Assembly (NCBI GenBank): GCA_024707205.1
Contig: JANQAD010000001.1
Coordinates: 2,383,979 to 2,447,978, forward strand
From: Demequina sp.
GTDB lineage: Bacteria > Actinomycetota > Actinomycetes > Actinomycetales > Demequinaceae
Direction of reading: 5' to 3'
Length of the DNA: 64,000 nucleotides
Shown: piece after piece, positions 1 to 64,000 of the stretch
How the letters are laid out: each line of letters starts with the position of its first letter
Position numbering within the stretch: the stretch's first letter is position 1
Notes under the pieces: generated by a model
Database searches by the model: none
Seen by the model: only the letters and a program-made list of their open reading frames with translations
Told to the model about the DNA's origin: nothing
Program-made: the position numbers and the translations under genes

Positions 1-819
1 CGGATCCACGAGAAGGGTGTCGCCGCGGATAGGCCTGGTGCGCACGATCGCAAGCACCGATCCACGGGCAGGCGCCAGATCTACGTCGGCGAGTTTCTCC
101 TTCACCAACTTCGACGCGCCGGCCACGCGGTATCGATGGGTGCGGGCCTCGATCCCAAAGTCGTCAACAAGGGAAGTGAACGTGCGGCGAGACGTGGCCG
201 CGGCGTCGGGCGTGCGCGTAGCGAGCCTGCGGTGCGCGAAGAGCATATAGACGATGCCGAGGGCGAGTACCACGAGCCCATATGGCGTGAGCGTGAAGAA
301 GCCGAGCCCCCACCCCGCGCGCCGCAGTTCCGCATCGATCACCAGATTCGGCGTGGTCGCGATGAGCGTGAGCATGCCGGAGATGAGAGCCGCAAAGCTC
401 AGCGGCATCATGAGCTGGCGCGCCGACAAGCCGGTTCGTGCCGCTATCGACAGCACAACGGGGATGAAGATCGCGACCACCCCAGTTGAACTCATCACCG
501 CTCCGAGGCCCGCAACGGACAGCATCAGGAGCACGATGAGGCGGCCCGTAGAAGCGCCGGCGCGCGCTGCCAGCAGGTCCCCTAGCCGATACGTCACGCC
601 CGTGCGCGCCAGACCTTCGCCCACCACAAACAGTGCCGCGATGAGCAGCACATTGGGATCGGAGAATCCCGAGAGCGTCTCGTCGATATCGAGGATCCCG
701 AGCACGGGAAGGGCGATGATGACCAGAAGCGCCACGACGTCCATGCGCGGCCGCCCTGCGGCGAACATCGTCACCGTCGCGACCAGCAGCACGCCGACGA
801 TGATGAGATCGGTGTTCAT
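1..819 (-). CDS. SLC13/DASS-type anion permease, 3' end outside window
   Basis: The N-terminal 273 residues of a membrane transporter are visible; the gene runs off the left edge of the window. Starting from an ATG at 819, the protein has alternating hydrophobic segments (about residues 4-20, 28-45, 53-72, 90-125, 135-165, 185-205). It carries a serine/threonine-rich re-entrant-type stretch (VMSSTGVVAIFIPVV) and a TTPNLVI motif, like the SNT/TPN signature motifs of divalent-anion:sodium symporters. After about residue 215 comes a soluble domain ending GSVLAIVRTRPIRGDTLLV, resembling the TrkA-C regulatory domains of bacterial SLC13 permeases. Family members import sulfate or dicarboxylates; the substrate here cannot be told. 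It lies 16 bases downstream of tdk on the same strand and may be cotranscribed with it. Confidence 0.75.
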   Translation of the reverse strand, partial: MNTDLIIVGVLLVATVTMFAAGRPRMDVVALLVIIALPVLGILDIDETLSGFSDPNVLLIAALFVVGEGLARTGVTYRLGDLLAARAGASTGRLIVLLMLSVAGLGAVMSSTGVVAIFIPVVLSIAARTGLSARQLMMPLSFAALISGMLTLIATTPNLVIDAELRRAGWGLGFFTLTPYGLVVLALGIVYMLFAHRRLATRTPDAAATSRRTFTSLVDDFGIEARTHRYRVAGASKLVKEKLADVDLAPARGSVLAIVRTRPIRGDTLLVDP

Positions 820-835
820 CGTGCCGCCCCGCGAG

Positions 836-1432
836 TCACTCCGCCGCGCCGCCCACGGGCCCGACCTTCTCGATGTAGCACTTGCCGCACAGCGACTCGT
901 ACGACGCCTGCTGGCCGTCGATCGCCACCTGGGCGCCGTGGCTCACAAAGTGCCCGTCCACGATGCGCGCGTTGAAGATCGCCTTCGATCCGCAACGGCA
1001 GATGGTCTTGAGCTCCTCGATCGAGTGGGCGATCTCCATGAGCCTGCGTGAGCCGGGGAAGGAGACCGTCATGAAGTCGCCGCGCAGGCCGTAGCAGAGC
1101 ACGGGGATGCCACCGGTGACGGCAAGGGTGAAAGCCTCGTCCGCTTGCGCGGGCGTGAGGAACTGGGCCTCGTCAACAAAGACCGCGTCGATCTCCGACA
1201 GCGGCGCCAATTGCTCGAGGCGCCCGACTAGCGACTCGTCTGCGCCAAGCAGGATGTCCACGTCTCTGGTGATGCCGATGCGCGAGGACACGGCCTTCCC
1301 CGCCTTGGTGTCCATTCCGGGCTTGACGAGCACCGGGCGCTGATCGCGCTCCTCGTAGTTGTACGCGGCGGTGAGCAGCAGCGCGGACTTCGACGAGTTC
1401 ATCGCGCCGTAGCGGAAGTAGAGCTTGGCCAT
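836..1432 (-). CDS. tdk: thymidine kinase (type II)
   Basis: Type II thymidine kinase of 198 residues, the usual length; it phosphorylates thymidine with ATP in nucleoside salvage. The N-terminal P-loop reads GAMNSSKS, in which the second conserved glycine is serine. The DEAQFL motif near residue 90 is the Mg/ATP-binding strand, and two cysteine pairs (CRCG near 145 and CGKC near 183) make up the structural zinc site. The YESLCGKCY region is the substrate lid end. An AGAGGG-like Shine-Dalgarno precedes the ATG. It sits 9 bases downstream of the transglutaminase-like gene and is probably in one transcript with it. Confidence 0.92.
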   Translation of the reverse strand: MAKLYFRYGAMNSSKSALLLTAAYNYEERDQRPVLVKPGMDTKAGKAVSSRIGITRDVDILLGADESLVGRLEQLAPLSEIDAVFVDEAQFLTPAQADEAFTLAVTGGIPVLCYGLRGDFMTVSFPGSRRLMEIAHSIEELKTICRCGSKAIFNARIVDGHFVSHGAQVAIDGQQASYESLCGKCYIEKVGPVGGAAE

Positions 1433-1441
1433 TGATCCCTC

Positions 1442-2239
1442 TCAACCGAGCTCGACGAGCTCAGTGGTGTCATCTGTGGGCAGCGTGTCGACCACGGCGC
1501 GTATTTCCATGTCCTCGAGGGTGACCTCGCCGTGGTGGGTGGACACGAAGGCAATGTCGGACGCGTCGCGGCCCGTGGCGATCCGCAACAGCGAGTGCCG
1601 CGGCGCGAGCGCCGTGGCGTCGATCGCGTACCAGTGGCCGTCAACGTACGCCTCGCACACCGCGTGGAAGTCCATGGGGGCGAGTCCGGGGGCGTAGACG
1701 GAGACCACGCGCGCGGGGATGTCGCGCGCGCGCAGCAGCGCCACAGAGAGGTGCGCGAAGTCGCGGCACACTCCCCTGCGGCTCAGCAGCGTCTGGACGG
1801 CGCCATCGGTTGGCTGGCTTGAGCCGGGGATGTATTCGAGCCGCGAGCCGACCCAGCTCGAGATGGCGGCGAGCAGCGCGTGCCCCTTGAGACCGGCGAA
1901 CTCCGCCTGGGCCGTGGGATACAGCGTGTCCGAGTCGCAATAGCGACTGGGGCGCAAGTAGAGGATGCCGTCGAAGTCTCGGAAGGCGGGCGGTTCCGTT
2001 CGCCCGTCCACCTCGGCGGAGTAGCGCACCGACATGCGACCGGGGCCTGCGTCGATGGTGTGCAGGCGGCTTCCATGGTGGTCGGTGAGCTCGGTCACGA
2101 GCGCCGGCTTGCCGTCGATTTCGACGACCAGCTCGTCGTCTACGGCGAGTCCCTCGCCGCGTGCGACGGCGATGGACAGGATCAGGCGCGCGGGCTCGAG
2201 GACGTTCAGCGTCAGGTCTGCGGCCACGGAGCGATGCAC
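1442..2239 (-). CDS. transglutaminase-like cysteine protease
   Basis: A protein of about 265 residues with a C-terminal transglutaminase-like domain. The catalytic triad can be read directly: Cys in RRGVCRDFAHL, His in MDFHAVCEAY and Asp in YAIDATALA. The N-terminal ~90 residues form a beta-rich domain as in bacterial transglutaminase/protease proteins with a bacterial_transglu N-terminal region. No signal peptide is seen, so it should be cytoplasmic; the substrate is unknown. The frame stays open far upstream across the divergent helicase, so the start is a choice. I take the GTG at 2239, which begins VHRSVAADLTL and is preceded at 6 nt by CACGAT, close to the leaderless -10 pattern used elsewhere here. 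Confidence 0.8.
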   Translation of the reverse strand: MHRSVAADLTLNVLEPARLILSIAVARGEGLAVDDELVVEIDGKPALVTELTDHHGSRLHTIDAGPGRMSVRYSAEVDGRTEPPAFRDFDGILYLRPSRYCDSDTLYPTAQAEFAGLKGHALLAAISSWVGSRLEYIPGSSQPTDGAVQTLLSRRGVCRDFAHLSVALLRARDIPARVVSVYAPGLAPMDFHAVCEAYVDGHWYAIDATALAPRHSLLRIATGRDASDIAFVSTHHGEVTLEDMEIRAVVDTLPTDDTTELVELG

Positions 2240-2302
2240 GGGCCAATCGTGCCACGCGCGCGTATTGGGCGGGTACCCGTCACGCCGGGGCCAAAGAGCG
2301 CC

Positions 2303-2308
2303 TAGGTT
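2303..2308 (+). promoter_or_regulatory. leaderless -10 element of the DEAD-box helicase
   Basis: TAGGTT ends six bases before the ATG at 2315, and there is no purine-rich ribosome-binding site. This matches the TANNNT leaderless pattern seen at other genes in the window. No convincing -35 is visible. Confidence 0.5.
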
Positions 2309-2314
2309 TATCGC

Positions 2315-4033
2315 ATGAGCGCTACGGAAGACGACGAGACAACCTTCGAAGACCTCGGCCTCGAGGGGACCATCCTCAAGGCGCTGAAAGACGTGGGCTA
2401 CGAGACGCCGTCGGCCATCCAGACGCAGACCATTCCCCCACTCTTGGCCGGGCGCGACGTGGTGGGACTTGCTCAGACGGGCACGGGAAAGACCGCGGCC
2501 TTCGCCCTGCCCATCCTGGCCCGACTCGACCTGCACCAGAAGGCGCCGCAGGCGCTCGTGCTCGCGCCCACGAGGGAGCTCGCGCTCCAGGTGTGTGAGG
2601 CATTTGAGCGGTATGCGTCGCACCACAAGGGCGTGCACGTGCTTCCCGTGTACGGCGGCCAGGGCTACGGCGTGCAGCTGTCCGCGCTGCGTCGCGGGGT
2701 CCACATCGTCGTAGGCACGCCCGGCCGCATCATGGACCACCTCGACAAGGGCACGCTGGATCTGTCCCAGCTCAAGTACCTGGTGCTGGACGAGGCAGAC
2801 GAGATGCTCAAGATGGGCTTCGCGGAAGACGTGGAGACCATCCTCGCCTCGACGCCGGAGGACAAGCAGGTGGCGCTGTTCTCCGCGACCATGCCGGCGC
2901 AGATCCGGCGGTTGTCGGCGAAGTACCTCCGTGACCCGCAAGAGATCACGATCGAGCGCAAGACCACCACGTCCTCGACCATCGCGCAGCGCTACCTGAT
3001 CGTGAGCTTCGCCCAGAAGGTCGACGCGCTGACGCGCATCCTCGAGGTGGAGAACTTCGAGGCGATGATCGTCTTCACCCGCACCAAGAACGACACGGAG
3101 ACCGTTGCCGAGAAGCTGCGCGCGCGGGGATTCGCCGCGATGGCGATCAACGGCGACGTTGCGCAGGTGCAGCGCGAACGCACCATCAAGCAGCTAAGGG
3201 AGGGAAAGCTCGACATCCTGGTCGCGACGGACGTCGCCGCGCGCGGGCTCGACGTGGAGCGCATCAGCCACGTGGTGAACTTCGACATCCCCATCGACAC
3301 CGAGTCCTACGTGCACCGGGTTGGCCGCACGGGCCGCGCGGGCCGCGCGGGGGACGCGATCAGCTTCGTGACCCCGCGCGAGCGGCGCATGCTCGGCGCC
3401 ATCGAGAAGGCGACTCGCCAGCCCCTCACCGAGATGCACTGGCCAAGCGTCGATGACGTCAATGCGACTCGACTCGCCCGCTTCGACGCGTCCATCACCG
3501 CGGCCCTGGGGCAAGAGGCGCGCGTCGCGCGCTTCCGCGACATCATCGCGCACTACGTGGAGCACCACGACGTCCCCGAGTCGGATGTCGCCGCTGCCCT
3601 CGCCGTCGTGGCCCAAGGCGAGACTCCCCTGCTCCTCGATCCACAGGAGGAGCCAAAGGCGCAGGCCTTCGCCCCCGACAAGGGGACCGGCACGCGAGAG
3701 CCAAGGGAGCGTCGGGCACCCGCAAGCGGCTTCGCCACCTACCGCATCGCCGTTGGCAAGCGGCACAAGGTGGAGCCGCGGCAGATCGTTGGCGCGCTCG
3801 CCAACGAGGGCGGGCTCGCGCGAAGCGACTTTGGCGCGATCAAGATACTCCCGGACTTCTCGCTCGTTGAGCTGCCGGCCCAACTCCCGCCCGAGACCTT
3901 CCGCAAACTGAGTGGCACGCGCATCAGCGGCAAGCTCATCGAGCTGCGGCTCGACACCGGCCCCGGGGGTCCCCGCGCGGGTCGCGCCGGTGCGCCGCGC
4001 AAGGACCGCAAGCCCCGTCACCCTCGGTCATGA
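2315..4033 (+). CDS. deaD: DEAD-box ATP-dependent RNA helicase, DeaD/CsdA type
   Basis: This 572-residue RNA helicase has the complete motif set: Q-motif (TFEDLGL...PSAIQTQTIP), Walker A AQTGTGKT near residue 50, PTREL, DEAD in VLDEADEML, SAT, and the second RecA domain ending HRVGRTGRAGR. Residues from about 470 (ATYRIAVGKRHKVEPRQIVGA) to 545 form a DbpA/CsdA-type RNA-binding domain, followed by a basic arginine/glycine-rich tail. Relatives unwind structured RNA in ribosome assembly and cold adaptation. The 5' end appears leaderless (TAGGTT six bases before the ATG). The stop overlaps the start of the next gene by four bases. Confidence 0.93.
   Translation: MSATEDDETTFEDLGLEGTILKALKDVGYETPSAIQTQTIPPLLAGRDVVGLAQTGTGKTAAFALPILARLDLHQKAPQALVLAPTRELALQVCEAFERYASHHKGVHVLPVYGGQGYGVQLSALRRGVHIVVGTPGRIMDHLDKGTLDLSQLKYLVLDEADEMLKMGFAEDVETILASTPEDKQVALFSATMPAQIRRLSAKYLRDPQEITIERKTTTSSTIAQRYLIVSFAQKVDALTRILEVENFEAMIVFTRTKNDTETVAEKLRARGFAAMAINGDVAQVQRERTIKQLREGKLDILVATDVAARGLDVERISHVVNFDIPIDTESYVHRVGRTGRAGRAGDAISFVTPRERRMLGAIEKATRQPLTEMHWPSVDDVNATRLARFDASITAALGQEARVARFRDIIAHYVEHHDVPESDVAAALAVVAQGETPLLLDPQEEPKAQAFAPDKGTGTREPRERRAPASGFATYRIAVGKRHKVEPRQIVGALANEGGLARSDFGAIKILPDFSLVELPAQLPPETFRKLSGTRISGKLIELRLDTGPGGPRAGRAGAPRKDRKPRHPRS
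3708..3717 (+). repeat. AGCGTCGGGC dispersed 10-mer, coding copy
   Basis: This is an exact copy of the recurrent 10-mer. It lies in the helicase coding region, in the disordered linker (RERRAP) just before the C-terminal RNA-binding domain. Confidence 0.6.
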
Positions 4034-4743
4034 ACGCTCCCGTCATCGGTATCACGAGCGTTCTGGACCGCGCCCAGTCTGGAGTGTGGGACACGGAGGC
4101 CGTCTTTCTGCATTGGCACTACGGGGAGGCGTTTGTGGCCGCGGGCGCCGCGGTTGCCGTCCTCCCGCCGCAGCCCGCGCTGCCCGACGCCGTTGCTGCT
4201 GTCCTTGACGGCATCAGTGGGCTTGTGGTCACCGGTGGCGCCGACCTGGACGCCGCGCTCTACGGCCAGACCGAGCACCCCGACAATGACGCTCCTCACC
4301 CGATGCGAGACGAGTGGGAGTTGGCGCTGACGCGCGGGGCTCTTGAGCGCGGGATGCCGTTCCTGGGGATCTGCCGCGGGTCGCAGGTGCTCAATGTGGC
4401 ACGGGGCGGCACGCTGATTCAGCACGTGCCGGACGTTGTGGGACACAAGCGCCACGAGGGCGAGGGTGACCGGTTCGGCTCCATTGGGGTGTCCACGATT
4501 CCCGGCACGCGTGTGGCGGAGCTGCACCCCGCGGAGTCCGTGGTGCCCGTCTACCATCACCAGGCGATCGACGCGGTGGGCGAGGGGCTCGTTGTGAGCG
4601 CGCGCAGCGAGGACGGGATCGTCGAGGCCGTCGAGGCTCCGGGTGCGCCATTCTGCATTGCTGTCCAGTGGCACCCGGAGGAGGACGACCGCACCGCGCT
4701 CTTCGAGGCGTTTGTCGCGGCGGCGGCTGCTTACAGCGCGTAG
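4030..4743 (+). CDS. gamma-glutamyl-gamma-aminobutyrate hydrolase family protein (peptidase C26)
   Basis: A class-I glutamine-amidotransferase-like hydrolase of 237 residues. The nucleophile elbow GICRGSQVLNVARGG holds the catalytic cysteine near residue 117, and the QWHPEE motif near residue 215 supplies His and Glu. PuuD and related C26 peptidases hydrolyse gamma-glutamyl amides such as gamma-Glu-GABA in putrescine breakdown. The next gene encodes a flavin amine oxidase, which fits a polyamine or amine catabolic role, but no other puu genes are present. The ATG overlaps the helicase stop (ATGA), so translation is probably coupled. Confidence 0.85.
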   Translation: MNAPVIGITSVLDRAQSGVWDTEAVFLHWHYGEAFVAAGAAVAVLPPQPALPDAVAAVLDGISGLVVTGGADLDAALYGQTEHPDNDAPHPMRDEWELALTRGALERGMPFLGICRGSQVLNVARGGTLIQHVPDVVGHKRHEGEGDRFGSIGVSTIPGTRVAELHPAESVVPVYHHQAIDAVGEGLVVSARSEDGIVEAVEAPGAPFCIAVQWHPEEDDRTALFEAFVAAAAAYSA

Positions 4744-4747
4744 TGCA

Positions 4748-4783
4748 ACTTTCGCGCCCCCAGCCAAGACACGAAGCGAAAGT
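4748..4783 (+). terminator. inverted repeat between peptidase C26 and amine oxidase genes
   Basis: ACTTTCGC (4748-4755) and GCGAAAGT (4776-4783) are a perfect 8-bp inverted repeat starting four bases after the upstream stop codon. It could be a weak terminator or an operator for the gene starting at 4798; no T-tract follows. Confidence 0.35.
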
Positions 4784-4797
4784 GGGATGCTGAGGCC

Positions 4798-6137
4798 ATG
4801 ATCGACGTGATCGTCGTTGGCGCTGGCGTCGCCGGGCTCACCGCGGCGCGACTCCTGACCCGCGAAGGACGCTCGGTGGTGGTGCTCGAGGCGCGCGACC
4901 GCATCGGGGGCCGCGTGTTCACGGACGGCTCGGGGACGCATCCCACAGACCTGGGCGCGTCGTGGATCCACGGCGTGAACGGTTCGCCCGTCGCCGAGGC
5001 CGCGCGAGCGTTTGGAATGGAAACGCACGAGTTCACGGTTGGCGGATACCAGGTGGATAGCAGGCCCATCGCCAACTTCGGGCCCGACGGCGCGCGGCTC
5101 TCGGCAGAGGCGTCCGCCGCATTTGCCGCCGACGTGCATGCCCTGGACGCCTCGCTGATCCATGTTGTCGCAGACTCCGCGCCCATCGCGTCGTACCGCG
5201 ACGTCACCGAGGACGCGCTTGCGTCGATGGGCTGGGATGCGGAGCGCACCCAGCGGGTGCGCGAGTACCTCGAGCACCGGAGCGAGGAGCAGTACGGCGC
5301 GTGGATCGAGGACCTCGCGGCCCACGGGCTCGACGACGACTCGATCGACGGCGACGAGGTGGTCTTCCCCGATGGCTACGGCCGTCTCGCCGAAGGTCTC
5401 GCGGATGGGCTGGATATCCGGCTTGGGGCCATCGTGACGCGGGTTGAGTGGGGGCCCGACGGCGTGGTTGTGCAGAGCTCCGGCGGTACCGTTTTGGCGG
5501 CTTCCGTCATCGTCACCGTGCCGGTGGGCGTGCTGCAGTCTTCGGAGTTCGTGATCACTCCCCCGCTGCCTGGGGAGGTCGCGGGTGCGCTGTCGCGCCT
5601 CACCATGAACTCCTTTGAGAAGGTGTTCCTGCGCTTTCCGGAGAAGTTCTGGGACGACGGCGTCTACGCGATCCGTCAGCAGGGCCCCGAGGGCCGCTGG
5701 TGGCACTCCTGGTACGACCTCACCGCCCTCCATGGTGAGCCCACCCTGCTCACGTTCGCCGCCGGTCCCGCCGCTAGGGCGGTCAGGAGTGGACCGACGC
5801 GGACGTCGCCGAGTCCGTCATGCAGCAGTTGCGACGGCTGTACCCCGCCACGGCAGTCGAGCCCGCCTCGGCGACCGTGACGCACTGGCAGGACGACCGT
5901 TTCGCCCTCGGCTCGTATGCGTTCATGATGCTCGGCGCCGCGACCGAGGACCACGATGTGCTCGCCACGCCCGTAGGCGGCGTGCTGCACCTCGCGGGAG
6001 AGGCCACGTGGACCGACGACCCGGCCACGGTCCCCGCGGCCATGCTCTCCGGTCATCGTGCCGCGTGCAACGTGCTTGGCCGCGAGGTGCCCATCGAAGG
6101 GGCGTGGGCGCGGAGCGCTGACAAGGCTCCCGAGTGA
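4798..6137 (+). CDS. flavin-containing amine oxidase (frame broken near 5784)
   Basis: FAD-dependent amine oxidase of the monoamine/polyamine oxidase family, 446 residues if the frame break is repaired. The N-terminal dinucleotide motif VVGAGVAGLTAARLL and the ARDRIGGR motif bind FAD, and the C-terminal LHLAGEATWTDDPATVPAA is the second FAD contact. The frame changes inside GGTCAGGAGTGG around 5784. Restoring one C gives AVQEWTDADVAESVMQ and continues the family without loss. This is a likely sequencing error rather than a pseudogene. The family oxidises amines to aldehydes with release of hydrogen peroxide; the substrate is unknown. GATGCT six bases before the ATG may be a leaderless -10. 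Confidence 0.82.
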
Positions 6138-6813
6138 CGGCCCGCTGGGTGCGCGCCGCCGGCTGGTGGGCGTCGGACTACAGCTACGTGCTGTACTGGC
6201 AGGCTCGAGGCGCAATGGCGCGCCTGGACCCCGCGGAGCTGCGCCAGGGCGACAAGGCGCCCATCCTCGTCATCCCGGGCGTCTACGAGTCCTGGAAGTT
6301 CCTCACACCGCTGATCACGGAGCTTCACGACCACGGCCACCCCGTGTACGCGGTCCCGGCGCTGAGGCTGAACGTGAGGCCGGTTCCCGAGTCCGCGGCC
6401 GTGGTGACTCGCTTCCTCGACGAGCAGGACCTCCACGACGTCACGATCCTCGCGCACAGCAAAGGCGGACTCATCGGCAAGCAGGCGATGCTCCACCCGG
6501 GCAGTTCGCCCAGGGTGCGCGGCATGGTGGCCGTGGCCACGCCGTTCGCGGGCTCCGTCTACGCCAAGTACATGCTCGCGCCGAGCCTGCGGATCTTCTC
6601 CCCAAGGACGTCCATCTGCGTGCCCTGGCCTCGGACGAGGCTGTCAACTCACGGATCGTGTCCGTCTACGGGGCCTTCGACCCGCACATTCCCGCGCGCA
6701 GCGCGCTGCCGGGAGCGAAGAACGTGGAGCTGGAGACCGGCGGGCACTTCCGCATCCTCGCGAAGGCCGCGGTGCTGGAGCAGGTGGAGCTGCTCGCCGG
6801 AGCCGAGGGGTGA
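6134..6813 (+). CDS. alpha/beta hydrolase (lipase/esterase-like; frame broken near 6602)
   Basis: An alpha/beta hydrolase of about 226 residues once the frame is repaired. PILVIPGVYESWKFL matches the oxyanion-hole region and ILAHSKGGLIGKQA is the nucleophile elbow with serine near residue 116. After the break, SVYGAFDPHIPARSALPG carries the acidic residue and GGHFRIL the catalytic histidine. The break lies in a CCCC run at 6601-6604; one extra C restores FSPKDVHLRALAS. The GTG start overlaps the preceding stop (GTGA), so the gene is coupled to the amine oxidase. The substrate is unknown. Confidence 0.72.
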
Positions 6814-6828
6814 CCGTGGAATCACAAA

Positions 6829-6864
6829 GGGCCGTCCACCAGAATCATCCCTGGTAAACGGCCC
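6829..6864 (+). terminator. terminator hairpin between hydrolase gene and tRNA-Pro
   Basis: GGGCCGT (6829-6835) pairs with ACGGCCC (6858-6864), and an inner CCAG/CTGG stem lies at 6838-6841/6851-6854. It sits between the convergent hydrolase gene and tRNA-Pro and could serve both strands. Confidence 0.6.
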
Positions 6865-6872
6865 ACACAACG

Positions 6873-6946
6873 TCGGGCTGACAGGATTTGAACCTGCGAC
6901 CCCCTGACCCCCAGTCAGGTGCGCTACCAAACTGCGCCACAGCCCG
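6873..6946 (-). tRNA. tRNA-Pro (anticodon GGG)
   Basis: The minus strand folds into a standard class I cloverleaf. The acceptor pair is CGGGCTG/CAGCCCG, the D-arm is GCGC...GCGC, the anticodon stem is CCTGA/TCAGG around loop CTGGGGG (anticodon GGG), and the T-arm is GCAGG-TTCAAAT-CCTGT. The discriminator is A and the CCA end is not encoded. It reads CCC and CCU proline codons. Confidence 0.95.
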
Positions 6947-6962
6947 TGACAGCCTGATAATG

Positions 6963-8156
6963 CTACCGGACTCCCGGAGCGTCCTGGAACACGGACGCAC
7001 GGTCACGCCCCGCGTCCTTCGCGTCGTAGAGCGCGGCGTCCGCGCGGCCGAGCACCTCGGAAAGGGTCAGGTCCGCCAGGCACTGGGCGACGCCGAAGCT
7101 CGCGGTGGGGAGCACGTGGCCCAGCGCGTCGGGCCCGGCGGCGAGCCGTTCGCGGATCTCCTCAAGCCGCGCCAGCACGGCCTCCTCGCCAAGGTTCTCG
7201 AGCACAAAGCCGAACTCGTCGCCGCCAAGGCGCCCAATGGCGTCGGACGAGCGAAGGGCGCCGCGGGCGACCTCGGCGAAGCGTTGCAGGGTGCGGTCCC
7301 CCGCCTGGTGGCCGAACTCGTCGTTGATCGGCTTGAAGTTATCGAGGTCCGCGATCACAAGCCACGACTGGCCGGAGCGTCGACCGCCGGAGCCGGCGAT
7401 CGCGTCCTGTGCCCGCGCCAGGAACGAGGTGCGGCCCAGGAGGCCCGTCAGGTCGTCTTCAGCGGCTCGGCGGCGCAGCGCCCGCGTGCGCTGATCCCAG
7501 CCGATCGCGGAGACGGAGAAGGTCACCGCCACGAGGCAGATGAGCAGCGTGACGGAGGTTGTCGAAGAGCCAACCGCGCCGGTGAACAGCGGGTGGTCAC
7601 TTCCAAGCCCCATGTACAGCGCGAACCTCGCGACGTACAGCACGCCAAGCACGGTGGCCGCGATGCCGCTCACCGCGAGAGCCGTGATGGCCTCGCCACT
7701 GTCGCGAGCGTCGGGCTCCGAACGGCGCTGCGCCCACGCGCCCCAAACCTCCCAGGCGCCAAGGCTGAACCCGGAGGCCATCAGCGCGAACAGCAGTCCG
7801 TTTCCGGCCCAGATGTTCGTGGACGGCTGATCGAAGCACGCGACCACCACCGCGAGAATTGGCGCGACCGCGAGCAGCCACACCGGATTGGGTCGCTTGC
7901 GCAGCGATCGGGTGGCGAACCACACGCAGATCGCACCCACGACGGAGACGAATGTGGAGCTCGGATTCGTGTACACCTGGAGGTCCGTGCCATTGGCCAA
8001 CAGGAGCACCGAGCTCGCCGCCGCGCACAGCAGCGCGATGGTCCACCAGCCAGAGAAAGGCGAGTGTGTTGGCCGGTAAACACCCAAATAGAACAAAGCG
8101 AGCACCGCGAGAGACACTATTCCGAGCATCAGCCTCAGAGTCTCGACATCGAACAC
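6963..8156 (-). CDS. membrane-bound diguanylate cyclase (GGDEF)
   Basis: A 397-residue protein with seven or so hydrophobic segments in the first 220 residues, followed by a cytoplasmic GGDEF domain (DDLTGLLGR near 236, RLGGDEFGFVL near 308). The catalytic motif is intact and an RxxD inhibitory site (RSSD) lies five residues before it. It should therefore make cyclic di-GMP from two GTP with product inhibition. No EAL or HD-GYP partner is present here. I chose the GTG at 8156 because TAGCCT ends six bases upstream, a leaderless arrangement; a TTG two codons further upstream is possible. The gene is divergent from pcp. Confidence 0.88.
   Translation of the reverse strand: MFDVETLRLMLGIVSLAVLALFYLGVYRPTHSPFSGWWTIALLCAAASSVLLLANGTDLQVYTNPSSTFVSVVGAICVWFATRSLRKRPNPVWLLAVAPILAVVVACFDQPSTNIWAGNGLLFALMASGFSLGAWEVWGAWAQRRSEPDARDSGEAITALAVSGIAATVLGVLYVARFALYMGLGSDHPLFTGAVGSSTTSVTLLICLVAVTFSVSAIGWDQRTRALRRRAAEDDLTGLLGRTSFLARAQDAIAGSGGRRSGQSWLVIADLDNFKPINDEFGHQAGDRTLQRFAEVARGALRSSDAIGRLGGDEFGFVLENLGEEAVLARLEEIRERLAAGPDALGHVLPTASFGVAQCLADLTLSEVLGRADAALYDAKDAGRDRASVFQDAPGVR
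7707..7716 (+). repeat. AGCGTCGGGC dispersed 10-mer, coding copy
   Basis: This is an exact copy inside the diguanylate cyclase gene, in a cytoplasmic loop (SEPDARDS) between membrane segments. Confidence 0.6.
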
Positions 8157-8162
8157 AGCCAA

Positions 8163-8168
8163 AGGCTA
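8163..8168 (-). promoter_or_regulatory. leaderless -10 element of the diguanylate cyclase gene
   Basis: TAGCCT (minus strand) lies six bases before the GTG at 8156, with no Shine-Dalgarno. It is 18 bases from the divergent pcp -10 at 8187. Confidence 0.45.
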
Positions 8169-8186
8169 CAGGCCCCCAGAAGCACG

Positions 8187-8192
8187 TATTCT
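8187..8192 (+). promoter_or_regulatory. leaderless -10 element of pcp
   Basis: TATTCT ends six bases before the ATG at 8199 and no ribosome-binding site is present, so transcription probably begins at the start codon. Confidence 0.45.
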
Positions 8193-8198
8193 CATGCC

Positions 8199-8807
8199 AT
8201 GGCACGCGTGCTCCTCACGGGCTTTGAGCCCTTCGCAGACGCCCGCGCAAACTCGTCGTGGGACGCGGTCCAGATGCTCGCCGACACGTGGTCGCGGCCT
8301 CACGAATTGGTGGTGCGTCGCCTTCCCGTTGTCTTCGGTTCCGGGGGCCGACGCTTGGTTGAGCACGTTGCCGCGCACACGCCCGACGTTGTGGTTGCGG
8401 TTGGCGTTGCCGAGGGCCGTTCTGCGGTCACCCCGGAACGCGTGGCGGTCAACCTGCGCGACGCGCGCATCCCCGACAATGCCGGGCGCCAGCCGGTCGA
8501 GACGCCGTGCGTGGCCGGTGGCCCGGCCGCGTACTTCTCGACCCTGCCCGTGACCGCGATCGTGTCCGCGCTCAAAGACGCCGGCATCCCGGCCGAGCCG
8601 TCCATGACCGCGGGAACCTACGTGTGCAACGACGCGTTCTACGCGCTCCAGCACGCGCTGGTTGGGCTGGGCGTATCGTCTGGCTTTGTGCACGTACCCG
8701 CGTCTCCGCAGATGGAACTGGGCCCCGACGTGCCCACGATGGCCACCGGCGTCATCGCCCGGGCGTTGGGGATCGTCATCGATGCCGCAGTGGAGGCCCG
8801 CTCGTGA
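8199..8807 (+). CDS. pcp: pyroglutamyl-peptidase I
   Basis: Peptidase family C15 enzyme of 202 residues that removes N-terminal pyroglutamate from peptides. It opens with VLLTGFEPFADARANSSW, the family hallmark. The catalytic Glu is in the VGVAEGRSAVTPERVAVN region (near 80), Cys in GTYVCNDAFYALQ (near 145) and His in GFVHVP (near 168). The frame is open far upstream across the diguanylate cyclase and tRNA; the ATG at 8199 is chosen because the family begins there and a leaderless -10 precedes it. The stop overlaps the next start (GTGA). Confidence 0.92.
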   Translation: MARVLLTGFEPFADARANSSWDAVQMLADTWSRPHELVVRRLPVVFGSGGRRLVEHVAAHTPDVVVAVGVAEGRSAVTPERVAVNLRDARIPDNAGRQPVETPCVAGGPAAYFSTLPVTAIVSALKDAGIPAEPSMTAGTYVCNDAFYALQHALVGLGVSSGFVHVPASPQMELGPDVPTMATGVIARALGIVIDAAVEARS

Positions 8808-9373
8808 TCGCGCTCACCTGGGTGATCGACGTTCCGCTCAACAGCGACATGGACGCCATCCGCGCCACCGCCGAGTCCACCGCCGAGGCGCTCGAGGCCT
8901 CCGCCGGGCTGCTCGCGGGAGTGACGGCCATCTCGGTGGCTGGCGTCGACGACTACGTGCGCAACTCGGTGGCGATGCTCACCGTCTGGGCGAACACCTC
9001 GCGCATGGCGGAGTTTCTCTGGGGCGACGCAACGGCGCAGGTCGAGCGAAAGCTGGCCCGGCCGTCGGCCCGTATTTGGACGGTGAGCTCGGTGCAGCTC
9101 AACCGCGCGATCTTCAGTGGGGTGACGCACGCGGGCCTCTATGTGCGGCCGCGCATGGACGGCGGGCCTATCTCGTCGATCGTCGCGGGCCAGCGGCAGG
9201 CGGCGGCGCGGGCCGCGGCCGGGCGCGCGAACGCGCTCACGTGCCGGGGACTCGACCCGAATACCTGGGAAGACGTGAGCATCGACGCGTGGCGCGGGCG
9301 GCCGCGCTCCTACAACGGCCGGCTGTTCTCCGTGGTTCGGGCGGTCGCCAACCCCGCGCAGAACCATCCCTAG
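8804..9373 (+). CDS. hypothetical protein (possibly DUF4865-like)
   Basis: A soluble protein of 189 residues that I do not securely recognise. It starts with GTG overlapping the pcp stop and contains a strand-rich start (ALTWVIDVPLNSDM), a VWANTSRMAEFLWG segment and an arginine/alanine-rich middle (GQRQAAARAAAGRANALTC). No catalytic motif, signal peptide or membrane segment is visible. Its size and layout recall DUF4865 proteins, but this is a weak comparison. GC content and codon use match the neighbours, and translational coupling with pcp is likely. Confidence 0.7.
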   Translation: MIALTWVIDVPLNSDMDAIRATAESTAEALEASAGLLAGVTAISVAGVDDYVRNSVAMLTVWANTSRMAEFLWGDATAQVERKLARPSARIWTVSSVQLNRAIFSGVTHAGLYVRPRMDGGPISSIVAGQRQAAARAAAGRANALTCRGLDPNTWEDVSIDAWRGRPRSYNGRLFSVVRAVANPAQNHP

Positions 9374-9382
9374 GAGGTCGCG

Positions 9383-9817
9383 ATGGCCGAGCTCAAGACA
9401 CAGAAGACGGACGTCCCCGTCGCGGATTTTCTCGCGGGCGTGGAGCCCGAGAAGCGGCGGGTCGAGGGTGAGCGGCTCCACGCGATCTTCTCGTCGGTGA
9501 CCGGCGACCCCGGCGTCATGTGGGGCCCGACGATGGTCGGCTACGGCGAGATGACCTACACGTACGCGTCCGGGAAGACGGGCGTGTGGTTCCCCGTTGG
9601 CTTCGCGCCGCGCAAGGCGAAGCTCTCGCTGTACGGACTGCGCGAGACGGCCGAGCAGCAGGAACTGCTGCCCGCGCTTGGGCCACACACGGAGAGCATG
9701 GGCTGCGTCTACGCCAACCGGCTCGACGCCTTGGACGACGACGTGCTGCGGCAGCTCATCGCGCTTGGCTTCGCGCGCAAGGACTTCCGGGGCGTGGACT
9801 ACCCGGGCCAGTCCTAG
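9383..9817 (+). CDS. DUF1801 domain protein
   Basis: A 144-residue protein with the DUF1801 fold. The VMWGPTMVGYG motif near residue 50 and the FAPRKAKLSLYGL segment are characteristic. The family includes YdhG-like proteins of unknown function, structurally related to frataxin/iron-chaperone-like folds. A strong AGGAGG ribosome-binding site precedes the ATG by six bases. It is nine bases after the previous gene and likely in the same transcript as pcp. It is convergent with der. Confidence 0.85.
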   Translation: MAELKTQKTDVPVADFLAGVEPEKRRVEGERLHAIFSSVTGDPGVMWGPTMVGYGEMTYTYASGKTGVWFPVGFAPRKAKLSLYGLRETAEQQELLPALGPHTESMGCVYANRLDALDDDVLRQLIALGFARKDFRGVDYPGQS

Positions 9818-9827
9818 GCCCGACGCT
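9818..9827 (-). repeat. AGCGTCGGGC dispersed 10-mer, intergenic copy
   Basis: GCCCGACGCT on the plus strand begins immediately after the DUF1801 stop codon, in the 18-base gap before the convergent der stop. It is a single site with no inverted partner. Confidence 0.65.
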
Positions 9828-9835
9828 GCGGCTGG

Positions 9836-11308
9836 CTAGCGCTTCTTGCCCCGCTTCTCGCGCACTCGCACGGACACCTGGATGGGCGTGCCCTCGAAGC
9901 CGAACTTCTCGCGCAACCGGCGCTCGAGGAAGCGTCGGTACTGCGGGTCCAGGAAGCCTGAGGCGAAGATCACGAACCGCGGCGGCCGGTTTGATGCCTG
10001 AGTCGCGAACAGGATCTTCGGCTGCTTGCCGCTGCGCACGGGGTGCGGGTGCTCCGCGACGATCTCGCCGAGGAACGCGTTGAGCTTGCCCGTCGAAACA
10101 CGCTGATCCCAGCTCGAGAGCGCGAGGTCGATGGCGGGCACCAGACGGTTGGTGTGCCAGCCGGTCTTCGCGGAGAGGTTCACGCGCGGCGCCCAGGGGA
10201 TGCGCACGAGGTCGAGCTCCATGGAGCGTTCGAGCAGGTAGCGCTCGTCCTCGCCTACGAGGTCCCATTTGTTGACTACGAGCACCAACGCCCGGCCCGC
10301 GTCCACCACCTGCTGAATCACGCGCGTGTCCTGCTCCATGAGCGGCGTCGATCCGTCGATGAGCACTAGGGCCACCTCGGCGCGCTCGATCGCCGTGCTC
10401 GTGCGCAGGGACGCGTAAAAGTCGGCGCCCGACGTCTGGTGGACGCGGCGTCGGATTCCCGCAGTGTCCACGAGCGTCCACATCCGGTCGCCGATCTGCA
10501 CGAGCTCGTCGACGGGGTCGCGCGTGGTGCCCGCGACCTCGTTCACCACCACGCGGTTGGTGCCTGCGAGCTGGTTCAGCAGCGATGACTTCCCGACGTT
10601 GGGGCGGCCAACGAGCGCGACTCGCCTTGGCGCGCCCTCCGGGACGGTCTCGTCCTCGAGCTCGGTTGGCAGGGCGGCGATGCACGCGTCCAAGAGGTCG
10701 CCCGTGCCGCGACCGTGGAGGGCCGAGACGGGATATGGCTCGCCCAGCCCGAGGTTCCACAGCGCAGCCGCCTCGAGCTCGCCCTGCGGTCCGTCCACCT
10801 TGTTGGCGCACAGCACTACGGGCTTGTTGGCCTTGCGCAGCAACCGCACAACGTGCTCATCACTCGAGGTGGCGCCAACTGTCGCGTCCACGACAAAGCA
10901 GATGGCGTCGGCCATGTCGATCGCGGCCTCCGCGGCCTGGGCAACGCTGAGGTCGAGGCCCGTGACGTTGCGCTCCCAACCGCCGGTGTCCATGAGCAGG
11001 AAGTCCGTTCCCGCCCATTCCGCCGGGTAGGTGACGCGGTCGCGCGTGACCCCAGGCGTGTCCTCGACCACCGCGAGCCGCTTGCCGATGATGCGGTTTA
11101 CCAGGGTGGACTTGCCCACATTCGGTCGCCCGACGATCGCGAGGATCGGCAGCCGCTCCTGGGTCTCCTCGAACTCGTCGCTGAGGGTCGCGAGGTCGTC
11201 GTCCGTGAGCTCGTAGGCCTCGAGGCCCGCGCGGAGCGCCGCCTCGCGCTTCTCGTCGAGGCTCTCCTCCGGATCGCTCTCGTGGGGTTCGGGAAAGTCC
11301 TCGCTCAT
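9836..11308 (-). CDS. der: ribosome-assembly GTPase Der (EngA)
   Basis: Double-GTPase needed for 50S subunit assembly, 490 residues. Two P-loops are present ([12 protein letters not shown] near 60 and [12 protein letters not shown] near 232), each followed by DxxG (DTGGW; DTAGI) and NKxD (NKVDG; NKWDL), and then a C-terminal KH-like domain. An acidic extension of about 50 residues precedes the first GTPase domain, as in other actinobacterial Der proteins. It is last in the operon aroH-tyrA-cmk-plsC-der and its ATG overlaps the plsC stop. Confidence 0.96.
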
Positions 11309-12000
11309 GGCGCCTCCGTATTGGCCCGACGCTGTCGCAAAGGGTCGTCCTTTGGCAGCACCAGGTCGGTGGTCGCCAGGGTCTTGTCGAGTTGGCCGCG
11401 CAGGGCCGCAGCTACCTGTTCCGATGCCGCGGTCTGACGGGCGCGGCCCTTGAGCTCCGGGGGCAGGTCAAGCTGGATGGGCTCGCCGAACTCGACGAGG
11501 ATGCGGCGGCGCGGCTTTGGCCACAGGTTCACGCTCTCCCCCGGCAGGCGGGTGCCGAGCAGCGCGGTGGGGATGATCGGCGCGCCGGACTGGACCGCGA
11601 GCCATGCGGCTCCGCCGTGGACCTGTTGGGCCGTGCCGCCGCCGCGGGTTCCCTCGGGGAACACTCCGACGATGTCGCCACGTCTCAGCACCGCGAGACC
11701 CTTGGCGAGCGCGCTGCGGCCGTCACCCTCGACCGGGATCTGGGCGGCGCCGTGCAGCAGCGGCTTGAGCGGTCCCTTGAACATGTCAGCGCGGATCAAG
11801 AAGTAGTTGAGGCGCGGGATCACGCCGTGGACCACCGGGCCGTCGATGAAGCCAACGTGGTTCACGACCACGATGCCCGGGCCCTTCTTGGGGATGTTCT
11901 TCTTGCCGCGCACCTCGGTGTTCCACAGCCCGCGGGCGAGGCCACGCCCCACCCAACGCGACCAGCGCGGGCCCCAGTGTGTGGGCACCTTCTTGCTCAT
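11305..12000 (-). CDS. plsC: 1-acyl-sn-glycerol-3-phosphate acyltransferase
   Basis: An acyltransferase of 231 residues that makes phosphatidic acid from lysophosphatidic acid and acyl donors at the membrane. The H(X4)D motif reads NHVGFIDG near residue 48, followed by the FPEGTRGGG phosphate-binding motif near 116 and a [10 protein letters not shown] motif. It is the usual partner of cmk and der in actinobacteria. Both ends overlap neighbours by four bases (ATGA), showing translational coupling. The final codons contain a copy of the dispersed 10-mer. Confidence 0.9.
11324..11333 (-). repeat. AGCGTCGGGC dispersed 10-mer, coding copy at 3' end of plsC
   Basis: An exact copy in the last ten codons of plsC (encoding RQRRAN), a poorly constrained C-terminal tail. 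Confidence 0.6.
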
Positions 12001-12665
12001 GCGTTCACCAACGCGATCACGGCGTTGACCACCTCGTCGATGGTGAGCTCGCTCGTGTCGATCGAGTGCACGCCGTCGGCCGCCATGTGGAAGTTGACCA
12101 CTGTCGAGTCCTTGGCGTCACGCCCAAGCACCGCCTCGCGGACGGTGGCCTTGTCGGCCCCCTCACCCGCCCGTCGGGCAACCCGAATGTCTTCGTCGGC
12201 CGTCAGGAGAACCCGAACCGGGGCGTCGGGCGCGATGACCGTGGTGATGTCGCGACCCTCGGCGACGATGCCGCGGCCCTCGCTGAAGCCGCCCTCTAGC
12301 TCGCCGGCGATAACGTCCCGCTGCATGTGACCAAGTATGTTCCGGGCCTCGAGGTTGGTGGCGATCTTGGACACGGTGAGGGCCACGGAGTCGGTGCGGA
12401 TCAGGGAGGAGACGTCCTCGCCGTCGAGGATGACGCGCGGGTTGGCGGGATCGAGGCGAAGCTCGACGTTCATGGTCTCGACCATGGCGGCCACGTCTGA
12501 CTCGTTCGAGAGGTCCACGCCCTCGCGAAGGCAGTACAGGGTTCCGACGCGGTAGGTGGCGCCCGTGTCGAAGTAGGCGAGCTTGAGGCGGCGGGCTACT
12601 TCCCGCGCCACCGTGGACTTGCCGGTCCCGGCGGGCCCGTCGATGGCGATGACGATGCCGCTCAC
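11997..12665 (-). CDS. cmk: cytidylate kinase
   Basis: CMP/dCMP kinase of 222 residues. It starts IAIDGPAGTGKSTVAREVARR (P-loop) and contains the FDTGATYR CMP-binding motif near 32 and the AEGRDITTVIAPDA segment near 138 typical of bacterial Cmk. It converts CMP and dCMP to diphosphates in pyrimidine recycling. The ATG overlaps the tyrA stop and its stop overlaps the plsC start, so it sits inside a tightly coupled operon. Confidence 0.95.
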   Translation of the reverse strand: MSGIVIAIDGPAGTGKSTVAREVARRLKLAYFDTGATYRVGTLYCLREGVDLSNESDVAAMVETMNVELRLDPANPRVILDGEDVSSLIRTDSVALTVSKIATNLEARNILGHMQRDVIAGELEGGFSEGRGIVAEGRDITTVIAPDAPVRVLLTADEDIRVARRAGEGADKATVREAVLGRDAKDSTVVNFHMAADGVHSIDTSELTIDEVVNAVIALVNA

Positions 12666-13703
12666 GAGCGCACCACCTCCCAGTTGTTGGCTTCCAGGGC
12701 CTCTACCAGGGTTGTCGCGCTTCCTGGGAGCACAAAGAGCGTGGTGAGGCCGACGCTCTGGCGCGGCGAGTGCTCGATGGAGATGTCCTCGACGTTGACG
12801 TTGACCGCGGCGGTCTCTTGGAGGAGGCGCACGAGCTGGCCGGGCGTGTCGGGGACGATCACCGTGACGCCGGCCCAGTCCCGGGGCGCACCGCCGTGCT
12901 TACCTGGAATGCGATCTACTTCTAGGCGGCCGCGCTCGATGAGGTCGGTGAGGGCTTCGCCGATGTCGTCGGCCTCGCGCACGTCCTCGAGGTCGCCGAT
13001 GATGTGGTCCAGCGTGGCGACGAGGTTGTGTCGGTTGAGGCGGGCGATGTCGGCCCACATGCCGGGCTGGCTCGCCGCGATCCTTGTGACATCCCTGAGG
13101 CCTTGGCCTGCGAGGGCGATGTCGTCCGGGTGCAGGGTGCCGAGGGCCGCGGCGACCGCGCTCGCCGCGACTTGCGGGGCGTGGCTCACGCGCGCGACCG
13201 CCGCGTCGTGGGCCACGGCCTCCATGAACACCACGTCCGCCTGGAGCGCTTCGGCGATCGCGGTGACTCGCTCCACCGCTGCGTCGGTGGCGCCGTTGCG
13301 GCAGATCACCCACGGGCGCGCCTTGAAGAGGTCGCCCTGCGCGGCGAGCGAACCGGAGATCTCGCGTCCCGCCATGGGGTGCGAGCCCACGTAGCGGTCG
13401 CCAAAGCCGGTGTCGTGCGCCGCTTGGGCAATCGGTGACTTGACGCTCGCAACGTCGGTGACCACAGCGTCGGGCCATGTTGCCAGGGCCTTTGCCACTA
13501 CCTCTGGGGCGGCCGACGGTGGGGCGGCCACGATCACGACGTCCGGTTGGGCGTCACCGAGTTCGCCGCCGGCGCCGAGCGCGGGCGAGGCGGGCGGTCT
13601 CGGGGTCGACGTCGTCGACGGAGACGTCCCAGCCTTCGGCGGTGAGGCCGATGCCGAGGCTCGCGCCGATGAGGCCGGCGCCGACGATGTGTACGCGGGT
13701 CAT
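12662..13703 (-). CDS. tyrA: prephenate dehydrogenase with C-terminal ACT domain (frame broken near 13581)
   Basis: Prephenate dehydrogenase for tyrosine synthesis, about 347 residues. The N-terminal NAD motif is VGAGLIGASLGIGL. VTDVASVKSPI and GSHPMAGREISG follow, the latter holding the catalytic histidine, and the C-terminal ~75 residues (GVTVIVPDTPGQLVRLL) form an ACT domain, the usual tyrosine-sensing module. Near 13581 the frame shifts inside CGCGCTCGGCGCC; removing one G or restoring a CG pair joins both halves. A probable sequencing error. It lies two bases after aroH, so aroH and tyrA supply successive steps from chorismate to hydroxyphenylpyruvate. Confidence 0.88.
13466..13475 (+). 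repeat. AGCGTCGGGC dispersed 10-mer, coding copy
   Basis: An exact copy within tyrA (encoding WPDAV on the minus strand), in the extended form CACAGCGTCGGGCC shared with several intergenic copies. Confidence 0.6.
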
Positions 13704-13705
13704 GA

Positions 13706-14068
13706 CTACTGCGCGAGGTCCCTGCGGAGGGACGCCGCCTCATGGAGGTAGACGTGGCTGATCTCGTCCCGGGGAGTGTCGAGATGGGCGTGCATCATGA
13801 CGCGGACCACGCGCGGGAGGGCACCGGGGACGGCCATCTCCTGCGCGCACATGAGCGGGACGGCACCGAAGCCGAGCTCGCGGGCGGCGGCGGCCGGGAA
13901 GTCGCTGACGATGTCGGGCGTGCAGGTGAAGAACACGGAGATGACGTCGTCGATGTCGAGGTTGTTGGCCGCGACGATGGCCTCGATGAGCTCTTTGGTG
14001 CGCTCGTGGAGGTGGCTGCGCTCGTCTGCGTTGAGCGTGGTTGCACCACGGATAGCGCGGATGGTCAT
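13706..14068 (-). CDS. aroH: chorismate mutase, AroH type
   Basis: A 120-residue monofunctional AroH-family chorismate mutase, which rearranges chorismate to prephenate. RAIRGATTL at the N-terminus and the VPLMCAQEMAVPGALPRVVRVMMH region, with the conserved arginine of the active site, are diagnostic. It has its own leaderless promoter (TACGAT seven bases before the ATG), so it heads the operon aroH-tyrA-cmk-plsC-der rather than being read only from rluB upstream. Confidence 0.92.
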   Translation of the reverse strand: MTIRAIRGATTLNADERSHLHERTKELIEAIVAANNLDIDDVISVFFTCTPDIVSDFPAAAARELGFGAVPLMCAQEMAVPGALPRVVRVMMHAHLDTPRDEISHVYLHEAASLRRDLAQ

Positions 14069-14075
14069 GGGGGTA

Positions 14076-14081
14076 ATCGTA
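14076..14081 (-). promoter_or_regulatory. leaderless -10 element of the aroH operon
   Basis: TACGAT on the minus strand ends seven bases before the aroH ATG at 14068 with no Shine-Dalgarno. Confidence 0.5.
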
Positions 14082-14117
14082 TCGGGGGCGCGGAGACCGA
14101 GCGTCGCCATCGCTGGC

Positions 14118-14807
14118 CTACGCCGCGGCATGCGATTCGACGATGACGCCCCACTCAACGTAAAGCCACGTGCCGTCGAAAGATAGGCGTGCGTAGTCGC
14201 TGGAGACCGACCCAGGTCTGAGGGCCCAAGCGAATACCGTCGCCGAGGGTGGCATGTACTGGGCGTACAGCTCGCCGACAACAAACGGCAATTGGCGACC
14301 CGGTATGACTTTTGCGGCCCCATCGAGGCGAACCCTACGAAGCCGTCCGTCCCTCATTGTCGTCGCCGTCATTGCGCCAGGTTGCCTGATGCCAAATCCT
14401 GTCTCCCCCGCTTCGCCCCGCGTCCCAAAGGCGACACTCGCGCCAGAGCCGGTGACAAGACGCCAGGGGCTCCTCGTTTGGAGGAACTCGGTCTCGTCAT
14501 GAACCTGAAGTTCTAGCAGCGGCTGTGGCACAGCGCGAAACTGCACCACGTCGTATCCACCGTCGAAGTCTGAGAACCACGCCGTACACGTTCCCGAATC
14601 CGGTGTGCGATCCCACCTGACGGCCGCATCGGCCCGCCCCTGCGGGTCGCGAAGAGCGGCGACGTGTACGTCGCGCCCTTGGTTTCCGCCCGAGCCAGGC
14701 AAGAAGACAACCGCGAAGTCGCCCTTGTCGGAGTCCGGGCGATGTAGAAGTTGAACGCCGCCCGACTCTGCCAAGACTTCGCCCTGCGACGCGGAGTCGG
14801 GTGTCAC
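14118..14807 (-). CDS. hypothetical protein
   Basis: A 229-residue protein of no family I recognise. It starts with a GTG that overlaps the upstream stop codon (GTGA), so it is coupled to the preceding hypothetical gene. It looks soluble and beta-rich, with GDFAVVFLPGSGGNQGRD and SFDGTWLYVEWGVIVES as well-formed strands; there is no signal peptide, membrane segment or recognisable catalytic motif. With its partner it interrupts the usual rluB-aroH adjacency. Base composition appears somewhat less GC-rich than the flanking genes by eye, which would fit late acquisition. Confidence 0.6.
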   Translation of the reverse strand: MTPDSASQGEVLAESGGVQLLHRPDSDKGDFAVVFLPGSGGNQGRDVHVAALRDPQGRADAAVRWDRTPDSGTCTAWFSDFDGGYDVVQFRAVPQPLLELQVHDETEFLQTRSPWRLVTGSGASVAFGTRGEAGETGFGIRQPGAMTATTMRDGRLRRVRLDGAAKVIPGRQLPFVVGELYAQYMPPSATVFAWALRPGSVSSDYARLSFDGTWLYVEWGVIVESHAAA

Positions 14808-15431
14808 CGGCCGCCTGCCAAAGGCCAGCGCTTCGTACGGCGGACTTCGCCAATCGGCATTCCGAATCGGTCGCCGAACCACTTGAGGTGCTCTGCCGAC
14901 GTCTTGTCCCAGGCTCGTGAGCTGACGAGTTCCACAGCGCGTTCCGAATAGGTCGATGGCAGGTGCGCCTCGGTCGCAACACGCCAAGCGGCGGTCACAC
15001 TCTGCGCCGGGACTGCTCCGCGCGGAACGGGAAACGCTCCGTCAAGCAGCGCGTCAACGAGTCCCGAAGCACCATCGACCTGCGCGAGATATGGAAAGAC
15101 GAATGAGCGAAAGTCCTCGAGCATCGTCGATGGCCCGTTGGGGAGCGCTGACGTTGTAGCGGCCAACTGCTTTGTGCGCAGCCTGCCAAGTCGAGATATA
15201 CACCAATGCGTGGTCGGGTCCCTCATGGAGACCAAGCGCGACCTCGACGTCGGTGACAAGGGGCATGTCTAGTGAAGACGGTGCATGAACGTAGACAGTC
15301 CCCGCGAGATCACCCCGCGTGAAGACTACGCCGTCATCGACTTTGGCGTAGTTCGGAGCACCAAGCAGTTCCTGCAGCTCCGCCACTGCCGAAGCGAGCG
15401 GTTCGCGACGAATCCAGGGCGACACCTTCAC
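14804..15431 (-). CDS. hypothetical protein (frame change near 15155)
   Basis: An unrecognised protein of about 209 residues, starting at GTG 15431 with AGGA six bases upstream and eight bases after the rluB stop. The first part (SPWIRREPLASAVAELQELLG... LVYISTWQAAHKAVGRYNVS) and the second (MLEDFRSFVFPYLAQVDGASG...) are in different frames. One extra base around 15155 would account for the change. The alternative is two overlapping genes, one ending at 15054 and one starting at ATG 15124. It looks soluble, with no known domain. The stop overlaps the start of the next hypothetical gene. Confidence 0.55.
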
Positions 15432-15439
15432 AGGAATTC

Positions 15440-16189
15440 CTACAACCCAGCAGCCTGCTGCAGCTTGCCGATCTCAGACGGCGACAGCTCCCGGGTCTCC
15501 CCCGGCGCGAGCGTCCCCAGCCGGATGGGCCCAAACTGCGTCCGCACCAGGTCGATCACCGGGAATCCAACGGCGTCCATCATGCGGCGCACGATGCGGT
15601 TGCGACCCTCGTGCAGCTCCACCTGCACCAGCGACGCGTCCTTGCCGATGTCCAGGATTGCCGCGCCCGTGCAGCGCACAGGGCCGTCGTCCAGATCAAC
15701 GCCAGCGCGCAACGTCGTCGCCAAAGACCGCGGCACCTGCCCGCGCACCTTGGCCACGTAGATCTTGTTGACCCCGAACGAGGGGTGTGCGAGGCGGTTC
15801 GCCAACTCGCCGTCGTTCGTGAGCAGCAGCACACCGGTGGTCTCGGCATCGAGGCGGCCAACGTGGAACAGCCGCTCGGGGTACTGGGAGACGTACTTTT
15901 CCAGGGAAGGCCGGCCCTCAGGATCGCTCATCGTCGAGACCACGCCGCGCGGCTTGTTGAGCACAATCGTCAGCGCCGTCGAGTCCACGCACACGCGCTC
16001 ACCGTCCACATCGATCGCGACAAGGTCCGGGTCAACGCGAACGCCAAGCTGCGTCACCACCTCGCCGTTCACGCGCACGCGACCCGCCTCGATGAGATCC
16101 TCGCAGGACCGACGCGACCCGACCCCTGCAGAGGCCAGTACCTTCTGCAGCCGGATCCCCTCCGGGCGGTGTATTTCGAGTTCTTCCAT
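15440..16189 (-). CDS. rluB: 23S rRNA pseudouridine synthase, RluB family
   Basis: RluB/RsuA-family pseudouridine synthase of 249 residues. An S4 RNA-binding domain (IRLQKVLASAGVGSRRSCEDLIEAGRVRVNG) is followed by the catalytic domain with the active-site aspartate in GRLDAETTGVLLLTNDG near residue 107 and the LHEGRNRIVRRMM motif. It modifies uridine in the peptidyl-transferase region of 23S rRNA. The ATG at 16189 overlaps the scpB stop. It belongs to the conserved parA-scpA-scpB-rluB operon. Confidence 0.94.
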   Translation of the reverse strand: MEELEIHRPEGIRLQKVLASAGVGSRRSCEDLIEAGRVRVNGEVVTQLGVRVDPDLVAIDVDGERVCVDSTALTIVLNKPRGVVSTMSDPEGRPSLEKYVSQYPERLFHVGRLDAETTGVLLLTNDGELANRLAHPSFGVNKIYVAKVRGQVPRSLATTLRAGVDLDDGPVRCTGAAILDIGKDASLVQVELHEGRNRIVRRMMDAVGFPVIDLVRTQFGPIRLGTLAPGETRELSPSEIGKLQQAAGL

Positions 16190-16734
16190 CAGGACGCCTC
16201 GTCGATCGACGCGAGGTCGGGAAGGAACGGCGCGAGCGGCGGCAGCTCGTCCAACGACCCCAACCCAAGCCGCTCGAGGAACTGGGTGGTCGTGCCAAAG
16301 AGCACTGCACCGCCCAACTCCCCCACCTCCGTGATGAGCCCGCGCGCGCTGAGCGTCTTGACAACGGTGTCCACGTTGACGCCGCGGATCTGCGACACCT
16401 GCCCGCGCGTCACCGGCTGCCGGTATGCGATCACGGCCAAAGTCTCGAGCGCCGCCTGCGAAAGCCGCGCGGACTGGCCCTCCACGAGGAAGGCGCCAAC
16501 AGCGTCGGCGTACAAGGGCGACGAGTAGAAGCGCCACCGCCCGTCCGTGGCGCGCAGCTCAAAGCCGCGCGGGTTGTCTGGGTTAGCGAACTCGTCGCGC
16601 AGGGCTTCAAGCACAGAAAGGACCGACGCTTCCGGCACCTCGAGCGCGGCCGCCAGGTCCGCGGGGGCAACGGGCTCGTCGACGACCATGAGGATGGCCT
16701 CGATAGCGCCACGTACGTGTTGCTCTTCGCTCAT
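16189..16734 (-). CDS. scpB: segregation and condensation protein B
   Basis: Kleisin-associated ScpB of 181 residues, with the two winged-helix domains typical of the family. The hallmark QAALETLAVIAYRQPVTRGQVSQIRGVNVDTVVKTLSARGLITEVG is complete. It binds ScpA to form the SMC condensin complex for chromosome compaction and segregation. Four-base overlaps with scpA and rluB show coupled translation. Confidence 0.95.
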   Translation of the reverse strand: MSEEQHVRGAIEAILMVVDEPVAPADLAAALEVPEASVLSVLEALRDEFANPDNPRGFELRATDGRWRFYSSPLYADAVGAFLVEGQSARLSQAALETLAVIAYRQPVTRGQVSQIRGVNVDTVVKTLSARGLITEVGELGGAVLFGTTTQFLERLGLGSLDELPPLAPFLPDLASIDEAS

Positions 16735-17555
16735 GAGCGCTCTGCCTCCTCTACTAGGTCAACGTCGTCGAATTCCCCTGATACGTCCACGTCGCCGCTC
16801 CCGGTCCAGCGGATCGTCAACTCGCCTAGCGAGCGTGCCTGCTCAAAGGCAACCGCGGCCTCCCTGAAGAGCTCAAGCAGCGCCAAGAACCGGGCGACGA
16901 CAACGTTGACGTGGTCAGCGTCGGCCACCAGCTCGCGGAAGCTGAGGGCACCCTCGCGCTGAAGCCGACCCACGATGATAGCCGCCTGCTCGCGCACGCT
17001 CACCACCGCGCCGTGGAGGTGGGCGGTGGAGACGAGCGGGGCGTCGGGCTTTGGCTGGAGGGCGTGCGCCGCAAGCTCCGCCATCATCTCCGGGGTCGCG
17101 AGCCACACGAGCTCCGGCAAGACCATGGCGAAGTGCGGCTCGAGGGTGACGTCTCTTGGAGTGCGCGCGGGGGCGCCGAGGCGGCGGTCCAGGTCGGCGG
17201 CGACCTCCTTGAAAGCGCGGTACTGCAGCAGCTTGGCGAAGAGCAGGTCGCGGGCCTCGAGGAGTTCCAGGTCCTCGTAGTCCTCGACCTCGCCCTGCGG
17301 GAGGAGGCGGGCGGCCTTGAGGTCGAGGAGGGTTGCGGCGACCACGAGAAATTCGCTTGCTTGGCTGAGGTCCCATTCGTTCTCGTGCGCGGTGATCATG
17401 GCAAGGAACTCGTCGGTTACGGCCGCAAGAGAGACCTCGGTGATCTCCATCTGGTGCCGCGAGATCAGGGACAGTAGCAGGTCAAACGGCCCTTCGAAGT
17501 TGTCCAGGTGGACGTTGAAACCGCCGCCCCCGGACTCAAGCAGTTCTGCGGTCAT
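16731..17555 (-). CDS. scpA: segregation and condensation protein A
   Basis: The kleisin subunit ScpA, 274 residues. The N-terminal FEGPFDLLLSLISRHQMEITEVSLAAVTDEFLA is the SMC-head-binding region, and the C-terminal winged helix runs from about 190 to 240. It bridges SMC heads with ScpB. It starts five bases after the parA stop. The order ParA-like ATPase, scpA, scpB, rluB is conserved across actinobacteria. Confidence 0.95.
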   Translation of the reverse strand: MTAELLESGGGGFNVHLDNFEGPFDLLLSLISRHQMEITEVSLAAVTDEFLAMITAHENEWDLSQASEFLVVAATLLDLKAARLLPQGEVEDYEDLELLEARDLLFAKLLQYRAFKEVAADLDRRLGAPARTPRDVTLEPHFAMVLPELVWLATPEMMAELAAHALQPKPDAPLVSTAHLHGAVVSVREQAAIIVGRLQREGALSFRELVADADHVNVVVARFLALLELFREAAVAFEQARSLGELTIRWTGSGDVDVSGEFDDVDLVEEAERS

Positions 17556-17560
17556 CGCGC

Positions 17561-18385
17561 TCAGGCAAAGACGCCGCGGGCCACCAGCTCGCGCGTCAGC
17601 TCGCGGTACGCGTTGGCGCCCGTGTGGTTTGGCGCGTAGGTGGTGATGGGCTCGGCGGCGACCGTGGCGTCGGGGAACTTCACGGTGCGGTGGATCATCG
17701 TCTCGGTGACCTTGTCGCCAAAGCCGTCGCGCACGCGCTCCACCACCTCGTGGCTGTGGAGGGTGCGGCCGTCGTACATGGTGGGGATGATCGCGTCGAT
17801 CGTGAGGCGCGGGTTGAGGCGGTCCTGCACCTTGGTGATCGTGTCGACGAGCAGGGCGACCCCGCGCATCGCGAAGAACTCCGCCGCGAGCGGGATGAGC
17901 ACGCCGTGGGCCGCTACCAGGCCGTTTACCGTCAGCAGTCCGAGCGAAGGCTGGCAGTCCACAAGGATCACGTCGTACTCGTCCTCAACGGGGCGCAGCG
18001 CGCGTGCGAGGGCGCTTTCCCTGGCCACCTCCCCAACCAACTGCACCTCTGCCGCGCTCAGGTCGATGTTGGCGGGAAGCAAATCCAAGCCTTCCCAGCG
18101 AGTGGCAACGATGACGTCCTTGGTCTTGGGAGCGTCGGGCCCCGTGCGCATGAGGAGGTCGTAAACGGTCGTTTCCAGGTCGTTTGACTGTACGCCGAGG
18201 CCCGCGGAGGCGGCGCCCTGCGGGTCAAAATCCACGAGGAGCACGCGACGCCCGTACTCGGCGAGCGCGGCCGCGATATTGACCGACGTCGTGGTCTTGC
18301 CGACCCCGCCCTTCTGGTTGCACAGCGCCACGACGCGCGCGGGGCCGTGACCGGTGAGTGGGGCGGGCACGGGGAAGTCGGTCAC
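17561..18385 (-). CDS. ParA/Soj-family ATPase
   Basis: A ParA-superfamily ATPase of 274 residues. The deviant Walker A reads CNQKGGVGKTTTSVN near residue 22, Walker A' is VLLVDFDPQG and Walker B is VILVDCQPSLGLL. There is no parB beside it; it is the ParA-like gene attached to the scpAB operon in actinobacteria, distinct from the origin-linked parAB. It probably acts in DNA or cargo positioning together with condensin; that role is inferred. The GTG start has TAAGGT seven bases upstream and no Shine-Dalgarno. Confidence 0.9.
   Translation of the reverse strand: MTDFPVPAPLTGHGPARVVALCNQKGGVGKTTTSVNIAAALAEYGRRVLLVDFDPQGAASAGLGVQSNDLETTVYDLLMRTGPDAPKTKDVIVATRWEGLDLLPANIDLSAAEVQLVGEVARESALARALRPVEDEYDVILVDCQPSLGLLTVNGLVAAHGVLIPLAAEFFAMRGVALLVDTITKVQDRLNPRLTIDAIIPTMYDGRTLHSHEVVERVRDGFGDKVTETMIHRTVKFPDATVAAEPITTYAPNHTGANAYRELTRELVARGVFA
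18131..18140 (+). repeat. AGCGTCGGGC dispersed 10-mer, coding copy
   Basis: An exact copy within the ParA-like gene, encoding GPDAP on the minus strand. Confidence 0.6.
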
Positions 18386-18392
18386 GTGGCCA

Positions 18393-18398
18393 ACCTTA
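18393..18398 (-). promoter_or_regulatory. leaderless -10 element of the parA-scpAB-rluB operon
   Basis: TAAGGT on the minus strand ends seven bases before the GTG at 18385. Confidence 0.45.
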
Positions 18399-18411
18399 TC
18401 GCGCGCGGCCG

Positions 18412-18421
18412 GCCCGACGCT
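18412..18421 (-). repeat. AGCGTCGGGC dispersed 10-mer, intergenic copy
   Basis: An exact copy upstream of the ParA-like gene, close behind its putative -10 element. A low-complexity TTGGC/TGGCT stretch follows at 18425-18450. Confidence 0.65.
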
Positions 18422-18484
18422 CGTGTTGGCTTGGCTGGCTTGGCTGGGTTTTTCTGTGGTTTGCCTGGGGTGTTGACACGCGTC

Positions 18485-18505
18485 CCCCGGTGGGCGTCAC
18501 CGGGG
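18485..18505 (+). terminator. GC-rich hairpin followed by T-rich tract
   Basis: CCCCGGTG (18485-18492) and CACCGGGG (18498-18505) enclose a 5-nt loop, followed by TGTTTT. It looks like a factor-independent terminator on the plus strand, or an operator, in the 213-base divergent region between the ParA-like gene and the HNH gene. That region holds no gene. Confidence 0.4.
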
Positions 18506-18598
18506 TGTTTTCCACATTTGGCAACGTTTGGATAACGCTTGGTGTTTAGTGACGCCGGAGGGACTGTTTTTGTCAGACCCCGCTGATGAAGTGGTGAC

Positions 18599-19942
18599 AT
18601 GCGGATCTCGCTTCAGATGCTTCACTCTCAGCTCGCCGGACTCGGCGGGCTCGAGGGCGTTGACCCGCATGCGCTCACGGGCGATGAGGCCGTCGAGTGG
18701 CTGCGTGGTGTGGGCGAGCTTGTGCAGTCCGCGCAGAGCATCGCCAGCGCATTGACCGTACGCATCAGCGAACTGTCCACGGGCGAGGACCGCACCAAGC
18801 GGTTCGCGCGCGCCAAAGGGTTCAGCGACGTCGGCTCCTTCGTATCCGAGGTCGCTCAAGTGCCGCGCGGCACCGCGGGCCAGCTGGTGACCTTGGGCGG
18901 CGCCATGGCCGACGCTGATTCCGGCTCGGACGGGGGGTTCATCATCGGCGCTGCGGAGCCGGTGCGCGGCTCGCCCACTGAGGATCACCTTCCGCTCTAC
19001 GGGTGTCTGACCCAAGCGGTCGCGCGGGGATTCTCGGTGGAGAAGGCGGCGGTGATCCGTGGGACCCTCAAGTTGATGGCTGGCGCCACGCCGGAGATCG
19101 AGCGGTCGTTGGTGGAGCGAGCCAGGAAGCGCCCGGTCAGCCGGGTGCGGGTGATGTGTCGCACCGAGTTTGAGCGCGTGGACCACGACGGGTACCTGCG
19201 GCAATTGAAGTCGATGCGCAAGGACCGGTACCTGAGGATGTGGGACCGTGATGACGGCATGGTCGGGATCCATGGGTGCCTGGATCCGATCACCGCGATC
19301 CCCTTGCGCACCTGGATCGAAGCCCAAACCCGCGACGGCATGCTCAACCAACGCGACGTGCCCGACGAGGAGCGGCTTGACGCCGGTCAACTCGCCGCTG
19401 ACGCCTTCGCGGAGCTCGCGGTGCATCGCATGGGCTGCCAGGACGGGCCCAAGGCCTCACAAACCACCGTCGTGGTGCACGCTGCCGCCGAAGACGTGGT
19501 CAACGGCACCGGGCCGATGTACTGCCACGGGTACGCCGGTCCCCTGTGCCTGGAGCTGCTCGGTCAGCTCGCATTCGACACCCAGGTCATGCCCGCGGTC
19601 ACCGGAGCGGGCGGCCTCGCCCTGTTCCTTGGCAGGGCCACAAGGTTCTTCACCCCGGCGCAGAAACTCGCGATCGCGTTGCGAGACGGCGGATGCGCCC
19701 GCTGCGGGGTGCCCGTGGCGCGCTGCGACGTTCACCACATCAAGTTCTGGTCACTCGGCGGACCCACGGACATCGACAACGGCGTGCTGCTATGTTCCGG
19801 CTGTCACCATCGCTTGCATGACTTCGGCTGGGAGATCGAGGTGATAGCGGGCGAGGTCTGGTTCATCCCACCCGCCTCGGTGGACCCCAGGCGAGAACGA
19901 ATACCAGCCTGCGCCACCCGCTCCCCCACGCCCACGGGATGA
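18599..19942 (+). CDS. DUF222 / HNH endonuclease domain protein (13E12 repeat family type)
   Basis: A 447-residue protein with an N-terminal DUF222 domain and a C-terminal HNH nuclease domain. The HNH part reads GCARCGVPVARCDVHHIKFW near 365 and NGVLLCSGCHHRLH near 400, with CxxC pairs for zinc and the HH/N/H catalytic positions intact. Such proteins are multicopy in Mycobacterium (13E12 family) and in Micrococcales; their role is unresolved, and mobile-element or DNA-processing functions have been suggested. It stands alone between parA and xerD. The start is the ATG at 18599 after a weak ribosome-binding site; an upstream GTG is possible. Confidence 0.88.
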   Translation: MRISLQMLHSQLAGLGGLEGVDPHALTGDEAVEWLRGVGELVQSAQSIASALTVRISELSTGEDRTKRFARAKGFSDVGSFVSEVAQVPRGTAGQLVTLGGAMADADSGSDGGFIIGAAEPVRGSPTEDHLPLYGCLTQAVARGFSVEKAAVIRGTLKLMAGATPEIERSLVERARKRPVSRVRVMCRTEFERVDHDGYLRQLKSMRKDRYLRMWDRDDGMVGIHGCLDPITAIPLRTWIEAQTRDGMLNQRDVPDEERLDAGQLAADAFAELAVHRMGCQDGPKASQTTVVVHAAAEDVVNGTGPMYCHGYAGPLCLELLGQLAFDTQVMPAVTGAGGLALFLGRATRFFTPAQKLAIALRDGGCARCGVPVARCDVHHIKFWSLGGPTDIDNGVLLCSGCHHRLHDFGWEIEVIAGEVWFIPPASVDPRRERIPACATRSPTPTG

Positions 19943-19950
19943 GCGGGGCG

Positions 19951-20931
19951 TCAGCCTGCCGGCTTCCTGGGTTCTCTGGAGCGCGGGTGCGCGGTGTCAT
20001 AGACCTCGCGCAGAGAGTCCTGAGTGACGGCCGTGTAGATCTGCGTCGTGGTGACGTTGGCGTGGCCGAGGAGCTCCTGAACCACGCGGACGTCGGCGCC
20101 GCCGTTCAGCAGGTGCGTCGCGAAGGAGTGGCGCAAGGTGTGGGGCGAGACATCGGGGATGCCAGCACGCTCAGAGGCCGCGCGGAGTATGGCCCACGAG
20201 CTCTGGCGAGAAAGCCTGCCACCGCGAGTATTGAGGAACACCGCCGCATTTCCCTTGCCACCTTGGGCCAACGCCGGGCGGCCACGCACAAGGTAGGCAT
20301 GGAGCGCGTCGGCTGCGTACGAGCCAAGCGGCACCACCCGCTCCTTGCGGCCCTTGCCGCGCAGGAGCACGGAAGGGCCGTCGGGCGAGAGCGAAAGGTC
20401 GTCAACGTCCAGGCCTGTGGCCTCCGAGATGCGGGCGCCGCTGCCGTAGAGGAACTCCAGGAGCGCCCGGTCGCGCAAAGGCACGGGCCCGTCGCCCACC
20501 GAGGCGTTCTCGAGGATTGCGGTGACCTCGTCGGTAGAGATGGGGTGCGGGAGCTTCTTGGGGATGGCCCTGGGGCGCACGGCGGCCGACGTGTCCGCGG
20601 GAGTCCATCCCTCGAGCGCCGCAAACCGATGGAACCCTCGCACCGAGACCACGATGCGAGATGCGGAGGATGGGGCGAGGGCCGGCAGAGGGGCGCCGTC
20701 GGCGTCGAGCACCGGCTTGCCATCGGCGTCGACGGGAGGCTCGCCGAGTGACTGGGAGAACGCGGCGATGTCCTCGCGCGTCACCTCGGCAAGCGAGCGG
20801 CGTCCAAGTGCGCTCAAGAAATCAAGATACCGGGCTAGATCCCGCCGATACGCTGCGATCGTGTTCGAGGACAGCCCACGCTCAACGGTCACGTGCGCAA
20901 GGTAGGCGTCGCGCTGCCGGGAGAGGTCCAT
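19951..20931 (-). CDS. xerD: site-specific tyrosine recombinase XerD
   Basis: A tyrosine recombinase of 326 residues. The SAM-like core-binding N-domain is followed by the catalytic domain with Arg in GSGARISEATGLDVDDL, Lys in RGKGRKERVVPLG, HxxR in PHTLRHSFATHLL, His in LLGHANVTTTQ and the nucleophile Tyr in IYTAVTQ. A proline-rich insert (VDADGKPVLDADGAPLP) lengthens the N-domain. It is expected to resolve chromosome dimers at dif with XerC and FtsK. It follows ctaB by 18 bases. The large insert leaves some uncertainty between XerD and a related recombinase. Confidence 0.9.
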   Translation of the reverse strand: MDLSRQRDAYLAHVTVERGLSSNTIAAYRRDLARYLDFLSALGRRSLAEVTREDIAAFSQSLGEPPVDADGKPVLDADGAPLPALAPSSASRIVVSVRGFHRFAALEGWTPADTSAAVRPRAIPKKLPHPISTDEVTAILENASVGDGPVPLRDRALLEFLYGSGARISEATGLDVDDLSLSPDGPSVLLRGKGRKERVVPLGSYAADALHAYLVRGRPALAQGGKGNAAVFLNTRGGRLSRQSSWAILRAASERAGIPDVSPHTLRHSFATHLLNGGADVRVVQELLGHANVTTTQIYTAVTQDSLREVYDTAHPRSREPRKPAG

Positions 20932-20949
20932 GGGGCGCGCGAGCCGGGA

Positions 20950-21912
20950 CTAGAAGTGCCAGACGGTGAGCGCGTCGGGCAGGAAGGGGTCCACAAGGAT
21001 CGCGGCGAAGACCACCGTGAGGTAGGTGATCGAGTCCCGGAAGAGCCGCATCTCGTGCAGCTTCTTCTCGCCGCGGCGCGCGCGCGAGAGCAGACGCACC
21101 GTCCCGGCCAAGAACCACGCACCAGAACCAGCCGCGACCGCCAGGTAGACCCAGGTCATGCCCGCAACCGGCACCAAGAGCAGCGTCGTCGCGATCATCG
21201 CGACCGTGTAGACGACCATCTCCACCGCCACGCGCCGCGCGGTAGCGACAACGGGGAGCATTGGCACGTGTGCCTCGCGGTAATCGCCCGTGAACTTCAT
21301 CGACAGCGGCCAGTAATGCGGCGGCGTCCAGAAGAAGATGATGAGGAACAGCAGCACCGGCGTCCACGCGAGCGACTGAGTCACCGCCGCCCACCCGATG
21401 AGCACGGGCATGCAGCCCGCCGCGCCGCCCCACACGATGTTCTGCGGCGTGCGGCGCTTGAGGATCATCGTGTAGCCCACGACGTAGCCGAGGATCGCGA
21501 GCACCGAAAGCACGGCCGCCAGCGGCGAATCAACGACAAACCAGAACCACGCCGTCGAGATCACGGACAGCGCCCACGCGAATACCAGGGCGCCTCGCGT
21601 CGAGACGGCGCCGGTCACCAACGGGCGGCGCTTGGTGCGCTTCATGATCGCGTCGATGTCCCGGTCGAGGTACGAGTTGAACGCATTCGCGCCGCCCGCG
21701 GAGAGCGCCCCGCCAACCAGGGTCCACAGCATGAGCCACGAGCCCGGCCAACCGTCCGCTGCCAGGACCATCGTGGGAATCGTGGTCACGAGAAGCAGCT
21801 CGATGATGCGCGGCTTCGTGAGCGCCACGTAGGCGCCAACGGTGCCGCGAACCCCTGCCCAGCCGTGGGCCCGCGGCATAGCGGACTCAGGCGCGATCAA
21901 AGGGGTTGGCAC
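20950..21912 (-). CDS. ctaB: protoheme IX farnesyltransferase (heme o synthase)
   Basis: UbiA-family prenyltransferase of about 320 residues with nine membrane segments, adding a farnesyl group to protoheme IX to make heme o for terminal oxidases. The first prenyl-diphosphate motif is [21 protein letters not shown] with two aspartates, and the second region includes [17 protein letters not shown]. The GTG at 21912 is chosen because TAGAAT ends seven bases upstream (leaderless). The ATG at 21921 would place the start inside that -10 element. It is divergent from tkt, as is usual in actinobacteria. Confidence 0.92.
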
Positions 21913-21919
21913 GGCAACC

Positions 21920-21925
21920 ATTCTA
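21920..21925 (-). promoter_or_regulatory. leaderless -10 element of ctaB
   Basis: TAGAAT on the minus strand, close to consensus, ends seven bases before the GTG at 21912. Confidence 0.5.
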
Positions 21926-21958
21926 CGCGGCCAAAGAAGCCAGCCAGGGCACCACCCA

Positions 21959-21991
21959 GGCCCGACGGCCCGCTCACCACAGCGTCGGGCC
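21959..21991. repeat. inverted pair containing the AGCGTCGGGC 10-mer, ctaB-tkt intergenic
   Basis: GGCCCGACG (21959-21967) and CGTCGGGCC (21983-21991) form a 9-bp stem. The right arm is part of an exact AGCGTCGGGC copy (21981-21990), while the left arm diverges after the ninth base. It lies in the divergent promoter region between ctaB and tkt, so it is not a simple 3'-end terminator. Confidence 0.65.
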
Positions 21992-22053
21992 GTGCCCTTC
22001 GCGAGGGGCGGCTGGGAACCCGCTGCGGGAATACGGAGGCCCCACGCTTCGCT

Positions 22054-22059
22054 AGGCTT
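22054..22059 (+). promoter_or_regulatory. candidate -10 element of the tkt-pgi-zwf-opcA-pgl operon
   Basis: TAGGCT lies about 36 bases before the tkt ATG, which has a GGGAG ribosome-binding site. No clear -35 is visible. Confidence 0.3.
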
Positions 22060-22095
22060 GGGAGGCGTACCCGAACCTGCCATTGGGAGCTTTCC

Positions 22096-24156
22096 ATGAC
22101 CTTCGCCTGGACTGATGTTGACCGCCGCGCCGTAGACACCCTGAGGATTCTCGCCGCCGATGCCGTGCAGAAGGTGGGCAACGGCCACCCGGGCACCGCG
22201 ATGTCCCTCGCGCCCGCCGCCTACACGCTGTTCCAGAACGTCATGCAGCATGACCCGGCGGACCCCCACTGGCTCGGGCGCGACCGCTTTGTGCTGAGCT
22301 GCGGCCACTCGTCGTTGACGCTGTATCTGCAGCTGTTCGCGACCGGGTACCCGATGACCCTCGACGACATCAAGTCGCTGCGCACCGAGGGCTCGCAGAC
22401 TCCAGGCCACCCCGAGGTGCACCACACCCCCGGCGTGGAGATCACTACGGGCCCGCTGGGCTCCGGAATCGCATCCGCGGTTGGCATGTCCATGGCGAGC
22501 CGGCGCGAGCGCGGCCTGCTGGACCCGGACGCCGCACCCGGAGCGTCGGTCTTCGACCACTTCATCTACGTGCTCGTGAGCGACGGCGACCTGCAAGAGG
22601 GCGTCTCCGCGGAGGCGAGCGCCATCGCCGGCGTGCAGGAGCTGGGCAACCTCATCGTCATCTGGGACGACAACAAGATCTCCATCGAGCACGAGACGCC
22701 GATCTCCTTCGACGAGGACGTCCTGGAGCGCTACGACGCCTACGGGTGGCACACGCAGCGCGTCGACTGGGTGACCCCGGAGGGCTACCGCGAGGACCCC
22801 AAGGCGCTCTTTGACGCGATCGAGGCCGCGAAGGCCGAGACCGGGAAGCCGTCCATCATCGCGCTGTCCACCATCATCGGCTGGCCGGCCCCCACCAAGC
22901 AGGGCACGGGCGGCGTGCACGGCTCAGCGCTTGGCGCCGACGAGGTGGCGGCCACCAAGGTCGCGCTCGGCTTTGACCCGGACAAGGACTTCGTCGTCGA
23001 GCCCGAGGTGCTCGAGCACACCCTCAAGGCGCGAGAGCGCGGCGCCGAGGCCCACGCGGCCTGGGAGGAGCGCTTCGGCACCTGGGAAGAGGCGAACCCC
23101 GAGCGCGCGGCGCTGCTGAATCGCCTCCGCAACCACGAGTTGCCCCAGAACTGGGCGGACGTGCTCCCCACCTTCGAGGAGGGCGCGTCGATCGCCACTC
23201 GCGCTGCGTCGGGCAAGGTGCTGACGGCCCTGGCTCCCGTGCTGCCGGAGCTGTGGGGCGGCTCCGCCGACCTCGCCGGCTCCAACAACACCACCATGGA
23301 GGGCGAGCTGTCCTTCCTGCCCCCGCACCGCTCCACGAAGTCGTGGGAGGGCACGTGGTACGGCCGCACGCTGCACTTCGGCATCCGCGAGCACGGCATG
23401 GGCGCCATCCTCAACGGCATCACGCTCCACGGCCTCACGCGCGCGTATGGCGGCACCTTCCTCGTCTTCTCCGACTACATGCGCGGCTCCGTGCGCCTCG
23501 CGGCCGTGATGGGCATCCCCACGACGTTCGTGTGGTCGCACGACTCCGTAGGCGTTGGCGAGGACGGCCCCACCCACCAGCCCGTGGAGCACCTCGCGGC
23601 CCTGCGGGCGATTCCAGGGCTCGACGTGGTGCGCCCCGCGGACGCCAATGAGACCGCCGCCGCGTGGAAGGTGATTCTCGAGACCGCCGACCGTCCCTCC
23701 GCGCTCATCCTGTCCCGGCAGAACCTCCCCGTTCTGCCCGGTACCAGCGCCGACGGCGTGGCCAGGGGCGCCTACGTGCTTGCGGGCGGCGACGACGAGG
23801 CCGACGTGCTGCTCATCGGCACCGGCTCCGAGGTGCAGTGGGCGCTCGGCGCTCGCGACCTGTTGGCCGAGAAGGGCATCAAGGCGCGCGTCATCTCGAT
23901 GCCGTCCGTTGACCGCTTCGAGCGCCAGGACGACGACTACCGCGAGTCCGTGCTGCCCCGCGCCATCAAGGCGCGCGTGTCGGTCGAGGCCGGCTCCAAG
24001 CTCGGCTGGCGCGAGTTCGTGGGCGACGCTGGCCGCATCGTGGCCATCGACCACTTCGGCGAGAGCGCGGACGGCGCCCTCCTCATGAAGAAGTTCGGCT
24101 TCACCGCCGAGAACGTGGCCGCGAAGGCCATCGAGAGCCTGGAGGCAAGCAAGTGA
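22096..24156 (+). CDS. tkt: transketolase
   Basis: Transketolase of 686 residues, thiamine-diphosphate dependent, moving two-carbon units in the pentose phosphate pathway. The TPP motif [18 protein letters not shown]...IVIWDDN spans about residues 155-195. [19 protein letters not shown] near 28 and the pyrimidine-domain segment [19 protein letters not shown] near 495 are typical. The ATG at 22096 follows GGGAG; the frame remains open far upstream but without family similarity. It is first in an operon with pgi, zwf, opcA and pgl and overlaps pgi by four bases. Confidence 0.97.
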
Positions 24157-25780
24157 GCGCGTTCCTGAGCACGTGGGTCGGCGTGGACGACACCGCCCAC
24201 GTCGCCGTCACCGTCACCGGAGAGGCCGCGGAGGCCGTCGGCGTTCACACCCCGGCCCTCGTGGCCGACGCTGTGGCAAGCCGAATCGCCGCCAAGGACT
24301 TCACGCTGTGGGGCGAGGAGGCGGAGGCCGAGTCCAAGATTCGCCTTGGCTGGACCGAGCTGTTCCAGACGACCCGCTCGATCCTGCCCCAGCTCGCCGA
24401 GCTGGTTGCGGCGACGCGAGCCGAGGGCAAGACGCGGGTGGTCCTCGCGGGCATGGGCGGCTCTTCGCTCGGCCCTGAGGTCATCTGTGCCACCTACGAC
24501 GCGCCGCTCGTGACCCTCGACTCCACCGATCCCGATCAGGTGCGCGACGCCCTCGACGGCGACCTCGAGTCCACGATACTTGTGGTGTCGTCGAAGTCCG
24601 GGGGCACCGTCGAGACCGACTCCCAGCGCAGGGCCTTCGAGTTCGCCTTCGAGCAGTCGGGGCTCGATCCCCGCCAGCACATCGTCGTGGTCACCGACCC
24701 CGGCTCGCCGCTGCACAAGGCCGCCGTTGACGCCGGCTACCGCGCCGTGTTCCTCGCCGACCCAAACGTGGGTGGGCGCTTCTCCGTGCTGAGCGCCTTC
24801 GGCCTTGTGCCCTCGGCCCTCGCGGGAGTTCCCGTGGAGGAGATCCTCGACGAGGCCGCGGCCGTCGCGGACTCCTTCGCCGAGGACAACGAGGCCAACC
24901 CCGCGCTCGTGCTCGGCGCCGCGATGGCCGGATCCACTCGCGACAAGCTCGTCTTCAGCGACGTGGGCTCCGGACTGGTCGGCTTCGCCGACTGGGCCGA
25001 GCAGCTCATCGCCGAGTCCACCGGCAAGAGCGGCAAGGGCATCCTGCCCGTCGCCGCGGAGGTCGACTCGCCCGACGCCTCGCTGCCCGACGTGCTCGAC
25101 ACGCGCCTCGCGCCGCTCGACCAGGAGGTCGACAGCCCGGACAACGGCATCGTGGTCGCCGGCACCCTCGGTGGCCAGTTCCTGCTGTGGGAGTATGCGA
25201 CCTCAGTAGCAGGTCGATTGCTGGACATCAGCCCGTTCGACCAGCCCAATGTCGAGTCCGCGAAGGCCGCGTCACGCAAGTTGCTCGACGCCCTCCCGGA
25301 GCCAGAGGCCCCGCTGTTCGTCGATGGCGGCATCGAGATTCGCGCCCATAACCTTGACCTCAGCGGGGTCAGCACGGTGGCCGACGCTGTTGCGGCTTTG
25401 GAGGCGCAGTTGGGTGAGCGCGGCTACCTAGCCGTCATGGCCTACCTGGACCGGGAGGCCAACCCGGCCCTCCCGTCGGTCCGTGCCGCGATCGCCGCCC
25501 GCACCCAGCGCCCAACGACGTTTGGCTGGGGTCCGCGCTTCCTTCACTCGACGGGCCAGTTGCACAAGGGGGCGCACCGATCGGCGTGTTCCTGCAGGTC
25601 ACCGGCACGTTCGCCGAGGACCTCGAGATTCCCGGAAGGCCGTTCACGTTCGGCCAGCTGATCGCCGCGCAGGCGCAGGGCGACGCCGCGGTGCTCGCGG
25701 AGCACTCGCGCCCCGTGCTGCGCCTCAACCTGACGGACGCGGCGCAGATCGACGCCGTGGCCGCCATCCTGAAGGGGTGA
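24153..25780 (+). CDS. pgi: glucose-6-phosphate isomerase (frame broken near 25570)
   Basis: Phosphoglucose isomerase interconverting glucose-6-phosphate and fructose-6-phosphate, 542 residues once repaired. VVSSKSGGTVETDSQRRAFEF near 145 is the phosphate-binding SIS motif, and GWGPRFLHSTGQLHKGG plus APIGVFLQVT near 465-485 form the C-terminal signature. The break is at a G-run (25568-25572); one more G restores HKGGAPIGVFLQ. This is probably a sequencing error. The GTG start overlaps the tkt stop. Many relatives have tal between tkt and pgi; here it is absent. Confidence 0.9.
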
Positions 25781-25783
25781 TAC

Positions 25784-27301
25784 GTGTCCAACCCGTTGCG
25801 TGATCCCCGCGATCGTCGCCTCCCGCGGATCGCCGGATCCTGCGGCCTGGTGATGTTCGGCGTGACCGGAGACCTTGCCCGCAAGAAGCTCATGCCGGCC
25901 GTGTACGACCTCGCGAACCGCGGACTGCTCCCGCCCGCCTTTGCGCTGACCGGCTTTGCCCGGCGCGACTGGGACGAGCAGGACTTCGCCGAGGTGGTCC
26001 ACGACTCGGTCAAGAAGTACGCGCGCACGCCATTCCGCGAGGAGACCTGGGAGCAGCTCTCCCAAGGCATCCGCTTTGTGCAGGGAACGTTCGACGATCC
26101 CGAGGCCTTCGCGCAACTGCGCCGCACCGTCGAGGACCTCGATCGGGAGCGCGGCACGCACGGCAACCACGCGTTCTACCTCTCGATCCCGCCCTCCGCC
26201 TTCCCGCAGGTCATTCGCCAGCTCCGCGACAGCGGCCTGAGCGACCCCAAGGAGGGCACCTGGCGGCGCGTCGTCATCGAGAAGCCGTTCGGGCACAACC
26301 TGGCCTCTGCCAACGAGCTCGACGCCGTCGTCAGCGAGGTGTTCCCGCCGGACTCCGTGTTCCGCATCGACCACTACCTGGGCAAGGAGACGGTGCAGAA
26401 TCTGCTCGCGCTCCGCTTCGCGAACCAGCTGTTCGAGCCCATCTGGAACTCCCAGTACATCGACCACGTGCAGATCACCATGGCCGAGGACATCGGCATC
26501 GGGTCCCGCGCCGGCTACTTCGACGGCATCGGGACCGCCCGCGACGTGATCCAGAACCACCTGCTGCAGCTCTTCGCGCTCACCGCGATGGAGGAGCCGG
26601 CCTCGTTCGACGCCGCCGACCTGCGTGCGGAGAAAGAGAAGGTGCTGCGCCAGGTCAAGCTGTCGGACGACCTGGCTGAGGGCACCGCTCGCGGCCAGTA
26701 CGCGGCGGGCTGGCGCGGCGGCGAGAAGGTGGGCGGCTTCCTCGACGAGGACGGCATCTCCCCCGACTCGATTACCGAGACCTACGCCGCTATCAGGCTT
26801 GACGTGCCGAACCGCCGCTGGGCGGGCGCGCCGTTCTACCTGCGCGCGGGCAAGCGCCTTGGCCGCCGCGTCACGGAGATCGCGCTGGTCTTCAAGAAGG
26901 TGCCCATGCCCTACTTCCAGCAGATCGAGGGCTCGGACGTGGGCGCGAACGCTCTCGTGATCCGCGTGCAGCCAGACGAGGGCGTCACGCTCAAGTTCGG
27001 CTCCAAGGTTCCCGGCACCACGATGGAGGTGCGCGACGTCACGATGGACTTCGCCTACGGCAACGCCTTCACCGAGTCGTCCCCCGAGGCGTATGAGCGC
27101 CTCATCCTCGACGTGCTGCTCGGCGACCCCCCGCTGTTCCCGCGGCACGAGGAGGTGGCGCTGTCCTGGGAGATCCTGGACCCCATCACGGAGTTCTGGG
27201 CCACTCAGGGCCAGCCAGAGCAGTACCGTTCCGGCACGTGGGGCCCGGCGAGCGCCGACGCGATGCTCGCCCGCGATGGACGCGTCTGGAGGCGGCCATG
27301 A
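25784..27301 (+). CDS. zwf: glucose-6-phosphate 1-dehydrogenase
   Basis: Glucose-6-phosphate dehydrogenase of 505 residues, the entry enzyme of the oxidative pentose phosphate pathway. The coenzyme motif is GVTGDLARKKLMPAVYDL near residue 28 and the active-site signature FRIDHYLGKETVQN lies near 190. VVIEKPFGHNLASANEL is also conserved. It starts at GTG just after the pgi stop and overlaps opcA by four bases; OpcA is its assembly or activation partner in actinobacteria. Confidence 0.96.
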   Translation: MSNPLRDPRDRRLPRIAGSCGLVMFGVTGDLARKKLMPAVYDLANRGLLPPAFALTGFARRDWDEQDFAEVVHDSVKKYARTPFREETWEQLSQGIRFVQGTFDDPEAFAQLRRTVEDLDRERGTHGNHAFYLSIPPSAFPQVIRQLRDSGLSDPKEGTWRRVVIEKPFGHNLASANELDAVVSEVFPPDSVFRIDHYLGKETVQNLLALRFANQLFEPIWNSQYIDHVQITMAEDIGIGSRAGYFDGIGTARDVIQNHLLQLFALTAMEEPASFDAADLRAEKEKVLRQVKLSDDLAEGTARGQYAAGWRGGEKVGGFLDEDGISPDSITETYAAIRLDVPNRRWAGAPFYLRAGKRLGRRVTEIALVFKKVPMPYFQQIEGSDVGANALVIRVQPDEGVTLKFGSKVPGTTMEVRDVTMDFAYGNAFTESSPEAYERLILDVLLGDPPLFPRHEEVALSWEILDPITEFWATQGQPEQYRSGTWGPASADAMLARDGRVWRRP

Positions 27302-28206
27302 TCATCGAGCTTCCCAACACCACGACGGGTGAGATCAACAACGCTCTCGTCAACTCCCGCAAGGAGGGCGGCGTCGTCACCCTGGGACGGGTCATGACGC
27401 TCGTCATCGACGCCACGGGCGCTGACGCGGAGGACGCAATCGCGACCGCCAATGTCGCGAGCCGCGAGCACCCGTGCCGCATCATCGTCATCTCTCCCGG
27501 CGACGCACCTGAGGCCCGCCTCGACGCCGAGATCCGCGTTGGCGGCGACGCCGGCGCCTCCGAGGTGGTGGTGCTGCGACCGTCGGGCGTGCAGGCCAAA
27601 CACGAGGACACGCTCGTCACTCCCCTGCTCCTTCCCGACACGCCCATCGTCGTGTGGTGGCCCGCAGGCGTGCCGTCCGACACCTCGCGAACCGGACTCG
27701 GCAAGATCGCCCAGCGCCGCATCACGGACAGCAAAGGCGAGCAGAGCCCGTCGGACACCCTGCGGGACCTGGCCGCGTGCTATCGCCCCGGCGACACGGA
27801 CCTCGCGTGGTCGCGGGTCACGAACTGGCGCGCGCTGCTCGCCTCCGCGCTCGATCAGGTGCCCGACCAGCACGTCACTAAGGCGCGCATCCACGGCGAC
27901 ACGAACAGCCCGTCGATCCTCTTGCTTGGCGCGTGGCTGCGAGACCGCCTCGGTTGCGAGATCGAGGCCACGTACGACGACGCCGCGCAGGGCCTCCAGC
28001 ACATCGTGCTCGAGACGCCAAGCGGCGAGATCGGCATCTTCCGGCCCGATGGCCACAACGCAACGATCGAGCAGCCAGACCAGCCCTCGCACACCATCCC
28101 GCTTCCCGCGCGCTCGCTCAATGAGTGCCTCGCCGAGGAGCTACGGCGCTTGGACGACGACGAGGTCTACGGCGAGGTGCTCGCCGCCTACGCTGCGGGT
28201 GTGTGA
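27298..28206 (+). CDS. opcA: glucose-6-phosphate dehydrogenase assembly protein OpcA
   Basis: OpcA of 302 residues. It begins MIIELPNTTTGEINNALVNSRKEGG, typical of the actinobacterial family, and contains VVWWPAGVPSDTS near 117. It is needed for assembly or redox activation of Zwf; the exact mechanism differs between cyanobacteria and actinobacteria. It overlaps zwf by four bases and pgl by one (TGATG). Confidence 0.94.
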   Translation: MIIELPNTTTGEINNALVNSRKEGGVVTLGRVMTLVIDATGADAEDAIATANVASREHPCRIIVISPGDAPEARLDAEIRVGGDAGASEVVVLRPSGVQAKHEDTLVTPLLLPDTPIVVWWPAGVPSDTSRTGLGKIAQRRITDSKGEQSPSDTLRDLAACYRPGDTDLAWSRVTNWRALLASALDQVPDQHVTKARIHGDTNSPSILLLGAWLRDRLGCEIEATYDDAAQGLQHIVLETPSGEIGIFRPDGHNATIEQPDQPSHTIPLPARSLNECLAEELRRLDDDEVYGEVLAAYAAGV

Positions 28207-28922
28207 TGACGCGTCAGGTGGTCGTATATCCGGACGCGGCGACGGTTGCGACGGCCACGGCCGCTCGGCTGATCATTGAGGTCACCGACGTCCTCGCCCA
28301 CAAGGAACGGGCCGACATTGTGCTCACCGGGGGCACGGTCGGCACCGCAACACTTGCGGCGGTGGCAGACAACCCGTTGGCCGAGTCGGTTGACTGGGAC
28401 TCCGTGCACCTGTGGTGGGGCGACGAACGCTTCGTGGCGTCAGGCGATCCTGACCGCAACGAGGGGCAGGCTCAGGAGGCCCTGATCTCTCGCATCCCGA
28501 TTTCCGACGCCAACGTGCACCGCATGGGCTCCACCAGCGACTTCGATACCCCCGAGACCGCCGCGGCCGCGTACCACGACGAGCTCGCGCACAACGGCAA
28601 CCCCGAATTCGACGTGCTCATGCTCGGCCTCGGCCCCGACGGGCACGTCGCCTCGCTCTTCCCTGGTCACCCCGTGTTCGAAAAGGGCTCGGCGACCATC
28701 AGCGCCGTGCACGATTCGCCGAAGCCACCGCCCACGCGGGTCACCCTGAGCCTCGGCACCATCAACCGCGCCAAGAAGGTCTGGGTGGTCGCAGCCGGCG
28801 CGGAGAAGGCGCACGCTGTGGCCGAGTGCCTGCAGGGAAACGCAGCGTTCCCTGGTGGCGCCGTGCGCGGGACCGTAGAGACCTTGTGGCTCATCGACGC
28901 AACGGCGGCCGCCGAGGCCTAG
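28206..28922 (+). CDS. pgl: 6-phosphogluconolactonase
   Basis: SOL/DevB-type 6-phosphogluconolactonase of 238 residues, hydrolysing 6-phosphogluconolactone, the product of Zwf. DIVLTGGTVGTATLAAV near 35, DWDSVHLWWGDERFVA near 65 and LMLGLGPDGHVASLFPGHP near 140 are the family motifs. The ATG at 28206 overlaps the opcA stop. It closes the operon; the methyltransferase gene after it follows within six bases and may be cotranscribed. Confidence 0.94.
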   Translation: MTRQVVVYPDAATVATATAARLIIEVTDVLAHKERADIVLTGGTVGTATLAAVADNPLAESVDWDSVHLWWGDERFVASGDPDRNEGQAQEALISRIPISDANVHRMGSTSDFDTPETAAAAYHDELAHNGNPEFDVLMLGLGPDGHVASLFPGHPVFEKGSATISAVHDSPKPPPTRVTLSLGTINRAKKVWVVAAGAEKAHAVAECLQGNAAFPGGAVRGTVETLWLIDATAAAEA

Positions 28923-28928
28923 GGCGCC

Positions 28929-29690
28929 GTGGGCTTCAACGTCGCCGCGGACGCCTACGGGCAGTTCATGGGGCGGTACTCGGAGCCGCTCGCGGAACGC
29001 TTCGTTGGCGGACTCACTCTCACCCCCGGATTGCGGGTGCTTGACGTTGGGGCCGGGACCGGAGCCGCGACCGCGCTGTTGGCCGAGGCTCTCGGGCCAG
29101 GCTCGGTGGTGGCCGTGGAGCCTTCTGGGACGCTGTCCTCCGCGCTCCGCGAGCGGCTGCCTGGGGTGGAGGTGCGAGCGGACGCGGCCGAGTCGCTGCC
29201 CTTCCTCGATGGTGCGTTCGACCTCACCATCGCCCAACTGGTGGTGCACCTCATGGCCGATCCGGCGGCTGGTCTCGCGGAGATGGCGAGGGTGACGGCG
29301 CCCGGGGGCACGGTCGCCGCGTGCGTGTGGGACTTCGCCGGCGGCAGGGCGCCGCTCTCGCTCTTCTGGAGCGTTGTTCGCCGGCTTGACCCTGGCGCTC
29401 TTGACGAGAGCGGCCTCGCGGGCGCCGGCCAGGGCCAGCTGGAGCAGCTCTTCGCGGCAACGGGACTGCATTCCGTGAGCGGCGGTGAGATCACCGTGGA
29501 GGTGCCGTACGGAGACCCCGAGCAGTGGTGGCACCCCTACACCCTCGGCGTTGGCCCCGCGGGTGCCTACGTGGCAAGCCTCGAGCCCTCACGTCGCGAG
29601 CGACTGCGCGAGGCCGCGCTCGAGGAGCTGGGCGACGGTCCCGGATCAATAGCCGCGACCGCGTGGGTAGCCCACGGGATCGCGCAGTGA
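28929..29690 (+). CDS. class I SAM-dependent methyltransferase
   Basis: A methyltransferase of 253 residues in the UbiE/Methyltransf_11 style. The AdoMet motif I is VLDVGAGTGAATALLAEAL near residue 38, with VVAVEPSGTL and LPFLDGAFDLTIAQLVVHLM following in the expected order. The substrate is unknown. It starts with GTG and overlaps no gene. It is convergent with the SelW-like gene, whose stop lies two bases after its own. Confidence 0.85.
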   Translation: MGFNVAADAYGQFMGRYSEPLAERFVGGLTLTPGLRVLDVGAGTGAATALLAEALGPGSVVAVEPSGTLSSALRERLPGVEVRADAAESLPFLDGAFDLTIAQLVVHLMADPAAGLAEMARVTAPGGTVAACVWDFAGGRAPLSLFWSVVRRLDPGALDESGLAGAGQGQLEQLFAATGLHSVSGGEITVEVPYGDPEQWWHPYTLGVGPAGAYVASLEPSRRERLREAALEELGDGPGSIAATAWVAHGIAQ

Positions 29691-29691
29691 C

Positions 29692-29991
29692 CTAGCTGAT
29701 CTTGCCTGCGAGCAGGTCGCGGCCGTCGGCCTGGACGCCGGCGCCCTCGGGGAACTCGACCGGGGGCAGCAGCTCGTCGATGCGGCGAATGATCGCCTCG
29801 ATGTTGAACAGGTCCGGCTTCTCGTAGAGGGTCTCGCCGTTCGCGCGGAATGTGAAGACGCCCTTGCGGCCCGTCTTCAGCGACACGGACTCCAGGCGGT
29901 TGCCGAATGTCTCGAGCAGCCTGGTCTGGGCGTCAGTAGCACGCGGCAGGTAGCCGCACGGCACGCAGTACTCAATCTCAACGTTCATCAT
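29692..29991 (-). CDS. SelT/SelW/SelH (Rdx) family protein
   Basis: A small thioredoxin-like protein of 99 residues. It opens VEIEYCVPCGYLPRA, the CxxC redox motif of the Rdx family, with cysteine in place of the selenocysteine found in SelW, and ends EGAGVQADGRDL. The family is presumed to act in thiol redox chemistry; targets are unknown. It lies downstream of rbpA on the same strand with an 18-base gap. Confidence 0.85.
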   Translation of the reverse strand: MMNVEIEYCVPCGYLPRATDAQTRLLETFGNRLESVSLKTGRKGVFTFRANGETLYEKPDLFNIEAIIRRIDELLPPVEFPEGAGVQADGRDLLAGKIS

Positions 29992-30009
29992 GTCCCTCTC
30001 AGCGGATCT

Positions 30010-30372
30010 TCAGTCAGCGGCAACGACGGCGGTGCGACGCGCACGGAGGGCCTCAAGGGCCTCGTCAAGCAGGGCCTCGCCCTCCTGGTCCGTGCGTCGC
30101 TCCTTCACGTATGCCAGATGCGTCTTGTACGGCTCATTGCGGAGGGGCTCCGGCGGGTTGTCCGCATCGAGCCCGGCGGGCAGCCCGCACTTGGGGCAGT
30201 CCCACTCCACGGGGATCTCGGAGTCCTCGCCAATCGCGAAGCTGGGGCTCGTTACGTGCCCCCTCGCGCAGTAGTACGAGACCACTTGGCGCGGAGCGGA
30301 TTCGCCCCGCTCGTCCTCCCCCATGGGGCCCGCGCCTACGCGCGAGCCACGAATCGCACTGCCACCTGCCAC
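30010..30372 (-). CDS. rbpA: RNA polymerase-binding protein RbpA
   Basis: RbpA of 120 residues, an actinobacteria-specific activator that binds sigma-A/HrdB holoenzyme and stabilises the open complex. SYYCARGHVTSPSFA and WDCPKCGLPAG hold the zinc-binding cysteines, and the C-terminal sigma-interaction helix contains EPYKTHLAYVKERRTDQEGEALLDEAL. It starts at GTG 30372 with GAGGAG upstream. Its presence is a strong marker of the phylum. Confidence 0.96.
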   Translation of the reverse strand: MAGGSAIRGSRVGAGPMGEDERGESAPRQVVSYYCARGHVTSPSFAIGEDSEIPVEWDCPKCGLPAGLDADNPPEPLRNEPYKTHLAYVKERRTDQEGEALLDEALEALRARRTAVVAAD

Positions 30373-30410
30373 GGCAACTCCTCAGTCTTGCTAGAACCGC
30401 TTGTTGACGG

Positions 30411-30653
30411 TTACGAGAATCGCGCGATCAGCCCGAGCAGGACTACGACGAGTCCCCAGAAGATGGCGACGCCCCACGTGATCCGCGTGAGGTTGCGCTC
30501 GCCAACCGCCGACGACTGGATGCCGGACGCGAGCCCGCCACCGAACATGTCGGTGATGCCGCCGCCACGGCCGCGGTGGATGAGCACGAGTCCGATGAGG
30601 AGCACGCTCGTAATGGCGAGCAGCACCCACAGGACGTTCTCGAGTAGATCCAC
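30411..30653 (-). CDS. secG: preprotein translocase subunit SecG
   Basis: SecG of 80 residues with two membrane segments (about 8-24 and 58-76) linked by a glycine-rich loop (HRGRGGGITDMFGGG), the family signature. It assists SecYE translocation. The GTG start is preceded by AAGGGAG. It lies in the usual gap-pgk-tpiA-secG order, although a strong hairpin separates it from tpiA. Confidence 0.94.
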   Translation of the reverse strand: MDLLENVLWVLLAITSVLLIGLVLIHRGRGGGITDMFGGGLASGIQSSAVGERNLTRITWGVAIFWGLVVVLLGLIARFS

Positions 30654-30690
30654 GGTTCTCCCTTGCTTGGAACGGCTTCAAGGATACCTT

Positions 30691-30719
30691 GCGCCGCGCA
30701 CAGCTTAAGTGCGCGGCGC
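30691..30719 (-). terminator. hairpin between tpiA and secG
   Basis: GCGCCGCGCAC (30691-30701) and GTGCGCGGCGC (30709-30719) form a perfect 11-bp stem with a 7-nt loop, 13 bases after the tpiA stop. There is no clear T-tract, so termination may be partial. Confidence 0.7.
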
Positions 30720-30732
30720 CACGGCACTCCCC

Positions 30733-31524
30733 CTAGAGCCCTACGGCGTGGTCCCGGAATCGGGCAATCTTCGCGAATTCCTCAGGATCGAGGCTCGCGC
30801 CGCCGACGAGAACGCCGTCCACGTCCGCCTCGGCCATGATCGCGGCGATGTTGCCGGACTTCACCGATCCGCCGTACAGCACGCGAACCGAGTCGGCGAC
30901 CTCGCGGTCGTAAAGCTCCGCGAGCCGGCCGCGGATGGCGCCACAGACCTCCTGCGCGTCTGCCGGAGTCGCCACCTCGCCGGTGCCGATCGCCCACACG
31001 GGCTCGTAGGCGACGACGATCTGCTTGGCGCGCTCCGCCGGGAGCCCTTCAAGAGCGCCGTCGAGCTGGGCGAGCGTGTATTCGACCTGGTTCCCGGCCT
31101 TGCGGACGTCGAGACCCTCGCCGATGCAGAGGATGGGCGTGATGCCGTGGTCGAAGGCGGCCTTCACCTTGGCGCCGACCACGGCGTCGGTCTCGCCGTG
31201 ATAGTCGCGCCGCTCCGAGTGGCCCACTGTCACGTACGAGACGTTGAGCTTCGCCAGCTGAGCGCCGGAGACCTCGCCCGTGAACGCACCAGCGGTCTGC
31301 GCTGAGATGTCCTGCGCGCCGACCTTGACCTCGAGCTTGTCGGCGTCGACGAGCGTCTGAACCGAGCGGATAGAGGTGAACGACGGGAGCACGACGACCT
31401 CGACGTCGCCGAAGCTGTGCTTCGCGTCCTGCAGCAGCCATGCGAGCTTCTGCACGGTGTGCGTGGCCTCAAGGTGATCGAGGTTGAGCTTCCAGTTGCC
31501 CGCGATGAGGGGGGTGCGTGCCAT
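30733..31524 (-). CDS. tpiA: triosephosphate isomerase
   Basis: Triosephosphate isomerase of 263 residues interconverting dihydroxyacetone phosphate and glyceraldehyde-3-phosphate. The catalytic lysine is in GNWKLNL, His in [12 protein letters not shown] near 100 and Glu in [14 protein letters not shown] near 175. Phosphate-binding glycines appear in [11 protein letters not shown] near 222. It starts three bases after the pgk stop. Confidence 0.97.
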
Positions 31525-31527
31525 GGA

Positions 31528-32720
31528 TCAGGCCTCCAGTACTTCCAGGCCCGGAAGGACCTTGCCTTCGAGCAGTTCGAGCGACGCTCCGCCGCCCGTA
31601 GAGATGTGGCCGAACCTGTCCTCGTCGAAGCCGAGCAGGCGCACGGCGGCGGCGGAGTCCCCGCCGCCGACCACGGAGAACCCGTCGGAGTCGATCATGG
31701 CCTGCGCCACGGCCTTGGTGCCCTCTGCGAAGGCGGGGAACTCGAACACGCCCATGGGGCCGTTCCAGACGATCGTCTTGGCGTCGAGGATCTTGGACGC
31801 GAACAGCGCGGCGGACTCAGGGCCGATGTCGAGGCCCATTCGGTCCGCGGGGATCGCGTCGGCGGAGACCACCACGGCGTCCGCATCCGCCGCAAAGCCC
31901 GCAGCGGCGACGATGTCCGTCGGCAGCACGATCTCCACGCCCGTCTGTTCGGCGGTTGCGAGGTAGCCCCTAACGGTCTCCAGCTGGTCCTCCTCGAGCA
32001 GCGATGCGCCCACCTCAAAGCCCTTGGCCTTGAGGAACGTGAACACCATGCCACCGCCGATGAGCAGGCGGTCGGCCTTCGTGAGCAGGTTGGCGATGAC
32101 GCCAAGCTTGTCCGAGACCTTGGAGCCACCGAGCACCACCGCATACGGGCGCTCGGGGTCGGACACCGCCTTGCTGAGCGACTCGACCTCCTTCTGGACC
32201 AGCAGGCCGGCTGCCGCGGGCAGCAGCGTCGCCACGTCGTAGACCGAAGCCTGCTTGCGGTGCACCACGCCGAACCCGTCGGAGACGAACGCGTCGGCGA
32301 ACGCGGCGAGCTCGGCGGCGAGAGCCTCGCGCTCGGCGTCGACCTTGCTCGTCTCGCGAGCATCGAAGCGCACATTCTCGAGCATCGCGACGTCGCCGGG
32401 CTGGAGCGCCGCAACGGTCGCCGCGGCAGATTCCCCAACCAGGTCGTCGGCGAGCGTCACGGGCTTGCCGAGCAGCTCGGACAGCCGTGCCGCAGCCGGG
32501 GCCAACGAGTACTTCGCCTCCGGGGCCCCTGCCGGACGCCCAAGGTGAGCGGTCACGATGACCGATGCCCCGGCGTCGAGCAGCTTCTGAATCGTGGGTA
32601 CCGAGGCGCGAACGCGGCCGTCGTCGGTGATCGTGGTGCCATCGAGCGGGACGTTGAGGTCCGAGCGCACGAGCACCTTCTTGCGGCGAGATCGCCGAGC
32701 GAGTCAATGGTCTTGAGCAT
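31528..32720 (-). CDS. pgk: phosphoglycerate kinase (frame broken near 32686)
   Basis: Phosphoglycerate kinase, 397 residues once repaired, making ATP from 1,3-bisphosphoglycerate. The N-terminal [12 protein letters not shown] and the following [15 protein letters not shown] are in different frames; restoring one G in CTCGCCGCAAG gives [26 protein letters not shown] near 200 and [15 protein letters not shown] near 360 are intact family motifs. An essential glycolytic gene, so a sequencing error is the likely explanation. A strong hairpin lies between gap and pgk. Confidence 0.93.
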
Positions 32721-32744
32721 GATGAGTTCCTGTCCTGACATGAA

Positions 32745-32777
32745 CACGGCCGCACACGTCAAGCGTGCGCGGCCGTG
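32745..32777 (-). terminator. hairpin between gap and pgk
   Basis: CACGGCCGC (32745-32753) pairs with GCGGCCGTG (32769-32777), with an extra inner CACG/CGTG. It lies 15 bases after the gap stop and 24 bases before the pgk start, and could act as a partial terminator or processing site that gives more gap than pgk transcript. Confidence 0.65.
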
Positions 32778-32792
32778 CCCATTTAGTCCTGT

Positions 32793-33930
<1,138 letters not shown>

Positions 33931-33952
33931 CGACATTAGTCCCGGTTAAGGG

Positions 33953-34932
33953 CTATTCCTCGACCAGCATGTCGGCTGTGAGGAACGCCTCGGTGTCGGG
34001 AATGCCGAGCTCCTCCGCGCGCTTGTCCGCCGTCGCGAGGAGCCTCCTGATGCGCCCTGCGACCGCGTCCTTGGTGAGGGGCGTCTCCGCGTACTTGCCG
34101 AGCTCCTCGAGCGAGGCCTCCTTGTGCGCGAGGCGCAGCTCCCCGCCTCGCGAAGGTGGTCAGGCACCTCGTCGCCGAGGATGTCGAACGCACGCTGCAC
34201 ACGGGCCGACGCTGCCACCGCGGCTCGCGCGGAGCGGCGCAGGTTTGCATCGTCGAAGTTGGCAAGGCGGTTGGCGGTTCCGCGCACCTCTCGCCTCGTG
34301 CGCTTCTCCTCCCACTCGATCACCGAGTCGTGGGCGCCGAGGCGCGTGAGCAGCTGTGCGATCGCATCGCCGTCGCGGATCACCACGCGGTCGACTCCGC
34401 GCACCTCGCGCGACTTCGCCGAGACGCCAAGGCGCCGCGCGGCGCCGACGAGGGCCAGAGCGGCCTCGGGACCGGGGGACGTCACCTCGAGAGCGGATGA
34501 GCGTCCGGGCTCGGTGAGCGAGCCGTGGGCGATGAACGCCCCTCGCCAGGCGCCGATCGTGTCGTCGATCGCTCCCCCAACCACCTGCGGCGGCAGCCCG
34601 CGAACGGGGCGGCCCCTGTGGTCCAGCAGGCCCGTCTGACGCGCAAGCGACTCGCCCTCCTTGACCACCCGGACGAGGTAGCGGTTGCCCTTCTTGAGGC
34701 CGCCGGAGACCACGATGATGTCGGATCCGAGGTTGAAGCACTCCTGGATGAAGCTTCTGAGGCGGCGCGCCCCTGCGGCGGTGTCCAGTTCCGCCTCGAT
34801 GACGATGCGGCCGGAGACGATGTGCAATCCGCCGGCGAAGCGGAGGGTCGTAGCCACCTCCGCCTTTCGGGCTGAAACCTTCTCGACGGCCACGCGGGCA
34901 AGTTCGTCCTTCACCTGTGCGGTCAGCGCCAT
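33953..34932 (-). CDS. whiA: sporulation/cell-division regulator WhiA (frame broken near 34143)
   Basis: DNA-binding protein WhiA, 326 residues after repair. It has a LAGLIDADG-like N-domain ([25 protein letters not shown]) and a C-terminal helix-turn-helix ([23 protein letters not shown]). The break lies in the GGGG run at 34141-34144; one more G restores [19 protein letters not shown]. WhiA controls septation genes in Streptomyces and is nearly universal in Gram-positives. AGGA lies seven bases before the ATG. It is last in uvrC-rapZ-yvcK-whiA. Confidence 0.92.
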
Positions 34933-34948
34933 GCGGATATCCTGCCAC

Positions 34949-35901
34949 TCATCCCGCGACCCGGTTGCCGCTGACCGGAACCAGAGCGAAGGCCCTGGCG
35001 TATTGCCGCGAGAGCTCAGCCTCGTCGTGCCTGTCGATCGCGTCGCGCGCGGTGAGCGGTGCGACGACCAGGCGGGAGCCCCACTCGCCCACTGCCTGGG
35101 CAAGGCGACCGTCCGCGGCCTCCGCGGCGTCGGCAAGCACCACTGCGGGCCTGAAACCCGGCGCGAGCCTGCGCAGCGCCTCAACCTCATCGGCGCGATG
35201 CATGCCGCGCGTCTCGATGTCCTCATCCGAGATATTGAGGGTGAGCACCGCCCTCGGCGACGCCGTCACGAGAGCCTGGTGAACGTCGGGCACAAGAAAG
35301 TGTGTGAGCACGGACGTGTACCAGCTGCCCGGACCGAGCACCACGACGTCCGCGGAAGCGATCGCCTCGAGGGTCGCCAGCGGCACGTGCGGCGCCTCCG
35401 GGGCGATCGAGAGCCCTGCTATGCGGCCGTCGGCCGACGCCACCGCCACTTGACCGTGCACCGTGGCCGGGCCGTCGGACCCGTCAACGACCGCGCTGAT
35501 CTGGATCGGCTCATCCGAGAGAGGAGCACCCTGCCGTCCGCGCGGAGCAGCCGGGCAACCCAGTCGAGCCCGCCGACCACGTCTCCAGTGTGCTCCCACA
35601 GTGCGGTGATCAGCAGGTTTCCCACCGCGTGGCCGTCGAGGTCGCCCTCCGAGGCGAATCGGTACTGCAGCACGTCGCGCCAGGTCGTTCCCCACTCGGT
35701 GTCCTCGCAGAGCGCGCTCAGCGCCATCCGCAGGTCGCCAGGAGGCACCACGCCGAACTCGTGGCGCAGCCGACCAGAGGAGCCGCCGTCGTCCGCGACG
35801 GTCACGATGGCGGTGAGCGACTCCGACACGGGCCGGAGGGCCCGCAGGCTCGTGTAGAGACCGTGGCCTCCCCCGAGCGCAACGACGTGCGGCAGCGGCA
35901 T
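34949..35901 (-). CDS. yvcK: YvcK/GlmR-type gluconeogenesis factor (CofD family; frame broken near 35525)
   Basis: YvcK-family protein, 317 residues after repair. [17 protein letters not shown] at the N-terminus and [18 protein letters not shown] are the UDP-sugar-binding motifs; [21 protein letters not shown] appears in the second half. Restoring one C near 35525 joins [16 protein letters not shown]. In Bacillus the homologue (GlmR) directs carbon into cell-wall precursors. It overlaps rapZ by one base (TGATG) and precedes whiA, as in most Gram-positives. Confidence 0.92.
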
Positions 35902-36816
35902 CAGCGCTCCCGGTCGCGGTGGGTCACCCGCACGGGCATGCCATGCCTGCGAAGGCGTTCCGCAAGGGCCTCGGCGATCGCGACCGACCTGTGCTTGCCG
36001 CCCGTGCAGCCGACGCCGATCGTCACCGAATGCTTGTCGTGCGCGCGATAGTGACTGAGCACGTTGGCGAGGAGTTGTGCGTAGTCCTCGACGAACGCCG
36101 CCGCGCCCTCGGAGGCGAGGACGTAGTCGCGGACCTCGGGGTCAAGACCCGTGAGCGGGCGCAATTGGGGCACCCAGTGCGGATTGTGAAGGAAGCGCAC
36201 GTCCGCGACGAAGTCCGCGTCCGCGGCAGCCCGTTCTTGAACCCGAATGTCACGATGTTGACCGTGAGCGGGGTGTCCTCCGCGCCCACCTCGGCCGTCA
36301 CGACGTCCCGCAGCTCGTGGACGTTAAGCGCGCTCGTGTCGATGACGGTGTCTGCTCGTTCGCGCACCGCGGCGAGGAGCTCGCGCTCGCGCATGATGCC
36401 CTCGAGGATCGTGCCGTCCTTCTGCAGGGGTGTGGCCGCCGGGCCTCCTCGAAGCGGTGCACGAGGGTGTCGTCCGACGCGTCGAGGAACATCAGGCGCA
36501 CCGGCACGCCCCTGGACTCGAGGTCATCGATGACCGCCTCGATGTCGCCGAACAGTTCCCGCGCGCGGACGTCGACCACGGCGGCGAGGCGATCGTCCGG
36601 GCTGCTGCCCACCATCGCGACGAGCCCGCCAAGCATCTGAGGAGGAATGTTGTCGACCACGTACCAGCCATGATCCGCCAGCGCCGCCGCCGCTCGCGTG
36701 CGTCCGGCACCCGACATCCCGGTCACGATGACGACCTCCGAGGCGGCCTCCGGGGCGTCGAACTCTGGGCGCGGAATGCCCGAGGGGAACGTCTCAGGGG
36801 GCACTTCGTCCGTCAT
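35901..36816 (-). CDS. rapZ: RNase adapter RapZ/YvcJ family P-loop protein (two frame breaks)
   Basis: RapZ-family nucleotide-binding protein, 305 residues after two repairs. The P-loop reads GMSGAGRTRAAAAL, with arginine where enterobacterial RapZ has lysine, as in other actinobacteria; VVDNIPPQ follows. The C-terminal half ends IGVGCTGGKHRSVAIAEAL...VTHRD, the RNA- or metabolite-binding domain. Frame breaks lie near 36429 (one C missing in CACCCCTG) and near 36226 (one base missing in CTGCCGCGG). The ATG overlaps the uvrC stop. The role in actinobacteria is not established. Confidence 0.9.
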
Positions 36817-38708
36817 GTGTCCAGCATGCCAGGTGCCGCGTCATTGGCGGCACCGCCGTGTAGCGCCGAATGGATGCTGCGCGCCGTGCCCGCCCCGATT
36901 CCCGGCACCAGCGCGAGCTGCTCTACGGATGCGGCCTTCACCTGGGCCAGCGAGCCGAAGTGCGTGATCAAGGCCTTCGCGCGAGTCACGCCCACGCCGG
37001 GGATCTCGTCCACGGCGGACGCCTTCATGGCCTTGGTCCGCTTCTTGCGGTGCTTCGAGATCGCGAAGCGGTGCGCCTCGTCGCGCACCCGCTGCAGCAG
37101 GAACAGCGCCTCCGATCCGCGGGGCAGGATGATGGGGAACTCCTGGCCCGGCACCCACACCTCTTCGAGCCGCTTCGCGAGACCCACGACGCTCACGCCC
37201 GTGATGCCCAGCTCATCGAGCACTCTCTGAGCCGCGTTCGCCTGAGGCAGCGCGCCATCGATGACGATCAACTGGGGTGGATAGGCGAACTTCGCGGACT
37301 CGCGCTCTTCCAGCGGGAGCGCGGACTCCTCGAGGTATCTCCTGAAGCGCCTCCGGATCACCTCTCCCATTGCCGCAAGGTCGTCCGCGCCGTCGGGAAT
37401 CGAGAACTGCCTGTAGTGGGCCTTCTTGGGGAGCGCGTCCTCGAACACCACCATCGAGCCCACCTGGTTGGTCCCGGACGTGTGCGAGATGTCGTAGCAC
37501 TCGATGCGCAGGGGCGCCTCGTGCAGCCCAAGGTTGTCCTGGAGCTCCTGAAGGGCCGCCGAACGTGCCGTGAGGTCCGACGCACGGCGCATCCGATGCT
37601 GCTGCAGCACCTCCTGCGCGTTCCGCCGTCCAAGGGCCGCGAGCTCCGCCTTCTTGCCGCGCTGGGCCGGACGGATTTCCACGCGCGCGCCTCGGACGCC
37701 GCTCAACCACTCCCCAACACCGGGCGGGACCGCGACGGGGACGATGATCTCGGTGGGAATGTCGGCGACATCTGCGTCGCCGTACGCCTCCTGCAGCAGC
37801 TGCTCGGTGAGTTCGGCTGTGCTCAGCGGATCCGGCTTGTCGACGACCCATCCGCGCTGCCCCGCGATGCGACCGTCGCGGACGACGAAGACGTGCGCGG
37901 CCGCCTCGAGATCTTCATCGACCACGGAGAAGACGTCGACATCGCTGCCCGCGCTCAGCACCACGGCATTGCGTTCCAGCACCGACCGGAGCGCCGTGAG
38001 GCGGTCGCGCGCACGGGCCGCAGCCTCAAAGTCCTCGCGCTCGGCGGCGGCTGTCATCTGCTCGGTGACGTCCCTGATGATGCCCTTGGCATCGCCGGCG
38101 AGAACCTCGCACACCCGCTCCGCGAGCTTCCGGTGATCCTCGGGGCTGATGCGGCCAACACACGGGGCGGCGCACTTGCCGATATACCCGAGCAGGCACG
38201 GGCGGCCCTGCCGCTCCGCCTTCTTGAACGTCGCGGGCGAGCAGGTCCTCATTGGCAGCGCGCCAATCAGCGTGTCCACCGTGTCGCGGATCGCCCACGC
38301 GCGCGCGTACGGTCCGAAGTAGCGGACCCCGGGCTTGCGCTCTCCCCGCATCACGAGCATGCGCGGGAACTCCTCGTTCATCGTCACCGCGAGATACGGG
38401 TACGACTTGTCGTCCTTGAACACGACGTTGAAGCGCGGGTCGTACCGCTTGATCCAGGTGTGTTCGAGGATCAGCGCCTCGACCTCGTTGCGCACGACGG
38501 TCCACTCGACGGACGCCGCGGTTGTCACCATGAGGCGCGTGCGGGGGTGCAGCGAGGCAAGCGGCTGGAAGTAGTTCTGCAGCCGCTGGCGCAGGTTCAC
38601 CGCCTTGCCCACGTACACCACACGGCCCGACGGGTCGCGGAACCTGTACACGCCGGCGCTCGTGGGAATGGTCCCCGGCTTGGGAAGGTAGTCGGCCGGG
38701 TTCGTCAC
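36813..38708 (-). CDS. uvrC: excinuclease ABC subunit C
   Basis: UvrC of 631 residues, making the dual incisions in nucleotide excision repair. The GIY-YIG domain starts SAGVYRFRDPSGRVVYVGKA. The cysteine-rich region follows (GYIGKCAAPCVG), then the UVR domain (TAAAEREDFEAAARARDRLTAL), the RNase H-like endonuclease (IECYDISHTSGTNQVGSMVVF) and C-terminal helix-hairpin-helix motifs (EIPGVGVTRAKALI). The GTG start has TAGGCT six bases upstream and no Shine-Dalgarno. It heads uvrC-rapZ-yvcK-whiA. Confidence 0.96.
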   Translation of the reverse strand: MTNPADYLPKPGTIPTSAGVYRFRDPSGRVVYVGKAVNLRQRLQNYFQPLASLHPRTRLMVTTAASVEWTVVRNEVEALILEHTWIKRYDPRFNVVFKDDKSYPYLAVTMNEEFPRMLVMRGERKPGVRYFGPYARAWAIRDTVDTLIGALPMRTCSPATFKKAERQGRPCLLGYIGKCAAPCVGRISPEDHRKLAERVCEVLAGDAKGIIRDVTEQMTAAAEREDFEAAARARDRLTALRSVLERNAVVLSAGSDVDVFSVVDEDLEAAAHVFVVRDGRIAGQRGWVVDKPDPLSTAELTEQLLQEAYGDADVADIPTEIIVPVAVPPGVGEWLSGVRGARVEIRPAQRGKKAELAALGRRNAQEVLQQHRMRRASDLTARSAALQELQDNLGLHEAPLRIECYDISHTSGTNQVGSMVVFEDALPKKAHYRQFSIPDGADDLAAMGEVIRRRFRRYLEESALPLEERESAKFAYPPQLIVIDGALPQANAAQRVLDELGITGVSVVGLAKRLEEVWVPGQEFPIILPRGSEALFLLQRVRDEAHRFAISKHRKKRTKAMKASAVDEIPGVGVTRAKALITHFGSLAQVKAASVEQLALVPGIGAGTARSIHSALHGGAANDAAPGMLDT

Positions 38709-38714
38709 GCTTTC

Positions 38715-38720
38715 AGCCTA
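38715..38720 (-). promoter_or_regulatory. leaderless -10 element of uvrC
   Basis: TAGGCT on the minus strand ends six bases before the GTG at 38708. Confidence 0.5.
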
Positions 38721-38744
38721 CGCGCGGGATACGACGCGCAACCG

Positions 38745-41586
38745 TCACGCCGCCGCGCTCGTGGCGAGCAGCTCCGCGAGGAAACGACCCGTGTGGCTCG
38801 CCGAGTTGGCGGCCACGTCCTCCGGGGTGCCCTCGGCGATCACGAGACCACCGCCGTTGCCGCCCTCTGGGCCCATGTCCACAACCCAGTCTGCAGACTT
38901 GATGACGTCCAGGTTGTGCTCGATCACGATCACCGTGTTGCCCTTGTCAACGAGCCCCTGGAGCACGCCGAGGAGCTTGCGCACGTCCTCGAAGTGCAGT
39001 CCGGTCGTCGGCTCGTCGAGCACGTAGATGGTGCGCCCCGTTGACCTACGCTGCAGCTCGGATGCGAGCTTCACGCGCTGCGCCTCGCCACCGAGAGAGA
39101 GTCGGCGCGGGTTGGCCAAGTCGAACGTAGCCGAGGCCCACGTCAACGAGAGTGCTGAGATGCCTCGAGATCGCCGGAATCGCCTCGAAGAACTCGGCGG
39201 CCTCCGAGATGGGCATGTTGAGCACGTCCGCCACGTTCTTGCCCTTGAAATGCACCTCGAGCGTCTCGCGGTTGTAACGGGCGCCCTTGCACACCTCGCA
39301 CGGCACGTACACGTCGGGGAGGAAGTTCATCTCGATCTTGAGCGTGCCGTCCCCAGAGCAGGCCTCGCACCGACCGCCTTTGACGTTGAAGGAGAAGCGG
39401 CCGGGCCCGTACCCGCGCACCTTGGCCTCGGTGGTCTCGGAGAACAGCTTCCGGACCCGATCCCACACTCCCGTGTAGGTCGCGGGGTTCGAGCGCGGGG
39501 TGCGGCCGATCGGCCCCTGGTCCACGTGGACGATCTTGTCGAGGTGCTCGGTGCCGGTGATGCGCGAGTGACGGCCTGGCACCTGACGCGCTCCGTTCAG
39601 CGTGTTCGCAAGCGAGGTGTACAGGATCGTGTTGACGAGCGTCGACTTCCCGGATCCCGAGACGCCAGTCACCGCGGTCAGCACCCCGAGCGGGAACTGG
39701 ACGTCGATGTCCTGCAGGTTGTGCTCGCGCGCACCCACCACGGTGAGCGTCTTGCCGTCATCGATGGGCCTGCGGACGTCCGGGAGCGGGATCTCGCGCT
39801 TTCCAGAGACGTATTGGCCCGTCAGCGAGCGATCGTTCGTGAGGAGCGCGTCCACGGTGCCCGAGTGAACCACCTCTCCCCCGTGCTCGCCCGCCCCGGG
39901 GCCGATGTCGACCACCCAGTCGGCGGTGCGGATCGTGTCCTCGTCGTGCTCGACGACGATGAGGGTGTTCCCCAGGTCCCGAAGGCGGGTGAGCGTCTCG
40001 ATGAGTCGGCGGTTGTCGCGCTGATGCAGGCCGATGCTCGGCTCGTCGAGCACGTACAAGACACCCACCAGTCCCGAGCCGATCTGCGTGGCGAGGCGGA
40101 TGCGCTGCGCCTCGCCGCCGCTCAGCGTTGCGGCCGCGCGCGACATGGTCAGGTAGTCGAGGCCAACGTCGAGCAGGAAGCCTAGGCGCGCGTCGATCTC
40201 CTTGAGAACCTGCACGGCGATCTGCCGTCCGCGCTCGTCGAGCTCGGCATTCTCGAGGAACTCGCGCGCGTTCCGTATCGAGAGGTTGCACACCTCGGCG
40301 ATCGACTTGCCTCCAACGGTGACCGCGAGCACCTCCGGCTTGAGCCGCGTCCCCTCGCACACGGGACACGGGATCTCCCGCATGTAGGCCTCGTACTTCT
40401 CGCGGGTCCAGTCCGACTCCGTCTGACCGTGGAGGCGCTCGAGCCACGTGATGGCGCCCTCGAAGCCCGTGGTGTACTGCCGCTCGCGACCGTAGCGGTT
40501 CTTGAAGCGCACGTGCACCTGATAGTTGTTGCCGTACAGCACGGCCTTCTTCGCGTCGTCGCCCAGCGTGTGCCACGGGGCTTGCATGTCGAAGCCAACC
40601 TCGTGCGACAGGGCCTCGAGGGTGCGGCCGAAGTAGTCGGACGAGACGCTCGCCCACGGTGCCACCGCCCCCTGCGCGAGGCTCAGATCGGGATCGGGGA
40701 CCACGAGATCAGGGTCCACCTCAAGCTTCACGCCGATGCCCGTGCATTCCGGGCACGCACCATAGGGGGCGTTGAACGAGAAGGTGCGCGGCTCCATCTC
40801 TTCCAAGGTGAGCACATGGTCGTTGGGGCACGCACGCTTCTCGCTGTAGCGTCGGGCGGGCGAGTCACCGTCAACGGGGTCGATGATGACGAGGCCGTCC
40901 GCGATGCGCAGCGCGGTCTCCACCGAGTCCGTGAGCCGCTGACGGATGCCGTCCCTCGCGACGAGGCGGTCGACCACGACCTCCACGTCATGCTTGAGCT
41001 TCTTCTCGAGCTGCGGCGGCTCGCTGAGTTGGACCGTCTCGCCGTCAACGCGCGCGCGGGCGAAGCCCTGGCTCTGAAGGTCTTCGAAGAGGTCCTGGTA
41101 TTCGCCCTTGCGGCCCCTCACCACAGGGGCGAGCACCTGATACCGGGTGCCCTCCGGCATCGCGAGCACGGAGTCCACGATCTGCTGCGGGGTCTGCGAG
41201 CGGATCTCCTCGCCGCACACCGGGCAATGCTGGGTGCCGACGCGCGCGTACAGCAGGCGCAGGTAGTCGTAGACCTCGGTGATGGTGCCGACGGTGGAGC
41301 GCGGATTGCGGTTCGTGGACTTCTGGTCGATCGACACCGCGGGCGACAGCCCCTCGATGAAGTCCACATCCGGCTTGTCCATCTGGCCTAGGAACTGGCG
41401 CGCGTACGCGCTCAGCGACTCGACGTAGCGGCGCTGCCCCTCCGCGAAGATGGTGTCGAAGGCGAGCGATGACTTCCCTGACCCGCTGAGGCCGCTGAAC
41501 ACGATCAGCGCGTCCCTGGGAAGGTCGAGGTCGATGCCCTTGAGGTTGTGCTCGCGCGCGCCGCGCACGATCAGCCGGTCATTCAC
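38745..41586 (-). CDS. uvrA: excinuclease ABC subunit A (frame change near 39097)
   Basis: UvrA of about 946 residues, the damage-recognition ATPase of nucleotide excision repair. It has two ABC modules ([20 protein letters not shown] near 32 and [15 protein letters not shown] near 640), [16 protein letters not shown] in the first signature, and zinc-binding cysteine groups ([22 protein letters not shown]). At the second signature, PTLS and [13 protein letters not shown] are separated by one extra base in CTCTCTCGG near 39097, probably a sequencing error. The GTG start at 41586 follows a leaderless -10, and an SOS box overlaps the -35 region. Confidence 0.93.
40848..40857 (+). repeat. AGCGTCGGGC dispersed 10-mer, coding copy
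   Basis: An exact copy within uvrA, in the segment encoding PARRYSE. Confidence 0.6.
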
Positions 41587-41592
41587 ACGGCC

Positions 41593-41598
41593 ATGCTA
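41593..41598 (-). promoter_or_regulatory. leaderless -10 element of uvrA
   Basis: TAGCAT on the minus strand ends six bases before the GTG at 41586; the -35 region is covered by the SOS box. Confidence 0.5.
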
Positions 41599-41611
41599 CG
41601 TGGAAATCCGT

Positions 41612-41627
41612 TCGAACGCATGTTCGA
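41612..41627. promoter_or_regulatory. LexA-binding SOS box upstream of uvrA
   Basis: TCGAAC-GCAT-GTTCGA is a perfect match to the actinobacterial LexA box TCGAAC-N4-GTTCGA. It lies 26 bases upstream of the uvrA start and overlaps the expected -35 position, so LexA would block uvrA until DNA damage. The rest of the 128-base gap up to terC holds no gene. Confidence 0.88.
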
Positions 41628-41714
41628 ATCGCGGTTGATTCCCAAGGGTCTTGGTGACGGAAGGGGCAGATGTTACCTAGTTGAGGCTCATCTGAGTCAC
41701 ACGAGTCACACCCG

Positions 41715-42707
41715 TCACATTGACCCTTGGGAGTCATTGCGGCCGCGGGTCGCTATGAGGCTTGCCACCGCCGCAGTGCCGACCACCACGATGATCACCA
41801 CGAGCGACACCCAGGTGGGCATTTCGGGAATCGCGTGGATCGGCTCGCCGCCGTTGATGAACGGCAGGGTGTTCTCCCGCAGCGCCTCGAAGATGAGCTT
41901 GATGCCGATGAACGCGAGAATTACAGCGAGCCCGTACGAGAGGTAGATGAGCCTCGCGAGCAGCCCCTGCACCACGAAGAACAGCTGCCGCAGTCCCATG
42001 AGCGCGAACGCGTTCGCCGTGAACACGATGTAGGGATCCTGGGTGAGGCCGAAGATCGCCGGGATCGAGTCCAGCGCGAAGAGCACGTCGGTGGTGCCGA
42101 TCGCGATCATCACGATCAGGAGCGGCGTGATGAAGCGCCTGCCGTTCTCGCGCACCATGAGCGCCGGCCCGCGGTAGTCGGTCGTGGTGGGGAACACCTT
42201 GCGCACCCAGCGGGTGATGCGGTTCTCCTTGTACTCGACGTCCCCCTCCTCCGCACCGCCCTCGCGGGCAACGGAGAACGCGGTCCAGATGAGGAAGATC
42301 CCGAAGAGGTAGAACACCCAGGTGAATGCGGCCAGCGCCGCGGCGCCGACGGCGATGAAGACCGCGCGCAGTACGAGCGCTATCGCGACGCCGACGAGCA
42401 GCACCCGCTGCCGATAGAGCGCGGGAACGGCGAAGCGCGTCAGGATGACGAGGAAGACGAACAGGTTGTCGACGCTCAGCGACCACTCGGTGATGTAGCC
42501 CGCGAAGAACTCCGTGGCCTTCTGCGCGGAGTTCCACGCGATCATGCTGAGACCGAAGATCGCGGCGAGCGAGATGTAGAAGAGCGTCCAGCGCGTCGAC
42601 TCGCGGAAGGTTGGCTCGTGCGGGTTCCGCACCACGAGGAAGTAGTCGAAGACGAAGAGCCCGACGACGGCCGCGACGGTGATCACCCAGACGGCCGTCG
42701 ATTCCAC
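41715..42707 (-). CDS. TerC family integral membrane protein
   Basis: A TerC-family protein of 330 residues with about nine membrane segments, several carrying acidic residues (FFAGYITEWSLSVDNLFVFLVI near 72; TTDVLFALDSIPAIFGL near 208). The family includes tellurite-resistance TerC and the Alx/MeeY manganese exporters that metallate exported proteins; ion specificity cannot be read here. The GTG start has TAGGAT six bases upstream (leaderless). It lies between uvrB and uvrA on the same strand. Confidence 0.92.
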   Translation of the reverse strand: MESTAVWVITVAAVVGLFVFDYFLVVRNPHEPTFRESTRWTLFYISLAAIFGLSMIAWNSAQKATEFFAGYITEWSLSVDNLFVFLVILTRFAVPALYRQRVLLVGVAIALVLRAVFIAVGAAALAAFTWVFYLFGIFLIWTAFSVAREGGAEEGDVEYKENRITRWVRKVFPTTTDYRGPALMVRENGRRFITPLLIVMIAIGTTDVLFALDSIPAIFGLTQDPYIVFTANAFALMGLRQLFFVVQGLLARLIYLSYGLAVILAFIGIKLIFEALRENTLPFINGGEPIHAIPEMPTWVSLVVIIVVVGTAAVASLIATRGRNDSQGSM

Positions 42708-42713
42708 CAGCCC

Positions 42714-42719
42714 ATCCTA
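42714..42719 (-). promoter_or_regulatory. leaderless -10 element of the terC-type gene
   Basis: TAGGAT on the minus strand ends six bases before the GTG at 42707. Confidence 0.5.
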
Positions 42720-42744
42720 GGGGCGGCCGCCCAGACACCCTCGC

Positions 42745-44799
42745 CTACTGTGCACCGAGCATCTGCCGCAGTTCCTTCTTGAGTTCCGCGATCTCGTCCC
42801 TCAGCCGCGCTGCCAACTCGAACTGCAGTTCCGCGGCCGCCCCACGCATTTGCGCAGACAGGTCCTCGATGAGTTGCGTGAGCTCCTCGGCAGGGCGATC
42901 GGCCATGGGCGTTCGCGCGCCCGACGGGGTGGGTGCCTTCTTCGCTTCCTTGAGGGTCTTCGCGGTGTCGGCTTCCTCGCGCGCGAGCATCTCGGTGATG
43001 TCGCCGATGCGCTTGCGCAGCGGGGTGGGGTCGATGCCGTTCGCCTCGTTGAACGCGATCTGCAGGTCTCGCCTGCGGTTGGTCTCGTCGATCGCGGACT
43101 TCATGGAGTCGGTGATGACGTCCGCGTACATGTGCACCTCGCCGGAGACGTTTCGCGCCGCGCGACCGATGGTCTGGATGAGGGACGTACCCGAGCGCAG
43201 GAAACCCTCCTTGTCCGCATCGAGGATGCTGACGAGCGAGACCTCCGGAAGGTCGAGCCCCTCCCGGAGCAGGTTGATGCCGACGAGGACGTCGAAGCGA
43301 CCCATGCGCAGTTCGCGAAGCAGCTCCACGCGCCGCAGCGTGTCCACGTCCGAGTGCAGGTACTCGACGCGCACGCCGCGTTCCGCGAGATAGTCGGTGA
43401 GGTCCTCCGCCATCTTCTTGGTAAGCGTGGTGACGAGTACCCTCTCGTCGCGCTCTACGCGCAACCTCACCTGCTCCAGCAGGTCGTCGATCTGGCCCTC
43501 GGTCGGCTTCACGACCACCAAGGGGTCAACGAGCCCGGTGGGCCGAATGATCTGCTGAACCACGCCGTCGGCCCGTTCCAGCTCGTACTGGCCCGGCGTG
43601 GCCGAGAGGTACACGGTCTGCCCGATGCGGTCCTGGAACTCCTCCCACTTGAGCGGGCGGTTGTCCAGGGCTGAGGGAAGCCGGAAGCCGTGATCCACCA
43701 GGGTTCTCTTTCGAGACTGATCGCCGTGGAACATCGCCCCGATCTGCGGCACCGTGACGTGGGACTCGTCGATGACGAGCAGGAAGTCCTCGGGGAAGTA
43801 GTCGAGCAACGTGTGCGGCGGCGTTCCCGTCTCGCGCTGCTCGATGTGCCGCGAGTAGTTCTCGATGCCAGAGCACGTGCCCACCGAGCGCATCATCTCG
43901 AGGTCGAAGGTGGTGCGCATCTTGAGCCGCTGCGCCTCGAGCAGCTTGCCTTGGCTCTCCAGCTCAAGCAACCGCTCGCCCAGCTCCTGCTCGATGGTCG
44001 AGATGGCGCGGAGCATGCGCTGCTCGCTCGCGACGTAGTGGGACGCCGGGAAGATGTGCACCTGCTCCTTCTGAGCGATGACATCGCCCGTGAGCGGATG
44101 CAGCGTGTACAGCGCCTCTATCTCGTCGCCGAAGAACTCGATGCGGATCGCCTGCTCCTCGTACACGGGGATGATCTCCACCGTGTCTCCACGCACGCGG
44201 AACGTGCCGCGAGTGAATGCGAGGTCATTGCGCGAGTACTGCATCTGCACGAACTCGCGCAGCAGCGCGTCACGGTCCAGGGTGTCGCCGACCGCGAGCG
44301 TCACCATCCCGTTGATGTACTCCTCGGGAGTGCCGAGGCCGTAGATGCAGCTCACCGATGACACGACGACAACATCGCGCCTGGTCAGCAGCGAGTTGGT
44401 CGCCGAGTACCGCAGCCGCTCCACCTCCTCATTGATCGAGGAGTCCTTCTCGATGTAGGTGTCCGTCTGCGGAACGTACGCCTCCGGCTGGTAGTAGTCG
44501 TAGTAGCTCACGAAGTACTCGACCGCGTTGTTCGGCAGGAGCTCGTGGAACTCGTTGGTGAGCTGCGCGGCAAGCGTCTTGTTGTGCGCCATCACGAGCG
44601 TTGGCCGCTGCAGCCTCTCGATGAGCCACGCCGTCGTCGCCGACTTTCCGGTTCCCGTGGCGCCAAGGAGCACCACGTTCTTCTCCCCCGCCTGGATGCG
44701 CGCGGCAAGGTCATCGATCGCGGCCGGCTGGTCGCCGGAAGGCGTGTACTCCGAGATCACCTGGAACGGGTTCTCCGCGCGGCGCAGGTCTGACGTCAT
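42745..44799 (-). CDS. uvrB: excinuclease ABC subunit B
   Basis: UvrB of 684 residues, the helicase-like damage verifier that loads UvrC. Walker A is [18 protein letters not shown] near 44, the beta-hairpin is [29 protein letters not shown] near 105, DESHV is Walker B, and the C-terminal UVR domain ([24 protein letters not shown]) binds UvrC. The ATG at 44799 has TACGGT six bases upstream and no Shine-Dalgarno. No SOS box is seen in its short upstream gap. Confidence 0.97.
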
Positions 44800-44805
44800 G
44801 CGTCA

Positions 44806-44811
44806 ACCGTA
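44806..44811 (-). promoter_or_regulatory. leaderless -10 element of uvrB
   Basis: TACGGT on the minus strand ends six bases before the ATG at 44799. Confidence 0.45.
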
Positions 44812-44834
44812 CGCCGGGGCACTGACATGGCCCT

Positions 44835-45428
44835 TCAGTGGGGCACGTGCTCGAGCCAGAAGGCGTCGACCTGCGCGGCAAGCTGCTCAGGCGAGCCAGA
44901 GCCGTCGAGCACGACGTCCGCCACCGCGGCCCGCTGCTCGTCCGTGGCCTGCGCCTCGATCCTCGCCACGGCGTCGGTCCGCGTCATGCCGCGAGTGGCG
45001 ATGAGCCGCTCCACGCGCACGTCCTGCGGAGCTGCGACGGTGACGACCAGGTCAAAGTCGCCGCCTTGGCCCGTCTCCACCAGCAGCGGGATGTCATGCA
45101 CCACCACATCGACGCCATCGAGCCGTGCCTGCCTGTCAGCCGCCAGCGCCGCCGCGATGACGTAGGGGTGAACGATGTCGTTGAGTCGCGCTCGGTCCGC
45201 ATCGGTCGCAAACACGATCCGGGCGAGCGCCGGGCGATCCAGCTGCCCATCCGCGAGCACGGCATCCCCGAACATGGCCACGATGTCCACGAGCGCCGCA
45301 GAGCCGGGCTCAACGACGCGTCGCGCAAGCACGTCGTGGTCGATCAGGCGGGCGCCGAGCAACTCGAAGCGATGAGCGGCCGTCGACTTTCCCGCCCCTA
45401 TTCCCCCGGTGAGGCCTATGCGCAGCAT
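44835..45428 (-). CDS. coaE: dephospho-CoA kinase
   Basis: Dephospho-CoA kinase of 197 residues, the last step of coenzyme A synthesis. The P-loop is IGLTGGIGAGKSTAAHRFELLG, followed by LIDHDVLARRVVEPG (substrate aspartate) and VVVHDIPLLVETG. The ATG at 45428 is preferred because GGAAGA lies at proper spacing; the in-frame ATG three codons earlier directly abuts that site. It follows rpsA, the usual actinobacterial order, but two hairpins separate them. Confidence 0.93.
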   Translation of the reverse strand: MLRIGLTGGIGAGKSTAAHRFELLGARLIDHDVLARRVVEPGSAALVDIVAMFGDAVLADGQLDRPALARIVFATDADRARLNDIVHPYVIAAALAADRQARLDGVDVVVHDIPLLVETGQGGDFDLVVTVAAPQDVRVERLIATRGMTRTDAVARIEAQATDEQRAAVADVVLDGSGSPEQLAAQVDAFWLEHVPH

Positions 45429-45445
45429 GCTCGGCATCTTCCACG

Positions 45446-45494
45446 GCCCGACGCTGTGGGCAAATTCCAGCGGAAGGTTGCCACAGCGTCGGGC
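45446..45494. repeat. inverted pair of the AGCGTCGGGC 10-mer between rpsA and coaE
   Basis: GCCCGACGCTGTGG (45446-45459) and CCACAGCGTCGGGC (45481-45494) form a perfect 14-bp inverted repeat. A second small stem (TTCC/GGAA) lies inside the 21-base spacer. Both arms contain exact 10-mers. It is separate from, and downstream of, the rpsA terminator. Confidence 0.75.
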
Positions 45495-45499
45495 ATGAC

Positions 45500-45532
45500 A
45501 AGGGGCCCGCCACCAGCGGTGACGGGCCCCTT
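45500..45532 (-). terminator. rpsA terminator
   Basis: AAGGGGCCCG (45500-45509) pairs with CGGGCCCCTT (45523-45532), with inner CACC/GGTG, forming a very stable hairpin 16 bases after the rpsA stop. Confidence 0.8.
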
Positions 45533-45548
45533 GGCGTAACGCAGAGCG

Positions 45549-47036
45549 TTAGTTGCCGGTGAGCTTCTCGCGAAGCGCGGCGAGGCGCTCGTCCGAGGCC
45601 AGCGTGCCCTCGGAGGAGTCCTCGTCGTGAGAGGAGTACGAGGTGGCGGAGCCGCCCTCGCTCTTGCCTGCGCGCTTCTTGGGAGCGGGCGCGGTCGCCT
45701 CTGCCTCCGCGGCCGCAGCATCCTGCTTCGCGACGAACGCCTTGTGGGCCTCCCAGCGCTCGTGAGCACGCGCGTAGTCCGCCTCCCAGGCCTCGCGCTC
45801 GGCGTCGAAGCCCTCGCGCCATTCCTGGGTCTCGGGGTCGAAGCCCTCCGGGTACTTGTAGTTGCCGGCAGCGTCGTACTCGGCGGTCATGCCGTACAGC
45901 GCAGGGTCGAAGTCCTCGCCGTTCGGGTCGACGCCCTCGTTCGCCTGCTTGATGGACAGCGAGATGCGGCGACGCTCGAGGTCGATGTCGATGATCTTGA
46001 CGAACACCTCTTCATCGGCGGAGACGACCTGCTCGGGCAGCTCAACGTGGCGCACGGACAGCTCGGAGATGTGCACGAGGCCCTCGATGCCCTCGAAGAC
46101 CCGAACGAACGCGCCGAAGGGAACGAGCTTGGTGACCTTGCCGGGCACGATCTGGCCGATCGCATGGGTGCGCGCGTACACGGCCCACGGGTCCTCCTGC
46201 GTGGCCTTGAGCGACAGGGACACGCGCTCGCGGTCCATGTCGATCTCGAGCACCTCGACCTCGACCTCCTGGCCCACGTTGACGACCTCGGTGGGGTGGT
46301 CGATGTGCTTCCAGGACAGCTCGGAGACGTGCACGAGGCCGTCAACGCCGCCGAGGTCGACGAACGCACCGAAGTTGACGATCGAGGACACGACGCCCTT
46401 GCGGACCTGGCCAGGAGCCAGCGCGGTGAGGAACGTGGAGCGCACCTCGGACTGCGTCTGCTCGAGGAAGGCGCGGCGCGACAGGACCACGTTGTTGCGG
46501 TTCTTGTCGAGCTCGATGATCTTCGCCTCGATCTGCTGACCGATGTAGGGGCCGAGATCGCGCACGCGGCGCATCTCGACGAGCGAGGCGGGAAGGAAGC
46601 CACGGAGGCCGATGTCCACGATGAGGCCGCCCTTGACGACCTCGATGACCGTGCCGGAGACGATGCCGTCCTCTTCCTTCACCTTCTCGATCGAGCCCCA
46701 GGCGCGCTCGTACTGTGCGCGCTTCTTGGACAGGATGAGGCGGCCTTCCTTGTCCTCCTTGGTGAGAACGAGGGCCTCGATGGTGTCGCCGACGTTCACG
46801 ACCTCGTCGGGGTCGGCGTCGTGGCGGATGGACAGCTCGCGGGCGGGGATGACGCCCTCGGTCTTGTAACCGATGTCGAGGAGGACCTCGTCACGGTCGA
46901 CCTTGACGATGATGCCTTCAACAAGGTCACCGTCGTCGAAGTTCTTGATGGTTGCGTCAATCGCGGCGAGGAAGTCTTCGCTCGAGCCGATGTCGTTGAC
47001 GGCAATCTGGGTGGTCTCGGGGGTGGATACGGACAT
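45549..47036 (-). CDS. rpsA: 30S ribosomal protein S1
   Basis: Ribosomal protein S1 of 495 residues with four S1 RNA-binding domains at roughly residues 32-105, 118-188, 205-275 and 290-362 (for example VKGGLIVDIGLRGFLPASLVEMRRV; SSIVNFGAFVDLGGVDGLVHVSELSW; TKLVPFGAFVRVFEGIEGLVHISELS). An acidic tail rich in alanine and glutamate follows. Four domains rather than six is the actinobacterial form. A GGAG element 11 bases before the ATG is the likely ribosome-binding site. Confidence 0.97.
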   Translation of the reverse strand: MSVSTPETTQIAVNDIGSSEDFLAAIDATIKNFDDGDLVEGIIVKVDRDEVLLDIGYKTEGVIPARELSIRHDADPDEVVNVGDTIEALVLTKEDKEGRLILSKKRAQYERAWGSIEKVKEEDGIVSGTVIEVVKGGLIVDIGLRGFLPASLVEMRRVRDLGPYIGQQIEAKIIELDKNRNNVVLSRRAFLEQTQSEVRSTFLTALAPGQVRKGVVSSIVNFGAFVDLGGVDGLVHVSELSWKHIDHPTEVVNVGQEVEVEVLEIDMDRERVSLSLKATQEDPWAVYARTHAIGQIVPGKVTKLVPFGAFVRVFEGIEGLVHISELSVRHVELPEQVVSADEEVFVKIIDIDLERRRISLSIKQANEGVDPNGEDFDPALYGMTAEYDAAGNYKYPEGFDPETQEWREGFDAEREAWEADYARAHERWEAHKAFVAKQDAAAAEAEATAPAPKKRAGKSEGGSATSYSSHDEDSSEGTLASDERLAALREKLTGN

Positions 47037-47122
47037 TAAGGAGTAGCTCCGATGGATGGGGGATTCGGTATGAATATGGACGTGGCCGAAGGGCGCGCGA
47101 GGGCGCAAAATGGCCAACGGAC

Positions 47123-47152
47123 ATCATACCCTGCGTGCGTGCCCACGCACAA
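47123..47152 (-). promoter_or_regulatory. candidate rpsA promoter
   Basis: On the minus strand TTGTGC (47147-47152) and TATGAT (47123-47128) are separated by 18 bases, giving a leader of about 80 bases before the rpsA ATG. A 7-bp GTGCGTG/CACGCAC repeat lies in the spacer. Confidence 0.45.
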
Positions 47153-47157
47153 TGCCG

Positions 47158-47167
47158 GCCCGACGCT
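47158..47167 (-). repeat. AGCGTCGGGC dispersed 10-mer, intergenic copy
   Basis: An exact copy two bases past the pfkA stop, in the pfkA-rpsA intergenic region just upstream of the candidate rpsA promoter. It is a single site. Confidence 0.65.
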
Positions 47168-47169
47168 TC

Positions 47170-48192
47170 CTACAGGTCGCGCGCGGTGTCCAGCAGCTCT
47201 TGGGGCACCCACTTGGTCTTGCCCATCATCACCTCGAACGGCTTGAGCACGATCTCCCCCGCCTCGAGGGCCGTGAACTTGCCGCCTTCTCCGCTCGTGA
47301 TCGCGTCGATCGCGGCCACCCCGAACCGGGTGGCGAGGAGCCGGTCTGCCGCCGTGGGGATCCCTCCACGCTGGACGTAGCCGAGCACCGTGAGTCGCGT
47401 GGGGAAGCCCGTCGCGGCCTCGATGGCCTTGGTGATCTCATGCCCGATGGATCCGGCAATGGGATTTCCCTTGTCGTCGATGGTCGCCTTGCCGGTCCAC
47501 GTGGAGCCCTCTGCGGGAATCGCGCCCTCTGCGACGGCCACGATCGAGAAGTTCTTGTAGCGGTGGCGGTGCTTGATCTTCTTCGCGATGACGTCGACGT
47601 CGAACGGCTCCTCGGGCGCCAGGATGATGTCCGCGCCCCCGGCGATACCAGCGGTGACGGCGATCCAGCCGGAGTGACGGCCCATCAGCTCCACGACCAT
47701 CACGCGGTTGTGGGACTCCGCCGTCGAGTGCAGGCGGTCGATGGCTTCCGTAGCGATGGTGACGGCCGTGTCGAACCCGATCGCGGCGTCGGTCCCCACC
47801 ACGTCGTTGTCGATGGTCTTGGGAATCCCGATCACGGGCAGCCCGGTGGCCTGCGAGACCTTTCCCGCCGCCTTGAGGGTGCCGTCGCCGCCGATGCAGA
47901 TGAACCCGTTGAGCTTTTCATTCTCAGCGGTCTCCTTGACGGCCTCCATGCCGCCCTCGACCTTGTGGGGATGGCAGCGGGCCGTGCCGAGCATGGTTCC
48001 GCCGTCCACGAGGATCCCGGAGACGTCATTGCGCGACAGCGGCACGGCGTCCCCGCGAATCACGCCCTCCCAGCCGTTGCGGAAGCCGACTATCGAACTG
48101 CCGTGCTCCGCTGTCCCGCGCTTGACGACGGCGCGAATCGCCGCGTTGAGCCCGGGACAGTCCCCTCCGCCGGTGAGGATTCCGATCCGCAT
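47170..48192 (-). CDS. pfkA: 6-phosphofructokinase
   Basis: Phosphofructokinase of 340 residues. It opens MRIGILTGGGDCPGLNAAIRAVV; the nucleotide site GFICIGGDGTLKAAGKVS near 100 has the GGDGT form expected for ATP rather than pyrophosphate use, although actinobacterial enzymes vary. IGIPKTIDNDVVGTDAAIGFDTA and the VMVVELMGRHSGWIAV catalytic region are intact. GGCAGG precedes the ATG at 48192. It lies between polA and rpsA, 10 bases after polA. Confidence 0.94.
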   Translation of the reverse strand: MRIGILTGGGDCPGLNAAIRAVVKRGTAEHGSSIVGFRNGWEGVIRGDAVPLSRNDVSGILVDGGTMLGTARCHPHKVEGGMEAVKETAENEKLNGFICIGGDGTLKAAGKVSQATGLPVIGIPKTIDNDVVGTDAAIGFDTAVTIATEAIDRLHSTAESHNRVMVVELMGRHSGWIAVTAGIAGGADIILAPEEPFDVDVIAKKIKHRHRYKNFSIVAVAEGAIPAEGSTWTGKATIDDKGNPIAGSIGHEITKAIEAATGFPTRLTVLGYVQRGGIPTAADRLLATRFGVAAIDAITSGEGGKFTALEAGEIVLKPFEVMMGKTKWVPQELLDTARDL

Positions 48193-48202
48193 GTGCCTGC
48201 CT

Positions 48203-50860
48203 TCAGTGTCCTGCGGTGCGCCAGTTGGCACCGACTCCTACGTTGACATCGAGCGGCACGGAGAGCTGGGCAGCACCGCTCATCTCGTCCCTGAGAATGG
48301 TCTCGACCGCCTCCCTCTCGCCGGGAGCGGCCTCGACCACGAGTTCATCATGCACCTGCAGCACCTGCCTTGACGACAGCCCTTCGTCCTGAAGCCTCCG
48401 GTCCACCGCCAGCATGGCGCGCTTGATCAGGTCCGCGGCACTCCCCTGGATGGGCGCGTTGAGCGCCACCCGCTCCGCGATCTCCCGACGCTGGCGGTTG
48501 GTGGACGTGAGGTCCGGCATGAAGCGACGGCGGCCGAAGATGGTCTCCGTGTAGCCGACGGAGGCCGCCTTCTTGACCGAGGCGCGCAGGTAGTCACGCA
48601 CTCCCCCGAATCGCTCAAAGTACTCATCCATGAGCGCCTGAGCCGCGGGAACATCGAGCGACAGCTGCTTGGACAGCCCGAACGCCGACAGTCCGTACGC
48701 AAGGCCATAGGACATCGCCTTGACGTGCGAGCGCATCGTTGGGGTCACGTCCGCGGGATCGACGCCGTACACGCGGGAGCCGACGAACCGGTGCAGATCC
48801 TCGCCCGACCTGAACGCCTCAATGAGCGCCTCGTCGCCGCTGAGGTGCGCCATGATCCGCATCTCGATCTGCGAGTAGTCGGCGGTGACGAGCGTCTCGA
48901 AGCCCTCCCCCACCACGAACGCCTCCCGGAGCCGGTGGCCCTCCTCCGTGCGAATGGGGATGTTCTGCAGGTTCGGGTCTTTGGAGCTGAGCCGCCCCGT
49001 GGACGCGACCACCTGGGAGAACGTCGTGTGGATGCGCCCGTCGGATCTGACGGACTGCGCGAGCGTCTCGATGATCTGGCCCAACTTGGCCGCGTCGCGG
49101 TGCGCGAGCAGTGCCTCAAGGAACGGGTGCTGCGTCTTTTCGAACAGGTCGGACAGGGCGGCGGCGTCAGTGGTGTATCCGGTCTTGATCTTCTTGGTCT
49201 TCGGCATGCCGAGACGATCGAAGAGCACCTCCTGGAGCTGCTTGGGGCTGCCCAGATTCACGCGGTCGCCGTCGAGGGCCGCGTACGCGTCCTCCGCCGC
49301 TCGGTCCGCTCGCGCCCTCGCCTCATCGGCGAGCATCGCGAGATGCGCGGAGTCCACGGCCATGCCGGCAGCCTCCATGTGCGCGAGCACGACCACGAGC
49401 GGCAACTCGAGCTCCCGGTAGAGCTCGAGCATCCCTCTCGCCTCCACCTCGGGCTCAAGCACCTCGGCGAGGGACCACACGGTCGCCGCACCCTGAGCGG
49501 CGCGGGCCGCCTGGGGCGTGCCGAGCCCAAGGTCGAGTTCCCCGTCGCCGGCGCCCGTCTCGAGTTCCACGCCCAAGTAGCGCTGCACGATCGACTCGAC
49601 GTCGAAGCCGCGCTGATCCGGATTCACGAGGAAGGCCGCGATCTGGGTGTCGCCAACGACCCCGCCAAGCGAGTAGCCCCGCGCGGCCAGCGCGTGCCAC
49701 GCGTCCTTCGACCCGTGCAAGACCTTGGGGACGTCAGCGTTCGCAAGCCACTCGCCGAGCGCGGCATCCTGAGCGGGCGTCAGCCCGGTCAGATCGAGCC
49801 CAAACGCAACCCCTGGCGCCCCCGAGACCCCAATCGCCCATGCGTCGGCGTCGGCCCCTTGCCTGCCCTCAACGTGCACGGCGCAGCGACCCGACTGGGC
49901 GACGATGCCGTCGAGCGCCCCATCGGTGATGATCTCAAGCTCAACGGCCTGCTCCGCGGGCGTCTCGGCCACGCCCTTCGCGAACGGCAGCAGCTTGTCG
50001 CGCAGCGTGCGGAACTGCAGCGTGTCGCACACCGCGTGGATCGCGGCCGCATCGCCTCCCTCATACTCGAGGTCCTCGACCGGGACATCGATCTCAAGGT
50101 CCGTGAGCAGGTGATTCAGTTGACGGTTGAGCCGCACCTGGTCGAGGTGGGCGCGCAGGCTCTCGCCCGCCTTGCCTGGGACGTCGTCGGCGGCCTCGAG
50201 AATCTGCTGGAGCCCGCCGTACGTCGCGACCCACTTCGCCGCGGTCTTTGGCCCGACGCCGGGCACGCCTGGGAGGTTGTCGCTCGTCTCCCCCACGAGG
50301 GCCGCGAGATCGGGGTACTGGTCCGGTCTCACCTCATATCGCTCGAACACAGACTCTGGCGTGTAGTGCACGAGGTCGGAGACGCCCTTGCGCGGATAGA
50401 GGAGCGTGACCGTGTCAGTGACGAGCTGGATGGTGTCGCGGTCGCCAGAGACGACGAGCACCTCCATGCCGGCCTCGCTGCCGAGGCGGGCGTAGGTGGC
50501 CAGGAGGTCGTCCGCCTCGTAATTGGGGCGGTCGAGCGCCGCGACCCCGAGCGCCGCGAGCATCTCGCGGATGAGGGGAACCTGCGGCTCGAAGTCGGGC
50601 GGGGTCGCATCGCGTGTGCCCTTGTACGAGGGAAGGATCTCGGTGCGGAACGTACCGCCCGGAAGGTCGAACGCGACGGCGATGTGCGTGGGCTTGTGCT
50701 CCCGCATGAGGGTGGAGAGCATCGTGGTGAAGCCGTAGACGGCGTTCGTCGCGGTGCCGTTCTCGGTGGTGAAGTTCTCCACCGGCAGGCCAAAGAACGC
50801 CCGGAACGCCATCGACAATCCGTCGACGAGAAGCAGTGTGCCTTTGGTGGATTCGCTCAC
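48203..50860 (-). CDS. polA: DNA polymerase I
   Basis: DNA polymerase I of 885 residues. The 5'-3' exonuclease domain starts LLLVDGLSMAFRAFF, and the polymerase domain has motif A (VTADYSQIEMRIMAHLSGDE), motif B (RSHVKAMSYGLAYGLSAFGLS) and motif C (QVHDELVVEAA). The central 3'-5' exonuclease-like region lacks the DxE motif (AVHVEGRQGAD at that place), so proofreading is probably lost. GTG 50860 is chosen because TAGGTT ends seven bases upstream (leaderless). It is divergent from the thioesterase gene, with only 18 bases between starts. Confidence 0.95.
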   Translation of the reverse strand: MSESTKGTLLLVDGLSMAFRAFFGLPVENFTTENGTATNAVYGFTTMLSTLMREHKPTHIAVAFDLPGGTFRTEILPSYKGTRDATPPDFEPQVPLIREMLAALGVAALDRPNYEADDLLATYARLGSEAGMEVLVVSGDRDTIQLVTDTVTLLYPRKGVSDLVHYTPESVFERYEVRPDQYPDLAALVGETSDNLPGVPGVGPKTAAKWVATYGGLQQILEAADDVPGKAGESLRAHLDQVRLNRQLNHLLTDLEIDVPVEDLEYEGGDAAAIHAVCDTLQFRTLRDKLLPFAKGVAETPAEQAVELEIITDGALDGIVAQSGRCAVHVEGRQGADADAWAIGVSGAPGVAFGLDLTGLTPAQDAALGEWLANADVPKVLHGSKDAWHALAARGYSLGGVVGDTQIAAFLVNPDQRGFDVESIVQRYLGVELETGAGDGELDLGLGTPQAARAAQGAATVWSLAEVLEPEVEARGMLELYRELELPLVVVLAHMEAAGMAVDSAHLAMLADEARARADRAAEDAYAALDGDRVNLGSPKQLQEVLFDRLGMPKTKKIKTGYTTDAAALSDLFEKTQHPFLEALLAHRDAAKLGQIIETLAQSVRSDGRIHTTFSQVVASTGRLSSKDPNLQNIPIRTEEGHRLREAFVVGEGFETLVTADYSQIEMRIMAHLSGDEALIEAFRSGEDLHRFVGSRVYGVDPADVTPTMRSHVKAMSYGLAYGLSAFGLSKQLSLDVPAAQALMDEYFERFGGVRDYLRASVKKAASVGYTETIFGRRRFMPDLTSTNRQRREIAERVALNAPIQGSAADLIKRAMLAVDRRLQDEGLSSRQVLQVHDELVVEAAPGEREAVETILRDEMSGAAQLSVPLDVNVGVGANWRTAGH

Positions 50861-50867
50861 AGATGCC

Positions 50868-50873
50868 AACCTA
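50868..50873 (-). promoter_or_regulatory. leaderless -10 element of polA
   Basis: TAGGTT on the minus strand ends seven bases before the GTG at 50860; it lies within the 18 bases separating polA from the divergent thioesterase ATG. Confidence 0.5.
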
Positions 50874-50878
50874 TCCTC

Positions 50879-51277
50879 ATGAACGCCGAAGACGCCGTCC
50901 TACAGTTCCCGGGCACGCTCATTGAGCGCCTCGGCATCGAGATCCTCTCAGTGACCGCTGACACGGTCGTCGCGACCATGCCGGTGGCGGGAAACACCCA
51001 GCCGTACGGGCTGCTCCACGGCGGCGCTTCCGCGGCCCTCGCGGAGACCGTCGGCTCGCTCGGCGCCATGGCACACGCGGCGCCGAACGCGATCGCCGTG
51101 GGCGTGGATCTCAACATCACCCACCACCGAGGGGTGACGGAGGGCGCGGTCACGGCAACAGCGTCGGCCCTGCATAAGGGGCGAACGGTAGCAAACTACG
51201 CGATCGCGATCACCGACGACCAAGGAAGACTCGTCGCAACCGCGCGGCTGACGTGCGCGCTCAAAACGCGCGCGTAA
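50879..51277 (+). CDS. hotdog-fold PaaI-type thioesterase
   Basis: A 132-residue hotdog thioesterase. The signature LLHGGASAALAETVGSLGA near residue 45 contains the substrate-binding HGG, and VGVDLNITHHRGVTEGAVTATAS is the central helix-strand region. PaaI-type enzymes hydrolyse acyl- or aryl-CoA esters; the substrate is not known. It starts at ATG 50879, back-to-back with polA, a linkage found in other actinobacteria. Confidence 0.87.
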   Translation: MNAEDAVLQFPGTLIERLGIEILSVTADTVVATMPVAGNTQPYGLLHGGASAALAETVGSLGAMAHAAPNAIAVGVDLNITHHRGVTEGAVTATASALHKGRTVANYAIAITDDQGRLVATARLTCALKTRA

Positions 51278-51295
51278 CACTAGGGGTCTAGTGTT
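51276..51295. promoter_or_regulatory. palindromic operator candidate and -10 upstream of livHMGF
   Basis: AACACTAG (51276-51283) and CTAGTGTT (51288-51295) form a perfect 8-bp inverted repeat with a 4-base spacer, overlapping the thioesterase stop. TAGTGT (51289-51294) within it is a plausible -10, giving a short leader with AAGGAGGAG before the TTG at 51321. A dimeric repressor bound here would block livH transcription. Confidence 0.5.
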
Positions 51296-51320
51296 GGCGC
51301 AACTGGCACAAGGAGGAGCA

Positions 51321-52349
51321 TTGACGCAGGCGGCTGGCGGGCTTCTGGCGCGCAACCCCGTGCTGTGGCGGATCATTGGGGCAACTGTCGTTCTGGGGCT
51401 GATGGTGTTCGCGTTCGTGCAGACGGCAGCGGCGACCACCGGCGACGAGGCAACCGTCGCCCCCGGAACGAACAAGTTCCTGCAGACGATCCTCCAAGGC
51501 ACCATCTACGGGCTCCTCTTGGCGCTCGCTTCCGTTGGACTCTCACTCATCTACGGCACCACGGGCCTCAGCAACTTTGCGCACGGCGAAGCTGTGACCT
51601 TCGGTGCGGCGGTCGCCTATGTTGCGATCACCAAGATGCACGCCCCGCTGTGGGCCGCGATCGTCATCGCGGTGGCGATGGGCGGCTTCGCCGGCTGGTT
51701 CCTCGACGTATCGCTGTGGAAGCAGCTGCGGCGCCGCGGGATGCCCATCATGCAGCAGATGATCGTCTCGATCGGTCTCGCGCTGATCCTCGTGAATCTC
51801 ATCCAGATCTGGATCGGGCCCGACCGCCTGCGCCTGATCTCCGCAACCGCGAAGATCCATCGATTCGGCCCCATCAGCTTCAGCAGCACCGACGTCATCG
51901 GCGTCGTGATCTGCGTCGTGGCGCTAGCCGGCGTCGGATTCTTCCTGATGCGCACCCGGCTTGGCCGCGCTACCCGGGCCGTGAGCGACAACCCGGCCCT
52001 AGCGTCGGCCACCGGCATCTCCGTCAACCGTGTGATCCGGATCGTGTGGATCATGGCGGGCTGCCTTGCGGCGCTCGCGGGGCCACTCCTGGCTCTCTAC
52101 AACGACACTCTCGACTTCATGCTCGGCGCGAACATCCTGCTGCTGATGTTCGCCGCGGTGACGCTGGGTGGTCTCGGTCAGCCGTTCGGCGCGGTCGTTG
52201 GCGCACTGGTGATCGGCATCGTCGCCCAGCTCACCACCGTGTACGCGCCCACGCCGGACCTCAAGTACGCGGCGGTCATGGCGATCCTCATCCTCACGCT
52301 GCTCGTGAGACCACAAGGCATCCTTGGACGGAAGGAGCGGGTGGGCTGA
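51321..52349 (+). CDS. livH: branched-chain amino acid ABC transporter permease LivH
   Basis: LivH-type permease of about 342 residues with some nine membrane segments. Typical stretches are GTIYGLLLALASVGLSLIYGTTGLSNFAHGE and GAVTLGGLGQP-like (AAVTLGGLGQPFGAVVGALVIG). The TTG at 51321 has a strong AAGGAGGAG ribosome-binding site; a GTG at 51291 in frame lies within the putative operator. An N-terminal hydrophobic segment (IIGATVVLGLMVFAFVQTA) precedes the core. It works with LivM, LivG, LivF and LivK to import leucine, isoleucine and valine or related substrates. Confidence 0.9.
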   Translation: MTQAAGGLLARNPVLWRIIGATVVLGLMVFAFVQTAAATTGDEATVAPGTNKFLQTILQGTIYGLLLALASVGLSLIYGTTGLSNFAHGEAVTFGAAVAYVAITKMHAPLWAAIVIAVAMGGFAGWFLDVSLWKQLRRRGMPIMQQMIVSIGLALILVNLIQIWIGPDRLRLISATAKIHRFGPISFSSTDVIGVVICVVALAGVGFFLMRTRLGRATRAVSDNPALASATGISVNRVIRIVWIMAGCLAALAGPLLALYNDTLDFMLGANILLLMFAAVTLGGLGQPFGAVVGALVIGIVAQLTTVYAPTPDLKYAAVMAILILTLLVRPQGILGRKERVG

Positions 52350-52350
52350 C

Positions 52351-53316
52351 ATGGACTTCAACGACATCCTGCAGATCGTCATCTCGCCCACCACGGCGGC
52401 GTTCGCGCTCGCCGCGATCGGCCTCAACTTCCACTACGGCCTCACCGGGCTGCTCAACATGGGCCACGCGGGCTTCATGCTCATCGGAATGTACGGGTAC
52501 GGCATTTCGGTCTCGCACGGCCTGCCAGCCTGGCTCGCGCTGATCATCGCCATGCTCGGCGCCGTCCTGTTCGCCCTCCTGTTGGGATGGCCGACGCTGC
52601 GGTTGCGAGGCGATTACCTCGCCATCGTGACCATCGCCGCCGCGGAGATCGTGCGCATCGTCGGGCGCAGTCAGTGGCTCAAGGAGTGGACGGGCGGCAA
52701 CACGGGCATTCGCGGCAAAGACTTCAAGGGTCCGTTCGAGGCCCTGTCGCCGTTCCCCCCGAAGCTGATCCGCATCGGTCCATGGCAGTTCCACGGCACG
52801 CTGTCCAACTCGTGGTGGCTGCTGGTCGTTGGCTGGGCACTCGTCGCGGTGTTCGCGCTGCTGTTCTGGCGGCTCAAGTCCAGCCCGTGGGGCCGCGTGA
52901 TGCGCGGCATTCGCGAAGACGAGGACGCGGTTCGCTCGCTCGGCAAGAACGTGTACTCGTTCAAGATGCAGTCGCTCGTGATCGGCGGCGTGATCGGCGC
53001 GCTCGGCGGCATCGTGTGGGCGCACGCGAACGCCATCTCGCCGGACTCCATGGGACGCACCACGACGTTCTGGATCTGGACCATGCTGCTGCTCGGTGGA
53101 GCGGCGACCGTCTTTGGGCCCATCCTCGGATCGTGCCTGTTCTGGGCGCTGTTCGTGGCGATCAAGCAGCTGGCGCCGTTGGCGCTGCCGAACCTGCAGG
53201 GAACGCAGGTGGAGCCGCTCGCGCTGGCGTTCGTCGGCCTTGGCCTGATCCTCCTGATCATCTTCAGACCCCAAGGCATCCTGGGCAACAAGAGGGAGAT
53301 CGCGATCAATGGTTGA
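52351..53316 (+). CDS. livM: branched-chain amino acid ABC transporter permease LivM
   Basis: LivM-type permease of 321 residues, starting ATG one base after the livH stop. The hallmark ALAAIGLNFHYGLTGLLNMGHAGFMLIGMYG is at the N-terminus and GRVMRGIREDEDAVRSLGKNVYSFKM in the cytoplasmic loop near 195 is the coupling region contacting the ATPases. The C-terminus ends IIFRPQGILGNKRE. It overlaps livG by eight bases. Confidence 0.94.
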   Translation: MDFNDILQIVISPTTAAFALAAIGLNFHYGLTGLLNMGHAGFMLIGMYGYGISVSHGLPAWLALIIAMLGAVLFALLLGWPTLRLRGDYLAIVTIAAAEIVRIVGRSQWLKEWTGGNTGIRGKDFKGPFEALSPFPPKLIRIGPWQFHGTLSNSWWLLVVGWALVAVFALLFWRLKSSPWGRVMRGIREDEDAVRSLGKNVYSFKMQSLVIGGVIGALGGIVWAHANAISPDSMGRTTTFWIWTMLLLGGAATVFGPILGSCLFWALFVAIKQLAPLALPNLQGTQVEPLALAFVGLGLILLIIFRPQGILGNKREIAING

Positions 53317-54147
53317 GATCCCGTCGTTCGAGCACGTCGAGGCTAAGCCCGGCGCCCCCAAGCCCGACTCCATCCTCACCGCCGACGGCGTCATGCGCTC
53401 CTTCGGCGGTCTCGTGGCGGTCAATGTGCAGCACTTTGAGGTGCAGCGTCACTCGATCACCGCACTCATCGGCCCCAACGGTGCTGGCAAGTCGACGTTC
53501 TTCAACCTGCTCACCGGGTTCGACACGGCGCAGGAAGGCCACGGAACGTTCAACGGCCGCCCGCTGCGCGGCATGTCCTCGGCGCAGGTGGCGCGCGCGG
53601 GAATGGTCCGCACCTTCCAGCTCACCAAGGCGCTCAGCCGCATGACGGTGATCGAGAACATGCGCCTTGGCGCGCAGAACCAGGGTGGCGAGAACTTCGC
53701 GAGGGCACTGCTCCCGCCGCTGTGGCGGAGCCGCGAGAAGGAGATCACCGAACAGGCGGAGGAACTCCTCACGCGCTTCAAGCTGATCGAGAAGAAGGAC
53801 GACTACGCCGGCTCGCTCTCTGGCGGCCAGCGCAAGCTCCTCGAGATGGCGCGCGCACTCATGTCGAAGCCTGAGATGGTCATGCTCGACGAGCCCATGG
53901 CCGGCGTGAACCCCGCGCTCACCGAGTCCTTGCTCGAGCACATCGTTGCCCTGCGCCAGGACGGCGTGACCGTGCTGTTCGTGGAGCACGACATGCACAT
54001 GGTGCGTCGTATCTCCGACTGGGTGGTGGTCATGGCCGAGGGCCGCATCATCGCCGAGGGCAATCCGCACGAGGTTATGAGGGACCCCGCGGTGCAGGAC
54101 GCGTACCTTGGCGCCCACCACGACACCGACCTATTCGAGGAGCGCTC

Positions 54148-54151
<4 letters not shown>
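53309..54151 (+). CDS. livG: branched-chain amino acid ABC transporter ATPase LivG
   Basis: ABC ATPase of 280 residues. Walker A is LIGPNGAGKSTFFNLLTGF near 50, the signature is YAGSLSGGQRKLLEMARALM near 165, and Walker B is PEMVMLDEPMAGVNP, followed by the H-loop VLFVEHDMHMV. The RTFQLTKALSRMTVIENMRLG segment is typical of LivG. It overlaps livF by four bases. Confidence 0.95.
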
Positions 54152-54875
<724 letters not shown>

Positions 54876-55025
54876 GCGTCAACCGCGCAAAGCTGTCTTC
54901 ACGCGCCGCAGCTGTCGCCCCGCGCGTAGCCCGGCTGGAATGGTTGCTCGGTGTCGCGAAAATGCGATTTGGACGCACTCAGAGTCCATTCGAGGCGCCC
55001 GCAGGATGACCCCGCAAACGAAGAG

Positions 55026-55049
55026 GGCCCCCGGATTGCTCCGGGGGCC
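55026..55049. terminator. bidirectional terminator between livF and livK
   Basis: GGCCCCCGGA (55026-55035) and TCCGGGGGCC (55040-55049) form a perfect 10-bp stem with a TTGC loop and flanking AAGAG/CTTC. It lies between the convergent livHMGF operon and livK. The rest of the 207-base gap shows nothing further. Confidence 0.8.
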
Positions 55050-55082
55050 TTCATCGTGTCAGCTTCGCTGGCGTCGGGGAGG

Positions 55083-56351
55083 CTACTTGACCTCGCCCTC
55101 CTGAGCGGACTGCCAGACGGGAACGTTGTTCGCGTCGAACTTGTAGATGCCGATGAAGGCGCTCGAGGGGTCGTTGTCTGCGTTGAACGGACCAGACCCT
55201 GCGACCGTCTTGTAGGCGATCTCCTTGCCGTCCTGGAGCAGTGCCAGGCAGTCGGCGTAGGAGGCGCACTCCTCACCACCGGTGGCACCGGAGACGGCGG
55301 CCATGTTGGCCTGGATCGACGCGCCGTCGGTCTTGCCGGCCTTCTGGGCGGCGAGAGCGAGCAGGATCGTCGAGTCGTAGGACTCAGGGCCGTACGCGAA
55401 CGACGTCAGGGGCGACGGGGCCACCGAGTTGAGGCGGTCCTGGAAGTCCTGAGCGGGGAACGCGCCAGGAATCGTGCCCTGGGCACCCTCGAGGACGCCG
55501 GGGTCGAAGTCCTTCGAGTAGTCGGCCGTGTTGCCGTCGACCATGTAGATGTTGGCCGCCGGGTAGCCCGCCTCAACCAGCTTGGGGACGATGCCCTTGG
55601 TCTGGTCGAACGCGATGATCACGAGAGCGTCGGGGTTCGTCGCAAGGGCGTTGGACACGATCGAGTCGAAGTCCGTCTCCTTGGGGTCGAACTCCTGGCC
55701 CGACTTGCCGTAGGTGATCGTGGCGCCACCGGCCTCGGTGGTGGCCTGGATCACGTCACGAAGCGAGGTGCCGTAGTCGTCGTTGAACACGAGGACAGCG
55801 ATGTTCTTCTTGCCATCGGCGAGCAGGAGCTTGCCCATGACGTCACCCTGGATCGTGTCCGGCGGTGCCACGCGGAAGTAGAACGGCGAGTAGCCGGACA
55901 GCTTCGTGGACGTGTTCGCGGGCGAGATCTGCACGATCGACGCGGCCGCGATGGTGTCGACCACGTTGAGCGAAACCGTCGAGGACGCCGCACCGACGAT
56001 GCCGCCAACGCCATCGCTGATGAGCTTGTCAACGGAGGTGCTCGCCACCGTGGGGTTGTCAGCGTCGGACGAGTCGGTGTGAATGACCTTGACGTCCTGA
56101 CCGTTCACGCCGCCAGCCTCGTTGATGTCCTTGATCGCCAGGTCAACGCCCGCGATCTCGGGCGGGCCGAGGAAGGCGAGGCTGCCCGTTTGGGGAAGCA
56201 GCGAGCCGATAGTGAGGGCCGATCCGTCTCCACCAGGAGCGGGAGCGCCAGTGTTGCCACTCGGCTCGTCGCTCGTGGAGCAAGCGGCAAGGGCCAGCGC
56301 TGCTACGGCGGCAAGAGCCGACCCGCGCGCGATGGTGTTCCAACGTGCCAT
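55083..56351 (-). CDS. livK: branched-chain amino acid ABC transporter substrate-binding lipoprotein
   Basis: Periplasmic-type binding protein (type 1 fold) of 422 residues. The signal peptide RGSALAAVAALALAACSTSD has a lipobox LAAC with the lipid-anchored cysteine near residue 24, followed by a low-complexity linker and the mature domain starting LTIGSLLPQTGSLAFLGPPEIAGVDLAI. FNDDYGTSLRDVI and DALVIIAFDQTKGI are typical. A GGAGGAAACAAC ribosome-binding site precedes the ATG. It is convergent with livHMGF rather than within the operon, so binding protein and permease genes have separate promoters. Confidence 0.94.
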   Translation of the reverse strand: MARWNTIARGSALAAVAALALAACSTSDEPSGNTGAPAPGGDGSALTIGSLLPQTGSLAFLGPPEIAGVDLAIKDINEAGGVNGQDVKVIHTDSSDADNPTVASTSVDKLISDGVGGIVGAASSTVSLNVVDTIAAASIVQISPANTSTKLSGYSPFYFRVAPPDTIQGDVMGKLLLADGKKNIAVLVFNDDYGTSLRDVIQATTEAGGATITYGKSGQEFDPKETDFDSIVSNALATNPDALVIIAFDQTKGIVPKLVEAGYPAANIYMVDGNTADYSKDFDPGVLEGAQGTIPGAFPAQDFQDRLNSVAPSPLTSFAYGPESYDSTILLALAAQKAGKTDGASIQANMAAVSGATGGEECASYADCLALLQDGKEIAYKTVAGSGPFNADNDPSSAFIGIYKFDANNVPVWQSAQEGEVK

Positions 56352-56413
56352 GTTGTTTCCTCCATGCCGACGCCGAAGCGCCAGCCGATAGCCCAGGAGA
56401 CCCTCCCCTGCGC

Positions 56414-56451
56414 GTTATAGGAAACGCTAGCGCGCCAAAGTTTCGCTAGTG
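56414..56451 (-). promoter_or_regulatory. candidate livK promoter and operator region
   Basis: TATAAC on the minus strand (56414-56419) is a possible -10. Next to it CTAGCG (56427-56432) and CGCTAG (56444-56449) are inverted, and the second continues to CTAGTG (56446-56451), the half-site found in the palindrome upstream of livH. The remaining sequence of this 156-base gap shows no gene. Confidence 0.35.
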
Positions 56452-56507
56452 CGTCGGCATAGTCACGATTTCTTTACCTAAGCCACGCCGAACCAGGGGC
56501 GATGGGG

Positions 56508-57113
56508 CTACTTGCCGCCCATTTGCTCGATAACGGCCTCGGCGACCTCGCGCATCGTAAGGCGACGGTCCATCGAGGTCTTCTGAATCCAGCGGAAGGA
56601 CTCCGGCTCGTTGAGGGTCATCTTCTCCATCAGGATGCCCTTGGCGCGCTCGACCTTCTTGCGGGTCTCCATGCGCTCGTTGATGTCCGCGATCTCGAGC
56701 TCGAGCGCCCGGATCTCGGAGAATCGCGACGCCGCGATCTCCACGGCGGGAATCAGGTCTCCAGGCGTGAAGGGCTTCACGACGTAGGCCATCGCGCCCG
56801 CGTCGCGAGCGCGCTCAACGAGCTCCGTCTGCGAGAACGCGGTCAGCAGTACCACCGGCGCCAGGCGATCCTTCGCGATCAGCTCCGCCGCGGTGATGCC
56901 GTCCATGACGGGCATCTTGATGTCCATGACGACGACGTCTGGCTTGTGCTCCTTGGCCGCCGCGACCGCCTCTTCGCCGTTCGCCGCCTCCCCCACGACC
57001 TCGTAGCCGCCCTCGCGGAGCGTCTCGACAATGTCCATCCGGATGAGCGCCTCGTCCTCGGCAACAACGGCGCGGCGACGCTTGGGGGTCACGGTTTCTG
57101 GGGTCTCGGTCAC
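56508..57113 (-). CDS. ANTAR-domain response regulator (PdtaR-like)
   Basis: A 201-residue response regulator with an N-terminal receiver domain (acidic pocket VVAEDEALIRMDI, phosphoryl aspartate in VVVMDIKMPVMDG near 60, lysine in YVVKPF) and a C-terminal ANTAR RNA-binding domain (ERAKGILMEKMTLNEPESFRWIQKTSMDRRLTMREVAEAVI). ANTAR proteins bind paired hexaloop hairpins in RNA to prevent termination. It resembles mycobacterial PdtaR (Rv1626); the cognate kinase is not nearby. The GTG at 57113 has TAGGCT seven bases upstream. Proximity to liv and glt genes suggests, without proving, nitrogen control. Confidence 0.92.
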   Translation of the reverse strand: MTETPETVTPKRRRAVVAEDEALIRMDIVETLREGGYEVVGEAANGEEAVAAAKEHKPDVVVMDIKMPVMDGITAAELIAKDRLAPVVLLTAFSQTELVERARDAGAMAYVVKPFTPGDLIPAVEIAASRFSEIRALELEIADINERMETRKKVERAKGILMEKMTLNEPESFRWIQKTSMDRRLTMREVAEAVIEQMGGK

Positions 57114-57120
57114 ACCCGCT

Positions 57121-57126
57121 AGCCTA
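57121..57126 (-). promoter_or_regulatory. leaderless -10 element of the ANTAR regulator gene
   Basis: TAGGCT on the minus strand ends seven bases before the GTG at 57113. Confidence 0.5.
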
Positions 57127-57134
57127 ATAGGCGC

Positions 57135-57208
57135 GCCCCGATAGCCCAACCGGCAGAGGCAAACGGCTCAAACCCGTTCCAGTGTGGGTTCGAATCCCAC
57201 TCGGGGCA
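57135..57208 (+). tRNA. tRNA-Leu (anticodon CAA) with short variable arm
   Basis: A cloverleaf with perfect acceptor stem GCCCCGA/TCGGGGC, anticodon stem AACGG/CCGTT around loop CTCAAAC (anticodon CAA, reading UUG), T-arm GTGGG-TTCGAAT-CCCAC and discriminator A. The variable region is only five bases (CCAGT), a class I shape, whereas leucine tRNAs normally have a long class II arm. No CCA is encoded. It is divergent from the ANTAR gene. Confidence 0.88.
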
Positions 57209-57223
57209 CCGATTGGAGTACCG

Positions 57224-57665
57224 ATGGAGTTCCGCGCAGAGGTGGAGCCCAACGAGAAGATGCGTGGGCTCGAGGTTCCGTCCGACGCCGTGGCCGGCCT
57301 GGGTGCCGGCGCTCGGCCGCGGGTGCGGGTCACCGTCAACGACCACTCATGGTCAACCCGCATAGCGATCATGCGCGGGCGGAATCTCATCGGCCTGAGC
57401 AACGCGAATCGCGCCGCGGCCGGCCTCACCGTTGGCGAGGTCGTGACCGTCCGCATCGAGGTTGACGACTCCCCCATCGTCGTCGAGGAGCCCCGGAGCT
57501 CGCCACCGCCCTTGGCGCCGATCCCGCGGCCCGTGCCGCATTCGATCGCCTCACGGACTCTCAGCGCCGGCAGGCGGCACGCGTCATCTCTCAGGCAAAA
57601 GGCGAGGCAACACGGGAGCGGCGCGTCGCCGCCCTGCTGAAGACGCTGGCAGGCGACGCTGCGGG
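57224..57665 (+). CDS. DUF1905 / YdeI-OmpD-associated-like protein (frame broken near 57494; 3' end uncertain)
   Basis: A small protein with an N-terminal DUF1905 domain (MEFRAEVEPNEKMRGLEVPSD; VNDHSWSTRIAIMRGRNLIG) and, after a frame break, a helical tail (FDRLTDSQRRQAARVISQAKGEATRERRVAALLKTL) typical of YdeI/OmdA-type domains. The break lies in the CCCC run at 57491-57494; adding one C joins the parts. Unrepaired, the frame ends at 57640. In the repaired frame no stop appears before the palindrome at 57676, so the exact end is unclear. GGAG precedes the ATG. The function of the family is unknown. Confidence 0.65.
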
Positions 57666-57675
57666 ACAAAGCGGA

Positions 57676-57703
57676 GGGAGCGTCGGGCATGCCCGACGCT
57701 CCC
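57676..57703. repeat. perfect palindrome made of two AGCGTCGGGC copies between convergent genes
   Basis: GGGAGCGTCGGGC (57676-57688), AT, then GCCCGACGCTCCC (57691-57703): a perfect 13-bp palindrome with both 10-mers tail to tail. It lies between the convergent DUF1905-like gene and pyk and probably also works as a bidirectional terminator. Confidence 0.8.
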
Positions 57704-57721
57704 CTGGCTTGTGTGCGAAAA

Positions 57722-59140
57722 CTAGCCGCGAACCTGGCCCACCTTGTGCACGAAGATCGAGTTGGTGGTTCCCGGAACGCCGACGGGAGTGCCGGACACG
57801 ACGACGACGTAGTCGCCCTCGACGGCGCGGCCAGAGTCCTTGAGGAACGTATCGACGAGGTTGACCATGTCGTCGGTGGAGTCCACGTGATCGACGAGTT
57901 CGGCGTCGACGCCCCACGACAGGGCGAGGCGCTTCTGCGTGTGCGGGTCCGGCGTGAAGGCGATCATGGGGGTCTCCGGGCGCAGGCGCGACATGCGCAG
58001 CGCGGAGTCGCCGGACTGCGTGAAGGTCACGATGTACTTCACGTCGAGCACGTTGGCCACGTCGGCGGCGGCGTGCGTGATGGCACCGCCTCGCGTCTTG
58101 GGCGTGGTGAGGTACTTCGCGATGCGCGTGAAGCCCTTCTCCTCGGTGTTCTTGATGATGCGGGCCATCGTCTCGACCGTGATGAACGGGTACTCGCCAA
58201 CGCTCGTCTCTCCGGACAGCATGACCGCGTCAGTGCCATCGAGGATGGCATTGGCGCAGTCGGAGGTCTCCGCCCGGGTCGGCACGGGGGAGTGCGTCAT
58301 CGACTCGAGGACCTGGGTGGCGACGATGACCGGCTTCGCGTTCGCGCGGCACAGCTCGATTGCGCGCTTCTGGACGAGCGGCACGTCCTCCAGTGGCAGC
58401 TCGACGCCGAGGTCGCCGCGGGCCACCATCACGCCGTCGAAGGCATCGACGATCTCTTCAAGGTTGTCGACGGCCTGAGGCTTCTCGACCTTGGCGATGA
58501 CGGGCACGACGCGCCCCTCCTCGGCCATGATCCTTGCCACGTCCTCGTAGTCGGCCGCAGAGCGCACGAACGACAGCGCGATGAAGTCCGCGCCGATGCC
58601 GAGGCCCCAGCGCAGGTCCTCCTCGTCCTTGTCGGACAGGGCGGGAACGGACACGGCAACACCAGGGAGGTTGATTCCCTTGTTGTTGGAGACGGGGCCG
58701 GGCACGACGACCCTGGTGACCACATCGGTCTCCGTCACGGCCGTGACCTCGAGGCGCACCTTGCCGTCGTCGATGAGCAGCGAGTCACCGACCTTGCAGT
58801 CACCCGGAAGGCCCTTGAACGTGGTCCCGCAGATGTCCTTGGTGCCGACGACGTCGCGAGTGGTGATCGTGAACACGTCGTCGATCGCGAGCTCGTGGGG
58901 ACCGTTCTCGAAGCGCTCGAGGCGGATCTTGGGCCCCTGCAGGTCCACGAGCACCGCCACGTTGCGGCCGGCCTCCTCCGCGGCCTGGCGCACGTTGGCG
59001 TACACCGCCTCGTGCTCCGCGGCGCTGCCGTGGCTGCGGTTGATGCGGGCCACGTCCATGCCGGCGGCGACGAGCTTTCGCATGTTCTCGAGGGAGGCCG
59101 TTGCAGGCCCGATGGTGCAGACGATCTTCGCGTTACGCAT
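57722..59140 (-). CDS. pyk: pyruvate kinase
   Basis: Pyruvate kinase of 472 residues, making pyruvate and ATP from phosphoenolpyruvate. NAKIVCTIGPATASLENMRKL at the N-terminus, the catalytic lysine region VIAKVEKPQAVDNLEEI, DGVMVARGDLGVELP and MLSGETSVGEYP are intact. The ATG at 59140 follows GGAG. It lies downstream of gltBD, the same linkage seen in other actinobacteria, and completes lower glycolysis together with gap, pgk and tpiA in this window. Confidence 0.97.
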   Translation of the reverse strand: MRNAKIVCTIGPATASLENMRKLVAAGMDVARINRSHGSAAEHEAVYANVRQAAEEAGRNVAVLVDLQGPKIRLERFENGPHELAIDDVFTITTRDVVGTKDICGTTFKGLPGDCKVGDSLLIDDGKVRLEVTAVTETDVVTRVVVPGPVSNNKGINLPGVAVSVPALSDKDEEDLRWGLGIGADFIALSFVRSAADYEDVARIMAEEGRVVPVIAKVEKPQAVDNLEEIVDAFDGVMVARGDLGVELPLEDVPLVQKRAIELCRANAKPVIVATQVLESMTHSPVPTRAETSDCANAILDGTDAVMLSGETSVGEYPFITVETMARIIKNTEEKGFTRIAKYLTTPKTRGGAITHAAADVANVLDVKYIVTFTQSGDSALRMSRLRPETPMIAFTPDPHTQKRLALSWGVDAELVDHVDSTDDMVNLVDTFLKDSGRAVEGDYVVVVSGTPVGVPGTTNSIFVHKVGQVRG

Positions 59141-59181
59141 GTTCTCCAACTTAGTCGTTGTCTGGCAGAGGGGTGTAGGAC

Positions 59182-60651
59182 TTAAGCGCGCAGGGCGACC
59201 GTTCGCGCGGTGATAGGGGCGGGAAGCTCGGTGCCTCCGGTGAGGTACTCGTCGATCGCGGCTGCAGCAGCCCTGCCTTCGGCGATCGCCCACACGACGA
59301 GCGACTGGCCGCGGCCGGCGTCGCCCGCGACGAACACGCCGTCCTGGGGGGTAGCGAAGCGCGCGTCGCGAGAGAACGCCTGGCGCTCGTTCACGACCAC
59401 GCCCAGCTGCTGCGAGATGAGATCGGCCTCCGGACCGGTGAAGCCCATCGACAGCAGCACGAGGTCAGCGGGAATCTCCCGTTCCGTGCCCGGCGCGGGG
59501 CCGCGCATGCCATTCGGCATGACCTCCGTGGTCGCAACGCGCAGCGCGGTCACGTGGTGGTCCTCGTTGCCGACGAACTCGACGGTCGAGGCGAGGAACT
59601 GGCGCTCGCCGCCCTCCTCGTGTGAACTCGACACCTCGAACAGGAGCGGATGCGTGGGCCAAGGCTGGTTCTTCGAGTCACGCTCGAGCGGTGGCTGAAC
59701 GCCGATCGCGAGGGTCGTGACGGACAGCGCACCCTGTCGCAGCGCGGTGCCGAGGCAGTCGGAACCGGTGTCTCCACCGCCGATGATGATGACGTGCTTG
59801 CCCTCGGCGCTGATCTGGTTGGGCACCGGGGTGCCCTCCGCCTCGTGGTTGCCCTGGGTGAGGTAAGGCATCGCGAAGTGGATGCCCTTCATGTAGCGCC
59901 CGGGGATCGGAAGGTCGCGCGGCACCGAGGCGCCGGTGGCGACGAGCACGGCGTCGTACCTCGCGCGCAGGTGATCCCACGGGATGTCGCGACCGATGTC
60001 CACTCCCGTGCGGAAGACCGTGCCCTCCTGCTCCATCTGCCGCACGCGGCGGTCGATGTGGTGCTTCTCCATCTTGAAGGCGGGCACGCCGTAGCGAAGG
60101 AGGCCACCGACCTTGTCGGAGCGCTCGTACACGGCAACGGTGTGCCCGGCGCGCGTGAGCTGCTGCGCGGCCGCGAGGCCCGCGGGCCCCGATCCCACGA
60201 CGGCGATGGTCTTTCCCGTGTGGCGCTGAGCGATCTTGGGAGTTACCAGGCCCTTCTCGAACGCCTTGTCAATGATCGACACCTCGACGTTCTTGATCGT
60301 GACGGCAGGCTGGTTGATGCCGAGCACGCACGCGGTCTCACACGGCGCGGGGCAGATGCGGCCCGTGAACTCCGGGAAGTTGTTCGTGGCGTGGAGGCGG
60401 TCGATAGCGTCGCCCCACTGGTCGCGCCACGTGAGGTCGTTCCACTCGGGGATGAGGTTGCCGAGCGGGCAGCCTTGGTGACAGAAGGGGACGCCACAGT
60501 CCATGCAGCGACCAGCCTGGCGCTTGAGGACCGTCTCGTCCTTCGACAGGTGGTCCTTGACGTCGTGCCAGTCCATGAGCCGCACCGGCACGGGGCGGCT
60601 CGCGGGCAGCTCGCGCTCGCGAGTGGTGAGGAATCCGCGGGGATCAGCCAC
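59182..60651 (-). CDS. gltD: glutamate synthase small subunit
   Basis: NADPH-dependent glutamate synthase beta subunit of 489 residues. The N-terminal cysteine-rich region [18 protein letters not shown] and [14 protein letters not shown] carries the 4Fe-4S ligands; [20 protein letters not shown] near 150 binds FAD and [20 protein letters not shown] near 290 binds NADPH. It feeds electrons to GltB. The GTG start overlaps the gltB stop by several bases. Confidence 0.96.
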
Positions 60652-63600
60652 CGGTCACCTCCAGGAACTCGGCCCAGGCACCTGGGGCGGTCAGGTCGCC
60701 ACCCGTCTCCTCGAGGTCGACGAGGGCGTCGCGAACGCGCGCGTACTGCGCTGGCAGCACTCGCGTGAATCGGGCCGACGCTGCCGGCCAGTCCGCGAGC
60801 AGGTCACGTGCCGTTGGGGAGCCGGTTTCGGCGAAGTGCTTCTCGATGAGCGTGCGCACGATCGTCTGGTCTTCGGCGTCGAGCGCGCCGAGTGTGAGCT
60901 CGCCGGCCGCGATCGCTTCGGCGTTGACGCGGGACGCGCGAAGGTCAAGCACATAGGCGGTGCCACCGGACATGCCCGCGCCGAGGTTGCGGCCCGTGCG
61001 GCCCAGAATCACCGCCGTGCCGCCCGTCATGTACTCGAGGGCGTGGTCCCCAACGCCTTCGACCACCGCGGTGGCGCCCGAGTTGCGCACGCAGAACCGC
61101 TCGCCCACCTGTCCGCGCATGAAGAGTTCGCCGCTCGTGGCGCCGTAGGCGATGACGTTGCCCGCGATCACGTCCTGGGAGTCGTCGAGCATCGCGGCGC
61201 GGTCGGGGCGAACGATCACGCGACCGCCGCTGAGGCCCTTGCCCGCATAGTCGTTGACGTCGCCGAAGATTCGCAGCGTGACGCCCTTGGGCAGGAACGC
61301 GCCGAAGGACTGTCCCGCGGTGCCGGTCAGGTTCACGCTGATGGTGTCGTCGGGCAGCCCGACGCCCTGGTAGCGGCGCGTGACCTCATAGCCGAGCATG
61401 GTGCCCACCGTGCGGTTGACGTTGCGCACGGTGGTCTCGATGACGACGGGCTCGCCGGTCTCGAGCGCAACCTGCGCTTGCCTGATGAGCTCGTTGTCGA
61501 GAGCGGCATCGAGGCCGTGGTCCTGCTGCGTCGAGTTCTTGAGCGCCGAGCCCGCAGCCGGCACCGCGAGCACGGGCGCCAGGTCCAGGCCCTGCGCCTT
61601 CCAGTGCTGCACGGCCTTGCGGGTGCGGAGCACCTCGACGTGGCCGACGGCCTCCTCGATCGAGTGGAAGCCCAGCTGCGCGAGCAGCTCACGCACCTGC
61701 TGCGCGATGAACAGGAAGAAGGTCTCGACGAACTCGGGCTTGCCGCTGAAGCGCGCGCGCAGCTCGGGGTTCTGGGTGGCCACGCCGACCGGGCACGTGT
61801 CGAGGTGACACACGCGCATCATCACGCAACCGCTCACGACGAGCGGGGCGGTGGCGAAGCCGAACTCCTCGGCGCCGAGCAGGGCCGCGATGACGACGTC
61901 GCGACCCGTCTTCAGCTGGCCGTCGACCTGCACCACCACGCGGTCACGCAGCCCGTTGGCGACGAGCGTCTGCTGGGTGTCGGCCAGGCCGATCTCCCAT
62001 GGCGCGCCCGCGTGCTTGAGCGAGTTGAGGGGCGAGGCGCCCGTGCCGCCGTCGTGGCCGGAGATGAGCACGACGTCGGACTTGCACTTGGCGACGCCCG
62101 CGGCAATGGTGCCGATCCCGACCTCGCTGACGAGCTTGGTGTGGATGCGCGCCTCTGGGTTCGCGTTCTTGAGATCGTGGATGAGTTGCTTGAGGTCCTC
62201 GATCGAATAGATGTCGTGGTGCGGCGGAGGCGAGATCAGGCCGACGCCAGGCGTGGAATGGCGCGTGGCCGCTACCCACGGATACACCTTGGTGCCCGGC
62301 AGCTGGCCGCCCTCGCCCGGCTTGGCGCCCTGCGCGAGCTTGATCTGCAGGTCCTCCGCGTTGACGAGGTATTCGCTCGTGACGCCGAACCGGCCGGACG
62401 CGACCTGCTTGATCGCGCTGCGGCGCTCGGGGTCGTGCAGGCGCTCCGGGGACTCGCCACCCTCACCGGTGTTGGACTTCCCGCCAAGGCGGTTCATCGC
62501 GATCGCGAGGGTCTCGTGGGCCTCTTGAGAGATGGAGCCGTAGGACATCGCCCCAGTGGAGAAGCGCTTGACGATGTCGCGGATGTGCTCCACATCCTCG
62601 ATCGGGATGGGTCGGCGTTCGGAGTTGAACTCGAGCAGCCCGCGAAGCGTCATCAGGGTGCGCGACTGGTCGTCGATGAGGTCCGTGTACTCCTTGAACA
62701 CCTCAAACTGCCTGGTGCGCGTCGCGTGCTGGAGCTTGAACACCGTCTCCGGGTTGAACAGGTGCACTTCGCCGTCGCGTCGCCACTGATACTCGCCACC
62801 GGTCGCGAGGCGCTGGTGCGGGGGCCGCTCTCCGCTCAGCGGATAGGCGTCCCGGTGCCGCCTGGCCACCTCTTCGGCGATGACGTCGAGGCCGATCCCG
62901 TCGATCTGGCTTGGCGTGCCGGCGAAGTGCTTGTCCACCATGGCGCGGCTCAGGCCGATCGCCTCGAACACCTGGGCTCCGCGATACGACGCGATCGTGG
63001 AGATGCCCATCTTCGACATCACCTTGAGCATGCCCTTGCCGAGCGCCTTGATGAGGTTCTTCACTGCCTTCTGCGCGGTGATGTCACCCAGGTACCCGGT
63101 CTTGGCGAGCTCCTCCACCGTCTCCATGGCGAGGTAAGGGTTCACGGCGGCGGCGCCGTAGCCGATGAGCAGCGAGATGTGGTGCACCTCGCGCACGTCT
63201 CCGGCCTCAACTACGAGCGACACCTTGGTGCGCGAGTGGTTCCGCACAAGGTGGTGGTGCACGGAGCTCAGCAGGAGCAGCGACGGGATGGGCGCGTGCT
63301 CCTGGTCGGAGTCGCGGTCGGAGAGCACGAGGAAGCTCACGCCCTCGTCGATCGCGTCGTCCACCTCGCGGAAGATCTCGGTGAGCCGACGCTCAAGGCC
63401 GGCGCCGCCCTCGTGGACGCGATAGCGGCCCTTGATGGTGCGCGCGGAGAAGATCCCCTTGAGACGCGGGTCGGCGTCGACGTGGATGATCTTGGCGAGC
63501 TCGTCGTTGTCGATCACCGGGAAGTCGAGCACGAGCTTGCGCGCGTGGGTGGGGTCGGATTCGAGCAGGTTCGGCTCGGGCCCGATCGCGCCGGAGATCG

Positions 63601-64000
63601 ACGTCACGAGCTCCTCGCGGATCGCGTCGAGCGGCGGGTTCGTCACCTGCGCGAACATCTGCGCGAAGTAGTCGAAGAGCAGCCTCGGGCGCCCGGACAG
63701 CACGGCGACGGGCGTGTCAGAGCCCATCGCGCCGAGCGGCTCGGTTCCGGTCTTGGCCATCGGCGCGAGGAGAACCTTGAGCTCCTCCTCGGTGTATCCA
63801 AAGGTGCGCTGACGGCGGTTCACGGAGTGCATCGAGTGCACGATGTGCTCACGCTCGGGAAGCTCGGCGAGGCGAACCGTGTACTCGGACACCCACTGCC
63901 CGTAAGGCTGTTCCGAGGCCAAGCGGGTCTTGATCTCCTCGTCCTCGATGATGCGGCCGGCCGCCGTGTCGACGAGCAGCATGCGGCCGGGCTGCAGTCG
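60644..64000 (-). CDS. gltB: glutamate synthase large subunit, 5' end outside window
   Basis: The C-terminal 1118 residues of the glutamate synthase large subunit; the N-terminal glutaminase domain lies outside the window. The frame is open to the right edge, so an ATG at 63982 is internal. The FMN-binding synthase domain includes [21 protein letters not shown] and [21 protein letters not shown], and the 3Fe-4S cysteines are in [19 protein letters not shown]. The C-terminal GXGXG beta-helix ([39 protein letters not shown]) ends the protein. With GltD it converts 2-oxoglutarate and glutamine to two glutamates. Confidence 0.97.

Follow-up and report, generated by a model that had tools for sequence, protein, structure and literature searches.

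To our knowledge, DNA uptake self-tags are so far known only from two Gram-negative families. The USS of Pasteurellaceae combines a core with a weaker conserved flank at a fixed distance, while another very frequent short word, the palindromic HIP1 of cyanobacteria, has a debated function. As far as the cited sources describe them, the DUS of Neisseriaceae are non-palindromic words of 10-12 bp, present in up to thousands of copies, which form eight dialects that follow phylogeny and share an invariant core, and some genomes of that family lack an abundant DUS word (PMC3630211). USS copies are biased to gene ends (PMC2346458), and uptake-sequence sites originate by substitution, with stronger conservation than in their surroundings (PMC2397512). 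Micrococcus luteus is a naturally transformable actinobacterium with comEA, comEC and Flp/Tad pili, for which the available part of PMC6370729 mentions no uptake word. Among the listings returned by searches of the open-licence PMC literature, none named such a word for Demequina, Micrococcales, Actinomycetota, Actinobacteria or M. luteus, in keeping with the sequence-only reading, which knew of no described actinobacterial uptake sequence. A term search within PMC8467076 gave no uptake word, and neither competence nor DNA uptake in Demequina was the subject of any paper that our literature search returned.

A frequent word in the Demequina genome

We analysed a stretch of 64,000 nucleotides of a Demequina genome (the window), in which the 10-letter word AGCGTCGGGC is the most frequent 10-mer. 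Its 15 exact copies—eight plus and seven minus—have precisely the coordinates and strands reported by the sequence-only reading (Table 1), and the earlier estimate of less than one expected copy agrees with 100 dinucleotide shuffles of the window, which gave a mean of 0.69 and a maximum of 3. Two other claims needed adjustment. There are indeed intergenic copies, but by our own gene calls they number 7 of the 15 rather than eight; and the word does extend to the 14-mer CACAGCGTCGGGCC, but "many" was an overstatement, since the 14-mer is complete around three window copies and has one mismatch around three more.

Table 1. Exact copies of AGCGTCGGGC in the window and their surroundings (genes called with our own simple caller)
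Feature	Position	Strand	Context
exact copy	3708..3717	+	inside gene 2315-4033 (+)
exact copy	7707..7716	+	inside gene 6960-8807 (+)
exact copy	9818..9827	-	intergenic, convergent genes 9383-9817 (+) / EngA-type GTPase 9836-11308 (-)
exact copy	11324..11333	-	close to 3' end of gene 11305-11952 (-), directly upstream of EngA-type GTPase start
exact copy in full 14-mer CACAGCGTCGGGCC (13463-13476)	13466..13475	+	inside gene 12662-13537 (-)
exact copy	18131..18140	+	inside gene 17561-18385 (-)
exact copy	18412..18421	-	intergenic, divergent genes 17561-18385 (-) / 18599-19942 (+)
exact copy in full 14-mer CACAGCGTCGGGCC (21978-21991)	21981..21990	+	inside gene 20893-24156 (+)
exact copy	40848..40857	+	inside gene 39046-41586 (-)
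exact copy, left half of inverted pair, gap 29 bp	45446..45455	-	between coaE (called 44835-45428, -) and S1-domain (rpsA-type) gene 45549-47117 (-)
exact copy, right half of inverted pair with 45446..45455	45485..45494	+	
exact copy	47158..47167	-	intergenic, S1-domain gene 45549-47117 (-) / gene 47170-48192 (-)
exact copy	54741..54750	-	inside gene 54585-54875 (+); 39 relatives aligned at site
exact copy, left half of palindrome, gap 2 bp	57679..57688	+	between called genes 57353-57541 (-) and 57722-59140 (-)
exact copy, right half of palindrome with 57679..57688	57691..57700	-	

The whole genome of 2.54 Mb holds 908 copies (460 plus, 448 minus) versus 11 of the reversed word, and the window is therefore typical of the genome. 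Detailed tests were run on a sample of 864 kb (34% of the genome) with 297 exact copies. Comparison with a Markov model, a check proposed with the original observation, placed the word well above expectation in this sample, at about 30-40x; over-representation was 41.8x for exact copies, 1.85x with one mismatch and 0.82x with two. Frequent single-mismatch variants are confined to position 1 (G, 77) and position 9 (C, 86; A, 57); all other single changes occur 0-17 times each in the 864 kb.

Copies in genes and between them

Within genes of the 34% sample, 97 copies are sense and 103 antisense, of which synonymous shuffling leaves 2.6 and 5.7, respectively; codon use explains about 8 of the 200. 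Density is 0.261/kb in coding and 1.063/kb in intergenic DNA. The codon-preserving comparison thus reveals an enrichment without a codon explanation, together with a fourfold intergenic excess. The excess at gene ends is weak (KS p=0.04). A test for horizontally acquired genes, based on coding score, was neutral: the most codon-biased fifth has the lowest density (0.131/kb vs 0.247-0.326 elsewhere), which points to constraint.

In genes, copies of the word originate as substitutions and show higher conservation than comparable 9-mers. Alignment to relatives is gap-free at 27 of the 29 coding sites compared (in one of the two underlying sets, 74 of the 104 comparisons come from two sites); at the copy at 40848..40857, where 35 relatives were aligned, the six displayed have similar residues in other codons. 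Across nine close genome pairs, with sites counted from both genomes of each pair, 56 coding sites were the same, 18 substituted and one gapped, an identity of 76% of ungapped sites versus 46% for 9-mers of the same composition. At intergenic sites of close pairs, 9 of 23 were gapped (39% vs 21% in the control, p=0.07), and coding and intergenic sites taken together were gapped in 26 of 157 cases vs 5.5% in the control. This gap excess at intergenic sites suggests that some intergenic copies may be gained or lost through insertion or deletion.

Neighbouring copies are sometimes paired. The two inverted pairs in the window (45446/45485 and 57679/57691) are real, but the terminator role proposed for such pairs between genes finds weak support. 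Among the 297 sampled copies there are 16 pairs closer than 60 bp (15 inverted, seven with a gap of 28-29 bp), and neither window pair is followed by a T-run on either strand. A terminator scan of 44700-60000 listed neither pair, although with loops of 3-8 only it could not detect the one with the 29-bp gap. Lacking a T-run, neither window pair has the form of an intrinsic terminator. The structure of the word is bipartite and sometimes a dyad: some intergenic 50-bp dyads are present, and an inverted arm at -39 accompanies 10 of 96 intergenic copies vs 4 of the 199 in-gene copies examined.

Dialects and competence genes

Counting in relatives, another of the proposed checks, uncovered dialects throughout the genus and provided the strongest support for the uptake-sequence interpretation. 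We compared 44 genomes of the genus, including that of the window (G000), and three other family genomes, on a tree based on PolA alone. The words of other Demequina, CGCATCGTCC or CGCATCGGCC, resemble that of G000 without matching it, are strand-balanced and reach up to 1,777 copies. CGCATCGKCC occurs 400-1,777 times, on both strands alike, in 27 of the 44 genus genomes, and 74 times in G000. It stays below 400 copies in the other 17, of which two, G000 and G027, have another word; in the remaining 15, GCRTCGGCC reaches 2.9-9.0x its reversed control, which is not codon-aware. Codon shuffles do not account for the words of G025, G018 and G016, while the G027 word CGCGTCGGGC is only 2-3-fold above its codon shuffle. 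A dominant word was sought but not seen in G004 (110 kb), G033, G037 and others, all of which have PilT, and the codon shuffle of G004 gave no word excess (2 copies).

The dialect words have in common the core GC(A/G)TCG and shared upstream bases. Relative to the GC of the core, a pyrimidine at -8 and CC at -5/-4 are shared by G000, G027 and clade A, whose pooled loci are partly orthologous, so that the counts are not independent; in G000 and G027, further boxes lie upstream, around -10 and -28. A dialect-free 14-mer, CCACNGCRTCGKSC, occurs in all 44 genus genomes (12-551 copies vs 0-20 reversed) and 7, 16 and 2 times in the three other family genomes (0, 1 and 2 reversed). In a low-power survey of polA-surrounding loci of actinobacteria (80 loci, those <12 kb skipped), Demequina loci among the best 45 showed their own words; the strongest words outside Demequina were a poly-C run (locus L215) and CGACAGCGAC (L234), the latter mostly a pair of short tandem clusters on a single strand. 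Locus L197 holds 14 dispersed copies of CGACGGCGAG on both strands, with 1.5 expected.

A search for competence genes, also proposed earlier, found comEA, comEC and a type IV pilus gene run (PilB/PilT/PilA/PilM) in G000. PilT is present in 47 of 47 family genomes and comEC in 46, and the three family genomes without the word also have pilus and com genes. In G000, comEC is split over two frames; alaS and mltG look broken too, which suggests assembly indels, the alternative being real loss. Other T2SSE-family ATPases of Demequina may be Tad-type. Of the four pilin-like proteins of the run, a hypervariable PilW-like minor pilin is the sole one with a basic ectodomain, and its similarity across genomes showed no correspondence with the dialects.

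Explanations and relation to known systems

Taken together, the Markov excess, the strand balance, the independence from codon use, the intergenic excess, the substitution origin of in-gene sites, the competence genes and the dialects support the uptake-sequence reading, and we consider it probable that this Demequina species has a DNA uptake sequence whose core is AGCGTCGGGC, with species dialects. Points against this reading are the split comEC of G000, the genus genomes with a weak word or no dominant one, the pilus and com genes of family genomes that lack the word, the gap excess at intergenic sites and a PilW-like similarity that runs independently of the dialects. In the mechanism that we infer, DNA carrying the word would be recognised and bound at the cell surface or on the type IV pilus by a receptor, for which the PilW-like minor pilin is a candidate. 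PilT would retract the pilus, ComEA would hold the DNA and ComEC would import one strand, which would recombine into the chromosome. Because fragments with the word would enter more often, chance matches would spread in the population. This molecular drive would let the word build up on both strands, at its highest density in intergenic DNA and, within genes, at positions that permit it. Were the receptor to change, the word would follow, yielding species dialects around the shared core.

The word might instead be bound across the genome by a chromosomal protein (one that organises the nucleoid or acts in repair or segregation) and be maintained by selection. This would fit the even spread of copies (2-14 per 20 kb in 40 stretches, mean 7.05, variance 7.28), their conservation above background and the bipartite, sometimes dyad structure. 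However, dialects that differ within the genus would mean rewriting hundreds to thousands of sites, in-gene sites occur in both orientations, the strands show no pattern, and density falls only slightly between ori and the assumed terminus (0.43 to 0.29 per kb), making this unlikely. That the copies are remnants of a palindromic mobile element of about 50 bp, REP or MITE-like, is suggested by the close inverted pairs, the arm at -39 and the intergenic gap excess. Such an origin is nevertheless very improbable, because 200 of the 297 sampled copies lie in genes, the flanks are nearly uninformative further out than about 10 bp and, one duplicated pair excepted, the flanks of best partners are hardly more alike than background; for coding copies, the gap-free alignments, rare arm and uninformative flanks led us to reject such an insertion.

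A Chi, KOPS or similar oriented recombination or segregation signal would likewise be short, very frequent and species-specific, but the balanced orientation from which the sequence-only reading had argued against it holds genome-wide and on replichores split at dnaA, with 151 leading and 146 lagging copies (n=297, p=0.82; terminus assumed opposite dnaA). This strand balance rules out such a signal save for a very slight chance. The codons CGC ATC GTC/GGC are frequent in GC-rich genomes, and Ala-Ser-Gly and Pro-Asp-Ala reading frames account for 142 of the 200 in-gene copies, as might be expected if codon use or base composition had produced the word. Yet the synonymous shuffles rule this out to within a negligible probability, density is higher between genes, and CGCATCGKCC (not AGCGTCGGGC itself) has at most 254 copies in each of 273 genomes from the order's other families.

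Returning to the uptake-sequence reading, we think it somewhat more plausible than not that Demequina represents a third, independent origin of uptake sequences, the first in Gram-positives as far as we found. This would involve a long bipartite or tripartite word (a GGYGA box near -28, GGTGACCAC near -10 to -2 and the core GCRTCGKSC), a type IV pilus receptor rewritten several times within the genus, and dialects acting as species barriers to gene exchange. If true, such a third instance, in cells that have no outer membrane, would indicate that self-tags evolve repeatedly and that the choice of DNA does not depend on outer-membrane parts; the many living dialects of the genus would also allow receptor and word to be matched.

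As far as the sources describe those systems, Demequina resembles Neisseriaceae in having a frequent non-palindromic word, dialects around a core, relatives with weak words and a type IV pilus. The sequences are unrelated, with GC(A/G)TCG as the Demequina core versus CTG in GCCGTCTGAA, and the high-GC Gram-positive Demequina has a putative uptake role and, in G000 and G027, the extra upstream boxes. A core plus flank, and a gene-end bias that is weak in Demequina, recall the Pasteurellaceae USS, from which it differs in its unrelated sequence (Apl-USS, ACAAGCGGT), its Gram-positive host and the putative nature of its uptake role. HIP1 is also a frequent short word but is palindromic, unlike that of Demequina. 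With M. luteus, Demequina shares an actinobacterial background with comEA and comEC, but it has a PilB/PilT/PilA/PilM gene run where the described pili of M. luteus are of the Flp/Tad type.

Abundance, orientation and placement of the word

AGCGTCGGGC, the 10-mer read as a candidate DNA uptake sequence (DUS), displays every genomic hallmark of a DUS that was tested in the genome carrying the window, G000, with reservations that are named where they arise. It is the commonest 10-mer of the window, where the sequence-only reading had located 15 exact copies and expected less than one by chance; all 15 are at the positions claimed, and shuffles give 0.69. That reading had placed eight copies between genes; our own gene calls give seven of 15. 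The whole contig contains 908 copies (460 forward, 448 reverse), whereas the reversed pattern occurs 11 times. An 864-kb sample, representing 34% of the genome (the window plus 40 stretches of 20 kb spread across it), contains 297 copies (151 and 146 by strand) against 9.7 under a fourth-order Markov model. In the same sample, the excess over a third-order model is 41.8-fold with no mismatch, 1.85 with one and 0.82 with two, and the only common one-mismatch variants are G at position 1 (77 copies) and C or A at position 9 (86 and 57, respectively), with 0–17 copies for each of the others. Since the mean per 20 kb (7.05) is close to the variance (7.28), spacing is near-random. Spacings below 100 bp number 16 versus 8.7 expected, and of the 16 neighbour pairs closer than 60 bp, 15 are inverted.

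Could the word be an oriented replication signal or a product of codon use? The former is ruled out by the genome-wide balance: with the origin set at dnaA and the terminus assumed to lie opposite, the sampled copies divide into 151 leading-strand and 146 lagging-strand ones (p = 0.82). The argument against oriented signals made earlier from balance in the window holds genome-wide, but local balance was insufficient by itself because the window is near the assumed terminus. As for codon use, genes in the 864-kb sample contain 97 sense and 103 antisense copies, whereas 20 synonymous-codon shuffles yield 2.6 (maximum 6) and 5.7 (maximum 13), respectively. The anticipated intergenic excess is also found, with 1.063 copies per kb between genes versus 0.261 within them, and density is highest in convergent spacers (1.6 per kb). 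In-gene copies are somewhat more frequent near gene ends (KS p = 0.04, n = 185; 25, 28, 14, 19, 18, 15, 17, 6, 18 and 25 copies by gene decile).

Origin and conservation of the sites

For 29 of 200 sampled coding sites an alignment with a relative was possible, and 27 of these sites are gap-free. In 102 ungapped site-by-relative comparisons, protein similarity is 0.82 at the site versus 0.84 for the whole gene, and DNA mismatches are 2.75 in 10 versus 2.09 at random positions, with 74 of 104 coding-site comparisons stemming from two sites. A kept protein with raised DNA difference is as expected for a word written by base substitution. Among nine close genome pairs sharing a dialect (a related abundant word with a common core), 56 of 74 ungapped coding sites are identical, versus 46% of 9-mers of the same composition (p = 4e-7, somewhat inflated because both directions of each pair were counted). 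Intergenic sites in these pairs are the same in eight cases, substituted in six and gapped in nine (gap excess p = 0.07). One pair of copies 155 bp apart, with identical 35-base upstream flanks, is a local duplication.

Coordinates of features in G000
Feature	Position	Remark
Window	bases 2383979-2447978	one 2,538,242-base contig
dnaA	1,088,877	
Duplicated AGCGTCGGGC copies	L052:4201, L052:4356	
comEC, alaS, mltG	L270:4815-7070 and L269:816-5069	look frame-broken
PilW-like minor pilin	L269:12979-13674	in pilus gene run
Further T2SSE-family ATPases	G000:C1:798647, 1694883, 476118	besides pilus ones
Second PilT-family match	1694742-1695758	among further T2SSE-family ATPases

Dialects in the genus and word counts beyond it

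The named records nearest to the window PolA are D. phytophila, D. soli, D. aestuarii, D. activiva and Demequina sp. NBRC 110051 (72–77% identity), and in the PolA tree the fork from which the long G000 branch arises is unresolved. Our family set comprises 47 genomes, 44 in the genus and three from two other genera. AGCGTCGGGC is abundant only in G000 and G027 (254 copies), the other 45 having 5–52. Leading words elsewhere are CGCATCGTCC in G025 and G018, CGCATCGGCC in G016 and GCGTCGGGC in G027, and dialect-type words occur clade by clade in part of 37 further genomes (10–40-kb stretches each, hence low power). Codon shuffles cannot account for the leading words of G025, G018 and G016; in G027, GCGTCGGGCA and AGCGTCGGGC are clearly above them and CGCGTCGGGC by 2–3-fold, and G004 shows no word excess over them. 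CGCATCGKCC reaches 1,777 copies per genome (878+899; reversed controls 3–44 across the 47 genomes), with at least 400 in 27 of 44 genus genomes, 74 in G000, and 72, 50 and 10 in the three family members from other genera; outside the family, no more than 254 copies (the maximum, in 9.4 Mb) were found among 273 genomes of the order. Besides G000 and G027, 15 genus members have fewer than 400, and there GCRTCGGCC, which peaks at 2,272 copies in G032 (reversed 208), is 2.9–9.0 times its reversed control. In the stretches sampled from G004 (110 kb), G033, G037 and others, a dominant word was not seen. The 15 members may have a different dialect, or may no longer possess the trait. The dialect-free CCACNGCRTCGKSC exceeds its reversed control in all 44 genus genomes (12–551 copies).

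When dialect words are aligned on their common GC(A/G)TCG core, a pyrimidine at -8 and CC at -5/-4 are common to G000, G027 and one group of genus genomes (clade A), and C at -5 to another (clade B). Two further boxes are common to G000 and G027: GGTGA at about -10, and GGYGA or GGCG at about -28. Coding copies in G000 carry upstream boxes too, at -27 from A (GGCGA, 18 versus 1.3 expected; GGTGA, 12 versus 0.8).

Some polA-region loci of other actinobacteria have repeated words. In Miniimonas arenae, CGACGGCGAG occurs 14 times in 22.7 kb, dispersed on both strands (1.5 expected), a frequency that may reflect codon use. CGACAGCGAC is found at 12 sites in Prauserella halophila, all on a single strand, and 11 of them form two short tandem clusters. 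The PolA in a record titled Sphaerisporangium cinnabarinum ATCC 31213 is 61% identical to the query, as close as those of two Cellulosimicrobium records, and the title of that record may be wrong.

Pilus genes and likeness to known uptake sequences

The comEA, comEC and pilin genes that the sequence-only reading proposed to look for are all in G000. The pilus gene run consists of pilB, pilT, pilC, the major pilin, three more pilin-like genes, pilD, pilM and a downstream PilN-like gene (PilW-, PilX- and PilN-like being names read from gene position and N terminus), and comEA adjoins comEC. PilT is present in 47 of 47 family genomes and comEC in 46. Unlike in most relatives, comEC is split over two frames in G000; since alaS, which is normally essential, and mltG look broken too, we suspect that the record contains assembly indels and that the genes are not truly lost. 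The PilW-like minor pilin is hypervariable, being matched in 34 of 46 other family genomes at 19–57% identity, and its similarity among genus genomes departs from the PolA tree, which suggests exchange or fast evolution. Of the four pilin-like proteins, it alone has a basic ectodomain (pI 9.0, from residue 46), which makes it a candidate receptor, as a lead and no more.

A DNA uptake sequence is defined functionally, by biased uptake; as far as genomes can tell, the candidate AGCGTCGGGC works like one. No DUS is named for Actinomycetota in the literature searched (open-licence PMC, mostly at listing level), and a 2025 paper gives only two Gram-negative families as known to have them. The neisserial DUS offers two parallels: that word is reported as more conserved than its surroundings (PMC2397512), as the word here is conserved above background in coding sites, and five Neisseriaceae genomes are without an abundant word (PMC3630211), just as no dominant word was seen in the sampled stretches of some Demequina genomes.
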